Below, in pieces: positions 1-64,000 of a stretch of DNA of 64,000 nt (within the stretch, counting starts at the first letter, position 1; every line of letters starts with the position of its first letter). The notes under the pieces are model-generated. The model had not been told where the DNA came from. It made no database searches and worked only from the letters and a program-made list of their open reading frames with translations. Source of the stretch: Lucinisca nassula (taxonomy: Eukaryota; Mollusca; Bivalvia; Lucinida; Lucinidae). The stretch is from the NCBI GenBank assembly GCA_963580285.1, contig OY757016.1:42175124-42239123 (forward strand). The letters are read 5' to 3'. The position numbers were made by a program, and so were the translations under genes.

Positions 1-180
1 CTCCCTTCTGCTGATTCAAGAGGGGCAGTTGTCAGTTTCTGGCGAAAGAATGTGCCCTGTACTGGTTAACCGCTTACGTATAAGCATGCCCAGGAAAAGT
101 GTGGATAGGTAAACTGACCGGCTCAAAAATGACCTAAAATACTGTTGACTGGGCCGTTAAACTCCAATACAAACAAACCA
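1..180 (+). mobile_element. SINE family S2, copy truncated by window edge
   Basis: The body matches the copies at 1245-1610 and 1655-1950 (shared phrases GGGCAGTTGTCAGTTTCTGG and AAAGAATGTGC). It ends in the tail module seen in other SINEs here: AAATGACCTAAAATACTG, then GTTGACTGGGCCGTTAAAC, then a CAAA-rich end. The tRNA-like head is not present. Confidence 0.65.
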
Positions 181-195
181 ATCAAAATTAATTTG

Positions 196-330
196 GAAAA
201 TGGCTGTACTTTTTGCAAACAGTGCAGGCCCTGATCAGACGCTGCAGGGTCTGATATGGGTCTGCACTGTTTACCAATTACCCGTTTTGGGGTTTCTGGT
301 ACAGTAAGAGTTAAAACTACAAATCCTACC
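196..330. mobile_element. Hairpin MITE of the CAGACCCTGATCAGACG family (P family)
   Basis: Contains the near-palindrome GCAAACAGTGCAGGCCCTGA ... GGGTCTGCACTGTTTACC around a short loop. The same core recurs at about a dozen places in the window, and the better-preserved copies carry TTAACCC ... GGGTTAA ends. No coding capacity. Confidence 0.6.
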
Positions 331-424
331 TTGTGCTCCAATCCCACCTGCATAACCAGAGTTGGTCTGAAACATTCATAGACATTTTATCAGAATGAAA
401 ATAATTTAAGCCATTCAACCCAGT

Positions 425-512
425 AGACTAATACAGGCATGTACGCAAACTGTGTAGATCCAGATGGGACAAGCCGTCTCATCAGAATCTGCACTATCTG
501 TCAGTGTTACTG
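425..512. mobile_element. Decayed P-family hairpin
   Basis: Same palindromic core as at 196-330 (GCAAACTGTGTAGATCCAGA ... AATCTGCACTATCTG) but more diverged. Terminal repeats are not recognisable. Confidence 0.4.
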
Positions 513-700
513 AATTTAAGTTCAACCCCTACTAACAACAATGGGAATGTCCAGATTGAAAGCTGGAAGAGTCCATTTCAGAAATGCAGGGGTGAAGGAC
601 CTTACACTTAACTACCACTTTGTAAGTTCAATTTCAAAAGCATACCATGTATTACCATGTGAAAAGGTTCGCAACCTTTGGACTGCTAATTGGCAGGTCT

Positions 701-864
701 CAGGGGTGTAAAATTCCACTCGCCCGCTCGCATTGGCGAGTTAATTTTAAAGCAGGGCGAGTGAGATTTTCTAAACTTTCTTCACTTTTTCTTCATTTTT
801 AGCATCTAAATAAAAAATTTAGATCATAAGGGCAAGTAAGTTTTAAGGAAATTTTACACCCCTG
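701..864. mobile_element. hAT-like MITE with 15-bp TIR
   Basis: Terminal inverted repeats CAGGGGTGTAAAATT and AATTTTACACCCCTG bound a 164-bp element with an internal palindromic CTCGCC segment. It is flanked by the direct repeat GGTCT on both sides (696-700, 865-869). CAGGG-type ends suggest the hAT superfamily, whose usual duplication is 8 bp; only 5 bp match here. Confidence 0.7.
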
Positions 865-917
865 GGTCTGGCAAAATTCTATTGTGAAGACTGATAATGA
901 AATCTTTGATACTATAA

Positions 918-1016
918 GAATCTTATATGGGTGTGAGGGGTGGATGGAAAAATCCGTCCCGAGGGTCACTGTCCGGCATCACGAGGCTTGCCACCCCTCA
1001 CACCCATATAGGATTC
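918..1016. repeat. 26-bp inverted repeat (long hairpin)
   Basis: Arms 918-943 and 991-1016 match at 25 of 26 positions around a 47-bp loop. The core arm is ATATGGGTGTGAGGGGTGG. Such a clean stem suggests a young foldback element, but no family is recognised. Confidence 0.6.
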
Positions 1017-1244
1017 CTTTTCTTGCATACCTTCTATTTCTATTGCGAATTTTTAATGCTGCTGTCACTTCGGTTACCGACGTCCGCCATTTTGTGATGA
1101 CACAACAGGAATGTTTAGTGACGTCACGCATGACGACGCCGTGCATGAGGTTGTAATCAACCAGTGCATTTATCAAACACGCGATTATATTCGATTTGGG
1201 GTCGGAACACCGGGGTCAGAACATAAATTTCTATCCCAGAGTAA

Positions 1245-1610
1245 AATCACGGATTTCCTTGTCTGGTGTGCAAGAAAGTGTTCTTTTTGCTAAGTCAAAA
1301 AGGGCAGCTGTCAGATGTGCAGAACTGGTTTACACTGGTTTATACTGCGAAGGAAAAGTGCAGATAGGTAAACCATGCTTGATATGCCATGAAATAAGTT
1401 AAACTGTTCAGCTTGATATGCCCTGAAATAAGTTAAACTGTTCACCTTGATATGCCCTGAAATAAGGTATACTGTTCAGCTTGATATGCCCTGAAATAAG
1501 GTATACTGTTCAGCTTGATATGCCCTGAAATAAGGTATACTGTTCAGCTTGATATGCCCTGAAATAGTATTGACTGGCTTGTTTAACTCGAATCAATCAG
1601 TTCGAAATGC
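1245..1610 (+). mobile_element. S2 SINE copy with internal minisatellite expansion
   Basis: The left part matches the S2 body (GGGCAGCTGTCAG, AGGAAAAGTGCAGATAGG) and the right part matches the S2 tail (ATAGTATTGACTGG, then TTTAACTCGAATCAA). Between them an S2 segment has been multiplied into a 34-bp array. Confidence 0.6.
1377..1567 (+). repeat. 34-bp minisatellite inside S2 SINE, about 5.6 units
   Basis: The unit begins GCTTGATATGCCCTGAAATA and ends AGGTATACTGTTCA. The first two units have TTAAACTG where later ones have GTATACTG, so homogenisation runs toward the right. Confidence 0.9.
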
Positions 1611-1654
1611 TGAAGCTTGTAGTCACAGCAATATAATTAACCAAATACACCTCA

Positions 1655-1950
1655 TACGAGCGGGGCTCGCTAGCTCAGCCAGATGTGCCCTTGACCGGTG
1701 ATGAGGCAGTTGAGGGTTCAATTCCTGCAGAGTCGAAAACATTCTTTCATGGGAATTTATCATGAAATCTTTCATACAGTCATTTTCTCTCTTCCACTGA
1801 TTCAAAATGGGCAGTCTGTCAGTTTCTGGTGAAAGAATGTGCACTGTTCTAGTTAATTGCTTATATACAAGCTGGGAAAGTAAACTGACCAGCTCAATAA
1901 GTTCTAAACAGTGTTGATTGGCCGAACCATTAAACTCAGTTCCCTTACAA
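1655..1950 (+). mobile_element. tRNA-derived SINE S2, near full length
   Basis: The head looks tRNA-derived, with an A-box-like TAGCTCAGCCAGATGTG and a B-box-like GGGTTCAATTCC. It is followed by the S2 body and a tail with GTGTTGATTGGCCGAACC and TTAAACTC. The region is not a functional tRNA because the acceptor and anticodon stems do not fold. Confidence 0.65.
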
Positions 1951-2139
1951 CACATTTCCTGAGCAGGCTAAATCATGATCTACTACGATGAAATAATGTT
2001 GCCAACCTTGCAGATATCAAACCCGCAAACTCCCGATCATCTCGCAGACATGCACGGATGTGCCAGGGTCTAGAACGACTGTGTAGATGGAGTCTTCACT
2101 GGACTGCCCAATTTATGTTTCTTAAATTTACCAGTCCCT

Positions 2140-2374
2140 GAACACTTGTCCTGCAAAATTAATTTTGCCATACCCATTTAATGGGTATGTCAAAATTAAG
2201 CAAGACAGGAGTTGAGGCATTTCTGACTATCAACCAATCAAATTACTTGATATAATGTACTGGTTCAAATTCACAAACTGAATAACAATGTAGATCACGA
2301 TCAGAAGCCATCTGATCTTGATCTACATGTTCTACAAAGACAGGGGTTACTGTGGTTCAACAGGACAAGTGTTC
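2140..2374. mobile_element. MITE with perfect 14-bp TIR
   Basis: Ends are GAACACTTGTCCTG and CAGGACAAGTGTTC. The interior holds two further palindromes: CATACCCATTTAATGGGTATG near 2169 (described by its halves CATACCCATT/AATGGGTATG) and a GTAGATC...GATCTAC hairpin at 2292-2328. No coding capacity. Confidence 0.75.
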
Positions 2375-2394
2375 ACCCAATTTTATAGGGGGAA

Positions 2395-2605
2395 AATCCA
2401 AAAGGGGACACTGGCAAACAGTGCAGTCTCAGATCAGAGGCCATAAAACACAGGCCACTAAACACGTCCGATCAGCACCTTCACTGCTTGGACTAAGTTC
2501 AGCCCTTTTCTTGATAAATTTTTAGAAGTTACTCAACCCGACACCCCCAAATTTTGAAACTAACTTCTGGTGTATATAAGGGGAAGATTCCAGACAAAAT
2601 GGGTC
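2395..2605. mobile_element. P-family MITE, diverged
   Basis: Shares CAAACAGTGCAG, the ACTCAACC(C/T)GACACCC segment and the TATATAAGG segment with the copy at 19085-19320. The ends are eroded. Confidence 0.5.
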
Positions 2606-2649
2606 ACCCATGAGGGACACTGGAGAATAAACAAGCAACACTTGGGTGA

Positions 2650-2803
2650 CAACTATTCAAAATTGCCATTTGGGGAGGTAAATCGCTGGTTTTCAGTCAG
2701 AAATTCGGTTTTGCAGTGAACTGCCAGCAGAGCCGTAAAACGGAATTTGCAACCGTAAAACAGACTATTTACCTTCCCAAATGACAATTTTCAATATAGT
2801 TAT
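2650..2803. mobile_element. Palindromic MITE, about 30-bp imperfect TIR
   Basis: The left arm includes AAAATTGCCATTTGGGGAGG then TAAAT, and the right arm includes ATTTACCTTCCCAAATGACA then ATTTT. The arms are inverted copies with a few mismatches. Confidence 0.6.
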
Positions 2804-3107
2804 CCCCATTCTAATACACTTATTCAGTTGTTTTGTTACAAAATGTACTATTTGGCTCTAAGGGGCAAGCCCTGTGGGCTGCGTAAAACCAAATGCCAGC
2901 CAATGAAAAGCAATGTTACGGGATGACGTCGGGTTTCCAACAGTATATGATTATCACAGAATAAACTGTTGCAAATTTCTGACGTTACCCAATAAAATGT
3001 AGCATTACATATGTGAGTCCATCAGAATTGTTGTTTAGCAAACACTAGACTCAACTTCCTCCCAAGAGTCGCAAAGACGCTATAGTGAAATGAGTAACTA
3101 TACATAC

Positions 3108-3157
3108 CTCTTGCTGCTTGAGTGCCGCTGCCTGTCCTGGATGGAAGCTGCCTTGCA
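3108..3157 (-). CDS. FAM120: FAM120-family gene, exon 5 (last exon found in window)
   Basis: A 50-nt exon on the minus strand. The acceptor is TCTCTGTTGTAG before 3157 and the donor is GAG|GTATGT after 3108. It starts by completing the split codon left by exon 4 (phase 1 to phase 1) and ends in phase 0. It encodes a short Gln/Ala-rich stretch (about VQGSFHPGQAAALKQQE). This fits the low-complexity linker that follows the PIN-like region in FAM120 proteins, but the sequence alone would be too short to identify. The call rests on phase, splice sites and order. Exon 6 was not found in 1-3107 and probably lies beyond the left edge. Confidence 0.7.
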
Positions 3158-3177
3158 CTACAACAGAGAATTACACA

Positions 3178-3385
3178 TTAACCCATTGTAGTGGACTGTT
3201 CCATTTGCTATATTTTTGATAAGTCCCTTTGTCATATAAGGGGTGTCAGGCCTATTTTTTTGTTTTTATTCCACTTTTGACGGAAAATTGTGTTTGCAAA
3301 TAGTGCAGACCCTGATGAGACGACGTGTTCTGGAGCATCCGATCTGAGCCTGCACTTTAGGGGTTTCCCATATGCAATGGGTTAA
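3178..3385. mobile_element. piggyBac-type MITE (P family), TTAA-flanked
   Basis: Begins TTAACCCATTG and ends CAATGGGTTAA, a perfect 11-bp inverted repeat that includes the TTAA target. The centre holds the family palindrome (GCAAATAGTGCAGACCCTGA). TTAA plus CCC ends is the piggyBac pattern. A paralogue lies at 25010-25236. Confidence 0.7.
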
Positions 3386-3494
3386 AAAAAGCACATTTAA
3401 GAGACAAACACTGTCAACACTGTATAGGTCAAAAAAGCAAAAAAGTTAGTTCAAACTAAGAGAAACACAGTGGACCAGACCAATTGGCATATGA

Positions 3495-3653
3495 GTGAGT
3501 GTTTGAGTTTTATGTCCCACCAACAGCTAAGGCCATATGGAGACGGGACCTCGGTTTAAAGACTCATCCGAAAGTCTGGAGAAGCCCGGGATCGATCCTG
3601 CGATCCCTGGTTTACAAGGCGAGTAGTGTAACCACTACACCATGGAGGCTTCT
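3495..3653 (-). mobile_element. tRNA-derived SINE S4 with perfect 13-bp TSD
   Basis: On the minus strand the head reads GCCTCCATGGTGTAGTGG (A box) and later GGATCGATCCC (B box). The element is flanked by AATTGGCATATGA at 3482-3494 and 3654-3666, a perfect 13-bp duplication that fixes both ends. It lies in intron 4 of the FAM120 gene. Confidence 0.85.
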
Positions 3654-3743
3654 AATTGGCATATGAACCTTAGCAATACCCGATACAACTCGTGACAAAA
3701 TTGATGATTTGCAAAAAGAAAAATATTTATTTCTGTGACTTAC

Positions 3744-3850
3744 CTGCTCTTGGTCTGTATTTAAGGAAGCCATCTTGTGTTCCATTGCTGTAGTACTGTA
3801 CACTTTGCCGTAGTTTGGACACAAGCTCCTGTTTGTTTCCTTTCGAGTTT
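3744..3850 (-). CDS. FAM120: FAM120-family gene, exon 4
   Basis: A 107-nt exon on the minus strand between acceptor GATACTTTTACAG and donor CAG|GTAAGT, both strong. It completes an Arg codon split after exon 3 (phase 2) and ends in phase 1. The translation includes KLRQSVQYYSNGTQDGFLKY. The QYYS segment after a basic helix resembles the conserved region that follows the PIN-like domain in vertebrate FAM120 proteins. Only this frame is open and matches, which also settles the donor of exon 3. Confidence 0.88.
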
Positions 3851-3929
3851 CTGTAAAAGTATCAATCCAGTTAAGACTCCAATGCCTTGCATTGATAATT
3901 AATCCTTGTCCTGTTGAATACTGAGGATC

Positions 3930-4016
3930 TTACACTCATGGTCATTTCATGTGATATTTAGGAAACGAGCCTTTGGCGAGTTTCTTAAATTTCATATGAA
4001 ATGACCACGAGGGTAA
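3930..4016. repeat. Inverted repeat (foldback) in intron 3
   Basis: Arms TTACACTCATGGTCATTTCAT and ATGAAATGACCACGAGGGTAA surround a centre with GAAACGAGCC/GCGAGTTTC. Probably a small MITE remnant. Confidence 0.55.
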
Positions 4017-4247
4017 TATTCTGTTTAAAATATGACCACTTTAAATTGGATTTTATCGCCTTTGAATTTGCCAACTGCAAAAGCTGCTTATATTTTTCAG
4101 CAAAAATAGTTGGTACTTTTGCTATATTAAATGATCACAGGTTTAAACAATACGTTAACAACTTGTCAGTTTTGAACAACTGGCCCCAGTCTTTGGCTGT
4201 TGAACTATCAAATGAATAGGTAATTTATTCCTGTTAATTCACCAACC

Positions 4248-4526
4248 ATCACGAAAACACACCTATATAATTTTGACCCCTCGAACCCCACTTTTATATA
4301 GTAAAACTGGGGTGTACAGGGGTAAACCTTATTTTTCTTATTTCCGCTCTAAAATATAGATTGTGGGTACCCGTTAGAACCGCCTCGATGAGGCGGTTCT
4401 AATGAGTTCCCACAATCTATATTTTGAGCAGAAATAAGAAAAATATAACAATTTTTCATCTAAAATCTTCCGTTTTAGGTGATGAAATTTACAGTGTATT
4501 TGTATAGGCATGTTTTCATAATGTGA
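4248..4526. mobile_element. Foldback MITE (F family), near full length
   Basis: Outer arms TCACGAAAACACACCTATAT and TTTGTATAGGCATGTTTTCA. The centre is a perfect-looking stem AGAACCGCCTCG/AGGCGGTTCT flanked by AATCTATATTTTGAGCAGAA copies in opposite orientation. The same element recurs many times at 36.7-40.0 kb and near 47.8 and 52.9 kb. Confidence 0.7.
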
Positions 4527-4724
4527 ATGATAAACAGTGAAGATCCAGATTACATGGCTTCTTCGGAAGCCATCTCCACTGTTTGTAAAGGTAGATCGTT
4601 TCCAAAGAAGATGACACCTCTTTATCATTTATTTTTCACTTTTCATTTAGTTATGGAACTCAAAATTTTGAGAGGAACAGAAATAATTCCCATTTTTATT
4701 CCCAATAGATTTTGATTGCATTGA

Positions 4725-5292
4725 GGTATAATGTCCCCATCAACACTAATAGGTCACTTTGGAGTGTGTGTGTGTGTGTGAATTTGGGTTTAACGTTGCT
4801 TTCAACAATTTTTCAGTCATATCACGACGGTGTCTAGTTGCGACAGGGAGCTCAATGCTCACTTTTATAGTGCTGCCTCACTGAAGTATCATGTTCCAGA
4901 CACATTACATGATACCACACCCAGTCACATTATCCTGACACCGAGTCGACCAGTCTTAGCTCTACCCCGTAAATCTGAGTGCCAAGCGAGGAGCAGCTAG
5001 TACCATTTTTAACGACTTTGGTATGTCGCGGCCCGGGATTGAACCCGTGACCTCCCGTTCCCCGGAGCGCACACTCTACCAACTGAGTTATCGGGGCTGG
5101 TGGGTCACTTTGGAGACGCTGCTTCTAATTTTGTGGGACTTTTACCCGACATTGAGATGAAATGATACCAATCCATGCCGCATCTCATAAGGCTTATATG
5201 CATTGGAGACCACTTTACCTGGGCAGGCTGAGAACCTCTAAGCAGTTTACTGTCAGTTTCAGCCCAATCTATTTCTCCAAGCCCCAATGGGT
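4725..5292 (-). mobile_element. SINE family A, copy split by SINE S1
   Basis: The tail part lies at 4725-4764 and the body and head at 5103-5292 (minus-strand orientation). S1 (4765-5102) sits between two copies of GGTCACTTTGGAG, so S1 inserted into this older A element. Confidence 0.75.
4765..5102 (-). mobile_element. tRNA-derived SINE S1 with (AC)n tail, 13-bp TSD
   Basis: The head on the minus strand reads GCCCCGATAACTCAGTTGG (A box) and GGTTCAATCCCGGG (B box). The body is about 300 bp and ends with AGCAACGTTAAACCCAAATT and an (AC)8 tail. The target-site duplication GGTCACTTTGGAG at 4752-4764 and 5103-5115 is perfect. A second copy lies at 41540-41934. Confidence 0.88.
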
Positions 5293-5544
5293 GGGTGAGA
5301 ATTTGGCAATAGAAGGTATTAAAGTTTTAATAAAGTGGTTGCTGGCGGGAAGAGAGATGGTTGCTTGGCAGAGGTTAAATATACAGTAAACTGCTTTGGG
5401 GAAATATTTGTGGCTGTTGTAGAGAGGTGATTGTTGAATAGGTTACCATTAATGGATGTTTTACTGTATACACATCCTCTCTGGCCAAAAGGTACATGTA
5501 GTTATCAAAAGAGACATACCGTAATGATCCTAAGTATTTGAACA
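5293..5544. other. Intron 3 sequence, no recognised feature
   Basis: Ordinary intronic sequence with no splice-flanked open frame that fits the FAM120 model. Confidence 0.4.
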
Positions 5545-5630
5545 GACAGACCTAAGCAAACACTGTAGACCCAGATCAGAGCAGTCAGATCCGGGTCTAC
5601 AATGTTCGTTATTCTGTCTGCACTTTTTGG
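5545..5630. mobile_element. P-family hairpin remnant
   Basis: CAAACACTGTAGACCCAGATCAGA-like left arm (first part CAAACACTGTAGACCCAGAT) and GATCCGGGTCTACAATGTTC right arm form a stem. Confidence 0.5.
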
Positions 5631-5884
5631 AATCCTTGCTGGATTGTGAAACAAATTTGTTAAGATTTGAAGAGAATAACAGCAAGTCCTCAAGGTTTGA
5701 TTTGAGGTGTAACGTCATCGTCAACACTATTCAGTAGGGCTGGCTAATCGGAGCTGAAAAGATAATTGATTATCCGTCCTGTCATTGTGATCAATCACAC
5801 AAAATTGGTCATAATTTTACCTGTCTGGCTTTCTGTCCCAGCATGACACCTACCATCTGTTACAGTTTACCATATGTATTAGAA

Positions 5885-5986
5885 ACAGACAGGCCTGAGC
5901 AAACAGTGTAGACCCATATGAGACGCCGCAAAAGACACCGCAAAACGCGGCGTCTCATCAGGGTCTGCACTGTTTGCCACTCACCC
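5885..5986. mobile_element. P-family hairpin, well preserved
   Basis: Left arm GCAAACAGTGTAGACCC, centre with GACGCCGCAAAAGACACCGC, right arm GGGTCTGCACTGTTTGC. TTAA ends are not preserved. Confidence 0.55.
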
Positions 5987-6083
5987 AGCTATCTTAGACA
6001 CAATTTTGGGTATTTAATGGTACTTATCAAATAATCGATTACAAGCAAAACAGTAATGATAATCATTTTGTGGTATTTATGGG

Positions 6084-6639
6084 TCGATTTAAGGTGCATT
6101 ATTGAGCTCCCGGGTCTCAATTTTTTTTTTCTGGTTTTTATCCTCAATGCATACTCCTTTGTCATGTGTACATTTTTGGAGCTAAATACAGCTTCAGAAC
6201 TTTGTGAAAATGGTCGTTTTCATTCGTGTTTACCCTTCGCTCTGAACATGTGTTCGGAATTTCTGTTCTAAAAATAAATCTGTCACTTTACACATACATG
6301 GCGACAGTATCGTCTCTGAGTGTCAATACTTATGGCATGGTATTCAGCGTAATATTTTTTCCGATTCAGGCATGGCCTAAGCAAACAAGGCCAAAAATGA
6401 ACATCGCATAATGTCATATATGGGGATTCTATTTTTGTCACGAACTAAAAATAGATCCAACTAGTGTTCGAAACCTAGTTAGGGAATCCCTCTCGAATTC
6501 ATTTAACTGTCATCATAATTGTTCGCATTTTTGCATAAAATGCATTCATTTTTATTGTTTTAAAGAAAAATTCCGGCTATATGTATTTTATTTTTGGAAG
6601 CATTTTTTCTGCATAGCTCAATAATGCACCTTTAATCGA
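6084..6639. mobile_element. Non-autonomous DNA element with 25-bp inverted ends
   Basis: Arms 6084-6108 and 6615-6639 match at 24 of 25 positions (AAGGTGCATTATTGAGCT core) and are bordered by TTTAA. The 500-bp interior has no ORF of note. A TTAA target is possible. Confidence 0.65.
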
Positions 6640-6871
6640 TTATATGATTAATCGTGTCAGCCTTACTATTTAGAGTGTCTGAACTTTTAGGATTTTTATG
6701 GTATAAGAGGATACTCAGGATAGGTATTGGCTGTGCATGGTACATATCTTATCAGATGACAACATACGGATCCCTTTCACTGAAAACCTATCTTTGGGAA
6801 TTTTGGCCCAGGTTAGACACAAACTGGCCTGCACGCTTCGAAAAAAGGTTTTCTCATGAATTGATGCATTA

Positions 6872-7014
6872 ACCCTTTCTGGAAATAATTACTGGCTGAA
6901 AATTTTGCAAACAGTAGGTCCTGATCAGACGCCTGGTTCTGCGGCGTCTGATCTGGGCCTGCACTGTTTGCCAACTACCCTTCTGGGTTTCTGGTACTAA
7001 TTGGGTAAAAATTG
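6872..7014. mobile_element. piggyBac-type MITE (P family)
   Basis: Begins TTAACCCTTTCTGG and ends TTGGGTAA with the central palindrome (GCAAACAGTAGGTCCTGATC ... GATCTGGGCCTGCACTGT). It lies just downstream of exon 3 in intron 3. Confidence 0.55.
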
Positions 7015-7046
7015 TTTTCTCACGACGTGGCTCACACTCACTGTAC

Positions 7047-7141
7047 CTGAAAATCGGTTCTCCCACTGCATCAATGTTGCTAACGTCTGGTAAACTGCGC
7101 ACATAATCAACAACAGCTCTTATAACATTCTCTGGACTGGG
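7047..7141 (-). CDS. FAM120: FAM120-family gene, exon 3
   Basis: A 95-nt exon on the minus strand with acceptor TGATTATTTTTCAG and donor CAG|GTACAG. It enters in phase 0 and leaves in phase 2. The translation contains NVIRAVVDYVRSLPD, resembling the conserved V-I-K-A-V-A-D-Y-V-R block of FAM120 proteins. A second GT five bases downstream (ACA|GTGAGT) looks stronger by consensus, but only the first donor keeps exon 4 open and in the family-like frame. Confidence 0.88.
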
Positions 7142-7255
7142 CTGAAAAATAATCACATTTGCTGAGACATGACAAGTAAAATCTTCATTCATGTTACATA
7201 GCTCGAGATCAGGAATATTTTTCATCGGAACAGTACATATATTTTACTTACAGCA

Positions 7256-8282
7256 TTGTCAACTAATAAAGCTTGGAATGTCATGTGCATTATCAGCTAA
7301 TAAAGCTTGAAATTTCATGAGAATTATCTGCTAATAGAGCTTGGTATTTCATGTGAATTATCTGCTAATAAAGCTTGGAATTTCATGTGAATTATCAGCT
7401 AATAAAGCTTGGAATGTCATGTGCATTATCAGCTAATAAAGCTTGAAATTTCATGTGAATTATCTGCTAATAAAGCTTGGTATTTCATGTGAATTATCTG
7501 CTAATAAAGCTTGGTATTTCATGTGTATTGTCAGCTAATGAAGCTTGGTATTTCATGTGAATTGTCTGCTAATAAAGCTTGGTATTTCATGTGTATTGTC
7601 AGCTAATAAAGCTTGGTATTTCATGTATTGTCAGCTAATAAAGCTTGGTATTTCATGTGAATTGTCTGCTAATAAAGCTTGGTATTTCATGTGTATTGTC
7701 AGCTAATAAAGCTTGGTATTTCATGTGTATTGTCAGCTAATAAAGCTTGGTATTTCATGTGAATTATCTACTAATAAAGCTTGGTATTTCATGTGAATTG
7801 TCTGCTAATAAAGCTTGGTATTTCATGTGAATTATCTGCTAATAAAGCTTGGTATTTCATGTGAATTGTCAGCTAATTAAGCTTGGTATTTCATGTGAAT
7901 TGTCTGCTAATAAAGCTTGGTATTTCATGTGAATTATCTACTAATTAAGCTTGGTATTTCATGTGAATTGTCAGCTAATAAAGCTTGGTATTTCATGTGA
8001 ATTGTCTGCTAATAAAGCTTGGTATTTCATGTGAATTGTCTACTAATAAAACTTGGTATTTCATGTGAATTATCTACTAATAAAGCTTGGTATTTCATGT
8101 GAATTGTCAGCTAATAAAGCTTGGTATTTCATGTGAATTGTCTGCTAATAAAGCTTGGTATTTCATGTGAATTGTCTGCTAATAAAGCTTGGTATTTCAT
8201 GTGAATTGTCTGCTAATAAAGCTTGGTATTTCATGTGAATTGTCTGCTAATAAAGCTTGGTATTTCATGTGAACTGTCTGCA
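7256..8282. repeat. 34-bp minisatellite, 30 copies, in intron 2
   Basis: Thirty head-to-tail copies of a unit starting GCTAATAAAGCTTGGTATTT and ending CATGTGAATTGTCT. By eye, most units differ at only a few positions (GTC/ATC, GAATT/GTATT, AATAAA/AATTAA), and homogeneity is highest at 7750-8280. Each unit has an AAGCTT site and, on the plus strand, an AATAAA hexamer; the gene is read from the other strand. There are no spacers between units, so this is not CRISPR-like. Confidence 0.97.
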
Positions 8283-8481
8283 ATTAATGCTAAAACTGCA
8301 AGTAACTATATTCATGAATTTACAGTATTACATTCTTGTCAAGGAAATACACAAAACCTTCAGGCAAAATAAATTTGCTACTTCCAGGGGAAACTTTTTC
8401 CCCTGGAAAAGAACTTGAACATTGCTTGTTTAATGTGATAAGCTCAGGCATGTAAGAAGTTCAAGGATTTTTTGCACCAAC

Positions 8482-8570
8482 CTTGACTGATTTCCCAGAA
8501 TCCTGAGCAGCCCTTGCTATAAGTTCTTTAAAGAATTCATACAGGTCTTCTTCTGTGAGAATGTGATTAC
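8482..8570 (-). CDS. FAM120: FAM120-family gene, exon 2
   Basis: An 89-nt exon on the minus strand with acceptor CCTTGGTTGCAG and donor AAG|GTTGGT. It completes the split Gly codon of exon 1 and continues as GNHILTEEDLYEFFKEL, the G-N-H-I-L-x-x-E-D-L block that follows the A-A-L-L-G motif in FAM120 proteins. It leaves in phase 0, matching exon 3. Confidence 0.93.
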
Positions 8571-8589
8571 CTGCAACCAAGGATACAGA

Positions 8590-8914
8590 AAATGTTCAAT
8601 CGATTAAAACAGTAAAAAGTTTAACATCTACTTCAAAACTGTAAACAAGCACATCAATCAAATATTCAACTTATGCCATCAAGGCATCAAACACAAACTG
8701 TAACACGAAAGAGAGTATGAGCCGAATGTGACAAGATGTGTTTGTGAAACACGAACATGTCCCCGGGCATGGTCATTTTTTATTCAAGGTTGCTCACAGT
8801 TCAAAGTCAAGGTCACAGGTCAAGATTGGGCAAGGGCGAAAGTAAAGGAATTTAAGGGTAAAACAAAATAGTCTGTTCTCGTTCAGGACAGATTTTCCAG
8901 CTTACAAAGACAAT
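8590..8914. other. Intron 1 sequence, no gene seen
   Basis: Contains a short AAGTCAAGGTCACAGGTCAA segment like those in the ATIR/hairpin elements. Otherwise nothing recognised. Confidence 0.4.
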
Positions 8915-9077
8915 CAACCAGCTTATATGCATTGGATTGTCCAACTCTTCACTTTGCCTGGGCAAGCTTAGTCCTCCTAAGCGGTTTACCAGTAGTCGAC
9001 TCATTTGTGGTCAGTTTCAGCTCTGCATGGAAGCACCATGCAGCCCAATCTATTTCTCCAAGCCCCGATGGGCAGGG
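8915..9077 (-). mobile_element. SINE A fragment (head half)
   Basis: The head-side sequence of family A, including CAGCCCAATCTATTTCTCCA and CCCCGATGGGC. The tail half is missing. A (TA)n tract follows at 9080-9100. Confidence 0.65.
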
Positions 9078-9207
9078 GCAGTATATATATATATATATGT
9101 ATGTCTTGATACTCAAACATGGGACATTGACAAACAGTGACCTGGATCAGACACTGCTAAATGCAAGGCCTGATTAACTACACTGTTTTCTTGAAAGTAC
9201 AGATGTC

Positions 9208-9325
9208 AAGGGTTAACCCATATATGCCTAGCGTCCCATTTATGGGACATTGACAAACAGTGTAGACCCAGATCAGACGCCACATTTTGCAGCATCTGAT
9301 CTGGGTCTACACTGTGGGTCATATA
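9208..9325. mobile_element. P-family hairpin MITE
   Basis: TTAACCCATATATGCC start and central arms GTGTAGACCCAGATCAGACG / ATCTGATCTGGGTCTACACT. The right end is diverged. Confidence 0.5.
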
Positions 9326-9394
9326 TGGCCTGTCAACATTAACCTCATCAAGATTTTTTAAGTCCATGCATTGACCATCCTTGATTGAAAACCC

Positions 9395-9560
9395 CACTTT
9401 GCAAAAATCTGGGGTTTACATATTTTCCTCATTTTTTGCACACAACAGCTTTAATAGAACATGTAGATTGTGTGCACTTTAAAAGCTGCCTCAATAAGGC
9501 AGTTCAAACAACCACCCACAACCTGAAATAAGAAATATATATATCACATTTAAAAGGGCC
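9395..9560. mobile_element. Diverged F-family foldback
   Basis: Shares the AGATTGTG..CACT / GCCTC..AAGGC stem pattern and GAAATAAGAAA end with the F family, but is strongly decayed. Confidence 0.35.
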
Positions 9561-9649
9561 ATGTTTGGAGACATGAAAGAGTTAACCAAATTACTATGTC
9601 ACAATGTTTTGTATTGTTCTTCATTGTTACTATTTCACCCGAATGTAGG

Positions 9650-9765
9650 ACGATTTGGCCAGCGGACGATTTGGCCAGCGGACGATTTGGCCTAGGACAA
9701 TTTGGCCTAGGATGATTTGGCCAGCCAAAAAATATTGGGTAGGACAATTCGGCCAGATTAACATA
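9650..9765 (+). repeat. Short minisatellite GGACGATTTGGCC, about 6 units
   Basis: Units of 15-16 bp (GGACGATTTGGCCAGC and variants with CCTA) run head to tail. An inverted relative lies at 15885-15975, on the other side of the 12.2-15.6 kb transposon and in the same intron. Confidence 0.8.
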
Positions 9766-9769
9766 ATGA

Positions 9770-10150
9770 CTAGTCTAAACTGAAAATTTAATGTTTTAGG
9801 TTTTTTTAATATACTGTAATGTTTGAATATGTGGAAGGAACATTTCAAAGAAGATTTTAAACAATTAGATTTTTTTTGTTGTTGTTTTTTAAACTATAAC
9901 GTTTGCCTTGAGATATTCTTTATGAGAAAATAAATAAAAATTGTTAACTCTAATCCCCCAAACACCAAAAATACCGTCAATAAAATAAAAAAAATAATAA
10001 TAAATAAATAATATAATAAATTTAATTTTTTGGTTTAAAATGGCTGGTTCATTGGCTGATTGATTTGTTCACTGGTCTTGGTTTTCTTTAATTACCTTTT
10101 TTAATTACCTTTTTGTTGGTTTTGTTTGTATGTATAAGTGACAACTTTTA
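9770..10150. other. AT-rich intron 1 sequence, no feature
   Basis: Poly-A and poly-T rich, with no ORF or repeat family recognised. Confidence 0.4.
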
Positions 10151-10229
10151 ATAGACGTTTCCGAGAATCTAATCTTATGCTCCGCCTACTTGGTTACTGT
10201 TGCTACGTCCCACAAGCTTTGCAGCCAAT

Positions 10230-10364
10230 ATGGCGGAAACAAAGAAAGTCTGTGTAGATCTCGGAGGAGATTTATCAAGTATTCCGGACAATATTGGCGT
10301 TTCTTACTTACCGGGACATAAAACTTTGACAAAAAAAAAAAAAAATAATAAAAAAAAAAAATAA
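10230..10364 (+). CDS. Small ORF fragment beginning MAETKKVCVDLGGDL, unknown
   Basis: An ATG in the context CAATATGGCGG opens 34 non-repetitive codons (MAETKKVCVDLGGDLSSIPD then NIGVSYLPGHKT), then runs into a poly-A tract and stops. Amino acid use looks protein-like and CAATATGGCGG resembles a genic start context. It sits in the opposite strand of a FAM120 intron, directly before an A-rich tract, so it could be a 5' fragment of a gene copied by retroposition or captured by a mobile element. The protein is not recognised. Confidence 0.3.
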   Translation: MAETKKVCVDLGGDLSSIPDNIGVSYLPGHKTLTKKKKNNKKKK

Positions 10365-10402
10365 AAAATAAAAATAAAAATAAAAAAAAAAAAAAAAATA
10401 AA
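10331..10402 (+). repeat. A-rich simple repeat
   Basis: Runs of A broken by single T residues. Could be a retroposon tail. Confidence 0.9.
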
Positions 10403-10524
10403 AACAGCCCAACCAAAGGGCTGAGGAATTATAAAATAATTGTGTGCATAATTTCAAAATATTCAGCCTGGAAAACTATCTCCAAGTTACAGCGAAGTGT
10501 TAGCGTTTGGTGCGGAAAACGAAA

Positions 10525-10527
<3 letters not shown>

Positions 10528-10574
<47 letters not shown>

Positions 10575-10585
10575 ACACACACGCG
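10528..10585 (+). repeat. (CA)n microsatellite
   Basis: About 29 CA repeats with CG interruptions toward the right. Apparent His-Thr ORFs here are artefacts. Confidence 0.95.
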
Positions 10586-10742
10586 TGCTTATAAACCCTA
10601 TTGGTTTCATTAGGCGGCAGGGCTTGAGAAGTCATTTCATCTCAATGTCGGGTAAAAGTCCCACAAAATTTAAAGCAACGACTCCAAAATGACCTTTTTA
10701 CAGTGTTGACGGGGATGTTAAACGTCAAATCAATCAATCAAA
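10586..10742 (+). mobile_element. SINE A, 5'-truncated
   Basis: The tail half of family A: CAAAATGACC, GTGTTGACGGGG, TTAAACGTCAAATCAA and a CAAT/CAAA end. Confidence 0.75.
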
Positions 10743-11160
10743 CAAAACTTTATTATAAAGTATATGCTCCTCATTTCATTAAATATTAATTTCACACCGA
10801 GGGTACAATATAATGCAACCGAGAGTGGTGCCAATCATATACCCTAACCCTCTCATGCAATCCGCATTAACTCAGCCCACTCATCAACCTCTAGACCAGA
10901 GATGAGCATATACTACATGAGCCAACACACCCACCACATCAGCCTGCTTAATTATTCACTAAGAAACGAGATTTCGCGTATCTCTCTTTGAATAGTCAGC
11001 AGACTATAAATATAGAAGGGCAGTTGCAATCCGCGAGGGTCCCAGTCAGACTGCGCAAATGCGCAGGCTGATCCCAGTCCCTGTTGCCCACAATTATAAG
11101 CCCCAACGCTGGCCCCGCAGCACACCAACCATACAATATTTGTGACTTTACTGCAGTCTG
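10743..11160. other. Intron 1 sequence, no recognised feature
   Basis: No splice-flanked exon or repeat family recognised. Confidence 0.4.
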
Positions 11161-11164
11161 AGGA

Positions 11165-11310
11165 AAAAAACTAGTCTGTAAATAAAAATAAAACTCCAGT
11201 CGAGTGGCCCGACCGGGGATTGAACCCACGAAACTCGGGTTACAAAGCGCGCGACACAACCACCAGGCCCGGACCAACCAGACCAGTCAGTTATGCACTC
11301 TATATGGATA
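11165..11310 (-). mobile_element. tRNA-derived SINE S5, copy 1
   Basis: The minus-strand head GGGCCTGGTGGTTGTGTCG (A box) and GTGGGTTCAATCCCCGG (B box) are followed by a tail with GACTGGAGTTTTATTTTTAT. It shares the flank TTATGCACTCTATATG with copy 2 at 11490, so both may derive from a local duplication. Confidence 0.65.
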
Positions 11311-11489
11311 TTTATTATGGTCGTTCTACAACATTCTTCCATACTACAGAGAGATATTTGTTTCAAATGTTTAGGAGATACTAATGTAATAATATCACAT
11401 TTCCAACTTCTTTTGACTCGGCCGCATCTGCCCCGCCCCTGGGCTCAAACGGTCATCGTGGCACCAGGCACCATTGTAGCAGGAGGAGG

Positions 11490-11625
11490 AAAAAATCTGT
11501 TAAGAAAAATCCAGTCGAGCTCCGACCGGGGACTGAACCCACGACCTGGGGTTACAAAGCGAGTGACACAACGACCAGGCCTAAAGGCCCGGAGCAGTTA
11601 GACCGGTTACTTATGCACTCTATAT
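11490..11625 (-). mobile_element. tRNA-derived SINE S5, copy 2
   Basis: The head has GGGCCTTTAGGCCTGGTCG and GTGGGTTCAGTCCCCGG (minus strand). A single-base change lies in the B box. It lies about 330 bp from copy 1 in the same orientation. Confidence 0.65.
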
Positions 11626-11647
11626 GTATATACACATATACAGGTTT

Positions 11648-11946
11648 GTTTGTTTGTTTGATTTGGGGTTTAACGTCCCCGTCAACACTGTAAAGGTCAT
11701 TTTGGAGACGTTTCCAATATTGTGGGACCTTTACCCGACCTTGAGATGAAATGACATCTCAAGCTCTGTCGCCCAATGAAACCAATAGGGTTAATTAGCA
11801 TTGACGGTCCGCCTCGCATCGCTTTTCCTGGGCAGGCTGAGATCCACTAAGCGGTTCACCAGTAGTCGTTTGCGGGTCGGTTTCAGCTCTGCGTGGAATC
11901 ACCATGCAACCCATCTATTTCTTCAAGCCCCGATGAGCGGGGGCCA
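11648..11946 (-). mobile_element. SINE A, near full length
   Basis: The minus-strand element runs from a head hairpin CCCGCTCATCGGGG to the tail ACGTTAAACCCCAAATCAAA with a CAAA end. About 300 bp. Confidence 0.8.
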
Positions 11947-12206
11947 TCATATATACATGTACATATTTATCTCAATGTTGCCGTACTACAACATATGAAA
12001 ATTGTTTGACAGTCCTAATAATAAACTTCCCACACAACCCCATTACCCTGAAATGCCATTCCCCACTACCGCGTTTCTTTGTTTGTGGGAGAAAATGGCC
12101 GTTAGTGACCAACACAGCGGCACTAAATAAAATCGATTTTTTCGATTGGATGAAACAGCGCTCTTGATTGACAGCTCGGAAAGGTCTATTGCTATTAAAA
12201 TCTAAA

Positions 12207-15200
12207 ACAAGAGGCCCATGGGCCACAATGCTCACCAGAGCTCAGGCAGGCACTGCCCACTGGCAGCCATGTATGGTTTCAGGTTTTAATGTATTGATTA
12301 TAAAGTCTTCCAAACAAATGCCCATTTCCAAATGAGCACCCATGTGGACTCTGTATCTGAAATATTAGGCCTTTTATGAAGAGGACTGGAGGGATGAGAC
12401 ATGGACCCAACAGAGCCCAGGCTGGTATCACTGAATCCAACTTATCATAAGGCACAAGAATATATATGGTTTAGGGGTTGGGATGTGTACTGTTCCTGAG
12501 ATATAAGGCCTTTTTAAGCTGCGGAGGGGTTGGAGCATGGCCCTGGCAGACCCCAGGAAAGCCAAGATTGTTGTCGCTGAATGTGTCTTATAATAAGGAT
12601 CAAGAAAATATATTGTTAAGGGGTGGGGATATGAACAGTTTCCAAGATGAGGCCCTCTTATGAAATGATGAAGGGAGGAATGGCCCCTGTGGACCACCAA
12701 GTTGGTGTGACTGAATGTGTCTAATCATAAGAAACAAGAATATATATGATTATGAGGTGGGGATCTTAATGGTGTCTGAGATATATGGCCTTTTATGAAG
12801 TGGAGGGGTGGGCCATGGCATCAGCATGTTGCCCTAGCACATAGAGAACCCACGTTGATGTGAGTGAATGAGTCTTATTATAGGGAACACAAATATACAT
12901 ATTTTAGGGGTGGGGATCTGAACAGTTTCTGAGATATATGGCATTTTACGAAGTGGAAGGGTGGGGCATGGCCCCAGCACACCCCCAGAGACCCCTAGGT
13001 TGGTATCACTGAATTTGTCTCATCATAAGGAACAAGAATATATATGGTTTAGGGGTGGGGGTTCTGAATGGTTTCTAAGATATTGAGCCTTTTAGGGGGT
13101 TGGGCATGGCCCGGGCACATCCCAGGGGACCCCCAGGTTGGTTTCAATGAATGCGTCTTATTATAACAAACAAGAATATATATGGTTTCGGGGTGGGGAT
13201 CTGAATGGTTTCCGAGACATATCACCTTTTATGAAGTGGAGTTGTTGGGCCCAGCCCCCGTGTGGCCCAGGAGACCCTTAGGTTGGTATCACTGAATGCA
13301 TCTTATCATAAGGAACAAGAATTAATATGCTATAGGGGTGGGGATCTGAACGGTTTCTGCGATATTGGGCCTATTAGGAAGTGGTGGGGGTGGGGCATAG
13401 CCCGGACACATCATAGGGGACCCCCAGATTGGTGTCACTGAATGCATCTTATCATAAGAAACAAGAATATACATGGTTTTGGGGTGGGGATCTGAAGGGT
13501 TTCCAAGATATATCACCTTTTATGAAGTGGAGGGATGGGGCATAGCCCTGGTGTGGCCTGGGAGATCCTTATGTTGTTATCACTGAATGCATCTTATCAT
13601 AAGGAACAAGAATTTATATGGTTTAGGGGTGGGGATCTGAACAGTTTCTGAGATATTGGGCCTTTTATGAAGTGGAGGGGTCGGGCATAGCCCCCGTGCA
13701 GCCAGGGAGACCCTTAGGTTGGTATCACTGAATGTGTCTTATCATAAGAAACAAGAATTTAAATGGTTTAGGGGTGGGGATCTGAAAGGTTTCTGAGATA
13801 TTCAGCCTTTACGAAGGGGAGGGGGTGGGGCATAAGCCCTGCCACATCCTAGGAGAAGACCCAGATTGGTGTCACTGAATGCGTGTTATCATAAGGAACA
13901 AGAATACATATGGTTTAGGGGTGGGCTCTGAACAGTTTCTCAGATATATGGTCTTTTGTTAAGTCGAGGGGTGGAGTATGGCCCGGGCCCACCCTGGGTG
14001 ACCCCTAGGTTGGTGTCACTGAATGTGTCTTATCATAAGGAACAAGAATATATATGGTTTTGGGGTGGGGATCTGTAACGTTTCTGGAATATTTAGCCTT
14101 TTATGAAGTGGAGGGGGTTGGGCATGGCCCCCGCACATCTCGGGGGACCCCCAAATTGGTGTCACTGAATACACCTTATCATAAGGAACGAGAATATATA
14201 TGGTTTAGGGGTGGGGATCTGTAAGGTTACTGGGATATTGGGCCTTTTATGAAGTGGAGGGGGTGGGGCATGGTCCCGGCACATCTCGGGGGACCCCCAA
14301 ATTGGTGTCACTGAATACACCTTATCATAAGGAACGAGAATATATATGGTTTAGGGGTGGGGATCTGTAAGGTTACTGGGATATTGGGCCTTTTATGAAG
14401 TGGAGGGGGTGGGGCATGGTCCCGGCACATCCCGGGGGACCCCCAGGTTGGTCTCACTGAGTCCATCTTATCATAAGGAACAAGAATATATATGGTTTAG
14501 GTGTGGGGATCTCAATGGTTTCTGAGATAAATGGCATTTTATGAAGTGGAGGGGGTGGGGCATGTCCCCGGCACATCCCGGTGGACCCCCAGGTTGGTGT
14601 CACTTAATGCATCTTAGCATCAGGAACAAGAATATATATAGTTAAGGGGTGGGATCTGAATGGTTTCTGAGATAAATGGCATTTTATGAAATAGAGGGGG
14701 CTGGGCTTGTCCCCGGCACATCACGGGGGACCACCAGGTTGGTGTCACTTAATGCATCTTATCATAAGGAACAAGAATATATATGGTTTAGGGGTTGGGA
14801 TCTGTAAGGTTTCAGAGATATAAGGCATTTTATAAAGTGGAGGGGGCGGGGCATGGCCCCGGCACAACCTAGGGGACCCCCAGGTTGACAAAAGCATATG
14901 GCTGAGAAAAGTTTACTCAAGGAACATGTCTATGTAAGTTTTGTCAAAATATCTGCAATCACTTGGCAGTAAATGCCATTTTTCAGTTTTCCCCATTATA
15001 AGTCAATGGAAACTCTAAGTTGCCATAGCAACAAAACTAAAAGGCCAAATTTCATAAAAAACACAAAACCTGTAAAGGCAAATATGGTGAATATTTTCAT
15101 AAAGTCTCAGCGTCCTAGAGCATATGGTTTCTGAGGAGATGATTTTTTAAGTATTTTTTTGTCTATTTTTTACATTTTGGTTTCCATGGCAACCAATAAA

Positions 15201-15597
15201 AATGAGCAGAAGGCCTAAAATCATACGGCAGATAGTAGATTGCCTATGGAACATTTCTATGAAAGTTTTGTGAAAATATCTGCAGAGGCTTGGCAGTAAA
15301 AGCCATTTTTCAATTTTCCCCATTATAAGTCTATGGGAGCTCTAAGTTGCTATAGCAACCAAACTAATGGGCCAATTTTCATAAAAAACACAAACTTTCA
15401 ATCCCCCAGCCCAAGGATGCTACAGATGAAATTTGGACTCAATCGGCCCAGTGGCTTCAGAGGAGATGTCGTTTGAAAATGTTAACGCCAGACGACGACG
15501 ACGACGCCAGACGACGACGACACCAGACGACGACGACAACGACGGACAACTGCCTATCCTATAAGCTCCCCCGGAGCCTTCGGCTCTGGTGAGCTAA
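12207..15597 (+). mobile_element. ATIR/hairpin tandem-repeat element E1 (Helentron-like, non-autonomous)
   Basis: Starts ACAAG at 12207, then the perfect palindrome GGCCCATGGGCC (12213-12224), then the left asymmetric inverted repeat GCTCACCAGAGC (12230-12241). The interior is a 145-bp tandem array and a second block of two 300-bp repeats, then a (GAC)n tract at 15488-15545. The right end has a GAGCC-TTC-GGCTC hairpin overlapping GCTCTGGTGAGC (15583-15594, perfect complement of the left repeat) and ends GAGCTAA. The 5' repeat is set back from the end while the 3' one is nearly terminal, as described for Helitron2/Helentron elements. No Rep/helicase is encoded. It lies in intron 1 of the FAM120 gene. 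Confidence 0.75.
12270..14885 (+). repeat. 145-bp tandem array inside E1, about 17 units
   Basis: The unit includes ATCATAAGGAACAAGAATAT, GGGGTGGGGATCTGAA, CCTTTTATGAAGTGGAGG and CAGGTTGGTGTCACTGAATG. Two adjacent units near 14160-14420 are almost identical over about 145 bp, showing recent unequal exchange. Confidence 0.92.
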
Positions 15598-15599
15598 AA

Positions 15600-15880
15600 A
15601 AAATCATAGTGTATCCTCACATTTTCATTAAATGGTTTGTTAACACATTAAAATATTTGGTGACATAATTACATAGAAAATCAAAAGGTTTTGTTTGTTC
15701 TTGCGTCATAAACAAATTGCAATATAAAGTACATGTATCATGATTTCATGAAGTTAGATTTCAATGATTCCATGCAGATGGAGATCACTACTACTAATAT
15801 GACCTAAATAGTGTTGAATGGGCTCAGATTCTCTAAATGAGCAGAGTATATGTAATGATGTGTAAAACTGCTAGGAGAAA
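15600..15880. other. Intron 1 sequence with a SINE-tail scrap
   Basis: ATATGACCTAAATAGTGTTGA near 15797 resembles the shared SINE tail module. Nothing else recognised. Confidence 0.4.
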
Positions 15881-15884
15881 TCAA

Positions 15885-15975
15885 TTTGGCCAAATTGTCC
15901 TACCCAGTATTTTTGGCTGGCCAAATTGTCCTAGGCCAAATCGTCCGCTGGCCAAATTGTCCGCCCAACATTTCA
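15885..15975 (-). repeat. Inverted relative of the GGACGATTTGGCC minisatellite
   Basis: CCAAATTGTCCTA and CCAAATCGTCCGCTGG units are the complement of those at 9650-9765. Confidence 0.75.
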
Positions 15976-16007
15976 CCCAGCCTTTTTTAGCATGGTGCCG
16001 GGCCATG

Positions 16008-16800
16008 CCCTTTTTCAGATGAATAAATGTTGCCCTACATTTTGGTACAAAAATCACTGAAATTAACCAAAAATAACTAAGTTATGCCTGTTTGAATATT
16101 GACTATTTTAGACTATCTATCTATCTATCTTCTTATACTGAGTCGGTCATATTTGGCCATTACCTCAGTTGGGTGCGTAGCTAAATTTAGAATTTAGCTG
16201 AAAAAAAAAAAAAAAAAGAGAAGTCATTTTTTAGCAATAAATTGTTGCCTATTTAACAGTCTCCATTAATGGTTGACTACTAATCCCCCTGTTTATTGTA
16301 CTTAACTCACTTTCAGAAGTCATAAGTGTTTTGACAAGTGCGACACCAATTAAACAACTGAAGTGTGAAAGTGTGCTGACCAGCGTTATAGTGTCAGTGT
16401 TTGTGTGTATTAGAGAATGGGAGCTGTGGCCAAACATGTACCAAACTTATCTTGCTTTTATGTGATCAGCTTGCTTACAAATTTTATTGCCACCAATTGT
16501 GATGTAAAATCTCTTCACTTTGCATAAAAAAACAGGCAGTATAATTCAGCACTGAAAACAAAGGGCAAGAGAGGGATCTTTTATTTCAAGTTCAGAGATG
16601 TGCCCTTAAAGCAAGGTTACGCATGTGGCCTTTTTACATGGCTGTGCATATTTAAAGTGCCTTTTTACATATTTCCATGCATTGAAATTGCCCTTTTTTC
16701 TGACCAGCACCATGCCCTTTTAGGGGGAATATTATGTATTGTTGTTTGTTGTGTGCGGTGAATACCTATTTGTATGCTGATTAAAATATTCTATTCTAGT
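16008..16800. other. Intron 1, near donor; no gene; small microsatellites
   Basis: Contains (TATC)n at 16113-16131 and an A run at 16201-16217. No exon seen. Confidence 0.5.
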
Positions 16801-16832
16801 CTATGTTTTACATGTCATTTTGCAATACACAC

Positions 16833-17550
16833 CTAACAATGCTGCAAACAGGCAGAATCTGTTTGGATTTAAATCTAAGCATTTGGCAATTTCATCCATC
16901 ACATATTCTTTGGTTTCGAGGGAACCTTTGTAGGTCAACTTCAAGTTTTGTGAGGAAAAGTACCGGGGTGGATCAAATATAGCAAAAATTGAGTCCTGTC
17001 CAAGGATTCCTTGTAATCCGTGTTCACGACAGAAGCCAATCACTTCCTGATGATGATCATCCATGGAACAAGCAATGCCTATACCGAGATGCCTCAATGC
17101 TAGTTTGAGAGCACCAACAAGAAAGACAGGTGGGTTCCACCACACTTTTGGTGGTGGTGTGCCTTTGTTGTTTATATGCCGAAGAACCATGTTTACTTTT
17201 TTCTTCAGTCCAACCTGGCTGGCATACCACTGGTCCATCTTTTGACTTTCCAAGGCACCATTAAAGAAAACTACGAGGTCCATGTTTGCAGACTGACAGG
17301 CCTGCAACAGGTTGCCCAAGAACTGTAACATTCTATTCCACTGGCCGCCACACACCCAGTCTGAGAAGAAACCCCCATAAAGTCTGTCAAGACAGCTTTC
17401 TGCATCAACAATAAGACAAAAGCGTCCATTGCCAGGATATCTGCCACGCCTTTTAGGAACAAAGCTCCTTGATATTTTCAACAGGTCAACTGACAAACAA
17501 GCACTGGAACAGTGTGTTTCAATAAACTCTTGCAAATCGTTGATCCCCAT
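16833..17550 (-). CDS. FAM120: FAM120-family gene, exon 1 (N-terminal PIN/XPG-like region)
   Basis: Starts MGINDLQEFIETHC at 17550 and runs 239 codons plus one base to the donor TTAG|GTGTGT (exon end 16833). The order of blocks follows the vertebrate FAM120A/B/C N-terminus: start MG, LIVDAESCLDRLYGGF near residue 45, WVCGGQWNRML near 66, VVFFNGALE near 95, KGTPPPKVWW near 130, DDHHQEVIGFC near 165, LDLNPNRFCLFAALLG at the end. This fold is PIN/XPG-nuclease-like. In vertebrates FAM120A is an RNA-binding scaffold in Src/PI3K signalling and FAM120B was described as a PPAR-gamma coactivator; those roles are not shown for this orthologue. Translation beyond the donor stops after 10 codons, as expected for intron read-through. 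Confidence 0.95.
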
Positions 17551-17824
17551 TGTTAATTGGTGTGTAAGCTATATAATCACTCTAATTCATCATTCTAAAT
17601 CGGTAATTCATTCATTTCTTTTCGCAATAGATTGAATTTAACAAGGTATTTTCATGCCGAAGGTTCAGCTTTGGAAGTCAGGGACATGTGCTCCATCGAT
17701 GGCCTTCAGAGCTACAGCGCATGAGTCAACTTCCCGGATTCTATCCCATAGTTCAAAAATGGGAAAACTCGATTAGAAAACACTAGTATAGACCGGTACC
17801 TTAACCGACTCAGTATATGAAGAA
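17551..17824 (-). promoter_or_regulatory. Region upstream of FAM120 start codon; promoter not resolved
   Basis: Should hold the 5' UTR or an upstream intron and possibly the promoter. No TATA box or CpG-rich stretch stands out. The hAT-like element begins only about 285 bp upstream of the ATG, at 17835. Confidence 0.3.
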
Positions 17825-18399
17825 CCAAACTCCAGGTCGGGTATGAAACACCCTTCCCGATCCCGATCCGAAAATCCCCGATCCAACATTTTCTATATGC
17901 CCTAATTTATTAAATAGAATATATTTCAAACACTTTTTGTGTTTATTTTATTACTTTTTAGTTTTTTAATCATTATTTATGTATGATTTGTTTAAATAAG
18001 TCCAATTTGTGATTTTATCCTAAATTATTCCTCTCTCAGAGGTATGAAAGACCCTGCCGATTTTTCGTAAAAATATTGTATTGTTCCGCCTCTAATTAAA
18101 AAAATAAACAATAACTAAATATTAAAATCAACATAACGGAATTGTTATATACTTTTATGGCTTTTCTAGAATAAAGGAGAACTTAAAAGGGGTTTTGGAG
18201 GTGTGTTTTGCATATTTTTATCCAAAATGATTACTGACTGACAGATGTTTTTAAGGTCACCGGGCGCCATGGGCACATAGGGGCTACCCCCCAAAATGAT
18301 TACCGATCATTATTGCTATTTATAGTTACGGAAATTGAACCGAATGTGAAAGAAATGACCGGAGACAGACCGATCATGAGTTTCACATCGTCTCAAAAA

Positions 18400-18650
18400 T
18401 CGTATGTGTGATATAGGAGCTTTTTTCGTGACGTACTTCCGGTTCTAAAAATAGAACGGGAAAAGCCCTGGCCGTCATCTGTCGTATTGCTTCAAAGGCA
18501 GTGGGACAGATAAAGTGTTAATTACTGCGTAAAACAGTGGGATTCTTTTAAACTTTTGGGGAATTCTAATGTAAGATGATGGGAGAAACACCGATATGCT
18601 GCCAGATGTGAAATTTCGAATTACAAAAATGATATATTGTACATACGAGG

Positions 18651-18691
<41 letters not shown>

Positions 18692-19084
18692 TCTCTCTTA
18701 GCGCACCAACAATTAGCGAGCGCAGGCAAATATAAATTAGAGTTTGTCGTTAAATGAAGCTACGTCAACCGACATGTAGCGTGTCAACAACGTCTTGTCT
18801 ATATCAAACCAACTTCAAAGCAATGCATTGAATTTGACATTGCAACGTCGATGAAACGTCAAAACGTTTCGTTGGCGATAATACGGGGTTGCTTGATAAA
18901 ATGTCATTTGCCCAGTGCCGGGACCCATCAAGACTCAGTGGGATTGGAACATTAAATTCAAAACAAGCGTAGAACACCCTTTCAGAGCATCAGAATGTTA
19001 AACACTCCTTCGCAAGTGCAAGATTTTACAGTAAAATCTGGTAGATTTGTAGATTGGTTCAACCTGCCCAGCCCTTAGGTTTAC
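18400..19084. other. Interior of hAT-like element, no ORF; (CT)n tract
   Basis: A (CT)n microsatellite lies at 18651-18699. No transposase motif found on either strand. Confidence 0.5.
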
Positions 19085-19322
19085 ATTAACCCATTTGGTA
19101 CGGAAACTCCAAAAGGGGTAAGTGACAAACAGTGCAGGCCCAGATTAGACGCCGCAGAACGCGGCGTCTGATCAGGGCCTACACTGTTTGCAAAAAGTTT
19201 GGCCAGTTTCCAAATAAATTTTGAAGAAAACTCAACCTGACACCCATAAATTTTGAAAATGACTCCTGCTATATATAAGGAGGACGATTCCATTTGGTAC
19301 AAAAAAGGGTTATGGGCTTCTT
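19085..19322. mobile_element. P-family MITE nested in the hAT-like element
   Basis: Starts TTAACCCATTTGGTAC and ends TTTGGTACAAAAAAGGGTTA, with the central palindrome GACGCCGCAGAACGCGGCGTC. Confidence 0.65.
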
Positions 19323-19344
19323 TGATACAGGGATCAGTCAAACC

Positions 19345-19700
19345 ATCTCAACGGTCACGTGCCATTTAAGTGAGTTGGAGTGGTTGTCGACGGCATGACG
19401 TCGAGCCAACGTTGACTCGACGCCCGTCTGTAAGTCCACTCATTGGGGTTTTTTTTCGACTGTCAGTATGTTATTTGTCTGTCTAACAGTTCGTCCGCTA
19501 GTCAGTCATTCAGTCAGTCGGTCTGTCTTCTGTCAGTTTGTCAGTCAAACCCCTCTCTATCTGTCTCTGTCTGTCTCTCTCTCTCATGCCAACGGTCATT
19601 TGACAATGAAATAGGTTGGAGTGGATGTCGACGGCATGACGTCGAACAACGTTGACTCAACGCCCCTCCGTCATTAGTTTATTTCGACTGTCAGTATGTA
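19345..19700 (+). repeat. About 245-bp tandem duplication
   Basis: Two copies share GTCGACGGCATGACGTCGA, ACGTTGACTC and TTTCGACTGTCAGTATGT. The motif TCGACGGCATGACGTCGA is itself nearly palindromic. Confidence 0.7.
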
Positions 19701-19756
19701 CATTTAAATTGCACATTTAGACAGATCGTTGGATAGACTTCTCAAGATAGATGATA

Positions 19757-19948
<192 letters not shown>

Positions 19949-20883
19949 CGAATAAAACGAAAGATACGTAAAAACTTATTTTGTGAATAACGGTATCTCA
20001 AGCCATTGACATGGGTCATTCACGAAAAGATTTTCGTCAATAAAAAAACGGATTTAGGATAAATGCATTTCGGTAATGAAAGTGAAATATCATTCTTTCC
20101 TTCTCGAGGCATTATTTCAATGAAAACGGATACATTTTCTCTCAAAATGTCTGAATATTGTTAGCATTTTAAGTTCCGCCAATACATTTGAATAGCGATG
20201 GCCGTTTCAGTTGACGGCCAGTAGTTTGCGCATGCGCAAGAATGACGTCATAAACGGGATTCCTAAAACCTCCTATATAATGACCATGCTAGAAGTTTCA
20301 CCATGTCCTGTCTATCTATTTCTATTTTTTATTCAATGTGAAACACAAGATCGGCCCCCTGCCGATGATTTCTTCCATATTCGGTTTAATTTACGTAACT
20401 ATAAATAGCAATAATGATCGGTAATAGTTTGGGATATAAATATGTAAAAAAAAAAAAAACAAAAAAAAAAACACCTCCAAAACTCTTTTAAGTTCTCTTT
20501 TATTCTAGTAAAGCGATCAATGTATATAACAATTCCGTTATATTGATTTTATCATTTAGTTTTGTTTATTTTTTTAATTAGAGGCGGAAGAATACAATAT
20601 TTTTACGAAAATCGGCAGGGTCTTTCATATCCCAGAGAGAGGAATAATTTAGGATAAAATCACAAATTGGACAAATTTAAACAAAATATACAAAAATAAT
20701 GATTAAACTACTTAAAAGTAATAAAATAAACACAAAAAGTGCTTAAAATACATTCTACTTAATGAATTAGGGCAAATAGAAAATTTTGGATCGGGGATTT
20801 TCGGATCGGGGTCGGGATCGGGAAGGGTGTTTCATGCCCGACCCAAACTCCACCCAAATCCAATAATCATTACCGCTCATAAG

Positions 20884-20975
20884 ATAGACCCCGCCCATCG
20901 GGACTGGAAGAAATCAATGGGCTGCATGATGCTTCCACGCAGAGCTGAAACCAACCCGCACACGAATACTGGTAA
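20884..20975 (+). mobile_element. SINE A head fragment
   Basis: CCCCGCCCATCGGG head hairpin followed by TGGGCTGCATGATGCTTCCA and AGCTGAAACC. It breaks off at the hammerhead repeat. Confidence 0.6.
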
Positions 20976-21360
20976 ATAAAAATAAAAAATGAGTTCCTTT
21001 AAGAGCAATGAAAACATTCATAAGAAAGAAGATGGATCATACTACGTAGTTTCGGCTAATAAATAAAAATAAAAAATGAGTTCCTTTAAGAGCAATGGAA
21101 ACATTCATAAGAAAGAAGATGGGTCATACTACGTAGTTTCGGCTAATAAAGCCTCATCAGTGACCCTGTAATGATCCGGCAAAGAAAGCCAGAGGAAACC
21201 TACTGCAATTTTGCGAATTTCGAATAGGCAGTCGATTCAAAGACTGATATAAATCAAAATGGGGTCCAAATAATTAAAAACATGTCTAGAATATGAGTCC
21301 AAACCAATAATTATTTCCGATTTCTCAGAATATTTACGCTGATCTCAAAGGACCAAAGTA
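20976..21360 (-). mobile_element. Hammerhead retrozyme-like repeat D, 1.3 units, left of the LINE
   Basis: A truncated unit (20976-21061) lacks half of the ribozyme and is followed by a longer unit (21062-21360) with an intact hammerhead. The unit stops at GGACCAAAGTA, where the LINE begins. The missing part of the unit resumes at 35691 after the LINE. Uninterrupted units at 35.8-36.1, 52.4-52.7 and 61.9-62.7 kb give the empty-site sequence. Confidence 0.85.
21121..21166 (-). ncRNA. Type I hammerhead ribozyme, copy D1b (intact)
   Basis: On the minus strand: stem I GGGTCA, core CTGATGA, stem II GGC...GCC with a 7-nt loop, core GAAA, stem III ACT/AGT closing an ACGT loop, cleavage triplet GTA, then the other stem I strand TGACCC. 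All invariant core bases are present and all three stems pair. The short stem III is typical of hammerheads in metazoan retrozymes and Penelope-like elements, which are thought to act through dimers. Confidence 0.92.
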
Positions 21361-21480
21361 TACTGATTAGCCCTTTGTAGTTGTCAGTGTGCTGGCTGTG
21401 ACAAACTCGGAATCAGGATTGTTGCTTGATACCCATAAAAAATCATTAGAAATCATCAAATCACTATCCGGTATATTAAA

Positions 21481-21801
21481 ATGAAGGTCTCCCTGTTTCC
21501 CATGGTCTTAATTCTTGCGTTCACTCTTTGGAAAACAACTTACAGAATGCATCCAGATGATGGAAATCAGGAGTGCAAGATTACAAATAAGGAGAGCAGT
21601 AGTAGAATTTCCCAGTACTTGGCATTTACAAGGAAGAATGGGAACAGAAGGTGTTCGGAGGGCTTGCAAAACTTCAAGTCCTCACGCGGTACAAACTTGG
21701 CTTTACTTCTAATCTTGGCCGGAGACATTGAAACTAACCCCGGCCCAAGGTTTCACTGCGGACTCTGCAAAAATATTGCAAAGGTTCCGAGAAATGGATA
21801 G
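21481..21801 (+). pseudogene. LINE ORF start with 2A-like motif
   Basis: The ORF opens MKVSLFPMVLILAFTLW, a hydrophobic leader, and reaches LLLILAGDIETNPGP at about residues 75-89. D-I-E-T-N-P-G-P fits the D-x-E-x-N-P-G-P 2A ribosome-skipping motif, known in CR1-type and trypanosome LINEs and in sea urchin elements, where some 2As double as signal sequences. Just after it begins a Cys-rich PHD finger (CGLC), where a one-base frameshift near 21770 breaks the frame. Confidence 0.85.
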
Positions 21802-22088
21802 AATGTGAGGACTGTAACAAGCGCTTTCACTCCTCATGTTCTGATTTGGATAACAGTCAATTGTTAGAAATTGAATCTAGAGCTGGAACTTGGTATTGCA
21901 AAGACTGCAAAGCTGATTGTGGTCTTTGCAGTGGTGCTGTCCTTAATGGCCACAAAGCCGTTCAGTGTGATCAATGTGAAATGTGGATACACACTGAATG
22001 TTCCTTCATTTCAGATGCAGAATGTGGTACTTTGGTAAATTCAAGCTGCTACTGGGTATGTCCAAAATGTGAGATCTGTAACTTTTAA
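21760..22088 (+). pseudogene. LINE tandem PHD-type zinc fingers
   Basis: In the frame after the shift: WIECEDCNKRFHSSC, WYCKDC, then CGLCSGAVL, VQCDQCEMWIHTEC and WVCPKCEIC. The Cys4-His-Cys3 spacing is that of two consecutive PHD fingers. PHD fingers in LINE leaders occur in several CR1/L2-like families. Confidence 0.85.
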
Positions 22089-22142
22089 GACTCCTTCTTT
22101 GATGAATATGTAGAACTGAGTAAGCCAAACAGGTTTGAACCT

Positions 22143-22390
22143 ATGTCAGAGGATAAGAGAGGCAAATCTTCGACTGCTGATGAAACTAAGACACATTTTG
22201 TGAAAGGTTTGAAACTTTGCAGTATAAACATAAATGGAATTAGAGGAAAAATTCTTGAACTTTTAGCTTTCCTCGATACATCTCAGCCTCATATTGTTGC
22301 TATTCAGGAAACAAAGATTGACAGTTCAATTACTACATCTGATCTTTTTCCTGAAACTTGTCAGTACTGTGTCTACAGAAAAGATAGGAA
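22143..22390 (+). pseudogene. LINE APE endonuclease, N-terminal part
   Basis: LKLCSININGIRGK (catalytic Asn) and HIVAIQETKID (catalytic Glu) are the first two APE motifs. The frame is cut at about 22390 by the Penelope-like insertion. Apparent codons after VYRKDR belong to that insertion. Confidence 0.9.
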
Positions 22391-24169
22391 AAGTAGAAGT
22401 AAAACAAAGATCAGGAATCGATACAATTAACTTACTCCACCCATCAATAACACCAAAGGGAAAGAAACACAAACATTAAGCGACCAGACCATAATGGAAA
22501 CATAGACAAAGGAAGGCCATAAGGACAGTTACTTTCCCACAAAATGGCCATATGGCCATCCAAAATAAAAAGACACAAGTGATACACACAGTAAGAAACA
22601 AACAACACCATAGATAAACCACCACAGAAGAACCGCCTTGGAAAGGTCAGTGGAATGATTTCCACTGGGGGGCTTAAATCGATTTTACGTGGCCACAATC
22701 CTCACCCTTACTTCCGTCGCGATTTAGACAAATAATTTGTTCAGTCCGCATGAAGGCCTCCTAACTGATCAGTGCAACATCTCCGTGAACACAAAAAATC
22801 AAAGAACCACAGAGGTGAGACAACGGTGAGGACTCGACAGCAAGAAACCACTGAAATGCTGGAGCAAAAGAACACCAACAGTTAGACTCCGATAGGCCCG
22901 ACCAGAGACTGAGCATCAGGCACCAACCAACATTACCTTGAATTAGATCTCTCTAATTCTCAATAAGCCTTTACGTTGGAGCCGTCATAGAATCTGAGGC
23001 CTGACCCACCGGCGTGCAATTAAAGAGGGAAGCAAAGTTGCCAACCGTGACTGGGTTAACTACCATGCATGCAGTCTGTCGTATAACATCCATGTTGTAC
23101 CCAATCTTTTTATATCGAAGAATGATTTTACGAAATTGGGTGCTGAAGTCATTGCGGTTATATATTTTTCTGAATTTATATACTAAGTCACCATAAAATT
23201 CGGGTTCCGATAGACCTTGTTGCAGAAGAGATTTAAGTCCAATATTGAATTTTGAAATTAAATCAGAATGGCGTCTATAAAATTTTGAAAAGGCTTTGCG
23301 TAGTTTATGGTACCGATAACCCTGATTAAGGAGTTTAGCCGTTAATAATTTATTACGAGTGTTGAAGTCATTTACATGACTACACACTCTAGCAAAGCGA
23401 ATTAATTGCGAAATATAAACGCCATAGGATGGCGCACGAGGAACATCACCATCCAAAAAAGGAAAATTTACAATCTCAAAATCAAAGTCATCGCGTTTAT
23501 CATAAATTTTGCAAGAAACAAATCCATCTACAATAGATAGATGTAAATCCAAAAACGGGGCCTCGGTATCAGAAGAATTTGCTTTATTTAACTGAAGTTC
23601 TGGGGGGTAAATCTGACTGATCAAACCATCGAAATAGGTGTTATCAATATTTAATAAATCATCTAAATATCTAGAAGTGGAGCTAAAAGCTTCAATAATT
23701 TCAGATTGGTTATCAATGGAAAGCGACAACATGAAGTCTATTTCATAACAATACAAGAACAGATCAGCCACAAGAGGTGCGCAATTCGTACCCATCGGAA
23801 TACCCACAATTTGTCTAAATAACTTAGTACAGAATCTAATATAAATATTGTCAAGTAGAAAGGTGAGGGCATCACACACTTTCTGACATGACCAAAGTGT
23901 ATAATTCTTATGCTCTTTGGAAGTGAAAAATACATTTCTGACATTACATGCAAGATAGAGAGAATCTTCTCTGTGAAAAGCCCATTCATTAAATCATTAA
24001 GCTTTTCTTTTATAAGATTATGAGGAAGTGTAGTGTAAAGAGTGGTAAGTAGACAGACTTGAAGCACGAAAATGTCTGGATTTCAATTTATTTAAAACCT
24101 CATTCGATTTTTTTATAGACCAAAACAGATTTCTTCCTGATCTTTCAAAGACTTTATCACACTATTTAT
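22391..24169 (-). mobile_element. Penelope-like retroelement, 5'-truncated, inserted in LINE endonuclease
   Basis: Read on the minus strand: partial reverse transcriptase (24169-22971), then a 560-bp 3' region ending GTATCGATTCCTGATC...TTCTACTTT at 22391. The 3' region alone recurs more than ten times in the window (the B fragments below), as expected for an element that is frequently 5'-truncated. LINE coding resumes at 24170 with AACTCTCATGG. Confidence 0.8.
22971..24169 (-). pseudogene. Penelope-like reverse transcriptase, frameshifted
   Basis: The frame from 23879 to 22971 (302 codons) has GIPMGTNCAPLVADLF, the catalytic TSRYLDDLLNI box near residue 70, FLDLHLSIVDG, KIYDKRDDFDFEIVNFPF and SYGVYISQLIRFARVC. 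Upstream, the piece with TTLYTTLPHNLIKEKL lies in another frame, so a frameshift near 24000 breaks the RT. I see no GIY-YIG endonuclease downstream. The assignment to Penelope-like elements rests on motif style and is not certain; a clade with an N-terminal or no endonuclease would fit. Confidence 0.75.
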
Positions 24170-24948
24170 AACTCTCATGGCGGTGGGGTGATGTTGCTCA
24201 TTCATAGAGACATCCCTCACATGCCTTTCATGGAATTGGAAAATGGCACCGAATCGGTCTGGGTTAAGGTTTTTGCAAATAAAACTTCCCACTTCGTAGC
24301 AAGTTGGTATCGACCACCAAATGGTACGATCGAAAACTTCCAGTTGTTTAAAGACCAACTGGATTGCATCAAATCGCAGCATAAGGGTAAAAAACTCCCG
24401 GCTGTACATGTTCTAGGTGACCTCAACCTCAGAGGCATTGCTTGGCCCGACAGGCTCAGCAAACAAGGCACAATGCTGAGTCAGTCGGAAGGACAAATAT
24501 TAATTGATATTTCATGGCCTTCAACAAATTGTTAACTTCCCCACTCGTGATAAGAACACATTGGATCTGATCCTTACAACTTTGCCAGGACAATTCGAAG
24601 ACATTCATTCCCCAGATAAACTAAGTGACCACGATATTGTCTCCGGATATTTAAAAATTCACATCCCACCAATAAAGAAACCTCGGAGGAAGGTGTTCTC
24701 ATATCAGAAAGGTGACTATGAAACTATGAGGAAGGACGCACTCAGATTTGCAAAGGAGAAATACTTTAATGGTCATTCTGATGCTCGGTCTGTACAGGAG
24801 AATTTTGATTTGATAACTTATTTCATTCATACTTCAGCCGAAAATCATATCCCCTCAAAAACTAGTAGGTCTGTATCTTCTATTCCCTGGATCACTCCAG
24901 AGATAAGGAGAAAAATTCGCAGAAGGAATAAGATTCATGCAAAGGCAA
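24170..24948 (+). pseudogene. LINE APE endonuclease, C-terminal part
   Basis: HGGGVMLLIHRDIP, ASWYRPPN, VHVLGDLNLRGIAWP and, after a frameshift near 24510, NFPTRDKNTLDLILT and KLSDHDIVSGYL (final SDH motif). Catalytic residues D, N and H are present. It continues as a basic linker to KIHAKAN, where element E2 interrupts. Confidence 0.9.
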
Positions 24949-25009
24949 ACAAGAGGCCCAAGAGGGCCTGTCGCTCCACCGGCTAACTTCAAACAATTGT
25001 CATATTTAT

Positions 25010-25236
25010 TACATTAACCAATGGTATACTAGTGGACTCTTCTATTGCTATATGTTGGACCAGTCCATTTGTCATATAAGGGGTGTCAGGCCTATTTTTT
25101 TTCTATTTTTGATGGAAAATTCTGTTAGCAAATAGTGCAGGCCCTGATCAGACATGGTGTTCTGTGGGGTCTGATCTGGGCCAGCACTGTTTGCCAAGGT
25201 ACCCATTTAGGATTTTCCCGCATGCAATGGGTAAAA
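25010..25236. mobile_element. piggyBac-type P-family MITE nested in E2
   Basis: Paralogue of 3178-3385: ATTAACCAATGG start, GCAATGGGTAA end, shared CATATAAGGGGTGTCAGGCC segment and central hairpin. Confidence 0.65.
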
Positions 25237-26834
25237 AAAGAAACAAGTGATCCACCCAAGGAATGTCCATTCTATATTTTTTGGACCCCAGAGCTATGGT
25301 TGGCAGGATTTATGTGAGTGACCATTTGGCATTGCTCCGTTCTAAATATCTAAAGCTCTGGGCCTTATGGTTTCAGAGAAGAAGACTTTTTTTAAGTTTT
25401 TCCTAGTATAAGTCTATGGGAACTAATATGCCTCTGGGCGTGACCAATTTTTTACCCCAGGGGCATTGTTGGCAGGATTTATTTGAGTGACCACTTGACG
25501 TTGCTGCATACTTAATATCTAAGCTCTGGGCACTGATGGTTTCAGAGAAGATTTTTGTCAGTTTTTCCCAGTATAAGTCTATGGGAGCTTATGGGCCTCA
25601 GGGTGTGGTCAATTTGGACCCCAGGGGCATAGTTGGCAGGATTTATGCAGATGAATACTTCAAGTTGCTACATACTAAGCTCTTGGCCTTATGGTTTCAG
25701 AGGAGAAAAGTTTCAAGATTTTGTCATTATTAGTCTGTGGGAGCTACTAAGCACCGGGGCGTTGCCAATTTGGACTCAAGAGTCATAGTTCGCAGGACTT
25801 AGTAGGTGACCACATAACTTTGCTACATACTACAGTTCAACCTGTATTAAGCAAGTGCCTAAGGGATAGTCAAAATATGCTTGCTTAAGACAGGTTCTTG
25901 CTTAATACAGGTGAAATTTAACACATCTGCCTTTCTTGGGAACTGAATGCCTGCTTGCTTAAGACAGGTTGCTTGCTTAATAGAGGTGGCCACTAAGACA
26001 GGTTTTACTGTAAATGTCTTAGCTTTAGGCTTTATGGTTTTAGAGAAGAAGTTTTTCCGTTTATTGGTCTATGGAAGCTTATGAGCCAAAGGTGGTGGCC
26101 ATGGCGGCCATGTTTTTTGTCTGATCAAAATTTCTTCAATGAATCTGACAATGGTAGACACAAGGAACATTCATGAAAATTAAGAACGAAATCCATTTAG
26201 CGGTTTTGGAGGAGAAGATTAAAAAAAAAAAAGATCCCTTTATGAGTCTATGGAAGCTAATTAGCCAATGGGCGTGTCCATGGCGGCCAGTTTTTTTGTC
26301 TGATCAAAATTGCTTCAAGGAATCTGACAGAGGTCCACCCAAGGAACATTCATGCAAAGTAAGAATGAAATCCATTACGTTGAGCGGTTTTTGAGGAGAA
26401 TGTTTTTAAAACTTTTCCCCATATAAGTCTTTGAAAGCTAATGAGCCAAGGGGCATGGCCATGGCAGTCATGTGGGGCATGGCCATGGTGGCCATGTTTT
26501 TTGCCTGATCCGAATTTCTTCAAGGAATCTGACAGAGGTCCACCCAAGGAACATTCATGCAAAATAAGAATAAAATCCATTGAGCGGTTTTGGAGGAGAA
26601 GATTTTTAAATATTTTTTTTTTGCTTCCGATGCCATTTTGTTCTGCATGTAACAAAATTCTTTGAAGGAATTCAGAAGAGGACTATGTGAGAAACATTCC
26701 TGTGAAGTTTGGTTACAATCGACCGAGTAGTTAAGGAGGAAATGTTTAAAGAAAAAAGTTAACGCACGGATGCACAACCGCACAGACGCACAACAGACAC
26801 AGGGCCATGTAACATATAACATAAGACCCACCGG

Positions 26835-26857
26835 TCTTTGGCCAGAGGAGCTAAAAA
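26835..26857 (+). other. Internal 3' terminus inside E2
   Basis: CGGTCTTTGGCCAGAGGAGC followed by TAAAAAA, preceded by a GCACGGATGCACAACCGCAC tract, mirrors the outer 3' end at 30912-30934. It may be an older terminus bypassed during transposition, or the end of a separate, merged copy. Confidence 0.55.
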
Positions 26858-27869
26858 ATGAACAGATTTATGTTTTCATTTCTTTATTTATTTATTTTTT
26901 CCTTTCCACCGTCGGATTCGGTATGCCTCCCTTTTCAACTAAGCCATTTTAACCCTCAGGGATCTGGAGAACTGTTGACACTGTAGTATAATTAGGTCTA
27001 ATAAATCAACCTCCCTCAGTATTTTGAATTTATTTTGAAACATCAAGTCGTATAAATAGAGTTTGTGTTGAAAACATCAGTTCTATCACCAGTGTGATGG
27101 GCATGTGAAATTTCTGATGTTTTGAATTTTAGAATGACAATTTGTAGGTGGACCTCTATAGATATGTGATAGTCAGCAAAATTGGAGGAGATTAATTCAG
27201 ATACAGGAAGGTACTTTTAAATAAATAAATAATTAAATAAACAAGAACTTTTGAAGAAGAGAAGACTTTTTAACATTACACTACATGTTATATAGTGAAA
27301 ATAAACCCCGCCCACTGCAGCCATGTTTTATGTCGGATCAAAATGTCTTCAAGGAATCTGACAGAGGTCCACCCAAGGAACATGCATGCCAAATAACTAT
27401 GAAATAAAACAAGAACTTTTGCAGAAAATATTTTCAGCATTACACTATATGTTATATAGTGAAAATAAGCCTCGCCCATGGCGGCCATGTTTTTTTGTAA
27501 GATCAAATTTTTTTCAAGGAATCTGACAACAGTCCACCCAAGGACAATTCATGCAAATTACAATGAAATCCCACAAGTACTTTTGCAGAAAATGATTTTT
27601 TAGCATTACGTTATATGTTAAATAGTGAAAATAAGCCCCGCCCATGGCGGCCATGTTTTTTGTCGGATCAAAATTTCTTCAAGGAATCTAAGAGGTCCAC
27701 CCAAGGAACATTCATGCAAAATAAAAACAAGGCATCGCATGCGATACAAATCCCCTCGCACTAGACAACTTCGTGTGTGGAAAACACTGAAATGGCAAAA
27801 GTCCAACTTGCTTGAGATATTATCATGTGCAACATTTGTGTAAAGTTTGTTTAAAAATCCTCCAATAAA

Positions 27870-29840
27870 TGTACATTCTAGAGTGATGACGTTTCTCTAA
27901 AAATAGCCATAGTGACCTTGACTTGAGGCCATGACCACGAAAGTAGATCTTGCTCAAGATATTATCATAAGCATCTTTTGTGTGAAGTTATATTAAAATC
28001 TGTTAATAAATGTAGGCGGTAGAGCGATGAGAAAGTTTTTCTAAAGATAGCCACAGTGACCTTGACTTTGAGGTCATGACCTTGAAAGTCGAAGAAAGTC
28101 GAGATATTATCATAAGAAACATTTGTGTGAAGTTCTATTACAATCCATCATTAAATGTAGGCGCTAGAGCGATGACAAAGTTTTTCTAAAAATAGCCACA
28201 GTGACCTTGACCTTGAAAGTCTAAATAGCTCGAGATATTGTCATAAGGAACATTTTTGTGAAGTTATATTGAAATTTGTGAAAAAATGTAGTCACTAGAG
28301 CAATGACAAAGTTTTTCTAAAAATAGCCACAGTGACCTTGACCTTGAAAGTCAAACTCGCTCGAGGTATTGTCATAAGGAACATTTGTGTGAAGTTATAT
28401 TGAAATGGATGAAATATTAGCGCTAGAGCCATGACAAAGTTTTTCTAAAAATAGCCACAGTGACCTTGACCTTGAAAGTGGAACTCACTAGAGATATTGT
28501 TATATGGACATTTGTGTGAAGTAATATTGAAATTGGTGAAAAAAATGTAAGCGCTAGAGCAATGACAAAGTTTTTCTAAAAATAGCCACAGTGACCTTGA
28601 ACTTGAAAGTCAAACTCGTTCGAGGTATTGTCATAAGCAACATTTGTGTGAAGTTATATTGAAATCAGTGAAGAAATGTAGGCGCTAGGGCGATAACAAA
28701 GTTTTCTTAAAACAGCCATAGTGACCTTGACCTTGAAAGTCGAAATGGTGAGATATTGTCATAAGGAACATTTGTGTGAAGTTATATTGAAATCGATGAA
28801 GAAATGTAAGCGCTAGAGGGATGACGAAGTTTTTCTAAAAATAGACACAGTGACCTTGACATTGAAAGTGGAACTCGCTAGAGATATTGTCATAAGGAAC
28901 ATTTGTATGAAGTTATATTGAAATTGGTGAAGAAATGTAAACACTAGAGCGATGACAAAGTTTTTCTAAAAAATAGCCACAGTGACCTTGACCTTGACCT
29001 TGAGGCCTTGACATTGATAGTCGAACCCGCTTGAGATATTGTCATAAGGAACATTTGTGTGAAGTTATATTGAAATCAGTGAAGAAATATAGGCGATAGA
29101 GCGATGACAAATGTTTTTTTCTAAAAATAGCCACAGTGACCCTGACCTTGAGGCCATGAGTTGGAAAGTCAAACCCGCTGGAGATATTTTTAAAAGGAAC
29201 ATTTGTGTGAAGTTATATTGAAATTGGTGAAGAAATGTAGGCGCTAGAGCGATGAAAATGTTTTTCTAAAAATAGCCACAGTGACCTTGACCTTGAGGTC
29301 ATGACCTTGAAAGTCCAACTCGCTCAAGATATTGTCATAAGGAACATTTGTGTGAAGTTATATTGAAATCAGTGAAGAAATGTAGGAGCTAGAGCGATGA
29401 CAAAGTTTTTCTAAAAATAGCCACTGTGACCTTGACCTTGAAGCCATGACCTTGAAAGTGGAACGCGCTCAAGATATTTTTATAAGGATCATTTGTGTGA
29501 AGTAATATTGAAATTGGTGAAGAAATGTAAGCGCTAGAGCGATGACAATGTTTTTCTAAAAATAGCCACAGTGACCTTGACCTTGAGGTCATGACCTTGA
29601 AAGTCAAACTCGCTCGAGATATTTTTATAAGGATCATTTGTTTGAAATAATATTGAAATTGGGGGAGAAATGTAGGCGCTAGAGCCATGACAAAGTTTTT
29701 CAAAAAATAGCCAGAGTGACCTTGACCTTGAGGTCATGACCTTGAAAGTCGATCTTGCTCCAGATATTGTCGTAAGGAACGTTTGTGTGAAGTTATATTA
29801 AAATCGGTCAAGAAATGTAGGGGCTAGAGCGATGACAAAA
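27870..29840 (+). repeat. About 130-bp tandem array inside E3, about 15 units
   Basis: The unit contains GCTAGAGCGATGACAAAG, TTTTTCTAAAAATAGCCACA, GTGACCTTGACCTTGAAAGT and AACATTTGTGTGAAGTTATA. Units vary from about 125 to 150 bp because the GACCTTGA block is repeated one to three times. Confidence 0.92.
28071..29742. promoter_or_regulatory. Clustered nuclear-receptor-type half-sites in E3 array
   Basis: The perfect palindrome AGGTCATGACCT occurs at 28071-28082, 29296-29307, 29586-29597 and 29731-29742. Most units also carry TGACCTTGACCTTGA, which on the minus strand gives overlapping TCAAGGTCA extended half-sites (the ERR/NR5A consensus). Sequence match only; function is not shown. Confidence 0.45.
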
Positions 29841-29999
29841 GTACGTACGTACGTATGTGGCACCAGAGCGATGACAAAAGCACGTATGTACGTGGCGCTA
29901 GAGCGATGACAAATGTACGTACTTACGTACGTACGTACGGGACAAATGCTATATCCCCGCTCACAACTATGTTGTGCGAGGGGATAATGAAATCCAACA

Positions 30000-30830
30000 G
30001 GTGGGTTTGGAGGAGAAGATGTTTAAAGATTTTTAATTTTTTGTGTGGTTTTGTTGCCATGGCAACCAGAGTTCTGGGTGTAACAAAATTCTTTGAAGGA
30101 ATTTAGAAGAGGACTAAGTAAGGAACATTCCTGTGAAGTTTGGTTACAATTGGCCCAGTAGTTTAGGAGGAGAAGATGTTTTAGCATTACACTATATGTT
30201 AAATAGGGAAAATAAGCCCCGCCCATGGCGGCCATGTTTTTTGTCGGATCAAAATTTCTTCAAGGAATCTGAAAGGGGTCCACCCAAGGAACATTCATGC
30301 AAAATAAAAATGAAATCCAACAGGTGGTTTTGGAGGAGAAGATTTTTAAAGATTTTTAATATTTTGTGTTGTTTTGTTGCCATGGCAACCAGAGTTCTGG
30401 GTGTAACAAAATTCTATGAAGGAATTTAGAAGAGGACTAAGTAAGGAACATTCCTGTGAAGTTTGGTTACAATGGGCCCAATAGTTTAGGAGGAGAAGAT
30501 GTTTTAGCATTACACTATATGTTAAATAGGGAAAATAAGCCCCGCCCATGGCGGCCATGTTTTTTGTCGGATCAAAATTTCTTCAAGGAATCTGAAAGAG
30601 GTCAACCCAAGGAACAGTCATGCAAAATAAAAATGAAATCCAACAGGTGGTTTTGGAGGAGAAGATTTTTAAAGATTTTTATTTTATTTTTTTTTGGTTT
30701 TGTTGCCATGGCAACCAGAGTTCTGGGTGTAACAAAATTCTTTGAAGGAATTTAGAAGAGGACTATGTAAGGAACATTCCTGTGAAGTTTGGTTACAATT
30801 GGCCCAGTAGTTTAGGAGGAGAAGATGTTT
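30000..30830 (+). repeat. About 323-bp tandem repeat inside E2, about 2.6 units
   Basis: Units share TTGCCATGGCAACCAGAGTT, TGTAACAAAATTC, GGCGGCCATGTTTTTTGTC and AACAGGTGGTTTTGGAGGAG. By eye they are close to identical, so duplication is recent. Confidence 0.9.
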
Positions 30831-30934
30831 AAAGAAAAAGTTAACGCACGGACGCACGGACGCACGACCGCACGGACGCACGACGGACACAGGGCCATGA
30901 CAATAGCCCCGCTGGCCTTCGCCAGTGGAGCTAA

Positions 30935-31527
30935 AAAGACGGGAAGTGGTAAACTCCGGACAAAATTTGAAAACTTGAGACGTGAAATCAAGACTGATAT
31001 AAAAAATCAGCATGATTTGTATGTGAATAACTTGGTAGGTGATGTAAAGGCAAATCCCAGAGACTTCTACAGATATATCAATAGCCAGAAGAAAGACAGG
31101 CAAGGTATCCCGCCCCTAAATAAAAGAGGAGGGAACGGGGTTGCTGAATCAGACTCTGAAAGGGCAGAGGAACTAGTTGGCCAATTCAATGATGCGTTTA
31201 ATAAAACAGTTCACGGAGGTTCCATTGACTGGAAGATCGGCCCAATTCATGAATAATATTGTTGTGACAGCTGCAGGAGTGATCAAGTTACTTCGAGGCT
31301 TAAACCCCAGTAAGGCCTAAGGACATGATGCGCTTCACCCTAGAGTCCTGAAGGAACTAGCAAATGAGTTGGGTCCAGTTTTTGCACACTTGTTTCAACA
31401 GTCTCTTGATACGGGTGAAATCCCCAAAGAATGGGTCTTAGCAAACATCTGCCCACTCTTCAAAAAAGGAGATAGGGCTCTTGCCCGTAATTATCGCGCT
31501 GTGTCTCTGACTTGTGTTCTGTGTAAA
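30935..31527 (+). pseudogene. LINE linker and reverse transcriptase N-terminus
   Basis: KTGSGKLRTKFENLRREIK, DFYRYINSQKK and SERAEELVGQFNDAF form the linker. After a stop near 31255 and a frame change come LGPVFAHLFQQSLDTGEIP, WVLANICPLFKKGD and NYRAVSLTCVLCK of the RT fingers. An in-frame TAA lies at 31318-31320. The frame is cut after VLCK at 31527 by element E4. Confidence 0.88.
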
Positions 31528-34049
31528 CCAGTGCTTCAGCTGAAGTGCACGACCCGCCGGATGCTTTTAGCTTTATGAGTGTAACCATATATGGGTATGG
31601 CGGCCATTTTGGTAATGTGACCTGGACCTAAAACGGTTCCCCCAATAAATGCGCCTTATCGTAAGGAGCAAAAATATATCTTATACTTTAGTACTGTATT
31701 CTGAATCGTTTGCAGGATAGAATGCATTCTCACATTTTACAATACAAAAGCATATGTGTCAAAGTTTGACCTAGGCACAAAGAAGGTAAAGGTCAACCCA
31801 GGGTCACCATTTTAGCAATTTATGATGGGCCTACGTCCCAGATGCCATTTATCAAGTTTCGCGGAAATCTGCCCAGTGGTTCTGGAGAAGACTATTTTTG
31901 AAGGGTTTTTACCATATATGGCTTGGCGGCCATTTTGGTCAAGTGACCTGGACCCCATGAGCAAATTTTAGTTTCCCCCATCCCATAGAGGCTCCATATG
32001 AAATTTGACTTCAATCGGCCCAACGGTTTCCGAGGAGAAGCAGTTCGAAAATTTTCACATTTTTCGCCTCGGCGAGGCTATACTAAATGGAATGTAATAT
32101 TTCGCAAGTTCATTGGTTAGATCTCATTGATATCTATCAGTATGCCAAAAATTGTTTAAATATTCCAAGCGGTTAAGTCACTATCACCAATTTTCACAAA
32201 CGGGTTACGGACGGACAGACAGACAGACCATATATGGCTTGGCGGCCATTTTGGTCATGTGACCTGGACCCCATGAGCAAACTTTGGTTTTCCCCATCCC
32301 ATAGAGGCTCCATATGAAATTTGACTTCAATCGGCCCAACGGTTTCCGAGGAGAAGAAGTTCGAAAATGTTCACATTTTTCGCCTCGGCGAGGCTATACT
32401 AAATGGAATGTAATATTTCGCAAGTTCATTGATTAGATCTCATTGATATCTATCAGTATGCCAAAAATTGTTTAAATATTCCAAGCGGTTAAGTCACTGT
32501 CACCAATTTTCACAAAAGGGTTAAGGATTTTTCGCCTCGGCGAGGCTATACTAAATGGAATGTAATATTTCGCAAGTTCACTGGTTAGATCTCATTGATA
32601 TCTATCAGTATGTCAAAAATTGTTTAAATATTCCGAGTGGTTAAGTCACTATCACCAATTTTCACAAACGGGTTACGGATTTTTCGCCTCGGTGAGGCTA
32701 TACTATATGGAATGTAATATTTCGCAAGTTCACTGGTTAGATCTCATTGATATCTATCAGTATGCCAAAAATTGTTTGAATATACCAAGCGATTAAGTAA
32801 CTATCACCAATTTTCACAAACGGGTTACGGACGGAAATAGACAGAACATATATGGCTTGGCGGCCATTTCGGTCATGTGACCTTGACCCCATGAGCAAAT
32901 TTTGGTTTCCCCCATCCCATAGAGGCTCCATATAAAATTTGACTTCAATCGGCCCAACGGTTTCCGCGGAGAAGCAGTTTGAAAATGTATACATTTTTCG
33001 CCTCGGCGAGGCTATACTAAATGGAATGTAATATTTCGCGAGTTCATTGGTTAGATCTCATTGATATCTAACAGTATGCCAAAAATATTTTAAATATTCC
33101 AAGCGGTTAAGTCACTATCACCAATTTTCACAAACGGGTTACGGACGGACAGGCAGACAGACCATATATGGCTTGGCGGTCATTTTGGTCATGTGATCTG
33201 GACCCCATGAGCAAAGTTTGGTTTCCCCCATCCCATAGAGGCTCCATATGAAATTTGACTTCAATCGGCCCAACGGTTTCCGAGAAGAAGCAGTTCGAAA
33301 ATTTTTACATTTTTTCGCCTCGGCGAGGCTATACTAAATGGAATGTAATATTTCGCAAGTTCATTGGTTAGATCTTATTGATATCTATCAGTATGCCAAA
33401 AATTGTTTAAATATTCCAAGCGGTTAAGTCACTATCACCAATTTTCACAAAAGGGTAACGGATTTTTCACCTCGGCGAGGCTATACTAAATGGAATGCAA
33501 TATTTCGCAAGTTCATTGGTTAGATCTCATTGATATCTATCAGTATGCCAAAAATTGTTTAAATATTCCAAGCGGTTAAGTCAGTATCACCAATTTTCAA
33601 AAACGGGTTACGGACAAACAGAGCATATATGGCTTGGCGGCCATTTTGGTCATGTGACCTTAGACCCCATTAGCAAATTTTGGTTTCTGCCATCCCAGAG
33701 AGGCTCCATATGAAATTTGACTTCAATCGGCCCAACGGTTTCCGAGGAGAAGCAGTTCGAAAATTTTCACATTTTTCGCCTCGGCGAGGCTATACTAAAT
33801 GGAATGTAATATTTCGCAAGTTCATTGGTTAGATCTCATTGATATCTATCAGTATGCCAAAAATTGTTTAAATATTCCGAGCGGTTAAGTCACTATCACC
33901 AATTTTCACAAACGGGTTACGGACGGACAGACAGACTGACAGACTGACAGAATGACCGATTGACCGAATGACAGAATGACACGATGATTTTAGGGCACTC
34001 TTAGAAAATCAACCGACTTCAGTCGGTCACTTTTTCTGCGGGTCGTGCA
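31528..34049 (+). mobile_element. ATIR/hairpin element E4, 2.5 kb, inserted in LINE RT
   Basis: Starts (A)CCAGTG, perfect palindrome CTTCAGCTGAAG (31534-31545), left ATIR TGCACGACCCGC (31546-31557). It ends with hairpin CCGAC-TTCA-GTCGG (34013-34026) and right ATIR GCGGGTCGTGCA (34038-34049), a perfect 12-bp complement. The interior has tandem repeats and a (GACGGACAGACAGACTGACA) type tract at 33920-33985. LINE coding resumes immediately with LLEHIVCSNI. Confidence 0.82.
31990..33930 (+). repeat. Tandem repeats of E4 with hairpin GCCTCGGCGAGGC, about 8 copies
   Basis: A 150-bp unit (TTTTCGCCTCGGCGAGGCTA, AAATGGAATGTAATATTTCG, TGATATCTATCAGTATGCCA) alternates with a longer unit carrying GGCTTGGCGGCCATTTTGGT and TCGGCCCAACGGTTTCCGAG. 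Hairpin copies lie near 32065, 32381, 32527, 32686, 32999, 33316, 33469 and 33777. Confidence 0.9.
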
Positions 34050-34895
34050 ATTGCTGGAACATATAGTCTGCTCAAACATCATGGCCCACTTGGACAAACA
34101 TAAACTTTTGTCAGACAGACAACATGCATTTAGGAAAAGGCACAGTTGTGAAACTCAGCTAAGCACAGTTATTTATGACTGAGCAAAAATCTTGGACACA
34201 TTTATTCTGGACTTCGAGAAGGCTTTTGACACCCCTCCTCATGAACTACTTAAATCTTAGTTATTTGGTTATGGAATTGGGGGAAAGACCCTCAAATGGA
34301 TAGATTCCTTTCTTTGCTACTGGAAACAGCGGGTTGTTGTTAATGGTGAATCTTCAGAGTGGGCTCCAGTTTTGTCTGGAGTCCCACAAGGGACCGTTCT
34401 TGGTCCTCTTTTGTACTCCCTGTACATCAATGATATTTCCACTGACATTGACTCAGAAATAAGACTGTTCGCAGATGACTGTGTTTGTTACCGGGAAATT
34501 AGAGATACAGATGTCTCAGTGAAACTTCAGGCTGACATAGATAGATTAGGATGTTGGGCCCGAAAATGGGGCATGAGATTTCAGCCAGTTAAATGCAATA
34601 TTATGCAGATAACTAGGAAGAGATCTAATAAAGTTGAGGCTTCTTACACCTTAGAGGGAACGGTCCTCGAGAATGTGGACTCCATTAAATACCTTGGAGT
34701 GACGATCTCACACAACTTGAGATGGAATACTCATATTAGCAACATGTGTACTAAGGCAACTAGAACGCTTGGTTTCCTGAGGCGAAATCTTCATCAGTGC
34801 CCTCAGGATGTTAAAGAGGCAGCATATAAAGGTCTTGTTCGCCCAATCTTGGAATATGGTAGTTGTATCTGGGACCCCAGTGGAGTGGTCCTTAA
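34050..34895 (+). pseudogene. LINE reverse transcriptase, palm domain
   Basis: LLEHIVCSNIMAHLDKHKLL, ILDFEKAFDT, then SGVPQGTVLGPLLYSLYIND, the catalytic LFADDCVCY box, KCNIMQITRK and IKYLGVTISHNLRWN. Stop codons near 34180 and 34258 break the frame upstream of the ORF that opens at 34372. At 34895 the coding is interrupted by a small MITE. Confidence 0.92.
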
Positions 34896-35208
34896 GAGGT
34901 ATGTACGGAGATGGTTTATGGAACCAGTAACCATGCCAGTCACCATGCAATACGCATGCGCCGACTGGAGTGCTGGCTCCACGTTTTGCATTTCCGGCCT
35001 GATTTCCTACTTTCGATTTATTATTTACGACCAACTGACTGACAACCTGTTCAGCTGAGAATACTAAGTCTTAGGTTTATCAAAGTAATAATTAATTCTC
35101 ATGATCCACACACACTAGAAATAAGACTGTGTCATATGTTAATTTTTACACAATTTGTATTTGTAATCATACATCCTCTATCAGCTGAACCACCTCCGTA
35201 TATACCTC
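34896..35208. mobile_element. 313-bp TTAA-type MITE inserted in LINE
   Basis: Terminal repeats GAGGTATGTACGGAG and CTCCGTATATACCTC (14 of 15). The direct repeat TCCTTAA flanks both ends (34889-34895, 35209-35215). Removing the element and one TCCTTAA copy joins the LINE codons in frame (VVL to NDEIEKV). Superfamily uncertain; a TTAA target would suit piggyBac or Kolobok. Confidence 0.85.
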
Positions 35209-35690
35209 TCCTTAACGATGAAATTGAGAAAGTTCAGAATAAAGAGCTGCTCGATTTGTAACAGGCAATTACTGCTTTGAAACTGGGAGCATGACTGGAA
35301 TACTTGGAAAATTAAAATGGGAGTATCTCAAGGAAAGGAGAAAAGACAGTAGGCTAATCCTTTTATACAAAGGTCTAAAGGGTGCTGCCAACATTCCAAC
35401 AGATGACCTTGTTCCCCCAGCTAGACACTGTAGAAATCACCATTCGTTGGCGTTCCAGACCCTTACTGCAAGAACTGACATTTATAAAGAGTCGTTCTTG
35501 CCTAGAACCATTAGAAATTGGAATGCCCTTCCCGATTCGATTATCTCGACAGCTGAAGGTGCTGATGATTGTGTAGCTAAATTTAACTCTTTGGTTAGAG
35601 CTAGGGACAAACTTCCCACATCACAGGTCCTGGTGTATGAATGTCTTTTGACGTGTCACCAGTAACAATTCTGATTTTGATTCTGATATA
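35209..35690 (+). pseudogene. LINE RT C-terminus and 3' end
   Basis: NDEIEKVQNK, then MTGILGKLKWEYLKERRKDS, LVPPARHCRNHHSLAFQ and ESFLPRTIRNWNALPDSI, the usual C-terminal block of CR1-like RT proteins. Ends at TAA near 35663, then a short 3' tail of TTCTGATT-type repeats. Confidence 0.88.
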
Positions 35691-36120
35691 TATAAACTGC
35701 ACTATTGTTGATGTACGGGGAGACGTTTTACGGCCGCCACACGGCACAACACCAGCTGCAGTGAAGGCAAATAAAAATAAAAAATGAGTTCCTTTAAGAG
35801 CAATGAAAACATTCATAAGAAAGAAGATGGGTCATACTACGTATTTTCGGCTAATAAAGCCTCATCAGTGACCCTGTAATGATCCGGCAACGAAAGCCAG
35901 AGGAAACATAGTGCAATTTTGCGTATTTCGAATAGGCAGTCGATTCAAAAACTGATATACATCAAAATTGGGTCCAAATAATTAAAAACCTGTCTAGAAT
36001 ATGAGTCTAAACCAATAATTTATTTCTGATTTCTCAGAATATTTACGCTGATATCAAAGGACCAAATGTAAAATATAAACTGCACTATGGTTGGTGTACG
36101 GGGAGACGTTTTACGGCCGC
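35691..36120 (-). mobile_element. Hammerhead repeat D, right of the LINE
   Basis: Resumes the split unit at TATAAACTGCACTATTG, passes GGGGAGACGTTTTACGGCCG and GCAGTGAAGGCAAATAAAAA, then a full further unit with a mutated hammerhead. A SINE A copy cuts it at 36120. Confidence 0.85.
35829..35874 (-). ncRNA. Hammerhead ribozyme copy D2 (stem III weakened)
   Basis: Same layout as 21121-21166, with stems I and II intact, but one base of stem III has changed (C to A next to the GAAA core), giving an A-G mismatch. It may be weak or inactive. Confidence 0.85.
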
Positions 36121-36330
36121 TTAGAGGATCTAAGCCTGCCCAGGCAATGAGGTGCGAGTCGGCCCGTCCATGCTTATAAACCCTGTTGGTTTCAATGGGC
36201 GGCAGGGCTTGATATGTCATTTCATTTCAATGTCGGGTAATAGTCCCACAAAATTGGAAGCAACGTCTCCAAAATGACCTTTACAGTGTTGACGGGAACG
36301 TTAAACTTCAAATCAAACAAAACAAAAACC
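36121..36330 (+). mobile_element. SINE A, head-truncated
   Basis: Carries the middle and tail: CCGTCCATGCTTATAAACCC, GCAACGTCTCCAAAATGACC, TTTACAGTGTTGACGGG and a CAAAACAAA end. Confidence 0.8.
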
Positions 36331-36715
36331 GCTCAAAATATCAATGGGGGAATCAAATGGAAAACTAAAATTGTCTATTGCTGATATGGAAAGCTTAAGG
36401 TTGAAATGAAGTAGGTACTAAACTTGATATTTTATTGACGTAATATTATAAAATGCTATTTCTCTATGTATACTATTTAAATAATCACACTCATTAGGAA
36501 CCTTTAGTGTTAAAAAACACACAAAAAACCTGTAAGTTTAGGTTGCCTAGGGCTTCCCTGTAATTATAGTTCACACAGAGGTCACCGTTACATGCCTCTT
36601 TATTTATTTATTTCTGGTTTTAAGAGAAAGAAAGAAACTGGCATGCTGGAAGTAATAAATAAATGGAGTATGATGGTTGAAAGAAAGACAGAAAGACTAA
36701 CGAATGAACGAACGC
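36331..36715. other. No recognised feature
   Basis: AT-rich sequence with short GAAA runs near 36620-36700. No ORF of note. Confidence 0.5.
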
Positions 36716-37142
36716 ATCACGCAAACACGACTGTATAAATTTGAACCCCTTTAACCCCAATTTTATAGAGTAAAACTGAGGTTGACGGGGTATAAATTGT
36801 TTTTCTTATTTCTGCTCAAAACATAGATTATTGGCACTCGTTAGAACTAACGAGTTTCATTACGCAAACACGCCTATACAAATACATTGCCACCTTTATC
36901 GCCGAAAAAAAAATGAAAAAAAATTATGATGAAAAATTGTGATATTTTTCTTATTTCTGCTCAAAATATAGATTGTGGGCACTCGTTAGAACCGCCTCAT
37001 CAAGGCGGTTATAACGAGTACCCACAATCTATATTTTAGAGCAGAAATAGGATAAATAAGGTATACCCCCAGAAACCCCAGTTTTACTATATAAACGTGG
37101 GGTTCAATCGGTTCAAATTTATATAGGCGTGTTTTCGTGATG
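36716..37142. mobile_element. F-family foldback MITEs, one partial and one full
   Basis: The full copy 36857-37142 runs from ACGCAAACACGCCTATAC to TATATAGGCGTGTTTTCGTG with a central AGAACCGCCTC/AAGGCGGTTAT stem. The partial copy 36716-36856 shares the left half. Confidence 0.7.
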
Positions 37143-38157
37143 CCACAATCGATCTTTTGAGCCGTAATACGAAAGAAAGAAAGAATAGAAAAGAAAAAAA
37201 CATTTACCTACTTCTTTGCATTTAGGTTTTACGTCCTCGTCAACAATAGTTTAATTTATTTGAAAGAAAGAAAAGAAAGTAAGAAAGAAACCATACTGGA
37301 ATTAATAAATAAATGAAGTATGATGGTTGAAAGAAAGACTAACGAACAAATGCATCATGTAAACGCGCCTTTATGTTGTTTGTTACTTACTGTGTGTATC
37401 ACTTGTGTCTTTTTATTTTGGATGGCCATATGGCCATTTTGTGGGAAAGTAACTGTCCGTATGGCCTTCCTTTGTTTTGGTCTCCATTATGGTCTGGTCG
37501 CTTAATGTTTGTGTTTCTTTCCCTTTGGTGTCTTTGATGGGTGGAATAAGTTAATTGTATCGATTCCTGATCTTTGTTTTACTTCTACTTTATAATTTTG
37601 AACCAAACTTTTATATAATAAAACTGGGATTTACTGGGCCAACATTGCTTATTTTCTTATTTACTGATCAAAACATAGATTGTTGGCGCTCGTTAGAACC
37701 GCCTCACCGAGGCGATTCTAACGAACATATCAATCTATGTTTTGAGCCGTAATATGGAAGAAAGAAAGAATATAGAAGAAAGAAAAAACAACAACACATT
37801 TATGGCTTCTTTGCACTTAGGTTTTACGTCTTCGTCAACAAAAGTTTAGTTTATTTGAAAGAAAGAAAGAAAGAAAGAAAGAAAGAAGGAAAGAGAAGAC
37901 TCACGAACGCACGGACGAATGCATAATGCAAACACGTATATACAATTTTAGCCCACAGGAACCCATTTTTATATATAAAACTGGTTTACGGAGGTAAACA
38001 TTATTCATATGTCTTCTCATATTAAAAAAGGTACTCGGTAGTTTATTTGAATGGTCAAAAGCCTGGATTGTTGGTACTCATTAGAACCGCCTCGCCGTGG
38101 CGGTTCTAATAAGTGTCCGCAATCTATATTTTGAGAAAAAAAGATTGAATAGAAAAA
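37143..38157. repeat. F-family copies alternating with GAAA microsatellites; Penelope 3' fragment
   Basis: Diverged F copies at 37595-37750 and 37920-38140 and GAAA tracts near 37260 and 37858-37890. A plus-strand Penelope 3' fragment lies at 37368-37592 (TTAATTGTATCGATTCCTGA end). The unit around them, including TTTGCATTTAGGTTTTACGT, recurs at about 450-bp spacing. Confidence 0.6.
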
Positions 38158-39083
38158 ACAAGAGCACCGCAAGCGGTTGCCAACGCTCGTCTGCAGTTTC
38201 TTTTAGAAAACAAAAGTTCTAAGTCAAATCAAATTGCAAGATGGAGTTATAAAACTTGTAGGGAATGTAGCTCTTGTGATGGTGAGTATGTGTATGAAGT
38301 TTCATGAAGGTAGGCCAAATACTTTTGGAAATATGGTCAAGGTTAAGTTTTTTGGTTAATTTTTCGAAAAATAGGTCAAAGTTCAAAGGTCAAGGTCACA
38401 GGTCAAAAAGCGTGGTATGACTGAAAAGGTCTTGTCCCAAGGAACATTCATGTGAAGTTGGAAGGCTCTGTTGTGAATAGTATTGAAATAAGAGACAAAA
38501 ACAATTTAAAAAAACGGAGAGAAAAGGGGAGATAATTCAATCAAATTGCAAGATGGAGTTATAAAACTTGTAGGGAATGTAGCTCTTGTGATGGTGAGTA
38601 TGTGTATGAAGTTTCATGAAGGTGGGCCAAATACTTTTGGAAATATGGTCAAGGTTAAGGTTTTCGGTTAAATTTTCGAAAAATAGGTCAAAGTTCAAAG
38701 GTCGAGGTCACAGATCAAAAGTGTGGTATCACTGAAAAGGTCTTGTCCAAAGGAACATTCATGTGAAGTTTGAAGGCTCTGTTGTGAATAGTATTAAAAT
38801 GAGAGCAAAAAAAGTGTTTCAGAAAAAAATTGGAAAAGGGGAGATAATTCAGCCAAAATCAATAATGTTGTTATGGTCCTTGGTCAAAATGTAGCTCTTC
38901 TGATGATGAGTGTGTGTATGAAGTTTCATGAGGCAAGGTCTAATACTTTTTAAGTTATAGCCAAGGTTAAGTTTTTTTGGAACGACGCAGGACGACACAG
39001 GACGACGCAGGACGACAACGCAGACGCCGGAGTGATGACAATAGCTCGAAAGTTTTTTTTTTTTCAAAAAACAGACGAGCTAA
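38158..39083 (+). mobile_element. ATIR/hairpin element E5, 0.9 kb
   Basis: Starts (A)CAAGAGC, palindrome CCGC-AA-GCGG, left ATIR GCTCGTCTG (about 38184). The interior has two diverged 360-bp repeats containing AGGTCAAAGTTCA and AAAGGTCAAGGTCACAGGTC, then a (GGACGACGCA)n tract. The right ATIR CAGACGAGC lies near 39072-39080 and the element ends GAGCTAA. Flanking F-family sequence (AGAATAGAAAAAA left, CATTTAGCTGCTTCTTT right) is contiguous in paralogues near 37195 and 39690. Confidence 0.75.
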
Positions 39084-40025
39084 AAATCATTTAGCTGCTT
39101 CTTTCTCTTTGCATTTAGGTTTTTCACCCACGACAACAATAGTTAATGTAGAAACGAATCAATGTATGGTGGTTGAATGGTAAAGAAGAAAAAAGGAAGA
39201 GAATACTCACGAACGAGCGCATCATGCAAACAGGCGTCTGTAATTTTGACCCACATGAACCAACTTTTATAGAGTGAAACGGGTTTACTGAGGTAAACAT
39301 TATTCATATTTTATTGCTCAAAAACATAGATTGTTGGTACAAGTTAGAACCGCCTCAGCTAGACGGTCACCACAACAAAGAAAGAATGCTAAAATTAATA
39401 AATAAATGAATGAATGATGGTTGAATGGAAAAGAAAGAAATAAAGAAAGGGAAGACTCACGGACGCACGAACGAACGCATCACGCAAACAGGCCTTTGTA
39501 ATTTCGACCCGCATGAACCCAGTTTTATATAGTGAAACGGGTTTACGGGGGTATACATTATTCACATTGTTTGCTCAAAAACATATATTGTTGGTACACG
39601 GTAGGACCGCTTTAGCGATACAGTTCTAACGAGAAGCCACAATCTATGTTTTTGAGCAGTTATACGAAAGAAAGGAAAGAAAGAAAAAACATTTACAGGC
39701 TTCTTTCTTTTATGCCCTCGTCAGCAATAGTTAAGTTAGAGAAAGAAAGAAAGTAAGAAAGAATGCTGAAATAAATAAATAAATGAATGTATGATGGTTG
39801 AATGGAAATGAAGAAAGAAAGAAAGAGAAGACTCACTAACGCACGAACGAACGCATCACGCAAACACGCCTCTGTAATTTTGACCCGCATGAACACACTT
39901 TTATATAGTTTACCTGCGTATACATTATTCATATCTTTTAACTCAAAACATTAACTGTTGGAGAGACTTACAAGGTAAAACAGTTGGTATACGGTAGAAC
40001 TGCCTCAGCTCCAATAGTTAGTGGG
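39084..40025. repeat. F-family foldbacks with GAAA tracts, continued
   Basis: F copies near 39215-39370, 39475-39660 and 39845-39970, separated by AAAGAAAGAAAGAAA runs and ATAAATAAATGAATG segments. Confidence 0.6.
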
Positions 40026-40446
40026 ATATCTTGCTGACAAGATCTTATCATTTTTTTTCAAAGGGCAACGCTTAAAAGGGGCATAATACGGACGAGGAAA
40101 AAAAAAAACGCGTCAGCTATTTTTTTCATGAGAAATTCATATATGAAATTTCAAAACCCTAGTATACACGGTTCTAAAGTTATGCTATACAACACAAAGC
40201 ATACATTGTACAAATACCCAAGGTGACAAAGGGTCATAACTCACGAAGTATTTTTCGGAAATTAGTCAAAAGTTAATCAGGTCATCTACTCATCACCATC
40301 AATCTATACGCCAACTTTTAAGGCTCTAGCTCCTATAATTTTTGAGTGATTTTATCAATTATTTTTCTAAGGGCAATAACTCTTGAAAGGGGCATAATCC
40401 GGATGAGACAAAATTTCGCGTTGTGGAATTCATGTATGAAATTTCA

Positions 40447-40875
40447 TAATAGAAGGGAAGGCAATGGTCAGGAATCGATACAATTAACACATAGCTCCCA
40501 TCAGAGACACCAAATGGAAAGAATCATAAAATGAAATAACTAGACCCTAATGGAAACATCAATAGCGGAAAGCCAAAAGGACAGTTACTTTCCCACAAAA
40601 TGGCCAACTGGCTATGCAAAACAAAATAAAAAATTACAAGCGATACACACACTCAAAGACAAACCGTAACAAAAATAAACCACGAAATGGAACGATAAGT
40701 GAAACAAATACCAATGAGGGTGGTGGCCTGGGAGGCTTAAGTCGATTTTACGCGGCCTCAATCCTCGCCCTTACTTCCGTCGCGATTTAGGCAAAAATGA
40801 TTTGTTCAATCCGCATGAATGCCTCCTTACTCATCAGTGCAACATCTCCGAGAACATATATATCCGAGAACACAA
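40447..40875 (-). mobile_element. Penelope-like 3' fragment B2
   Basis: Matches the 3' region at 22391-22970 (AATGGTCAGGAATCGATACA to CATCAGTGCAACATCTCCGA). It is inserted in the host unit after ATGAAATTTCA. Confidence 0.75.
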
Positions 40876-40984
40876 CGATATGTTGCTGACAAGATTTTAT
40901 CATTTGTTTTTTCAAAGGGCAATAACTCTTGAAAGGGGCGTGTAATCCGGATGAGAAAAAATACGTGTCAGCTATTTTTCCAAG

Positions 40985-41320
40985 AGTAATCCATACATGG
41001 AATTTTAAAATAGAAGTAGAGGCAATGATCAGGAATCGATACAATCAACCCACAGCTCCCATCAGAGACACCAAAGGGAAAGACACACAAACATGAAACA
41101 AGAGACTCTATCGGAAACACCAACAGCGGAAAGCCAAAAGGACAGTTACTTTCCCACAAAATGGCCAAAAGGCTATCCAAAATAAAATAACATAAGCAAC
41201 ACAAACACCCAAAGACAAACCATAACAAAAATAAACCGCGACAGAAAAACCGCCTTGGAACGGTCAGCGCAAACGAATTCCACTGGGGGCTTTAATCGAT
41301 TTTACGTGGCCACAATCCTA
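40985..41320 (-). mobile_element. Penelope-like 3' fragment B3
   Basis: Same family; begins AAAATAGAAGTAGAGGCAAT. It interrupts the next host unit at essentially the same site as B2; the host resumes CCTAGCATACACGGTTC. Confidence 0.75.
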
Positions 41321-41537
41321 GCATACACGGTTCTAAAGTTATGCTATTCATAAAACGCGTAACGGACGGACCGACGGACGAACGACCCAGAAGCAATATG
41401 CCCCTCCAACTTCTTTGACGTTGTTGGGCATAAAAATGGGATGAAACGAACGGGCGAACGGACGGGCATAGACATTGCCCTTAAATCTTAAATCGAGGTG
41501 TGAAGACGTTTGCTGTAATCTTTATCTTATCAAAAGC

Positions 41538-41539
<2 letters not shown>

Positions 41540-41614
<75 letters not shown>

Positions 41615-41934
41615 TCGGGTTTAACGTCGCTTTCAACAATTTTTCAGTCATATCACGACGGTGTCTGGTTTCGACAGGGAGCTCAATGCTCACTTTTATA
41701 GTGCTGCCTCACTGAAGTATCATGTCCCAGACACATTACATGATACCACACCCAGTCACATTATCCTGACACTGGGTCGACCAGTCCTAGCTCTACCCCG
41801 TAAATCTGAGTGCCAAGCGAGGAGCAGCTAGTACCATTTTTAACGACTTTGGTATGTAGCGGCCCGGGATCGAACCCGTGACCTCCCGTTCCCCGGAGCG
41901 GACACTCTACCAACTGAGCTATCGGGGCCGGTAA
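41540..41934 (-). mobile_element. tRNA-derived SINE S1, copy 2, long (AC)n tail, 14-bp TSD
   Basis: Near-identical body to 4765-5102, with A box GATAGCTCAGTTGGTAGAG and B box GGTTCGATCCC. The target duplication CTTATCAAAAGCGG at 41526-41539 and 41935-41948 is perfect. The tail is about 36 AC units (41540-41611), against 8 in copy 1. Confidence 0.92.
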
Positions 41935-41956
41935 CTTATCAAAAGCGGGCACAAAC

Positions 41957-42270
41957 AAAATAGAAATAGAGGCAATGATCAGGAATCGATACAATCAACC
42001 CACAGCTCCCATCAGGGACACCAAAGGGAAAGAAATACAAACATGAAACAACATACCCTAATGGAAATATCAATACCCTAATGGAAATATCAATAGGACA
42101 ATTACTTTCCCACAAAATGGCCAATAGGCTATCCAAAATACACAAACACACAAAGACAAACCATAACAAAAATAAACCGCGATAGAAGAACCACCCTGGA
42201 ACGGTCAGTGGAAACGAATACCACTGGGGGGGGGGGGGGGGGGGGGGGGCTTAAATCGATTTTACGTTAA
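41957..42270 (-). mobile_element. Penelope-like 3' fragment B4, with G22 run
   Basis: AATGATCAGGAATCGATACA start and TTAAATCGATTTTACGT end. The CACTGGGGGG segment is expanded to an uninterrupted G run at 42226-42249. Confidence 0.75.
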
Positions 42271-42650
42271 CCTTAATGTTAATCGTGTTTGTCTCTCAGG
42301 TGTGATGATGGTTGCTTAAACAAGTATTTAGTTAATTTAACTTGTTTTGATTAAGTTGGCATATTTCTTAAGCAAATTATAATAAGTAGGCGGTTTGCTG
42401 CAGACGCGTGCAAAAACAGTGGATAAAAACACCAAACTCGACAAACTGAGCAAACAATCTGAGTATAAATGGTCGGCTAATGGACATTTCATTATTCTGC
42501 TCTTAACAGTGTCATTTGATGCATAAGGGTAATTTTTCTTGAATTTCTTTTTGTGTGTTTCTCTTTGTTTCATTGCTTTGTTTATATTTCTGTTTTGCAT
42601 AGTTTGATCTTATAACGGGTTCACAGCCCCAACAATATTATTGCATTGCA
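42271..42650. other. No recognised feature
   Basis: Sequence upstream of the PHD/OTU-like remnant. No TIR or exon recognised. Confidence 0.4.
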
Positions 42651-44513
42651 ATGTTTGAAAGTGAGCCTGTTGAGTCTAGTCTGTACTGTGCACTTTGCAT
42701 CATGGCTTCAGCGAGGTCTGCTTCTAGATTTGCTTGCGGTGTCTGTCAGAAATACTGTGCAGGTGGAAGTGTTCGGTGTGGTCAGTGTACAAATGGTATC
42801 ATGGTACGTGTGAAAATATCTCTGAACCCCAGTTAGAACTATGGGAATGTTCATGTACAGAACTCTTGATGGAACAGCCTTTGACTATCCATTTGGAATT
42901 TGTAGGCTCGCTGCTGCTGCTACATAAATCATTGACTGGTTGAGGACCGCTGTCTTGCGTGAACGTCTGTTTAAGCCTGAATTTAATTTTGACAGCAGTG
43001 AATTTGCTACAATTTCTATGGGCAGAGATGAGGTTGCTTCCCATATAATGGCTAAGTATGTTGAAAATTTGACTGGTGATTCAGTGTCGTCAGCTGGAGA
43101 GGGCAATTGTCTATTCAATGCTGCAGCATTCAGACTGCAAGGGAACGAAAGACTGGCCCCTGTTCTCAGATAATTTACTTGTTTGAATATGGTAGACAAT
43201 TTGCATAGCTATTTTAACCATCCTCAGACACGCCATGTTCAATTATTGTCCCCGTCTTTTGAAAAAGCAACTTTAGATTGTGCTCGGAATAGTCGTTACT
43301 CGTCTGTGTGGACAATTATGGGACTTTGTGATGTTATAAAAAGTAGAAGTTAAACAAAGATCAGGAATTGATACAATTAACTTACTCCACCCATAAAAGA
43401 CACCAAAGGGAAAGAAATACAAACATTAAGCCAACATACCATAATGGAAACCTAAACAAAGGAAGGCCATAAGGACAGTTACTTTCCCACAAAATGGCCA
43501 TATGGCCATCCAAAATTAAAAGACACAAGTGATACACACAGTAAGTAACAAACAACAACATAAATAAATCGCCACAGAAGAGCCGCCTTGGAACGGTCAG
43601 TGGATGATTTCCACTGGGGGCTTAAATCGATTTTACGTGGCCACAATCCTCACCCTTACTTCCGTCGCGATTTAGACAAATAATTTGTTCAGTCCGCATG
43701 AAGGCCTCCTAACTCATCGGTGCAACATCTCCGTGAACACAAAAATCAAAGAACCACAGAGGTGAGACAACGGTGAGGACTCGACAGCAAGAAACCACTG
43801 AAATGCTGGAGCAAAAGAAAACCAACAGTTAGGCTCCGATGAGCCCGACCAGAGTCAGAGCATCAGGCACCAACCAGCATTATCTCTCTAATTTTCAATA
43901 AGCCTTTACGTTGGAGCCGTCATAGAATCTGAGGCCTGACCCACCGGCGTGCAATTAAAGAGGGAAGCAAAATTGCCAACCGTGATTGGGTTAACTACCA
44001 TGCATGCAGTCTGTCGTATAATATCCATGTTGTACCCAATCTTTTTATATCGAAGAATGATTTTACGAAATTGGGTGCTGAAGTCATTGCGGTTATATAT
44101 TTTTCTGAATTTTTATACTAAGTCACCATAAAATTCGGGTTCCGATAGACCTTGTTGCAGAAGAGATTTAAGTGTCTTTTGCGCTTAATCCACTCCCACT
44201 TTAATAGTAAGAATGACCTGGCAGATAAAACGTTCAATAATGTATTCTACACAGAAGAGATGATTCCGATGCAAAACCGGTGTATATTATACGGTATAAA
44301 ATGGGTCAGCTTCCACTTCCTGGAACATGGTATGCTGTTAATCACTTTGCTGCCGTGCTTAATGTGAGGGACAACATACCACCTCGGTCTTCTCGGGCAT
44401 CAACAACTGTGTTGAACATGTCTGCACACCCACATGCGACCGATGAAAAAGATGCATGGGTGATCCCCAAAGGAATGAAACGAACTTCAGCATCGTTGTT
44501 GGCGTCAGTGTAG
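42651..44513 (+). pseudogene. Broken PHD-finger plus OTU-like coding sequence
   Basis: The N-terminal frame has ACGVCQKYCAGGSVRCGQC; a frameshift near 42790 then gives WYHGTCENI and WECS, completing a PHD-like Cys4-His-Cys3 finger. From 42940: EFATISMGRDEVASHIMAKY, SSAGEGNCLFNAAAF (OTU-like G-x-G-N-C-L-F-N with catalytic Cys) and, past a stop, HPQTRHVQLLSPSFEKATLD. After the Penelope insertion (43338-44172) come DLADKTFNNVFYTEE and TWYAVNHFAAVLN, resembling the OTU catalytic His block. At least three frameshifts make it non-functional. OTU-like genes of this type (vertnin-like) are common multicopy genes in bivalves; whether it was mobile is unknown. Confidence 0.6.
43338..44172 (-). mobile_element. 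Penelope-like element B5, with RT C-terminus
   Basis: Same as 22391-23250: the 3' region followed by the RT C-terminal codons (near-identical to the copy at 22971). The element is 5'-truncated at about 44172. Confidence 0.85.
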
Positions 44514-44661
44514 ATAGATGTTAGAAAATAGAAGTGAAAGCAATGAAGTCCAAACCGTTATAACTTGTTACAGATAGATGATAGTAAAGAAAAGGTCAAT
44601 TTCCATTCTCCAAATCATTTTAAATGTATAAAGACCGATAAGCGAGAACGTTAAGGAAAAC

Positions 44662-45235
44662 ATGTCACTGTCTCCTCCGCCATCACCAACTGTGCAGAAC
44701 ATATCTGACACTCCGAATCTGAGCCATAATATAGATCAGATTTCGGCATCGTCGTTGATGTCCGAGGAGATGGATTTAACGCACGCGAGTCGTTTCTGTG
44801 TATGGAGATGGGTGATGAGCGTGGCGAGCATGATGATTTTGATTCGAGCAATGTATCACACGGGTCTTGCATGTCCGATGCTGAACGAGAGGCATACATT
44901 GATTATGAAGACAGGGTTGTTTCGTATAATTTACTGGAGACTGCTTGTTGCAATCCCAAGCAAGGATTTGTGATGAATTCGAAACTTCTGGAAATCTCAC
45001 AACAAAATATCCTGACTTGTGTTCTGAGGCTTCTGCGCCTGGTCATATCCTTTCGGTGCAAAACATTGTTGGGTTAAAGGAAACTTGCGAGCCACCATTA
45101 GACCTAATTCTAAATGGAACTAAAAATGATTTAAATTTTGCTGTCAACAATGTCCGAAATGTCTGCGCCAAATTTGAATTTCCTGATGACTGTTGTATTT
45201 GGGAAGATCAAACATTAATCACCGTTAACCAATAG
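44662..45235 (+). pseudogene. Decayed ORF with acidic region, unassigned
   Basis: Overlapping frames read MSLSPPPSPTVQNISDTPNL, MGDERGEHDDFDSSNVSHGS, MSDAEREAYIDYED and PLDLILNGTKNDLNFAVNNV. They look like one former protein broken by two frameshifts. No family recognised; it may belong with the PHD/OTU-like remnant upstream. Confidence 0.35.
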
Positions 45236-45799
45236 TATGTTGTAGAAGGTGAAACCGCGAGAAACGTTTTTTTTTTTTTTTTTTTAAAAAAAGAATGGAC
45301 TGTATTGCACCGAAAAGGGTATTTAAGAAACTTATCGGGGGATTACACCCCAGCCAACTCAGATTTTCGGTACCCATCATTACTCTACATCATTAAAGGG
45401 TGACCCGCACTTTAAGAAGAGAATAACCGCTGTTATTTTTTTAGGTCCCGACAATCTTTCAAAATTGTTTGCACTTGCCGTTGCTGAGTACCCGGGAGTA
45501 CAAAAACAAAGGGAACTAAGTTTCCCAAGGAAATTCTAAAACAAAGGAGCCTTACACCCGCACTGACCCTGGAGTTCTTAGGCGCGCATATGAAAGATGC
45601 AGTTCTAAAGCTGCAACCGAGGTCTGCTATTAAATGACAAAGGAAGACTGTACGCACACTCCGAAAAGCAGCAGCCGAATCCGTGACAAAGTTTAGTATG
45701 AGAGGAAAAACAAAGCTAAAAACAATAATTACGTCGGAATAACGATGCGGAATACGTTTTGTCTGTTCTGTCGGAAGTACGTTCTTCTCGATTTGTCGG
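45236..45799. other. No assigned gene; T run and ORF-like scrap
   Basis: A T run at 45270-45286. The plus-strand frame at 45500-45640 reads FPKEILKQRSLTPALTLEFL with later stops. Protein-like but unassigned. Confidence 0.35.
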
Positions 45800-46098
45800 C
45801 CGCGCCCATCGGGGCTTTAAGAAATAGATGGGCTGCATGATGCTGCCACGCAGAGCTGAAACCGACCTCACACGAGTACTGGTAACTGACTAACTAAGCC
45901 TGCACAGGAAAAGCGTTGCGAGTAGGACCGTCCATGCTTATAAACACTATTGGTTTCATTGGGCGACAGGGTTTGAGATGTCATTTCATCTCAGTGTCGG
46001 GTACAAGTCCCACAAAATTGAAAGCAACGTCTCCAAAATGACTTATACAGTGTTGACGGGGACATTAAACCTCAAATCAATAAAAAAAAAACAAATCT
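45800..46098 (+). mobile_element. SINE A, full length
   Basis: Head CGCGCCCATCGGGGC, AGCTGAAACCGACC, CCGTCCATGCTTATAAAC, tail GTGTTGACGGGGACATTAAA and a poly-A/CAAA end. Confidence 0.85.
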
Positions 46099-46331
46099 TC
46101 TCCATTTGTTCAACAAATGATTAATACGAAAACAACAAAAGTCCGAACATCATTCTTTCACGCCTGATCAAATTGCAGATTTAAAATCAAACTGCGTCGG
46201 GGACGATGCCAGCGTGTTAGGTGTGGATAGGACATTCAACTTGGGGAAGTTTCTGTCACATATTTTTTCTATAAAACAGAAAAGTCACAAACTTTAAAAC
46301 AAAACAATTTCCCTTAATGTTACGCCCAGTT

Positions 46332-46740
46332 TTCATTCATTCTGAGGCCGATCAGATGTCATATAATATTTTCCTCTCTGAGTTAAGGGATGGTTTTGGC
46401 AATTGTAATTTTTTTTGGCAGTAACGAAGAAAGGGCTCTCACCAATGCCCTTCAGTAAAATTTCCAGACTCCTCTTTCCTTTTGTGCACGAAACACTAAA
46501 AGGATAATATTCCACATTACCTAGAAAAGCATGGGTCTGACCTTAAAGACAGAGAAATAATGCTTAATTAATTAATTAATTAATTAATTAATTACATTGT
46601 TACAAGCTTAATATCTAAGCTCTGGGCCCTGTGGTTCCACATTACCTAGAAAAGCATGGTTCTGCCCTTAAAGACAGAGAAATAATGCTTGATATCATTT
46701 TCGGTGAGGCCGGTATTGCCTTCATCAACGATGATTTTCA
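46332..46740 (-). pseudogene. Duplicated ORF scrap, unassigned
   Basis: The minus strand carries two copies of a segment encoding KHYFSVFKxRxMLF followed by TAGGTAATG, about 150 bp apart. One is preceded by ILKIIVDEGNTGLTENDI; the other is followed by EYYPFSVSCTKGKRSLEILL. Protein-like composition, family not recognised. A TAAT microsatellite (46562-46595) sits between them. Confidence 0.35.
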
Positions 46741-46747
46741 GTATTCA

Positions 46748-47150
46748 AAATAGAAGTGAAATAATGATCTGGAATCGGTACAATTAACCCACAGCTCCCA
46801 TCAATGACACCAAAGGGAAAGAAACACAAATATGAAATAACTAGACCCTATTGGAAACATCAATAGCGGAACGCCAAAAGGACAGTTACCTTCCCACAAA
46901 ATGGCCAATTGGCTATCCAAAACTTAATAATATAAGCGAAACACACACTCAAAGACAAACCATTACAAAAAGAAACCGCGACAGAAGAACCGCCTTGGAA
47001 CTCCGGGCTTTAATCGAATTTACGCAGCTGCAGTCCTCTCCCCCTACTTCAGTCGCGATTTAGACAAATAATTTGTTCAGTCCGCACGGAGGTCTCCTTA
47101 CCCATCAGTGCAACATCTCCGAGAACACAAAAATTAAACAACTACAGAGA
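46748..47150 (-). mobile_element. Penelope-like 3' fragment B6
   Basis: CAAAATAGAAGTGAAATAAT start, TCGATTTAGAC-like tail and AGTGCAACATCTCCGAGAAC. Confidence 0.75.
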
Positions 47151-47814
47151 TGATTTGCTGCCCTATTTTGAGATACACCCAAAATGTTAAATGTACTAGG
47201 AAAGATTTCTGAAAGGCAAAATTAAAAATTTCGTCTATGCACCACTAAAAATGGTCATATCACTAAACTGTGGACAAAACAATAATTCTGAATCAATGAA
47301 CCACCGAATAAAGCAAGTCGCAGATTGGAACCATTATAGACTTCCAGATTTGATTTGTTTCCAACATGCAGATGCTGAATTTGCGTCGTGCACTTTATAG
47401 CGAGGGCGACTTAAATCTGTTGGGACCTTTCACCTCCTTTGCTGTTGATTCCACTGTTTGGCATTATAAATCCTTCAAACAAAAGGAAATTATCTACCAC
47501 ACGCTGTTGTCTTCCTTTCATGAACCTGCAAAGTCAAAAAATTTCCAGTCATTAGAATGTGAATATAACGTGCCGAAACCAAAGGAAACTGCAGGGAAAA
47601 ATCTCCACCAGCGGAAGAGACAACAGGCGGAGAAGACCAGCAATGTACAGCACAAATAAATGTGAAAGTTCTGAGCAAAGTAGGAATCGGTACAAAGCCG
47701 GAATAGTCCTGCACAAGGTTGGAATTCTCGTTTTGTTGCCCCATCACGATAATACGCCAGTGTGGCACAGTCCATTCTTTCAAATCTCCGAAATGGTTAT
47801 TTTTCTGAAGAAAA
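47151..47814 (+). other. No assigned gene; 97-codon ORF at 47366-47659
   Basis: The ORF (MQMLNLRRALYSEGDLNLLG ...) is protein-like, with a basic C-terminus (QRKRQQAEKT). It matches nothing I recognise and may be chance or a mobile-element remnant. Confidence 0.3.
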
Positions 47815-48010
47815 TTTGTGATATTTTTTTCTTATTTATGCTTCAAACATAGGCTTTGGGAGCTCGTTGGAAACGCCTTCATAGTGCGGTTCTGACGAGT
47901 GCAAACAAGCTATATCTAAGAGTAGAAATAAGAAAATATAATTTATACGCCAATAAACCCCAGTTTTCTCTTGATAAAATGGGGTTTAGAGGCGTGTTCA
48001 TTAAACAGAC
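47815..48010. mobile_element. F-family foldback, diverged
   Basis: TCTTATTTATGCTTCAAACA ... AGAGTAGAAATAAGAAAATA arms around a GCTCGTTGG/CTGACGAGT centre. Confidence 0.5.
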
Positions 48011-48127
48011 TTGTTAACATGATGCAGAGTGAGAATTCCAACCTAGTCGCAAGAGCATTTCGGAATTTTTCTTACGCATAATGATATAATCTGTTTACAG
48101 ATACGTAAATTTTTATTATGGTTATTA

Positions 48128-48215
48128 TTTTTGTTGTTGTTGTCGTTGTTGTTGCTGCTGCTGCTGTTGTCGATTCTGCTACTACTGCTGCTTTTATGTT
48201 TATTTCATTATATAT

Positions 48216-48254
<39 letters not shown>

Positions 48255-48257
48255 TTG
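48128..48257 (+). repeat. (GTT/GCT)n and (TTTA)n microsatellites
   Basis: A GTTGTTGTT/GCTGCTGCT stretch at 48128-48172 and a TTTA tract at 48206-48257. Confidence 0.95.
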
Positions 48258-48335
48258 AGAAGATGTTCGGTTTTGAAAAATCAAAAATCGATTTGGAAAA
48301 TTCACACACGATGAAAAAATCTTTGTTTCATCTCT

Positions 48336-48402
48336 CACTGGTTGGGAGCGTACAGTACACTTAACCCGGATGTTCCGATCTGTATAGTGGACAGATCCTT
48401 GT
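48336..48402 (+). repeat. 67-bp perfect inverted repeat, left arm
   Basis: Begins CACTGGTTGGGAGCGTACAG and ends GTGGACAGATCCTTGT. Identical at all 67 positions to the reverse complement of 51644-51710. Confidence 0.97.
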
Positions 48403-48995
48403 CTTTTGTTATGACCTTGAAGGTGTATGTGCGTGGTCTGTCTTCTATATTTGAATATTTATTTTTTTGGACATAAATAACTTGGTAAGTGTGTTTTATT
48501 TATTTTGTTTTCCATACTGACCATCTTTGGGAACGGCAAGATGTCGTTTTAGATGCTTTTAATCTGTTTTTCAGCTGCAAATCACCAGTGTTTGTAAGAA
48601 TCACACCTCACATGTGACCAGAAAATCGACCAATTGAGAGCTTTAATCGAAAGAAAAATATATTTTAAGACAGTTTTAAGATAGATTAATAATCTATAAT
48701 GAGCTATACTAAAAATAAGTGCCTCTAGAATTCAATACGAAATCACACGAAGAGCAAGACTGACCATCCCAAAAAAAAATCTGACTGTATGGTATGTCTC
48801 ATATTTACTGTATAACTTGTCTTAAGATACTTGTTTTGATTGTACGGGATGTCGCTTTTAATGTGTGTAAGTTATTCATAGGTGCATTGCAATATTTGTC
48901 TATGCAATATGATGATAATGCTTAAACAATAGCAAATCTATGTGAAAATATTAATTACCTATAAATTCCCGAAATCTTGGAGAAATTGCATGTGC
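48403..48995. other. Unassigned sequence inside the inverted repeat
   Basis: AT-rich, with no ORF or known repeat recognised. Confidence 0.4.
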
Positions 48996-49063
48996 TGTGT
49001 GCTGCATGTCATTGAACCTTTAGAGCACTACAAACTAGAGGTCTTAACCACTCGGCCAAATGA
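48996..49063 (-). mobile_element. tRNA-like head (Leu/Ser type), SINE remnant
   Basis: The minus strand reads TTTGGCCGAGTGGTTAAGAC (A box) and AAAGGTTCAATGAC (weak B box). It is not a full tRNA. Confidence 0.4.
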
Positions 49064-50965
49064 GCTTCCCGGACAAGGGTCAGTAAATGACCTTGACTTT
49101 CGGAACTGACAAAATTCCATTCAGCTGAGTGCAAATATCATTTCTGATGCCACTAGCTTCCATGCAATCAGAAAAATTCACTGTTTTGCCTTTTTTTCCA
49201 TACAAATGTCTAAGTGACCAAATTTAACCTTGACATAAAACAGGTCAAATGAAACCAAAGGTCATCATTAGAACAAACTTGGTAAGGACCGAGTCCCCGA
49301 TGCTGTATACCAAGTTTCAAGAACATCAGCCGTTCGTTTCTTGAGAAGAAGATTTTTAAAGGTTTTTACCATATATGGGCATGGCGGCCATATTGGTCAT
49401 GTGACCCAGTCGGCACGATCAATCTTTCGTACCCCCTTCCCACAGGGGCGCCACATGTAATTTGGATTCAATCGAACCAGCAGTTTAAGTTGAGAAGAAG
49501 ATTAAAATACTCAATCTGAGCCTTCCCGGACAAAGGTCAGTAAATGATCTTGACCTTCGGAACTGACAACATTCCATTCAGCTGAGTGCAAATATCATTT
49601 CTGATGCCACTAGCTACCATGCAATCAGAAAAATCCACTGTTTTGCCTTTTTTCCATACAAATGTCTAAGTGACCATATTTGACCTTGACGTAAAACAGG
49701 TCAAGGTCAACCAAAGGTGATGATTTGAACAAACTTAGTAGGGCCCAAGTCCCTAATGCTGCATACCAAGTTTCAAGGTCATCGGCTATTTGGTTCCCGA
49801 GAAGAAGATTTTTAAAGGTTTTTACCATATATGGACATGACGGCCATTTTGGTTATGTGACCCAATCATTACGAACAAACATTCGTTCCCCCTTCCCATG
49901 GAGGCTCCACTTGTAATTTGGTTTCAAACTACCCAGCAGTTTAAGTTGAGAAGAAGATAACAATACTGAATCTGAGCCTTCCAGGACAAAGGTCAGTAAA
50001 TGACCTTGACATTTGGAATTGATCAACATCTATTCAACTGATTGCAAATATAATTTTTGATGCCACAGGCTACCATGCAATCAGAAAAATCCACTGTTTT
50101 GCCCTTTTTCCATATAAATGCCAAAGTGACCAAATTTGACCTTTATGTAAAACAGGTCAAGGTCAATCGAAGGTCATCATTTGAACAAACTTGGTAGAGC
50201 CAGAGTCCCCGATGCCGCATACCAGGTTTTAAGGTCATCGGCAATTTGGTTCCTGAGAAGAAGATTTTTAAAGGTTTTTACCATATATGGGCATGGCGGC
50301 CATTTTGGTCATGTGACCCAGTCCTTACGAACAAACTTTCGATCCCTATTCCCATAGAGGCTCCACGTGTAATTTGATTTCAAACTACCCAGCAGTTTAA
50401 GTTGAGAAGAAGATAAAATTACTGAATCTGAACCTTTCAGGACAAAGGTCAGTAAATGACCTTGACCTTTGGAATTGATAAACTTCCATTCAGCTGATTA
50501 CAAATATCATTTCTGATGCCACAGGTTACTATGCAATCAGAAAAATACACTGTTTTGCCCTTTTTCCATACAAATGTCTAAGTGACCAAATTTGACCTTG
50601 ACGTAAAACAGGCCAAGGTCAACCAAAGGTCATCATTTGACCAAACTTGGTAGGGCCAGAGTCCCCGATGCTGCATACCAAGTTTCAAGGTCTGCCGCCT
50701 TTTGGTTCTTGAGAAGAAGATTTTTTAAGGTTTTTACCATATATTGACATGGCGGCCATCTTGGTCATGTGACCAAGATCCCATGAACAAACTTTCTTTC
50801 CCTCAACCCATAGAGAACCCATATGTAATTTGGTTTCAATTGGCCTAGCAGTTTCTGAGGAGAAGTCATTTGAAAATGTTGACGCAGACGCGAACGCGGA
50901 CGCGTACGTGGACGACGGACGGCGGATCACTGCCTATACTATAAGCTCCCCCTGTAAACTAGCCA
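49064..50965 (+). repeat. About 455-bp tandem array, about 4 units, related to the E elements
   Basis: The unit includes GACAAAGGTCAGTAAATGAC, AAAACAGGTCAAGGTCAACC, CCATATATGGGCATGGCGGC and CAGTTTAAGTTGAGAAGAAG. The last unit ends in a GACGCAGACGCGAACGCGGA tract and CTGCCTATACTATAAGCTCC, the same pre-terminal sequence as E1 (15520-15570), but the 3' hairpin and GAGCTAA are missing. Probably an E-type element that has lost its ends. Confidence 0.8.
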
Positions 50966-51643
50966 CCAAGTGCACAGCGAAGAATCTTATCAGACTGGGT
51001 GGATGCGCAAGCTAATCTGCATCTTCGTCGGGCGCAGTCATTTTGTCATGTTTTGTGTTTCATCTGAGACAGTTTGAAGAACCCGATGAAGAAAGTGTGT
51101 ATATGCCAAGTTTCCACATTTCAGAAACAAAATAGCTAACGTATTTAAATGTTATCCTACGAATAAGTCGAAATCTCTCTATAGTATTATCAGGACACAC
51201 AATATAGTATGATCGGAACACGACATACAGTGCTGAGAAATCAGTTTTGCGACATGCGATACAAACCAGTTTTTGACCTCTCTATTGTTTTCTTTGAAAA
51301 TAATTGCCCTTACATGGCAAGATGTTTAGTACTATTAATAAAAGCTGACCCGAAATACATCATAAAATAGTTAAAATGCATTAGCAGTCGTTTCATGTAA
51401 GGTTGGTGGGAAAGCTTGATTAAATTGTACCGGTGCAGCGTTTGAAATCGAAAGTAGGATAATGATTTTCTAGAAACAAATGTGAAATAAACGAAATCAT
51501 AGCAATAAACAGAAAATCAAGGTAGCATGTCGAAAAGACTTTTAGTTATGCTTCCCGAACTACTGCTATGAAATTGAAATTCTAATGATTAATAATTTCA
51601 AAACACAAAAATAAACATTCTGTAACATACCCGACATATCGGA
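50966..51643. other. Unassigned sequence inside the inverted repeat
   Basis: No coding or repeat assignment. Confidence 0.4.
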
Positions 51644-51710
51644 ACAAGGATCTGTCCACTATACAGATCGGAACATCCGGGTTAAGTGTACTGTACGCTC
51701 CCAACCAGTG
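51644..51710 (-). repeat. 67-bp perfect inverted repeat, right arm
   Basis: Reverse complement of 48336-48402 with no mismatch. It abuts a Penelope 3' fragment at 51712. Confidence 0.97.
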
Positions 51711-51711
51711 C

Positions 51712-52128
51712 TCTGTGGTTGTTTGATTTTTGATGTTGTACTGATGAGTTAGGATGCCTTCGTGCGGACACAACAAATTATTTGTCTAAATCGCGACGGA
51801 AGAAAGGGCAAGGATTGTGGCCACGTAAAATCAATTTAAGCCCCCAGTGGAATTCGTTTACTGACCGTTCTAAGGCGATTCTTCTGTCGCGGTTTATTTT
51901 TGTTATGGTTTGTCTTTGAGTGTTTGCCCGGTATCGCTAATATTGTTTTGTTTTGGATAGCCAATTGGCCATTTTGTGGGAAAGTAACTGTGCTTTCGGC
52001 TTTCCGCTATTGATGTTTCCATTTGGGTCTGTTGTATCATGTTTGTGTTCTTTCCCTTTGGTGTCTCTGATGGGAGCTCTGGGTTAATTGTATCGATTCC
52101 TGATCATTGCCTTCACTTCTATTTTAAG
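51712..52128 (+). mobile_element. Penelope-like 3' fragment B10 (plus strand)
   Basis: Runs from CTCTGTGGTTGTTTGATTTT to TTAATTGTATCGATTCCTGA and TTCACTTCTATTTT. Confidence 0.8.
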
Positions 52129-52387
52129 CCAGCGTTCTTTGATAGGAGACCACCCTTGGAACTATCCTTAGAGACCATTTTTAGCAGTTCCAATGATGGT
52201 CTTAACACATCAGTTTTACTGTATTATATCCATTAATTATTTATCGCGCGGAAACAGAGGTTGAAAAGTGTATTCTTCATAATTTAAGCAACTCCCAACA
52301 TGATCAAATATCTCTAATTTAAGCAGCAGTTTGTCGAAGCTGAAACATAGAAAATCGCTAGGCACTGAGATTTGAATGACTTCTCCC
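52129..52387. other. No recognised feature
   Basis: Short unique-looking stretch. Confidence 0.4.
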
Positions 52388-52724
52388 CGTACATCAACCA
52401 TAGTGCAGTTTATATTTTACTTTTGGTCCTTTGCGATCAGCGTTAATATTCTTAGAATTCGGAAATAAATTATTGGTTTAGACTCATATTCTAGACAGGT
52501 TTTTAATTATTTGGACCCCATTTTGATTTATACCGGTCTTTGAATCGACTGCCTATTCGAAATTTGCAAAATTGCAGTATGTTTCATCTGGCTTTCTTTG
52601 CCGGATCATTACAGGGTCACTGATGAGGCTTTAGTAGTCGAAACTACGTAGTATGACCCATCTTCTTTCTTATGAATGTTTTCATTGCTCTTAAAGGAAC
52701 TCATTTTTGATTTTTATTCAGTAT
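52388..52724 (+). mobile_element. Hammerhead repeat D3, monomer (opposite orientation)
   Basis: Plus-strand copy running CCCCGTACATCAACCATAGT to GCTCTTAAAGGAACTCATTT, with an intact LINE-target segment (TTTATATTTTACTTTTGGTC). Confidence 0.88.
52614..52659 (+). ncRNA. Type I hammerhead ribozyme, copy D3
   Basis: Stem I GGGTCA/TGACCC, CTGATGA core, stem II GGC/GTC (one G-U wobble), GAAA core, stem III ACT/AGT with ACGT loop, GTA cleavage triplet. All catalytic-core bases retained. Confidence 0.92.
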
Positions 52725-52904
52725 GTAAATAGATGTAATATTGTTCTATTTTTTATTCAAAACATACTGTCAGTGTGTCAATTGTCAAAACATTATAATT
52801 TAATCAAACACCGGATTAAAGACGGCGTGGTTCGTCAATGTTTTCAGGCGTGAATGTATATGAAAGCGTGTTGTCAATTAGTTTGATGTAATTGATACTT
52901 TATA

Positions 52905-53165
52905 CACCACGAAGAACACGCTTGTATAATTTTAATCCCTTTAACCCTACTTTTATACAATAAAACGATGCATTATTTTTCTTCTTTATGCTCCAAACAT
53001 AGATTGTGGCCGGTACACCTTAGAATCGCCTCGTCGAAACGGTTCTAACGAATACCCACAATCCTTGTTTTAAGCTAGAGTTTGCAAAATATCAAATTGT
53101 TTATCTTGTTTTTCTTTTCTTTTGGTGCATTTTTTAATATATTCGACTAGGCATGTTTTCTCAAT
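52905..53165. mobile_element. F-family foldback
   Basis: CGAAGAACACGCTTGTATAA left end and CGACTAGGCATGTTTTCTCA right end, with the stem TTAGAATCGCCTCG/AAACGGTTCTAA. Confidence 0.6.
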
Positions 53166-53511
53166 CGCAAACGAAAAACAGATTGCAATGATATTATCAT
53201 ATTTTTATGCTATTGCATTTTGCTGTTGTGGTTTTGTTTATCTATTTCTTGTATTTCTACTGATGTTGTACATCAACGTATTGCCAAAATGATAAGAATG
53301 CAATATACTCTAGTCTTTTCTCCATTTACAAATATCAAGTTAAATAAAAGTCTATGGAATGACAACCTGCAAAACCCAAAGTTAATAAAAGGGGTTAGCA
53401 TTATTTTTGTCTATATATGTTCTGACACAAAGTTTATTGTAATCGTTGTTACACCTACAAAGAGCAAGTACCAATAATATATATATCACACTTTTTCATT
53501 ACTCTTGTGTT
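53166..53511. other. No recognised feature
   Basis: An 85-codon ORF at 53220 is not protein-like enough to call. Confidence 0.4.
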
Positions 53512-53623
53512 GTTTTGTTTTATTTGAGGTTTAACGTCCCTGTCTACACAATTTATGGCATTTTGGAGACGTTGCTTTCAGATATGTGAGACTTTTATCC
53601 GACATTGAGATGAAATGACAACC
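53512..53623 (-). mobile_element. SINE A tail fragment cut by Penelope fragment B7
   Basis: TTGAGGTTTAACGTCCCTGT through CCGACATTGAGATGAAATGA, then AAAATAGAAG of B7. Confidence 0.75.
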
Positions 53624-55040
53624 CAAAATAGAAGTGGAGGCAATGGTCAGGAGTCGATACAATTAACCCACAGCTCCCATCAGAGACACCAACGGGAAAA
53701 ACACAAACATGAAACAACAGACCCTAATGGAAACATAAATAGCGGAAATCCAAAAGGCCAGTTACTTTACTTAAATAATATAAGCGACACAAACACCCAA
53801 AGACAAACCATAACAAAAATAAACCGCGACAGAAGAACCACCTTGGAACGGTCAGCAGAAACGAATTCCACTAGGGGGTCGGGGATGGCTTAAATCGATT
53901 TTACGTGGTCACAAGCCTCGCCCTTACTTCCGTCGCGATTAAGAAAAAAAAATTGTTCAGTCCGCATGAAGGCTTCCTAAATCATCGGGCTGCACGATAC
54001 TTCCACGCAGAGCTGATACCGACCGCACATGAGTATTGGTAATCCGCTTAGAACTTCTAAGCCTGCCAAGGAAAATCGCTGCGAGTCGGCCCGTCCATGC
54101 TTATAAACCCTATTTGTTTCATTGGGCAGCAGGGATTGAGATGTCGTTTCATCTCAATGTCGATTAAAAGTCCCGGAAACAATTGGAAGCAACATCTCCA
54201 AAATGACCTAAATAGTGTTGACGGGGACGTTAAACCTCAAATCAAACAAAATCCTGACTCATCAGTGCAACATCTCCGTGAACACAAAAATCAAACAACC
54301 CCAGAGATAAAACAACGGTGAGGACTCGACAGCAAGAAACTACTAAAATGCTGGAGCAAAAAAAAAAAAAACCAACAGTTAGACTCCGATGGGCCCGACC
54401 AGAGACAGAGCATCAGGCACCCACCGACAGTACATAGAATTAGATTCTCTCTAATTCTCAGTAAAACTTTACGCTGGAACCGTCATAGAATCTGAGGCCT
54501 GACCCACCGGCATGCAATTTAAGATTAAAGAGGGAAGCAAAGTCGTCAAACGTGGTCGGGCTAACCACCACGCACGCAACCTGTCGTATAACAATTTATG
54601 TTGTATCTAAACTTTTTATATCGAAGAATGAATTTACGAAACTGGGCGCCGAAGTCATTGCGGTTATACATTTTTCTGAACTTATATACTAAGTCACCAT
54701 AAAATTCGCGTTCCGATAGACCTTGTTGCAGAAGAGATTTGAGTCCAATATTGAATTTTGAAATTAACTCAGAATGACGTCTATAAAATTTTGAAATGGC
54801 CCCGCGTAGTTTATGGTACCGACAACCCCGATTAAGAAGTTAAGCAGTCATTAATTTATTACGAGTATTGAAGTCAGTTACATGACTACACACTCTGGCA
54901 AATCGAATTAATTGCGAAACACACGCCACAGGATGGCGCACGAGGAACACCAAAATCCAAAAAAGGAAAATTCACAATCTCAAAATCATAACCACCGCGC
55001 CTACCACAAACCCCGCAAGAAACAAACCCATCCACAATAG
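53624..55040 (-). mobile_element. Penelope-like element B7 with partial RT, split by a SINE
   Basis: The 3' region at 53624-53985 continues at 54252 (CTCATCAGTGCAACATCTCC) after a SINE A insertion. It reaches RT codons for LHLSIVDGFVSC near 55030, then is truncated. The RT is decayed. Confidence 0.82.
53986..54251 (+). mobile_element. SINE A inserted in B7, about 12-bp TSD
   Basis: Head GGGCTGCACGATACTTCCAC to tail GTGTTGACGGGGACGTTAAA and CAAATCAAACAAAA. It is flanked by TTCCTAAATCATC and ATCCTGACTCATC, a slightly diverged duplication of the B-element sequence. Confidence 0.85.
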
Positions 55041-55639
55041 ACAGGTGCATGCATGCAGGCTTATCTGTTTTCAATGGGCATAGACAATAAATGTTTTACG
55101 GTCTTTGGTAAATCTATGTCCAAAATCATTTTAACAAGTCCAGAAAAAGACCCGAATATCTCACTTTATACAGATAATTCTTTCGCCGGCCGGTTCGTAA
55201 AACATGAAAACATCTACAATAGCAAATATATATTTCTATATAATTGCTTTAAAATTTGCGGCCAGTAATATGTCAAAGAAAACATTTTACTTCAAAATCT
55301 TCAGCAACGCACTGTCTTTATTCTGCAATTGTTGCATACAACTTGACAATGTCTGTGGCGTAAAACGAATTAAACAATAAATAAATATTAGAAATAAATA
55401 TATTATCTACATGCACGTCAAGCTTTGTGACCCAAAACAACAAAATAAAGTAATATTCAGCATTTCAGCAGATCAGCGTTTGAGTCACTTTCTGCTGATC
55501 CGCATCTGCTGTTGTTCAGCGTTTTAGGTCCCAAATCCATGTAACGGTTATTTATAGAATTTAATCGTGCTATTCCTATCGTTGTGAGGTCAGAATGTTA
55601 CGTTAGATAGCTATCTATAAAATTAGGACTTGAATAATG
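55041..55639. other. No recognised feature
   Basis: A 71-codon ORF (55053-55268) shows no known motif. An inverted CAGCAGATCAGCG/TGCTGATCCGC pair lies near 55465-55505. Confidence 0.4.
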
Positions 55640-55725
55640 AGTTGAGTTTCGCAAACAGTATATATCCATATCAGACGTCTGATCAGGGTCTACACTATAT
55701 GCTCACAGTCCAGGAATTTATGATT
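55640..55725. mobile_element. P-family hairpin remnant
   Basis: CGCAAACAGTATATATCCAT and GATCAGGGTCTACACTATAT arms. Confidence 0.45.
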
Positions 55726-55834
55726 TAAATGAAACTGTGAGTTTTATGAGGAGCTATACGTAAAAGACTTATCTATACTCTTGACTGGAATCATGTGTTG
55801 GTTTTTGCAAACAGTGTGTCCCAGATCTGACGTG

Positions 55835-55930
55835 GTGAGATCTGGGTCATTGAGGCGGTGAAGCAGGTCTAACGAGCACCTAATCCCTATGTTTTTGCTG
55901 TATAAATAAGCAAAATATAACGGGTCTCAT
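55835..55930. mobile_element. F-family half copy
   Basis: GAGGCGGTGAAGCAGGTCTA and ATCCCTATGTTTTTGCTGTA segments match half of an F foldback. Confidence 0.4.
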
Positions 55931-56013
55931 CAGCAAATCAGCCATTTTGGAGATGTTAAAAATTGCACTATGTCGCACGCGTGTGTGTTGTCGTAATGAA
56001 CAGTAAGGACATG

Positions 56014-56668
56014 AGCAACGGAAGTAATGGCGATTTGTTGGTTTGTTTGTTTGATTTGAGGTTTAACCTCCCCGTCAACACATCTTAGGTCATTTTGGAG
56101 ACTTTGCTTTCAATTTTGTGGGACTTTTACCCGACATTGAGATGAAACATCTCAATCCCTGCCACACAGTGAAGCCAATAGAGTCTATAAGCATGGATGG
56201 GCCGACTTGCAACAATTTTCCTGGGTAGGCTTAGACCTAAGCGGATTACCAGTACTCATGTGCGGTCGGTATCAGCTCTGCGTGGAAGCATCGTGCAGCC
56301 CAATCTATTTCTCCAAGCCCCGATGGGCGGGGCGGGGAAGTAATGGCGAGGATTGTGACCACATAAAATCGATTCAAGCCCCCCGCCCCAGTGGAATTTG
56401 TTTCACATGTCGTTCTAAGGCGGTTCTTCTGTCGTGGTTTATTTTTGTTATGGATTGTCTTTGAGTGTGTGTATCGCTTTTATTATTTTGCTTTCGATAA
56501 CCAATTGGTCATTTTGTGGGAAAGTAACTGTCCTTCTGGCTTTCCGCTTGTGATGTTTCCATCAGGGTCTAGTTGTGTCAGGTTTGTGTTTCTTTCCCTT
56601 GGTGTCTCTGTTGGGAGCTGTGGGTTAATTGTATCGATTCCTGTTCATTGCCTTCGCTCCTATTTTGG
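56014..56668 (+). mobile_element. Penelope-like 3' fragment B11, split by SINE A
   Basis: The fragment flanks a SINE A copy. The right part runs GCGAGGATTGTGACCACATA to TTAATTGTATCGATTCCTGT. Confidence 0.8.
56034..56335 (-). mobile_element. SINE A, full length, 14-bp TSD
   Basis: A 302-bp element between two copies of GGAAGTAATGGCGA (56020-56033, 56336-56349). The duplication is perfect and fixes the ends of family A: a CAAACAAACAAA-type tail at 56034-56052 and a CCCGCCCATCGGGG head at 56320-56334. Confidence 0.92.
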
Positions 56669-56689
56669 TGATCACTGAATAATGTGAAA

Positions 56690-58205
56690 TAATGCCCATA
56701 CAAGTAGAGTCTGAACGCCCCACTTGCGTATGCGACTACTTTTCAATTTTGCATTAATACGCTTCCAATGCCAACGGAGGCTTCCATCCACTGAAAAAAC
56801 TGTGTGAGTCAGTTCTCTCGGATCAAAGTACGCAATTACAGTGCCATTTGTAAGCTCTCATTTTAGCTCTTTAAATACATCCTACATTTCCGCTGGCCAG
56901 TGCCATTGTACATCCTGTCTCATGAGGTATCTTAGAGAAGATTTAATTGTGCTGTATTGAGGTTTGAACCTTGACAAATAATTGCTCATGGCCAAAATAG
57001 AACATACTTCTGATACACATGAGGGTATGTCCATGTTTTTGATGACACCCACCTTCTCTAGTGAAGCTGAAATTCCTGCTGAGCTGAATACATGTCCGTA
57101 AAACTATTCTTATTTAATGTCAAATTCTTCTTTTGAAGTCGCGCAAATGTCGCCTCGAGCCTCCTATCATGTTCTTCCTGGTCTTTTCCACATACGATTA
57201 TGTCAACGCGTATGTTCTTAACACCATCTTATCTATATAACACTTTTGAAATATTTCCGCCGCAGAATTTATTCCAAAACACAAGCGTTTATAGCGAAAC
57301 AATCATGCATGTGTAGTGAAGAATGTTATGTTCCTCGACCGTTCTTACAGAATTAACTGATTTAACTAAATCCAACTTCGAAAACACTTTAGCGCCGTTT
57401 AAATCCACTATAATGTTATTCACAGTAGGAATTAAGTATCGTGTACATTTTATGGTACGGTTTGGTTCCCTCTTATCAACGCAGATTCGAACCTCGTCCG
57501 GTGATTTAGGTTTGGATGCAGCCACAATGGGCGAAACCCATGGTGTAGCCCCGCCATCGACTTCCTCAGTTAGATCATTGTCCACCATGAGTTTGAGTTC
57601 CTTTTCCACGTCTTTTCGCACATGAAAATGTATTCGTATGTGAGGCTGTTGTACCGGTTGAACATAAGGGTCTATGTACATTAATGCTTGATCCAGTGTT
57701 CACTAGCATTCTTAGATTTAGTCTATTAATTGCCACATTCAAACTCGGCTGCTTAGTTTTCACTGAATTAACGCTTTTCAGTTCGTGTATTCCAAACATA
57801 TAATCACCATTTGAGTCACTAATTGTGCCACAGCATATGTCGCTTCAACTTGTTTGACAGATTTTACTTTTGTCTTCATTTTCGATCGGCAAACTGAAGA
57901 AAAGTGGTTCTGGTTTTACACGCGTGGCAAGATTTTTCTTTTGCCGGACACTGTCTGTCGGTCCACAGTTCATACATGTTTTTAAAATGTAATTTCGCCT
58001 CTGGCGACATTTGAAAGTTTTTCGCGGCTTTTCCGTGTGTTTGATTTCACATGCCTGTTTGTCTGATAATTCCATTGATCTAGCAAGTCTCAACAGTTCA
58101 TCAAGAGTCTGGTCCTCGCGTAAAGCCCTGCGTCGTCTTTTGGGGAGCTGCAGCCTTGAATTATTTGTGACTTGACCTCCTTGTCTTTTTCTGTAAAGTC
58201 GCAGT
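56690..58205 (-). pseudogene. Decayed Ty3/gypsy-like LTR retrotransposon (gag-pro-RT-RNase H order)
   Basis: Minus strand, from right to left. A gag-like C-terminus with TLDELLRLARSMELSDKQA and a lone CMNCG (58249-57845). A protease-like LVNTGSSINV (about 57690), where the catalytic D-T-G reads N-T-G. An RT with PHIRIHFHVRKDVEKEL, TPWVSPIVAA and FSKLDL (57681-57289), then, after a deletion and stops, YKRLCFGINSAAEIFQ (about 57260). Last, a DPRELTHTVFSVDGSL-like segment toward 56800. Many frameshifts and stops; no LTRs found. Confidence 0.75.
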
Positions 58206-58212
58206 TTATACG

Positions 58213-58540
58213 AAATAGAAGTGAAGGCAATGACAAGGAATCGATACAATTAACCCACAGCTCCCATCAGAGACACCAAAGGGAAAGAAACACAAACATG
58301 AAACAACTAGATCCTAATGGAAACATCGATAACGGAAAGCCAAAAGGACAGTTGCTTTTCCACAAAATTGGCCAATTGGCCAAAACAAAATAATATAAGC
58401 GATAGACACACTCACAGTCTAGCCTAGCCTAACAAAAATAAACCACGTCAGAGAAGAACCGCCTTGGAACAGTCAGTGAAACGAATTCCACTGAGGGGGA
58501 GGGGATCTTCGCCCTTACTTCCGTCGCGATTAGGCGTAAA
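58213..58540 (-). mobile_element. Penelope-like 3' fragment B8
   Basis: AAATAGAAGTGAAGGCAATG start; ends near CTTCGCCCTTACTTCCGTCG. It cuts the gypsy-like remnant. Confidence 0.75.
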
Positions 58541-58739
58541 AAAGAAAAGCTGTGTTTCCACTTACATGCTGAAAAAAAATTTGGTTGATAGGTAAGAGAA
58601 ACTTCTTTTTATTATTTTATTTTTTCTCCAGAAGAAAACAGTGTAGGCCTGTATTTTTTATGTGTTTTTATTTTTGTACATGATTTTTGTCAGTAAACCT
58701 GTCATGTTGAGACTTGCCCTGTATATCAAAATTCATTTT

Positions 58740-59525
58740 TAGACCAGTGCTCATAAACTAGAAATTGAAAGAGGCCGGTATTCATTTCCCAACCGCATAT
58801 GTATGCAATGTTGTAAAGGGTTAGTTGAAGATGAACTGCATTTCTTGTTAGTATGCCTAAAGTACAGTTTAGAAAGAAACACATTTTTTAACCAAATTCA
58901 AAATAAAACTTCTTTGTTACTGTCTATGCATCAGAAATTTATTTGGCTTATGAGTAATGAGGAGACTAGAATTTGCAAAGTTGTTTCAAGTTTTATTTTA
59001 CAAAGTCTTAATAAGCGTGATAATTAATAAGCTTAGACTTATAACAGTCACCTTGGCGCAATGAGTCAACAACTTATAAATTATAAATTGGAGTTGTTGG
59101 CTTTTTGCGCTGGGTGACGACTGTTACAGTCAATCACTCTTATAACTATACAACATTTTTATCTTTATATATGTTGGCTACTGGACCCAGGTGTGCAGAA
59201 TTTTGCGTGAGCTTAATTACTATATCTTGCACTCTTATTACATTTACAAATGGTAGTGCTATTATTAAACTTTATGTTTAATGCTCTTAATTAAAACATA
59301 GCTGTACTCTTGGACCCAGTTGACAACTAGCAAAGACCTATGTTCCTAAATATATGGTATTTAAAGATGTCTCCCTCTGGCAGCTTTAGTATAGGTAAAG
59401 GCTAGAAGTTTTATTTCATTACTTTTTTTTCTTTTTCTTTGTTCTTATTCTCTTTTCCTTTGTAATTATATGTCTCATTAGTGAAACGTTCTGTTCTGAT
59501 GAATAAACTTGTAAACTTGTAACTT
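58740..59525 (+). mobile_element. LINE 3' end (ORF2 C-terminus plus 3' UTR)
   Basis: The open frame to 59027 has RYSFPNRICMQCC, VEDELHFLLVC and LSMHQKFIWLM, the C-x-x-C ... E-D-E-x-H-F-L-x-x-C block found at the C-terminus of many LINE proteins. The 500-bp 3' UTR carries GTTGTTGGC and GGACCCAG motifs and ends with the short repeat AACTTGTAAACTTGTAAC. Clade not determined. Confidence 0.65.
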
Positions 59526-59529
59526 TTAG

Positions 59530-60149
59530 ATGCTCAAAAAGTCAGCTCTGTACTTTGGAAGGTACTAAATGCCGAAAACTACAAAAAAATGTACTTAAAA
59601 CGCGAAAATACTATGGGAAAATGCAACGACGACATTGGGTAGGGTCGGACGGTAGGGTCTGTGTTTTAATTTCCATAAAATAGTAGAGTCGGGGCGGTGT
59701 GTGTATGTGTTGTGGGGAGGGGGGGGGGGTCTGAAGCAGGGTCGGTCGGGTAAGCGAAAACACGGCTATTTTTTTAGGCCTAAGCTGTCTCAGCCTGGTC
59801 AAATATGCGTCGATCCCTTCCTCGGGCTGTTGTTTAGCTTGTCGGAATTTATATATTTCGTATTCTGTATTCTTCTTTGGAATAAAATAGCCAAAGTGTT
59901 GATCAATGCCGTTGCATAATCATCTCAAGTGTATGTTAACGTTTCAAAGATGTCGTTAACGTCTTTCCCAGCGGAGTGAAGAAGTAAAGCTGACGTTGTT
60001 ATGTCTTTGATGTCCATGCCGACAAGAAGATTCTCCAACCGTTTATCCATTTTCGCCAGTGTATGTCCAAGGCAGTTTCATGGATATTAAAAAGGTGGAA
60101 ATGCCGGTAATGCTGATGCCATATTTACCTGTTTTTAACAGCTAATTGG
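59530..60149. other. No recognised feature; G run
   Basis: An uninterrupted G run lies at 59717-59730. No gene seen. Confidence 0.5.
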
Positions 60150-60318
60150 TCCAGTTAATCAGTGTTGTGGGAAAGTAACTGTCCTTTTGGCTTTCCGCTA
60201 TTGATGTTTCCACTAGGGTCTGTTGATTCATGTTTGTGGTTCTTTCCCTTTGGTGTCTCTGATGGGAGCTGTGTGTTAATTGTATCGATTCCTGATCATT
60301 GCCTCCACCTCTATTATA
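60150..60318 (+). mobile_element. Penelope-like 3' fragment B12
   Basis: GTGGGAAAGTAACTGTCCTT to TTAATTGTATCGATTCCTGA. Confidence 0.75.
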
Positions 60319-60550
60319 CTAATTAATGTTATTTGCTGAAGTTGCTGCATATCCTTCCTTTTCTCTTCTTGAAAAGTTTTCAACTCACAGTATACTACTT
60401 TAGATATTTAATATATTAAACCCGCAGAGCAACTGAAGTAGATTCTGCGAGCATGCTGTATTATAATCTGAACTGTAACGTTTTGTTGCGGTAAATATGT
60501 AAATGACGTATACATATAAACAATAACACTACAGTATCTGTTTAGTGATT

Positions 60551-61315
60551 TTTTAATTGGGGTTTAACAACCCCGTCAACACTATATATGTCATTTTGGA
60601 GACGTTGCTTCCAATTCTGTGGGACTTTTACCCGACATGGAGATGAAATGTCATCTCAAGCTCTGCCGCCCAATGAAACCAATAGGGTTTATATGCACAG
60701 ACGGTCCGACTCGCACTACTTTGCCTGCCCTGGACCAGCATTTCTGTGGTTTCTTGTTGTCGAGTCCTCACCCTTGTTTCATCTCTGTGGTTGTTTGATT
60801 TTTGTGTTCTCGGAGATATTACACTAATGAGTTAGGATGCCTTCACGCTTACTGAACAAATTATTTGTCAAAATCGCGACGGAAGTAAGGGCGAGGATTG
60901 CGGCCGCGTAAAATCGATTTATGCCACCCGGTGGAGTTCGTTCCACTGACCGTTCCAAGGCGGTTCTTCTGTCCAGATTTATTTTTGTTATAGTTTGTCT
61001 TTGAGTGTGTGTATCGCTTATATATATAGTTTTTGTTTTGTTTTGGATAGTCAGTTAGCCATTTTGTAGGAAAGTATCTGTCCTTTTTGCTTTCCGCTAT
61101 CGATGCTTCCATTAGGGTCTAGTTATTCGTGTTTGTGTTTCTTTCCCTTTGGTGTCACTTATGGGTGGGTTAATTGTATCGATTCCTATTAATTGCCTTC
61201 ACTTCTGTTTAGACCTTCAAAGCGAGTACCAGTACTCTCGTGTGGTTGGTTGCAGCTCTGCGTGGAAGCATCATGCAGCCCAATCTATTTCTCCCAGCCC
61301 CGATTGGCGGGGCCA
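60551..61315 (-). mobile_element. SINE A split by Penelope fragment B13
   Basis: The tail and middle lie at 60551-60733 and the head at 61206-61315. The two halves join in the order of an intact A copy, so B13 inserted into this SINE. Confidence 0.78.
60734..61208 (+). mobile_element. Penelope-like 3' fragment B13
   Basis: TTTCTTGTTGTCGAGTCCTC to TTAATTGTATCGATTCCTAT and TTGCCTTCACTTCTGTTT. Confidence 0.8.
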
Positions 61316-61394
61316 ATCACAAATGATAATAATGAATATTGATAGACGTCTAACATTCTACTATTCTTTCTTTCTTTTGTATAACCCTCAATAC

Positions 61395-61520
61395 AGAGAG
61401 TGTGGATACTCACAGTCTAGCCTAGCCATAACAAAAATAAACCACGACAGAGAAGAACCGTCTTGGAACAGTCGGTGAAACGAATTCCACTGAGGGGGGG
61501 GGGGGGGGATCTTCGCCCGT
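61395..61520 (-). mobile_element. Short Penelope-like fragment B14 with G run
   Basis: ACTCACAGTCTAGCCTAGCC and GGATCTTCGCCCGTACTTCC match B8. The G run is at 61494-61508. Confidence 0.6.
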
Positions 61521-61666
61521 ACTTCCACCGAGGCTGTATTTACACGCACAGAATGCAATGCTAGTGATTATAGAGCCTGAACTTAAGCTCAGCTCAGCTT
61601 ACTTACTTTACTCATCTGACAATGATGACTGATAAGTAATCTAAGTAAAGTAAGTAAATACCGCAA

Positions 61667-61908
61667 CGGGCCTCCGTGGCCTAGTGGATAAGAGCGCTGA
61701 CTCTTAGTCATTAGGTCTCTCACCGCCGTAGGTTCGAGCCTCGCTCGGGGCACGTTTGAGACGCCAAGTTCTGCAACGGAAGGTCAGGTGGTTTTTCTCC
61801 GGGTACTCCGGTTTTCGCCCACCTCTGATTAACGATCGGCTCGATATGAGTGAAATAATCTTTAAAGGGCCGTAAAACCAAAACAAAAAAAAAAAAAAAA
61901 AAAAAAAT
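61667..61908 (+). mobile_element. tRNA-derived SINE S3, poly-A tail, 15-bp TSD
   Basis: Head CCTCCGTGGCCTAGTGGATA (A box) and GTAGGTTCGAGCCTCG (B box), body with CGGGTACTCCGGTTTTCGCC, tail A23. The perfect target duplication AAGTAAATACCGCAA lies at 61652-61666 and 61909-61923. Low divergence of the duplication means a recent insertion. Confidence 0.93.
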
Positions 61909-61977
61909 AAGTAAATACCGCAAAAATCAAAAATGTGTTCCTTTAAGAGCAATGAAAACATTCATAAGAAAGAAGAT

Positions 61978-62023
61978 GGTCCATACTACGTAGTTTCGGC
62001 TAACAAAGCCTCATCAGTGGCCC
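61978..62023 (-). ncRNA. Hammerhead ribozyme copy D4 (one stem I mismatch)
   Basis: Core complete. Stem I is GGGCCA against TGGACC, with one unpaired position; stems II and III pair. Confidence 0.87.
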
Positions 62024-62361
62024 TGTAATGATCAGGCAAAGAAAGCCAGAGGAAACATACTGCAATTTTGCAAATTTCGAATAGGCAGTCGATACAAAGA
62101 CTGATATAAATCAAATTGGGATCCAAAAAATTAAAAACCTGTCTAGAATATGAGTCTAAACCAATAATTTATTTCTGATTTCTCAGAATATTCACGCTGA
62201 TCTCAAAGGACCAAAAGTAAACTATAAACTACACTATGGTTGATGGTACGGGGAGACGTTTTACGGCCGCCACACGGCACAACACCAGCTGCAGTGAAGG
62301 CAAATAAAAATCAACAATGTGTTCCTTTAAGAGCAATGAAAACATTCATAAGAAAGAAGAT

Positions 62362-62407
62362 GGGCCATACTACGTAGTTTCGGCTAATAAAGCCTCATCA
62401 GTGGCCC
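62362..62407 (-). ncRNA. Type I hammerhead ribozyme, copy D5 (covarying stem I)
   Basis: Stem I GGGCCA/TGGCCC pairs perfectly. Compared with GGGTCA/TGACCC in D1b and D3, both partners of one base pair have changed (T-A to C-G). The CTGATGA and GAAA cores, the stems II and III and the GTA cleavage triplet are intact. Confidence 0.92.
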
Positions 62408-62692
62408 TGTAATGATCAGGCAAAGAAAGCCAGAGGAAACATACTGCAATTTTGCAAATTTCGAATAGGCAGTCGATACAAAGACTGATATAAATCAAAT
62501 TGGGATCCAAAAAATTAAAAACCTGTCTAGAATATGAGTCTAAACCAATAATTTATTTCTGATTTCTCAGAATATTCACGCTGATCTCAAAGGACCAAAA
62601 GTAAACTATAAACTACACTATGGTTGATGTACGGGGAGACGTTTTACGGCCGCCACACGGCACAACACCAGCTGCAGTGAAGGCAAATAAAA

Positions 62693-62960
62693 GACTGCTT
62701 ATTTCGCTCATTCCTGGACAATAATGGGATAAGTGTAAGTAAACGACATAGAAGGCATGAATAGCGCTTTTAGATGAATTTCAGGACCCGGAGGATGAAG
62801 TATAAGCCTGATTATTGAAACTTAAAGATGCTTTATCACCCTAAGCGTGCCTAGTTAGTATGTTTATTTAACCTTAATAAAAAATAACAAATTGATTTTT
62901 TAACTTTTATTCAACCTAAGACATAGTTCAAATCCTTTCCATATCAGTAACAGACATTTT
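62693..62960. other. No recognised feature
   Basis: Short spacer before element E6. Confidence 0.5.
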
Positions 62961-64000
62961 TAGCTCACTTGTGCCGAAGGCTCCAGGGGAGCTTATATTA
63001 TAACTGGTCATCCGCCGTCCGTCGTCCGTCCGTCACCACCTTTGACCAGTTATATCTCTGCAGCCTGCATGCTGATCTCAATCATTTCTTATCTGTAGCA
63101 TGCCTTGGGTGGGGCAACGAAGAATTTAGCTTTTTATCAAAATTGAATGAAAACTTTGGTTGCTATGGCAATCCCAATTTCCCATAGACTTACAATGGAA
63201 AATGCTTGTCATCACCGTAGCACCTTCCGTTTTGATCAGATCTTTATGAAACTTATATGTAAGGTAATATATAAGGTACTTATATGTAAGGTAAGGCTGG
63301 GGATAAAAGCTCGGAAGAGTTCGGAAAACGGCCAAGTCGGCCCATTAATCATAGAGTTACGTCCCTTTGATTGCTGAAAATGCCGATTTTGCCCTTATCA
63401 TCACAATAGCCCTTTTGGTTTTGATCGGATCTTTCTGAAACTTATATGTAAGGTGACTGGGGATAAAACCTCGAATGAGTTCGAAAACTGGCCAAGTCGG
63501 CCTATCGATCATAGAGTTACATCCCTTTGATTGCTGCAAATGCAGATATTTGACTTTATCATCACAGTAGCCCCTTCAGTTTTGATAGGATCTTTCCGAA
63601 ACTTATATGTAAGGTGGTTGGGGATATAAACTTGGATGAGTTCGAAAACCGGCTAAGTCGGCCTATTTATCCCAGAGAAATAACCCTTTGATTGCTAAAA
63701 ATGCCGATTTTTGACCTTGTCATCACCGTAACCCCTTCAGTTTTGAACGCATCTTTCTGAAACTTATATGTAAGTTGGTTGGGGATAAAACCTCAAATGA
63801 GTTCGAAAACCGGCCAAGTCGGCCTATTTATCATAGAGTTACTTCCCTTTGATTGATGAAAATGCAGATATTTGAACTTTTCATCACCGTAGCCCCTTCA
63901 GTTTTGTTCAGATCTTTCCGAAAGTTATATGTGAGGTGGCTGGGGGATAAAAACTTGGATGAGTTCGAAAACCGGCCAAGTTGGCCCTTTATCATAGAGT
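62961..64000 (-). mobile_element. ATIR/hairpin element E6, right end at 62961, continues past window
   Basis: Reading the minus strand, the element ends GGAGCCTTCGGCACAAGTGA then GCTAAAAA. A (GACG)n tract (63008-63040) lies inside the end and a tandem array of about 160-bp units (63230 to the edge, about 5 units) follows. The unit includes TCTTTCTGAAACTTATATGT and GTTCGAAAACCGGCCAAGTC. The left end is off the window. Confidence 0.7.

Follow-up and report, generated by a model that had tools for sequence, protein, structure and literature searches.

A dispersed hammerhead repeat of Lucinisca nassula with one shared insertion end suggests reverse transcription started inside a circular RNA

A 64,000-nucleotide stretch of the genome of the bivalve Lucinisca nassula (referred to here as the window) carries four insertions of a non-coding 383–384 bp unit with one type I hammerhead per unit. 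Nearly all sampled insertions of this unit in the genome share one 3′ end in the sense of the RNA, their 5′ ends are free, and their lengths, above the query threshold, follow an exponential distribution, a pattern that points to a single start site and a single mechanism. Judging from this pattern, it is probable (roughly 60%) that the elements are non-autonomous, non-coding retrozymes of the metazoan kind, which would spread when a Penelope-like enzyme, or a similar one, copies a circular RNA into DNA from an internal start, primed by the target. The RNA circle, the activity of the hammerheads and the helper enzyme are all elements of this reading that we infer.

A search of the window with the pattern CTGATGAG-N11-CGAAAC-N6-GTA, allowing up to three mismatches, returned five matches, compared with a mean of 0.10 in shuffled sequences (0 of 100 shuffles reached five). 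The matches are five complete type I hammerheads, four on the minus strand and one on the plus strand (Table 1). This was in agreement with a preliminary description of this DNA, in which five 46-nt hammerheads and a half motif had been listed, all of which were found at the coordinates given there. The catalytic core, described as kept in all five, is intact; the GAAAA that replaces GAAAC in D2 affects a stem III pair and spares the core. Stem I was also described correctly as GGGTCA/TGACCC in D1, D2 and D3 and GGGCCA/TGGCCC in D5, and in D4 it reads GGGCCA/TGGACC in the sense of the RNA. The half motif is present at its site, but it is not an independent hammerhead, as it sits inside a 90-bp direct duplication within insertion 1, and this duplicate reads as if copying had restarted at the shared start site. 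Cut positions are predictions from the type I hammerhead consensus. Rfam was dropped as a caller of the motif: no hammerhead in the window reached the gathering score (56.3 for RF03152 and 48.5 for RF00008), none appeared at E ≤ 10 for the whole window, and weak matches were obtained on a 501-base piece alone (19.1 bits for RF03152; 18.8 and 17.4 bits for RF00008).

Table 1. Hammerhead repeat features in the window; phase is the position numbered from the predicted cut
Feature	Position	Strand	Remarks
Insertion 1	20971..21364	-	394 bp including 90-bp internal duplication; 3′ end at shared point
90-bp duplicate with half motif	20971..21060	-	copy of 21061–21150, 97.8% identical; bounds approximate
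Hammerhead D1	21121..21166	-	predicted cut between 21127 and 21126
Insertion 2	35691..36120	-	430 bp, 1.12 units; atypical 3′ end, phase 145 (also L009)
Hammerhead D2	35829..35874	-	one stem III pair broken
Insertion 3	52379..52718	+	340 bp, 0.89 unit; 3′ end at shared point, phase 65
Hammerhead D3	52614..52659	+	predicted cut between 52653 and 52654
Insertion 4	61922..62692	-	head-to-tail dimer, 771 bp, 2.01 units; RNA-sense 5′ end 62692, 3′ end 61922 (BLAST against unit)
Hammerhead D4	61978..62023	-	one stem I pair broken; predicted cut between 61984 and 61983
Hammerhead D5	62362..62407	-	stem I GGGCCA/TGGCCC; predicted cut between 62368 and 62367
Predicted hairpin, adjoining shared insertion end on its 3′ side	62613..62678	-	unit phases 73–138; circular fold

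The head-to-tail dimer that had been claimed is real (insertion 4), and the repeat is, as proposed, without open reading frames, in that no stop-to-stop frame of at least 90 aa overlaps the four insertions; unlike Penelope-like elements, the unit thus codes for no RT or GIY-YIG. The GC content of the unit is 38% (two units), its full length is 383 bp in 93 of 114 cases and 380–385 bp in the remainder, and arrays consist of plain head-to-tail units, from 0.9 to 10.3 units (monomers to decamers). The earlier assignment to metazoan retrozymes is supported by agreement in hammerhead type, unit size, low GC, dispersal and the occurrence of Penelope-like elements: the passages of PMC7229834 on which we draw describe metazoan non-LTR retrozymes as dispersed, low-GC, non-coding tandem units of 150–450 bp with a type I hammerhead, in genomes with Penelope-like elements, and give a length of ∼350–390 bp for mussel retrozyme repeats (Cervera and de la Pena 2020, PMC7229834). 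Neither a fixed 3′ end nor a start site is described in the same passages, unlike in the present elements, and they report expression, cleavage and circles, which for the present elements are predictions. Plant LTR retrozymes, in the portions of PMC4918200 and PMC7761336 used here, are likewise small non-coding hammerhead retroelements with a proposed spread via circular RNA, but they carry type III hammerheads in LTRs, a PBS, a PPT and 4-bp duplications, in contrast to the type I hammerheads and plain tandem units of the present elements.

In the 2.93-Gb genome, 1635 and 2179 first-look candidates for dispersed copies were obtained, and the copies are spread over many contigs, with distinct flanks. 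A FAM120-like reading frame indicates that the DNA is of animal origin. Long arrays, such as L071 with 10.3 units, and matches that extend across 21 kb on C10 would suit ordinary satellite DNA, in which tandem arrays arise by unequal crossing-over and the hammerhead is a relic. This explanation is extremely unlikely in view of the dispersal, the distinct flanks, the shared 3′ end and the empty sites that were found in other repeats. It is also at odds with the pattern of variation, as variation in 172 complete motifs (67 loci) is 0.5% per nt at the 11 core positions, compared with 1.7% for the rest of the motif, and the rest of the unit varies by ∼2.3% per nt (114 units). The preliminary description was to be given up if the core showed no extra conservation; it proved less variable than other positions of the motif and unit in this sample of best-matching copies, which are young because they were selected by best match, so the comparison is a modest test. 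Units inside one array are not identical, and pairs of units differ on average at 0.59 diagnostic and 1.87 other sites within arrays versus 8.58 diagnostic and 5.35 other sites between arrays.

The common RNA-sense 3′ end is located ∼62–67 nt past the cut in 62 of 66 flank-distinct insertions, and 19 of 20 ends added later fall at the same point, although stretches of three or more T occur 17 times in the unit. The exceptions are L009 (phase 145) and L024 (phase 174), together with L010 and L063, which are not anchored. The 5′ ends are variable, with phases that are not uniform, and the lengths are non-integral; above the query threshold they are consistent with an exponential distribution (KS p = 0.97), and 57 of the 62 anchored insertions are longer than one unit. 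If the same element, with the same internal start, were copied from an uncut, linear multimeric transcript of a genomic array, with the hammerhead idle in the copying step, the 3′ end would likewise be fixed and the 5′ ends free, and inserts of more than one unit would be expected. For a Penelope-like enzyme, uncut RNA is the dominant substrate, and the hammerhead is dispensable for insertion in vitro, as hammerhead mutants inserted normally (PMC11167929), which favors such a template. However, barring recombination, a linear multimer would only give daughters shorter than their source, which fits poorly with the excess of inserts above one unit, and among the paralogous empty-site insertions listed the 5′ flank continues as the target repeat rather than as foreign source flank. 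Neither point is decisive, and we consider the linear template rather unlikely.

A SINE-like origin, with a linear RNA polymerase III transcript that ends in a T-rich stretch and is copied by LINE machinery starting at its 3′ end, would account for a shared end within a stretch holding two T5 runs (phases 51 and 58) and for the variable 5′ ends, 5′ truncation being common with LINE machinery. Yet inserts longer than one unit would require read-through of the T5 runs, and no tRNA-type A or B box was found in the one unit that was checked with simple patterns. In addition, a second, diverged hammerhead family ends 83–88 nt past its own cut (five copies measured), and these ends are ACATATTT and variants, without a T4 run. 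The SINE-like origin is therefore very unlikely.

At the other side of the insertions, 18 of 62 cases have the motif AGG[CT]T within the final 20 nt of the 5′ flank, compared with 2 of 62 and 1 of 62 in two windows further out (Fisher, 1.3e-4 and 2.1e-5). For long target duplications, a permutation on the 62 insertions was negative (3.55 versus 3.48 ± 0.13, not significant), and short ones were seen in the empty-site comparison only: some duplications open with a T run (TTTAA in L043, TTTA in L055 and TTTAAG in L002), and at the empty sites of L017, L041 and L071 there is no duplication or a small loss. Nematostella repeats differ in this respect, as the part of PMC4918200 that concerns them gives 15-bp target duplications.

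When the unit of L011 is folded as a circle, the start (phases 58–72) is unpaired beside the predicted hairpin, and in the circular fold of the window's own unit it is only partly open. The second family has a similar hairpin in the alignment. Covariation in the hairpin comprises one pair (GC/GU/AU in 7 sequences) and is not above shuffles (144/500). The compensatory change in stem I that had been put forward for D5 is real but weak, involving one pair and possibly one lineage. In the 172 motifs this pair is U-A in 138, U-G in 18, C-G in 8, C-A in 7 and G-A in 1, and the association on loci has a Fisher p of 0.007, with the proviso that one locus may fall in two classes. Since U/C and A/G occur in all four combinations, and no two-sided change relative to the commonest pair was found when 11 motifs of the window and the second family were aligned, the change was rejected as strong evidence.

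Since a circle offers no 3′ end, its copying would need an enzyme that starts internally. Purified Penelope-like reverse transcriptase does so in vitro (PMC11167929), and from the data of that paper its start was calculated as 85–92 nt past the hammerhead cut, a distance comparable to those seen here. Poseidon of Anolis, a Penelope-like element, resembles the present elements in its hammerhead, tandem copies and AT-rich targets, and in having insertions that end at an internal start located a few tens of nt beyond the hammerhead cut (PMC11167929). The genome of L. nassula contains 138 GIY-YIG matches, and RT and GIY-YIG motifs occur together in L081, with an ORF that matches RVT_1 at 2e-9, and in L082, where the frame was read by eye. 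Judged by these motifs, Penelope-like elements are present in the same genome as the retrozyme copies and are candidates for the helper. The two that were inspected carry no hammerhead and are similar to the unit at chance level; no hammerhead-bearing helper was obtained from L079, which is coding sequence, or from L080.

In the circular-template reading that we prefer, the hammerheads would cut read-through RNA, and a host ligase would close the monomer into a circle. T-rich targets would be nicked by a helper that has both endonuclease and reverse transcriptase, and the nicked strand, ending in A's, would prime DNA synthesis inside the RNA, at the U-rich stretch beside the hairpin; the enzyme would then keep copying along the circle until it dissociates. 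In a more specific and evenly balanced proposal, a Penelope-like enzyme would recognise a dedicated hairpin on the hammerhead-made circle and start ∼60–90 nt past the cut from an A-rich nicked-target primer, for an arbitrary number of turns, so that animal retrozymes would move by target-primed rolling-circle reverse transcription.

The relevant passages of PMC7229834 do not settle how a retrozyme circle is turned into tandem DNA in the genome; they state that this step needs proper priming, for which they name target DNA or a small RNA. With the start, the adjoining hairpin and the target motif placed to within a few nucleotides, and with candidates for the helper enzyme in the same genome, the question becomes testable. 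If the proposal is true, the circle restores array length in every generation, and the mechanism would also offer a reason for the presence of hammerheads in both retrozymes and Penelope-like elements.

All five hammerheads of the preliminary description were confirmed at their positions, D3 on the + strand and the other four on the − strand, and they are carried by four element copies (insertions 1–4 in the table). The pattern CTGATGAG-N11-CGAAAC-N6-GTA matches the window five times, versus 0.10 expected; stem I of D4 and stem III of D2 each contain one mismatch. Rfam called no hammerhead in the window at gathering score, nor on the whole window at E ≤ 10; in a 501-base piece, RF03152 scored 19.1 bits and RF00008 18.8 and 17.4 bits, all far under the gathering scores. 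ARAGORN called no tRNA in the SINE-like element of the window.

Features of the window, in positions of the whole stretch
Feature	Position	Strand	Remark
Insertion 1	20971–21364		
Insertion 2	35691–36120		locus L009
Insertion 3	52379–52718		
Insertion 4	61922–62692		
SINE-like element	61665–61907		tRNA-like head and poly-A; repeat TAAGTAAATACCGC on each side; adjoins dimer (insertion 4)
Frame with GIPMGTNCAP and YLDD	22971–23993	−	
Weak SECIS_1-like match	43854–43933		under gathering score
Weak SECIS_1-like match	22905–22996	−	under gathering score
FAM120-like reading frame	16801–17550	−	constitutive coactivator of PPAR-gamma-like; many animal relatives

The source assembly (2.93 Gb, 696 contigs) was searched with three unit queries, which gave 1635, 2179 and 1839 first-look candidates; with 40 scored per query, the matches numbered at least 70, 88 and 66 (overlapping lower bounds). 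The 78 loci fetched (L-numbers below) were the best matches, so the sample is biased towards young copies. The full unit is 383 bp long in 93 of 114 cases (380–385 bp in the remainder), and 172 of 181 motifs, spanning 67 loci including the window, are complete and gap-free. Variation per nucleotide is 0.5% at the 11 core positions and 1.7% in the remainder of these 172 motifs, and ~2.3% in the 114 full units outside the motif. The compensatory change described earlier in stem I is real, with both intermediates present, but involves only the single pair −36/+3 (U-A 138, U-G 18, C-G 8, C-A 7 and G-A 1). On contig C10 (115437234–115458783), retrozyme matches extend over ~21 kb in blocks at 383-bp spacing, longer than the usual few units and possibly a secondary amplification.

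Units were numbered in the RNA sense from the predicted cut. The flanks were new in 78 of 90 array rows (71 of the 78 at least 300 bp), and 66 had both flanks on the piece. The 3′ end lies at ATTTTTATT(T) in 62 of these 66 insertions (at most 12 nt from the BLAST end, at most 2 mismatches). The BLAST end itself falls at phase 65–67 in 51, at 62 in two and at 68–77 in nine, the last taken as alignment overrun by a few bases. The four exceptions are window insertion 2 (phase 145), L024 (174), L010 (52) and L063 (74), the last adjoining a related T-rich string. Loci L048 and L059 have a 3′ flank in common at 99.3% identity and may not be independent. In a second sample of 20 ends from the third query's list, 19 stop at the shared point or 1–2 bases from it, including L084, with a deletion nearby, and one (L088) continues into the next unit; as the query ended at the shared point, earlier-ending copies are under-sampled, overrunning copies less so.

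Lengths of the 62 anchored insertions range from 340 to 3950 nt, with more than one unit in 57, at least two in 24 and at least three in seven. An exponential fits the lengths over the query threshold (KS p = 0.97; mean excess 375 nt), with per-query thresholds set by hand and the longest insertion omitted. The 5′ phases are non-uniform (8, 15, 13, 4, 1, 2, 7 and 11 in 48-nt bins; n = 61), and the sparse bins would be regions where the enzyme rarely falls off. Per unit pair, differences at diagnostic sites number 0.59 within an array and 8.58 between arrays, and those at other sites 1.87 and 5.35, as if each array had been copied from a single template; the similarity may also have arisen by later homogenisation. 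The duplication within insertion 1 reads as copying that got to stem II and then restarted at the same site. This internal jump is the one true case in 186 tail-bearing cut sites; the two others flagged are 1–2-base shifts.

The motif AGG[CT]T occurs in the final 20 nt of the 5′ flank in 18 of 62 insertions, versus 2 and 1 in two windows farther out (Fisher, 1.3e-4 and 2.1e-5). There were 85 paralogous empty-site pairs, many from the same few insertions. Among the pairs listed, the L043 target is GATTTGAGG-TTTAA-CGTCCCC, with TTTAA flanking both sides of the insertion; TTTA is duplicated in L055 and TTTAAG in L002, 3–4 bases are in common in L046, L052 and L078, and L017, L041 and L071 have no duplication or a slight loss. 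Across all 62 insertions, target duplication was not significant by permutation (3.55 versus 3.48 ± 0.13). In the empty sites listed for L043, L055 and L002, the target T's coincide with the element's final TT(T), and therefore UUU at phases 64–66 could serve as the pairing partner for the terminal A's of a nicked target strand. The tabulated frame, whose GIPMGTNCAP and YLDD resemble reverse transcriptase motifs, has no Pfam match below 0.05, and its relatives elsewhere are retrozyme targets (L046, L071). The repeat with the SECIS_1-like matches, which in the window are probably chance, is also a target (L017).

In the circular fold of the L011 unit (z = −2.3), phases 58–72 are unpaired and a hairpin begins at 73 (ACUGCA with UGCAGU); in the fold of the window unit (z = −1.6) this start region is open only in part. 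A second, diverged hammerhead family was found at nine loci (L002, L013, L021, L046, L048, L059, L067, L070 and L072; the copies in L048 and L059 appear to be duplicates of a single one), with additional pieces in L039 and L073. Its likeness to the first family lies around the hairpin and motif, its cut triplet is GTC in some copies and GTA in L059, and its unit is ~261 nt, judged by one partial dimer (L059). One hairpin pair shifts from G-C through G-U to A-U; hairpin covariation in seven sequences was not above shuffles (144 of 500). The last matchable position lies 83–88 nt past the cut in all five copies measured out of the nine (L021, L059, L046, L070 and L067), a softer result because stem III is partly lost in L046 and the L067 and L070 ends have diverged. 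In L067 (− strand, ~1.7 kb in), a second-family copy is joined directly to the 3′ side of a first-family copy, by either nested insertion or a template jump.

Penelope-like elements are called a strong candidate helper for retrozymes by Cervera and de la Pena (PMC7229834). In the work of Frangieh et al. 2024 (PMC11167929), a purified Penelope-like protein starts reverse transcription internally, 111–118 nt into the ORF, matching genomic ends, and in vitro insertion does not need the hammerhead. The cut made by that hammerhead lies at 26 nt of the ORF, which by our calculation puts the start ~85–92 nt past the cut. The corresponding retrozyme distances are 62–67 nt in the first family and 83–88 nt in the second. 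The genome contains at least 138 GIY-YIG matches among 150 scored candidates. Three pairs on one strand (C5:35878300 and 35882109; C6:63493014 and 63496822; C5:145336487 and 145340514) are ~3.8–4.0 kb apart, as tandem Penelope-like elements would give. In the two Penelope-like loci sampled, reverse transcriptase motifs and GIY-YIG lie in a single frame (L082) or in neighbouring frames (L081, the one searched for RVT_1, which matched). A hammerhead was found in neither, and a Penelope-like helper stays a candidate.

The pattern of ends supports a mechanism in which an RNA circle of the element would be copied by internal, target-primed reverse transcription; circle, activity and helper are all three what we infer. 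Among the papers listed in searches of the open PMC literature, none has a title or abstract opening that reports a fixed reverse-transcription end for animal retrozymes. The window element belongs to an already known kind, and the useful part of the finding is the pattern of ends.
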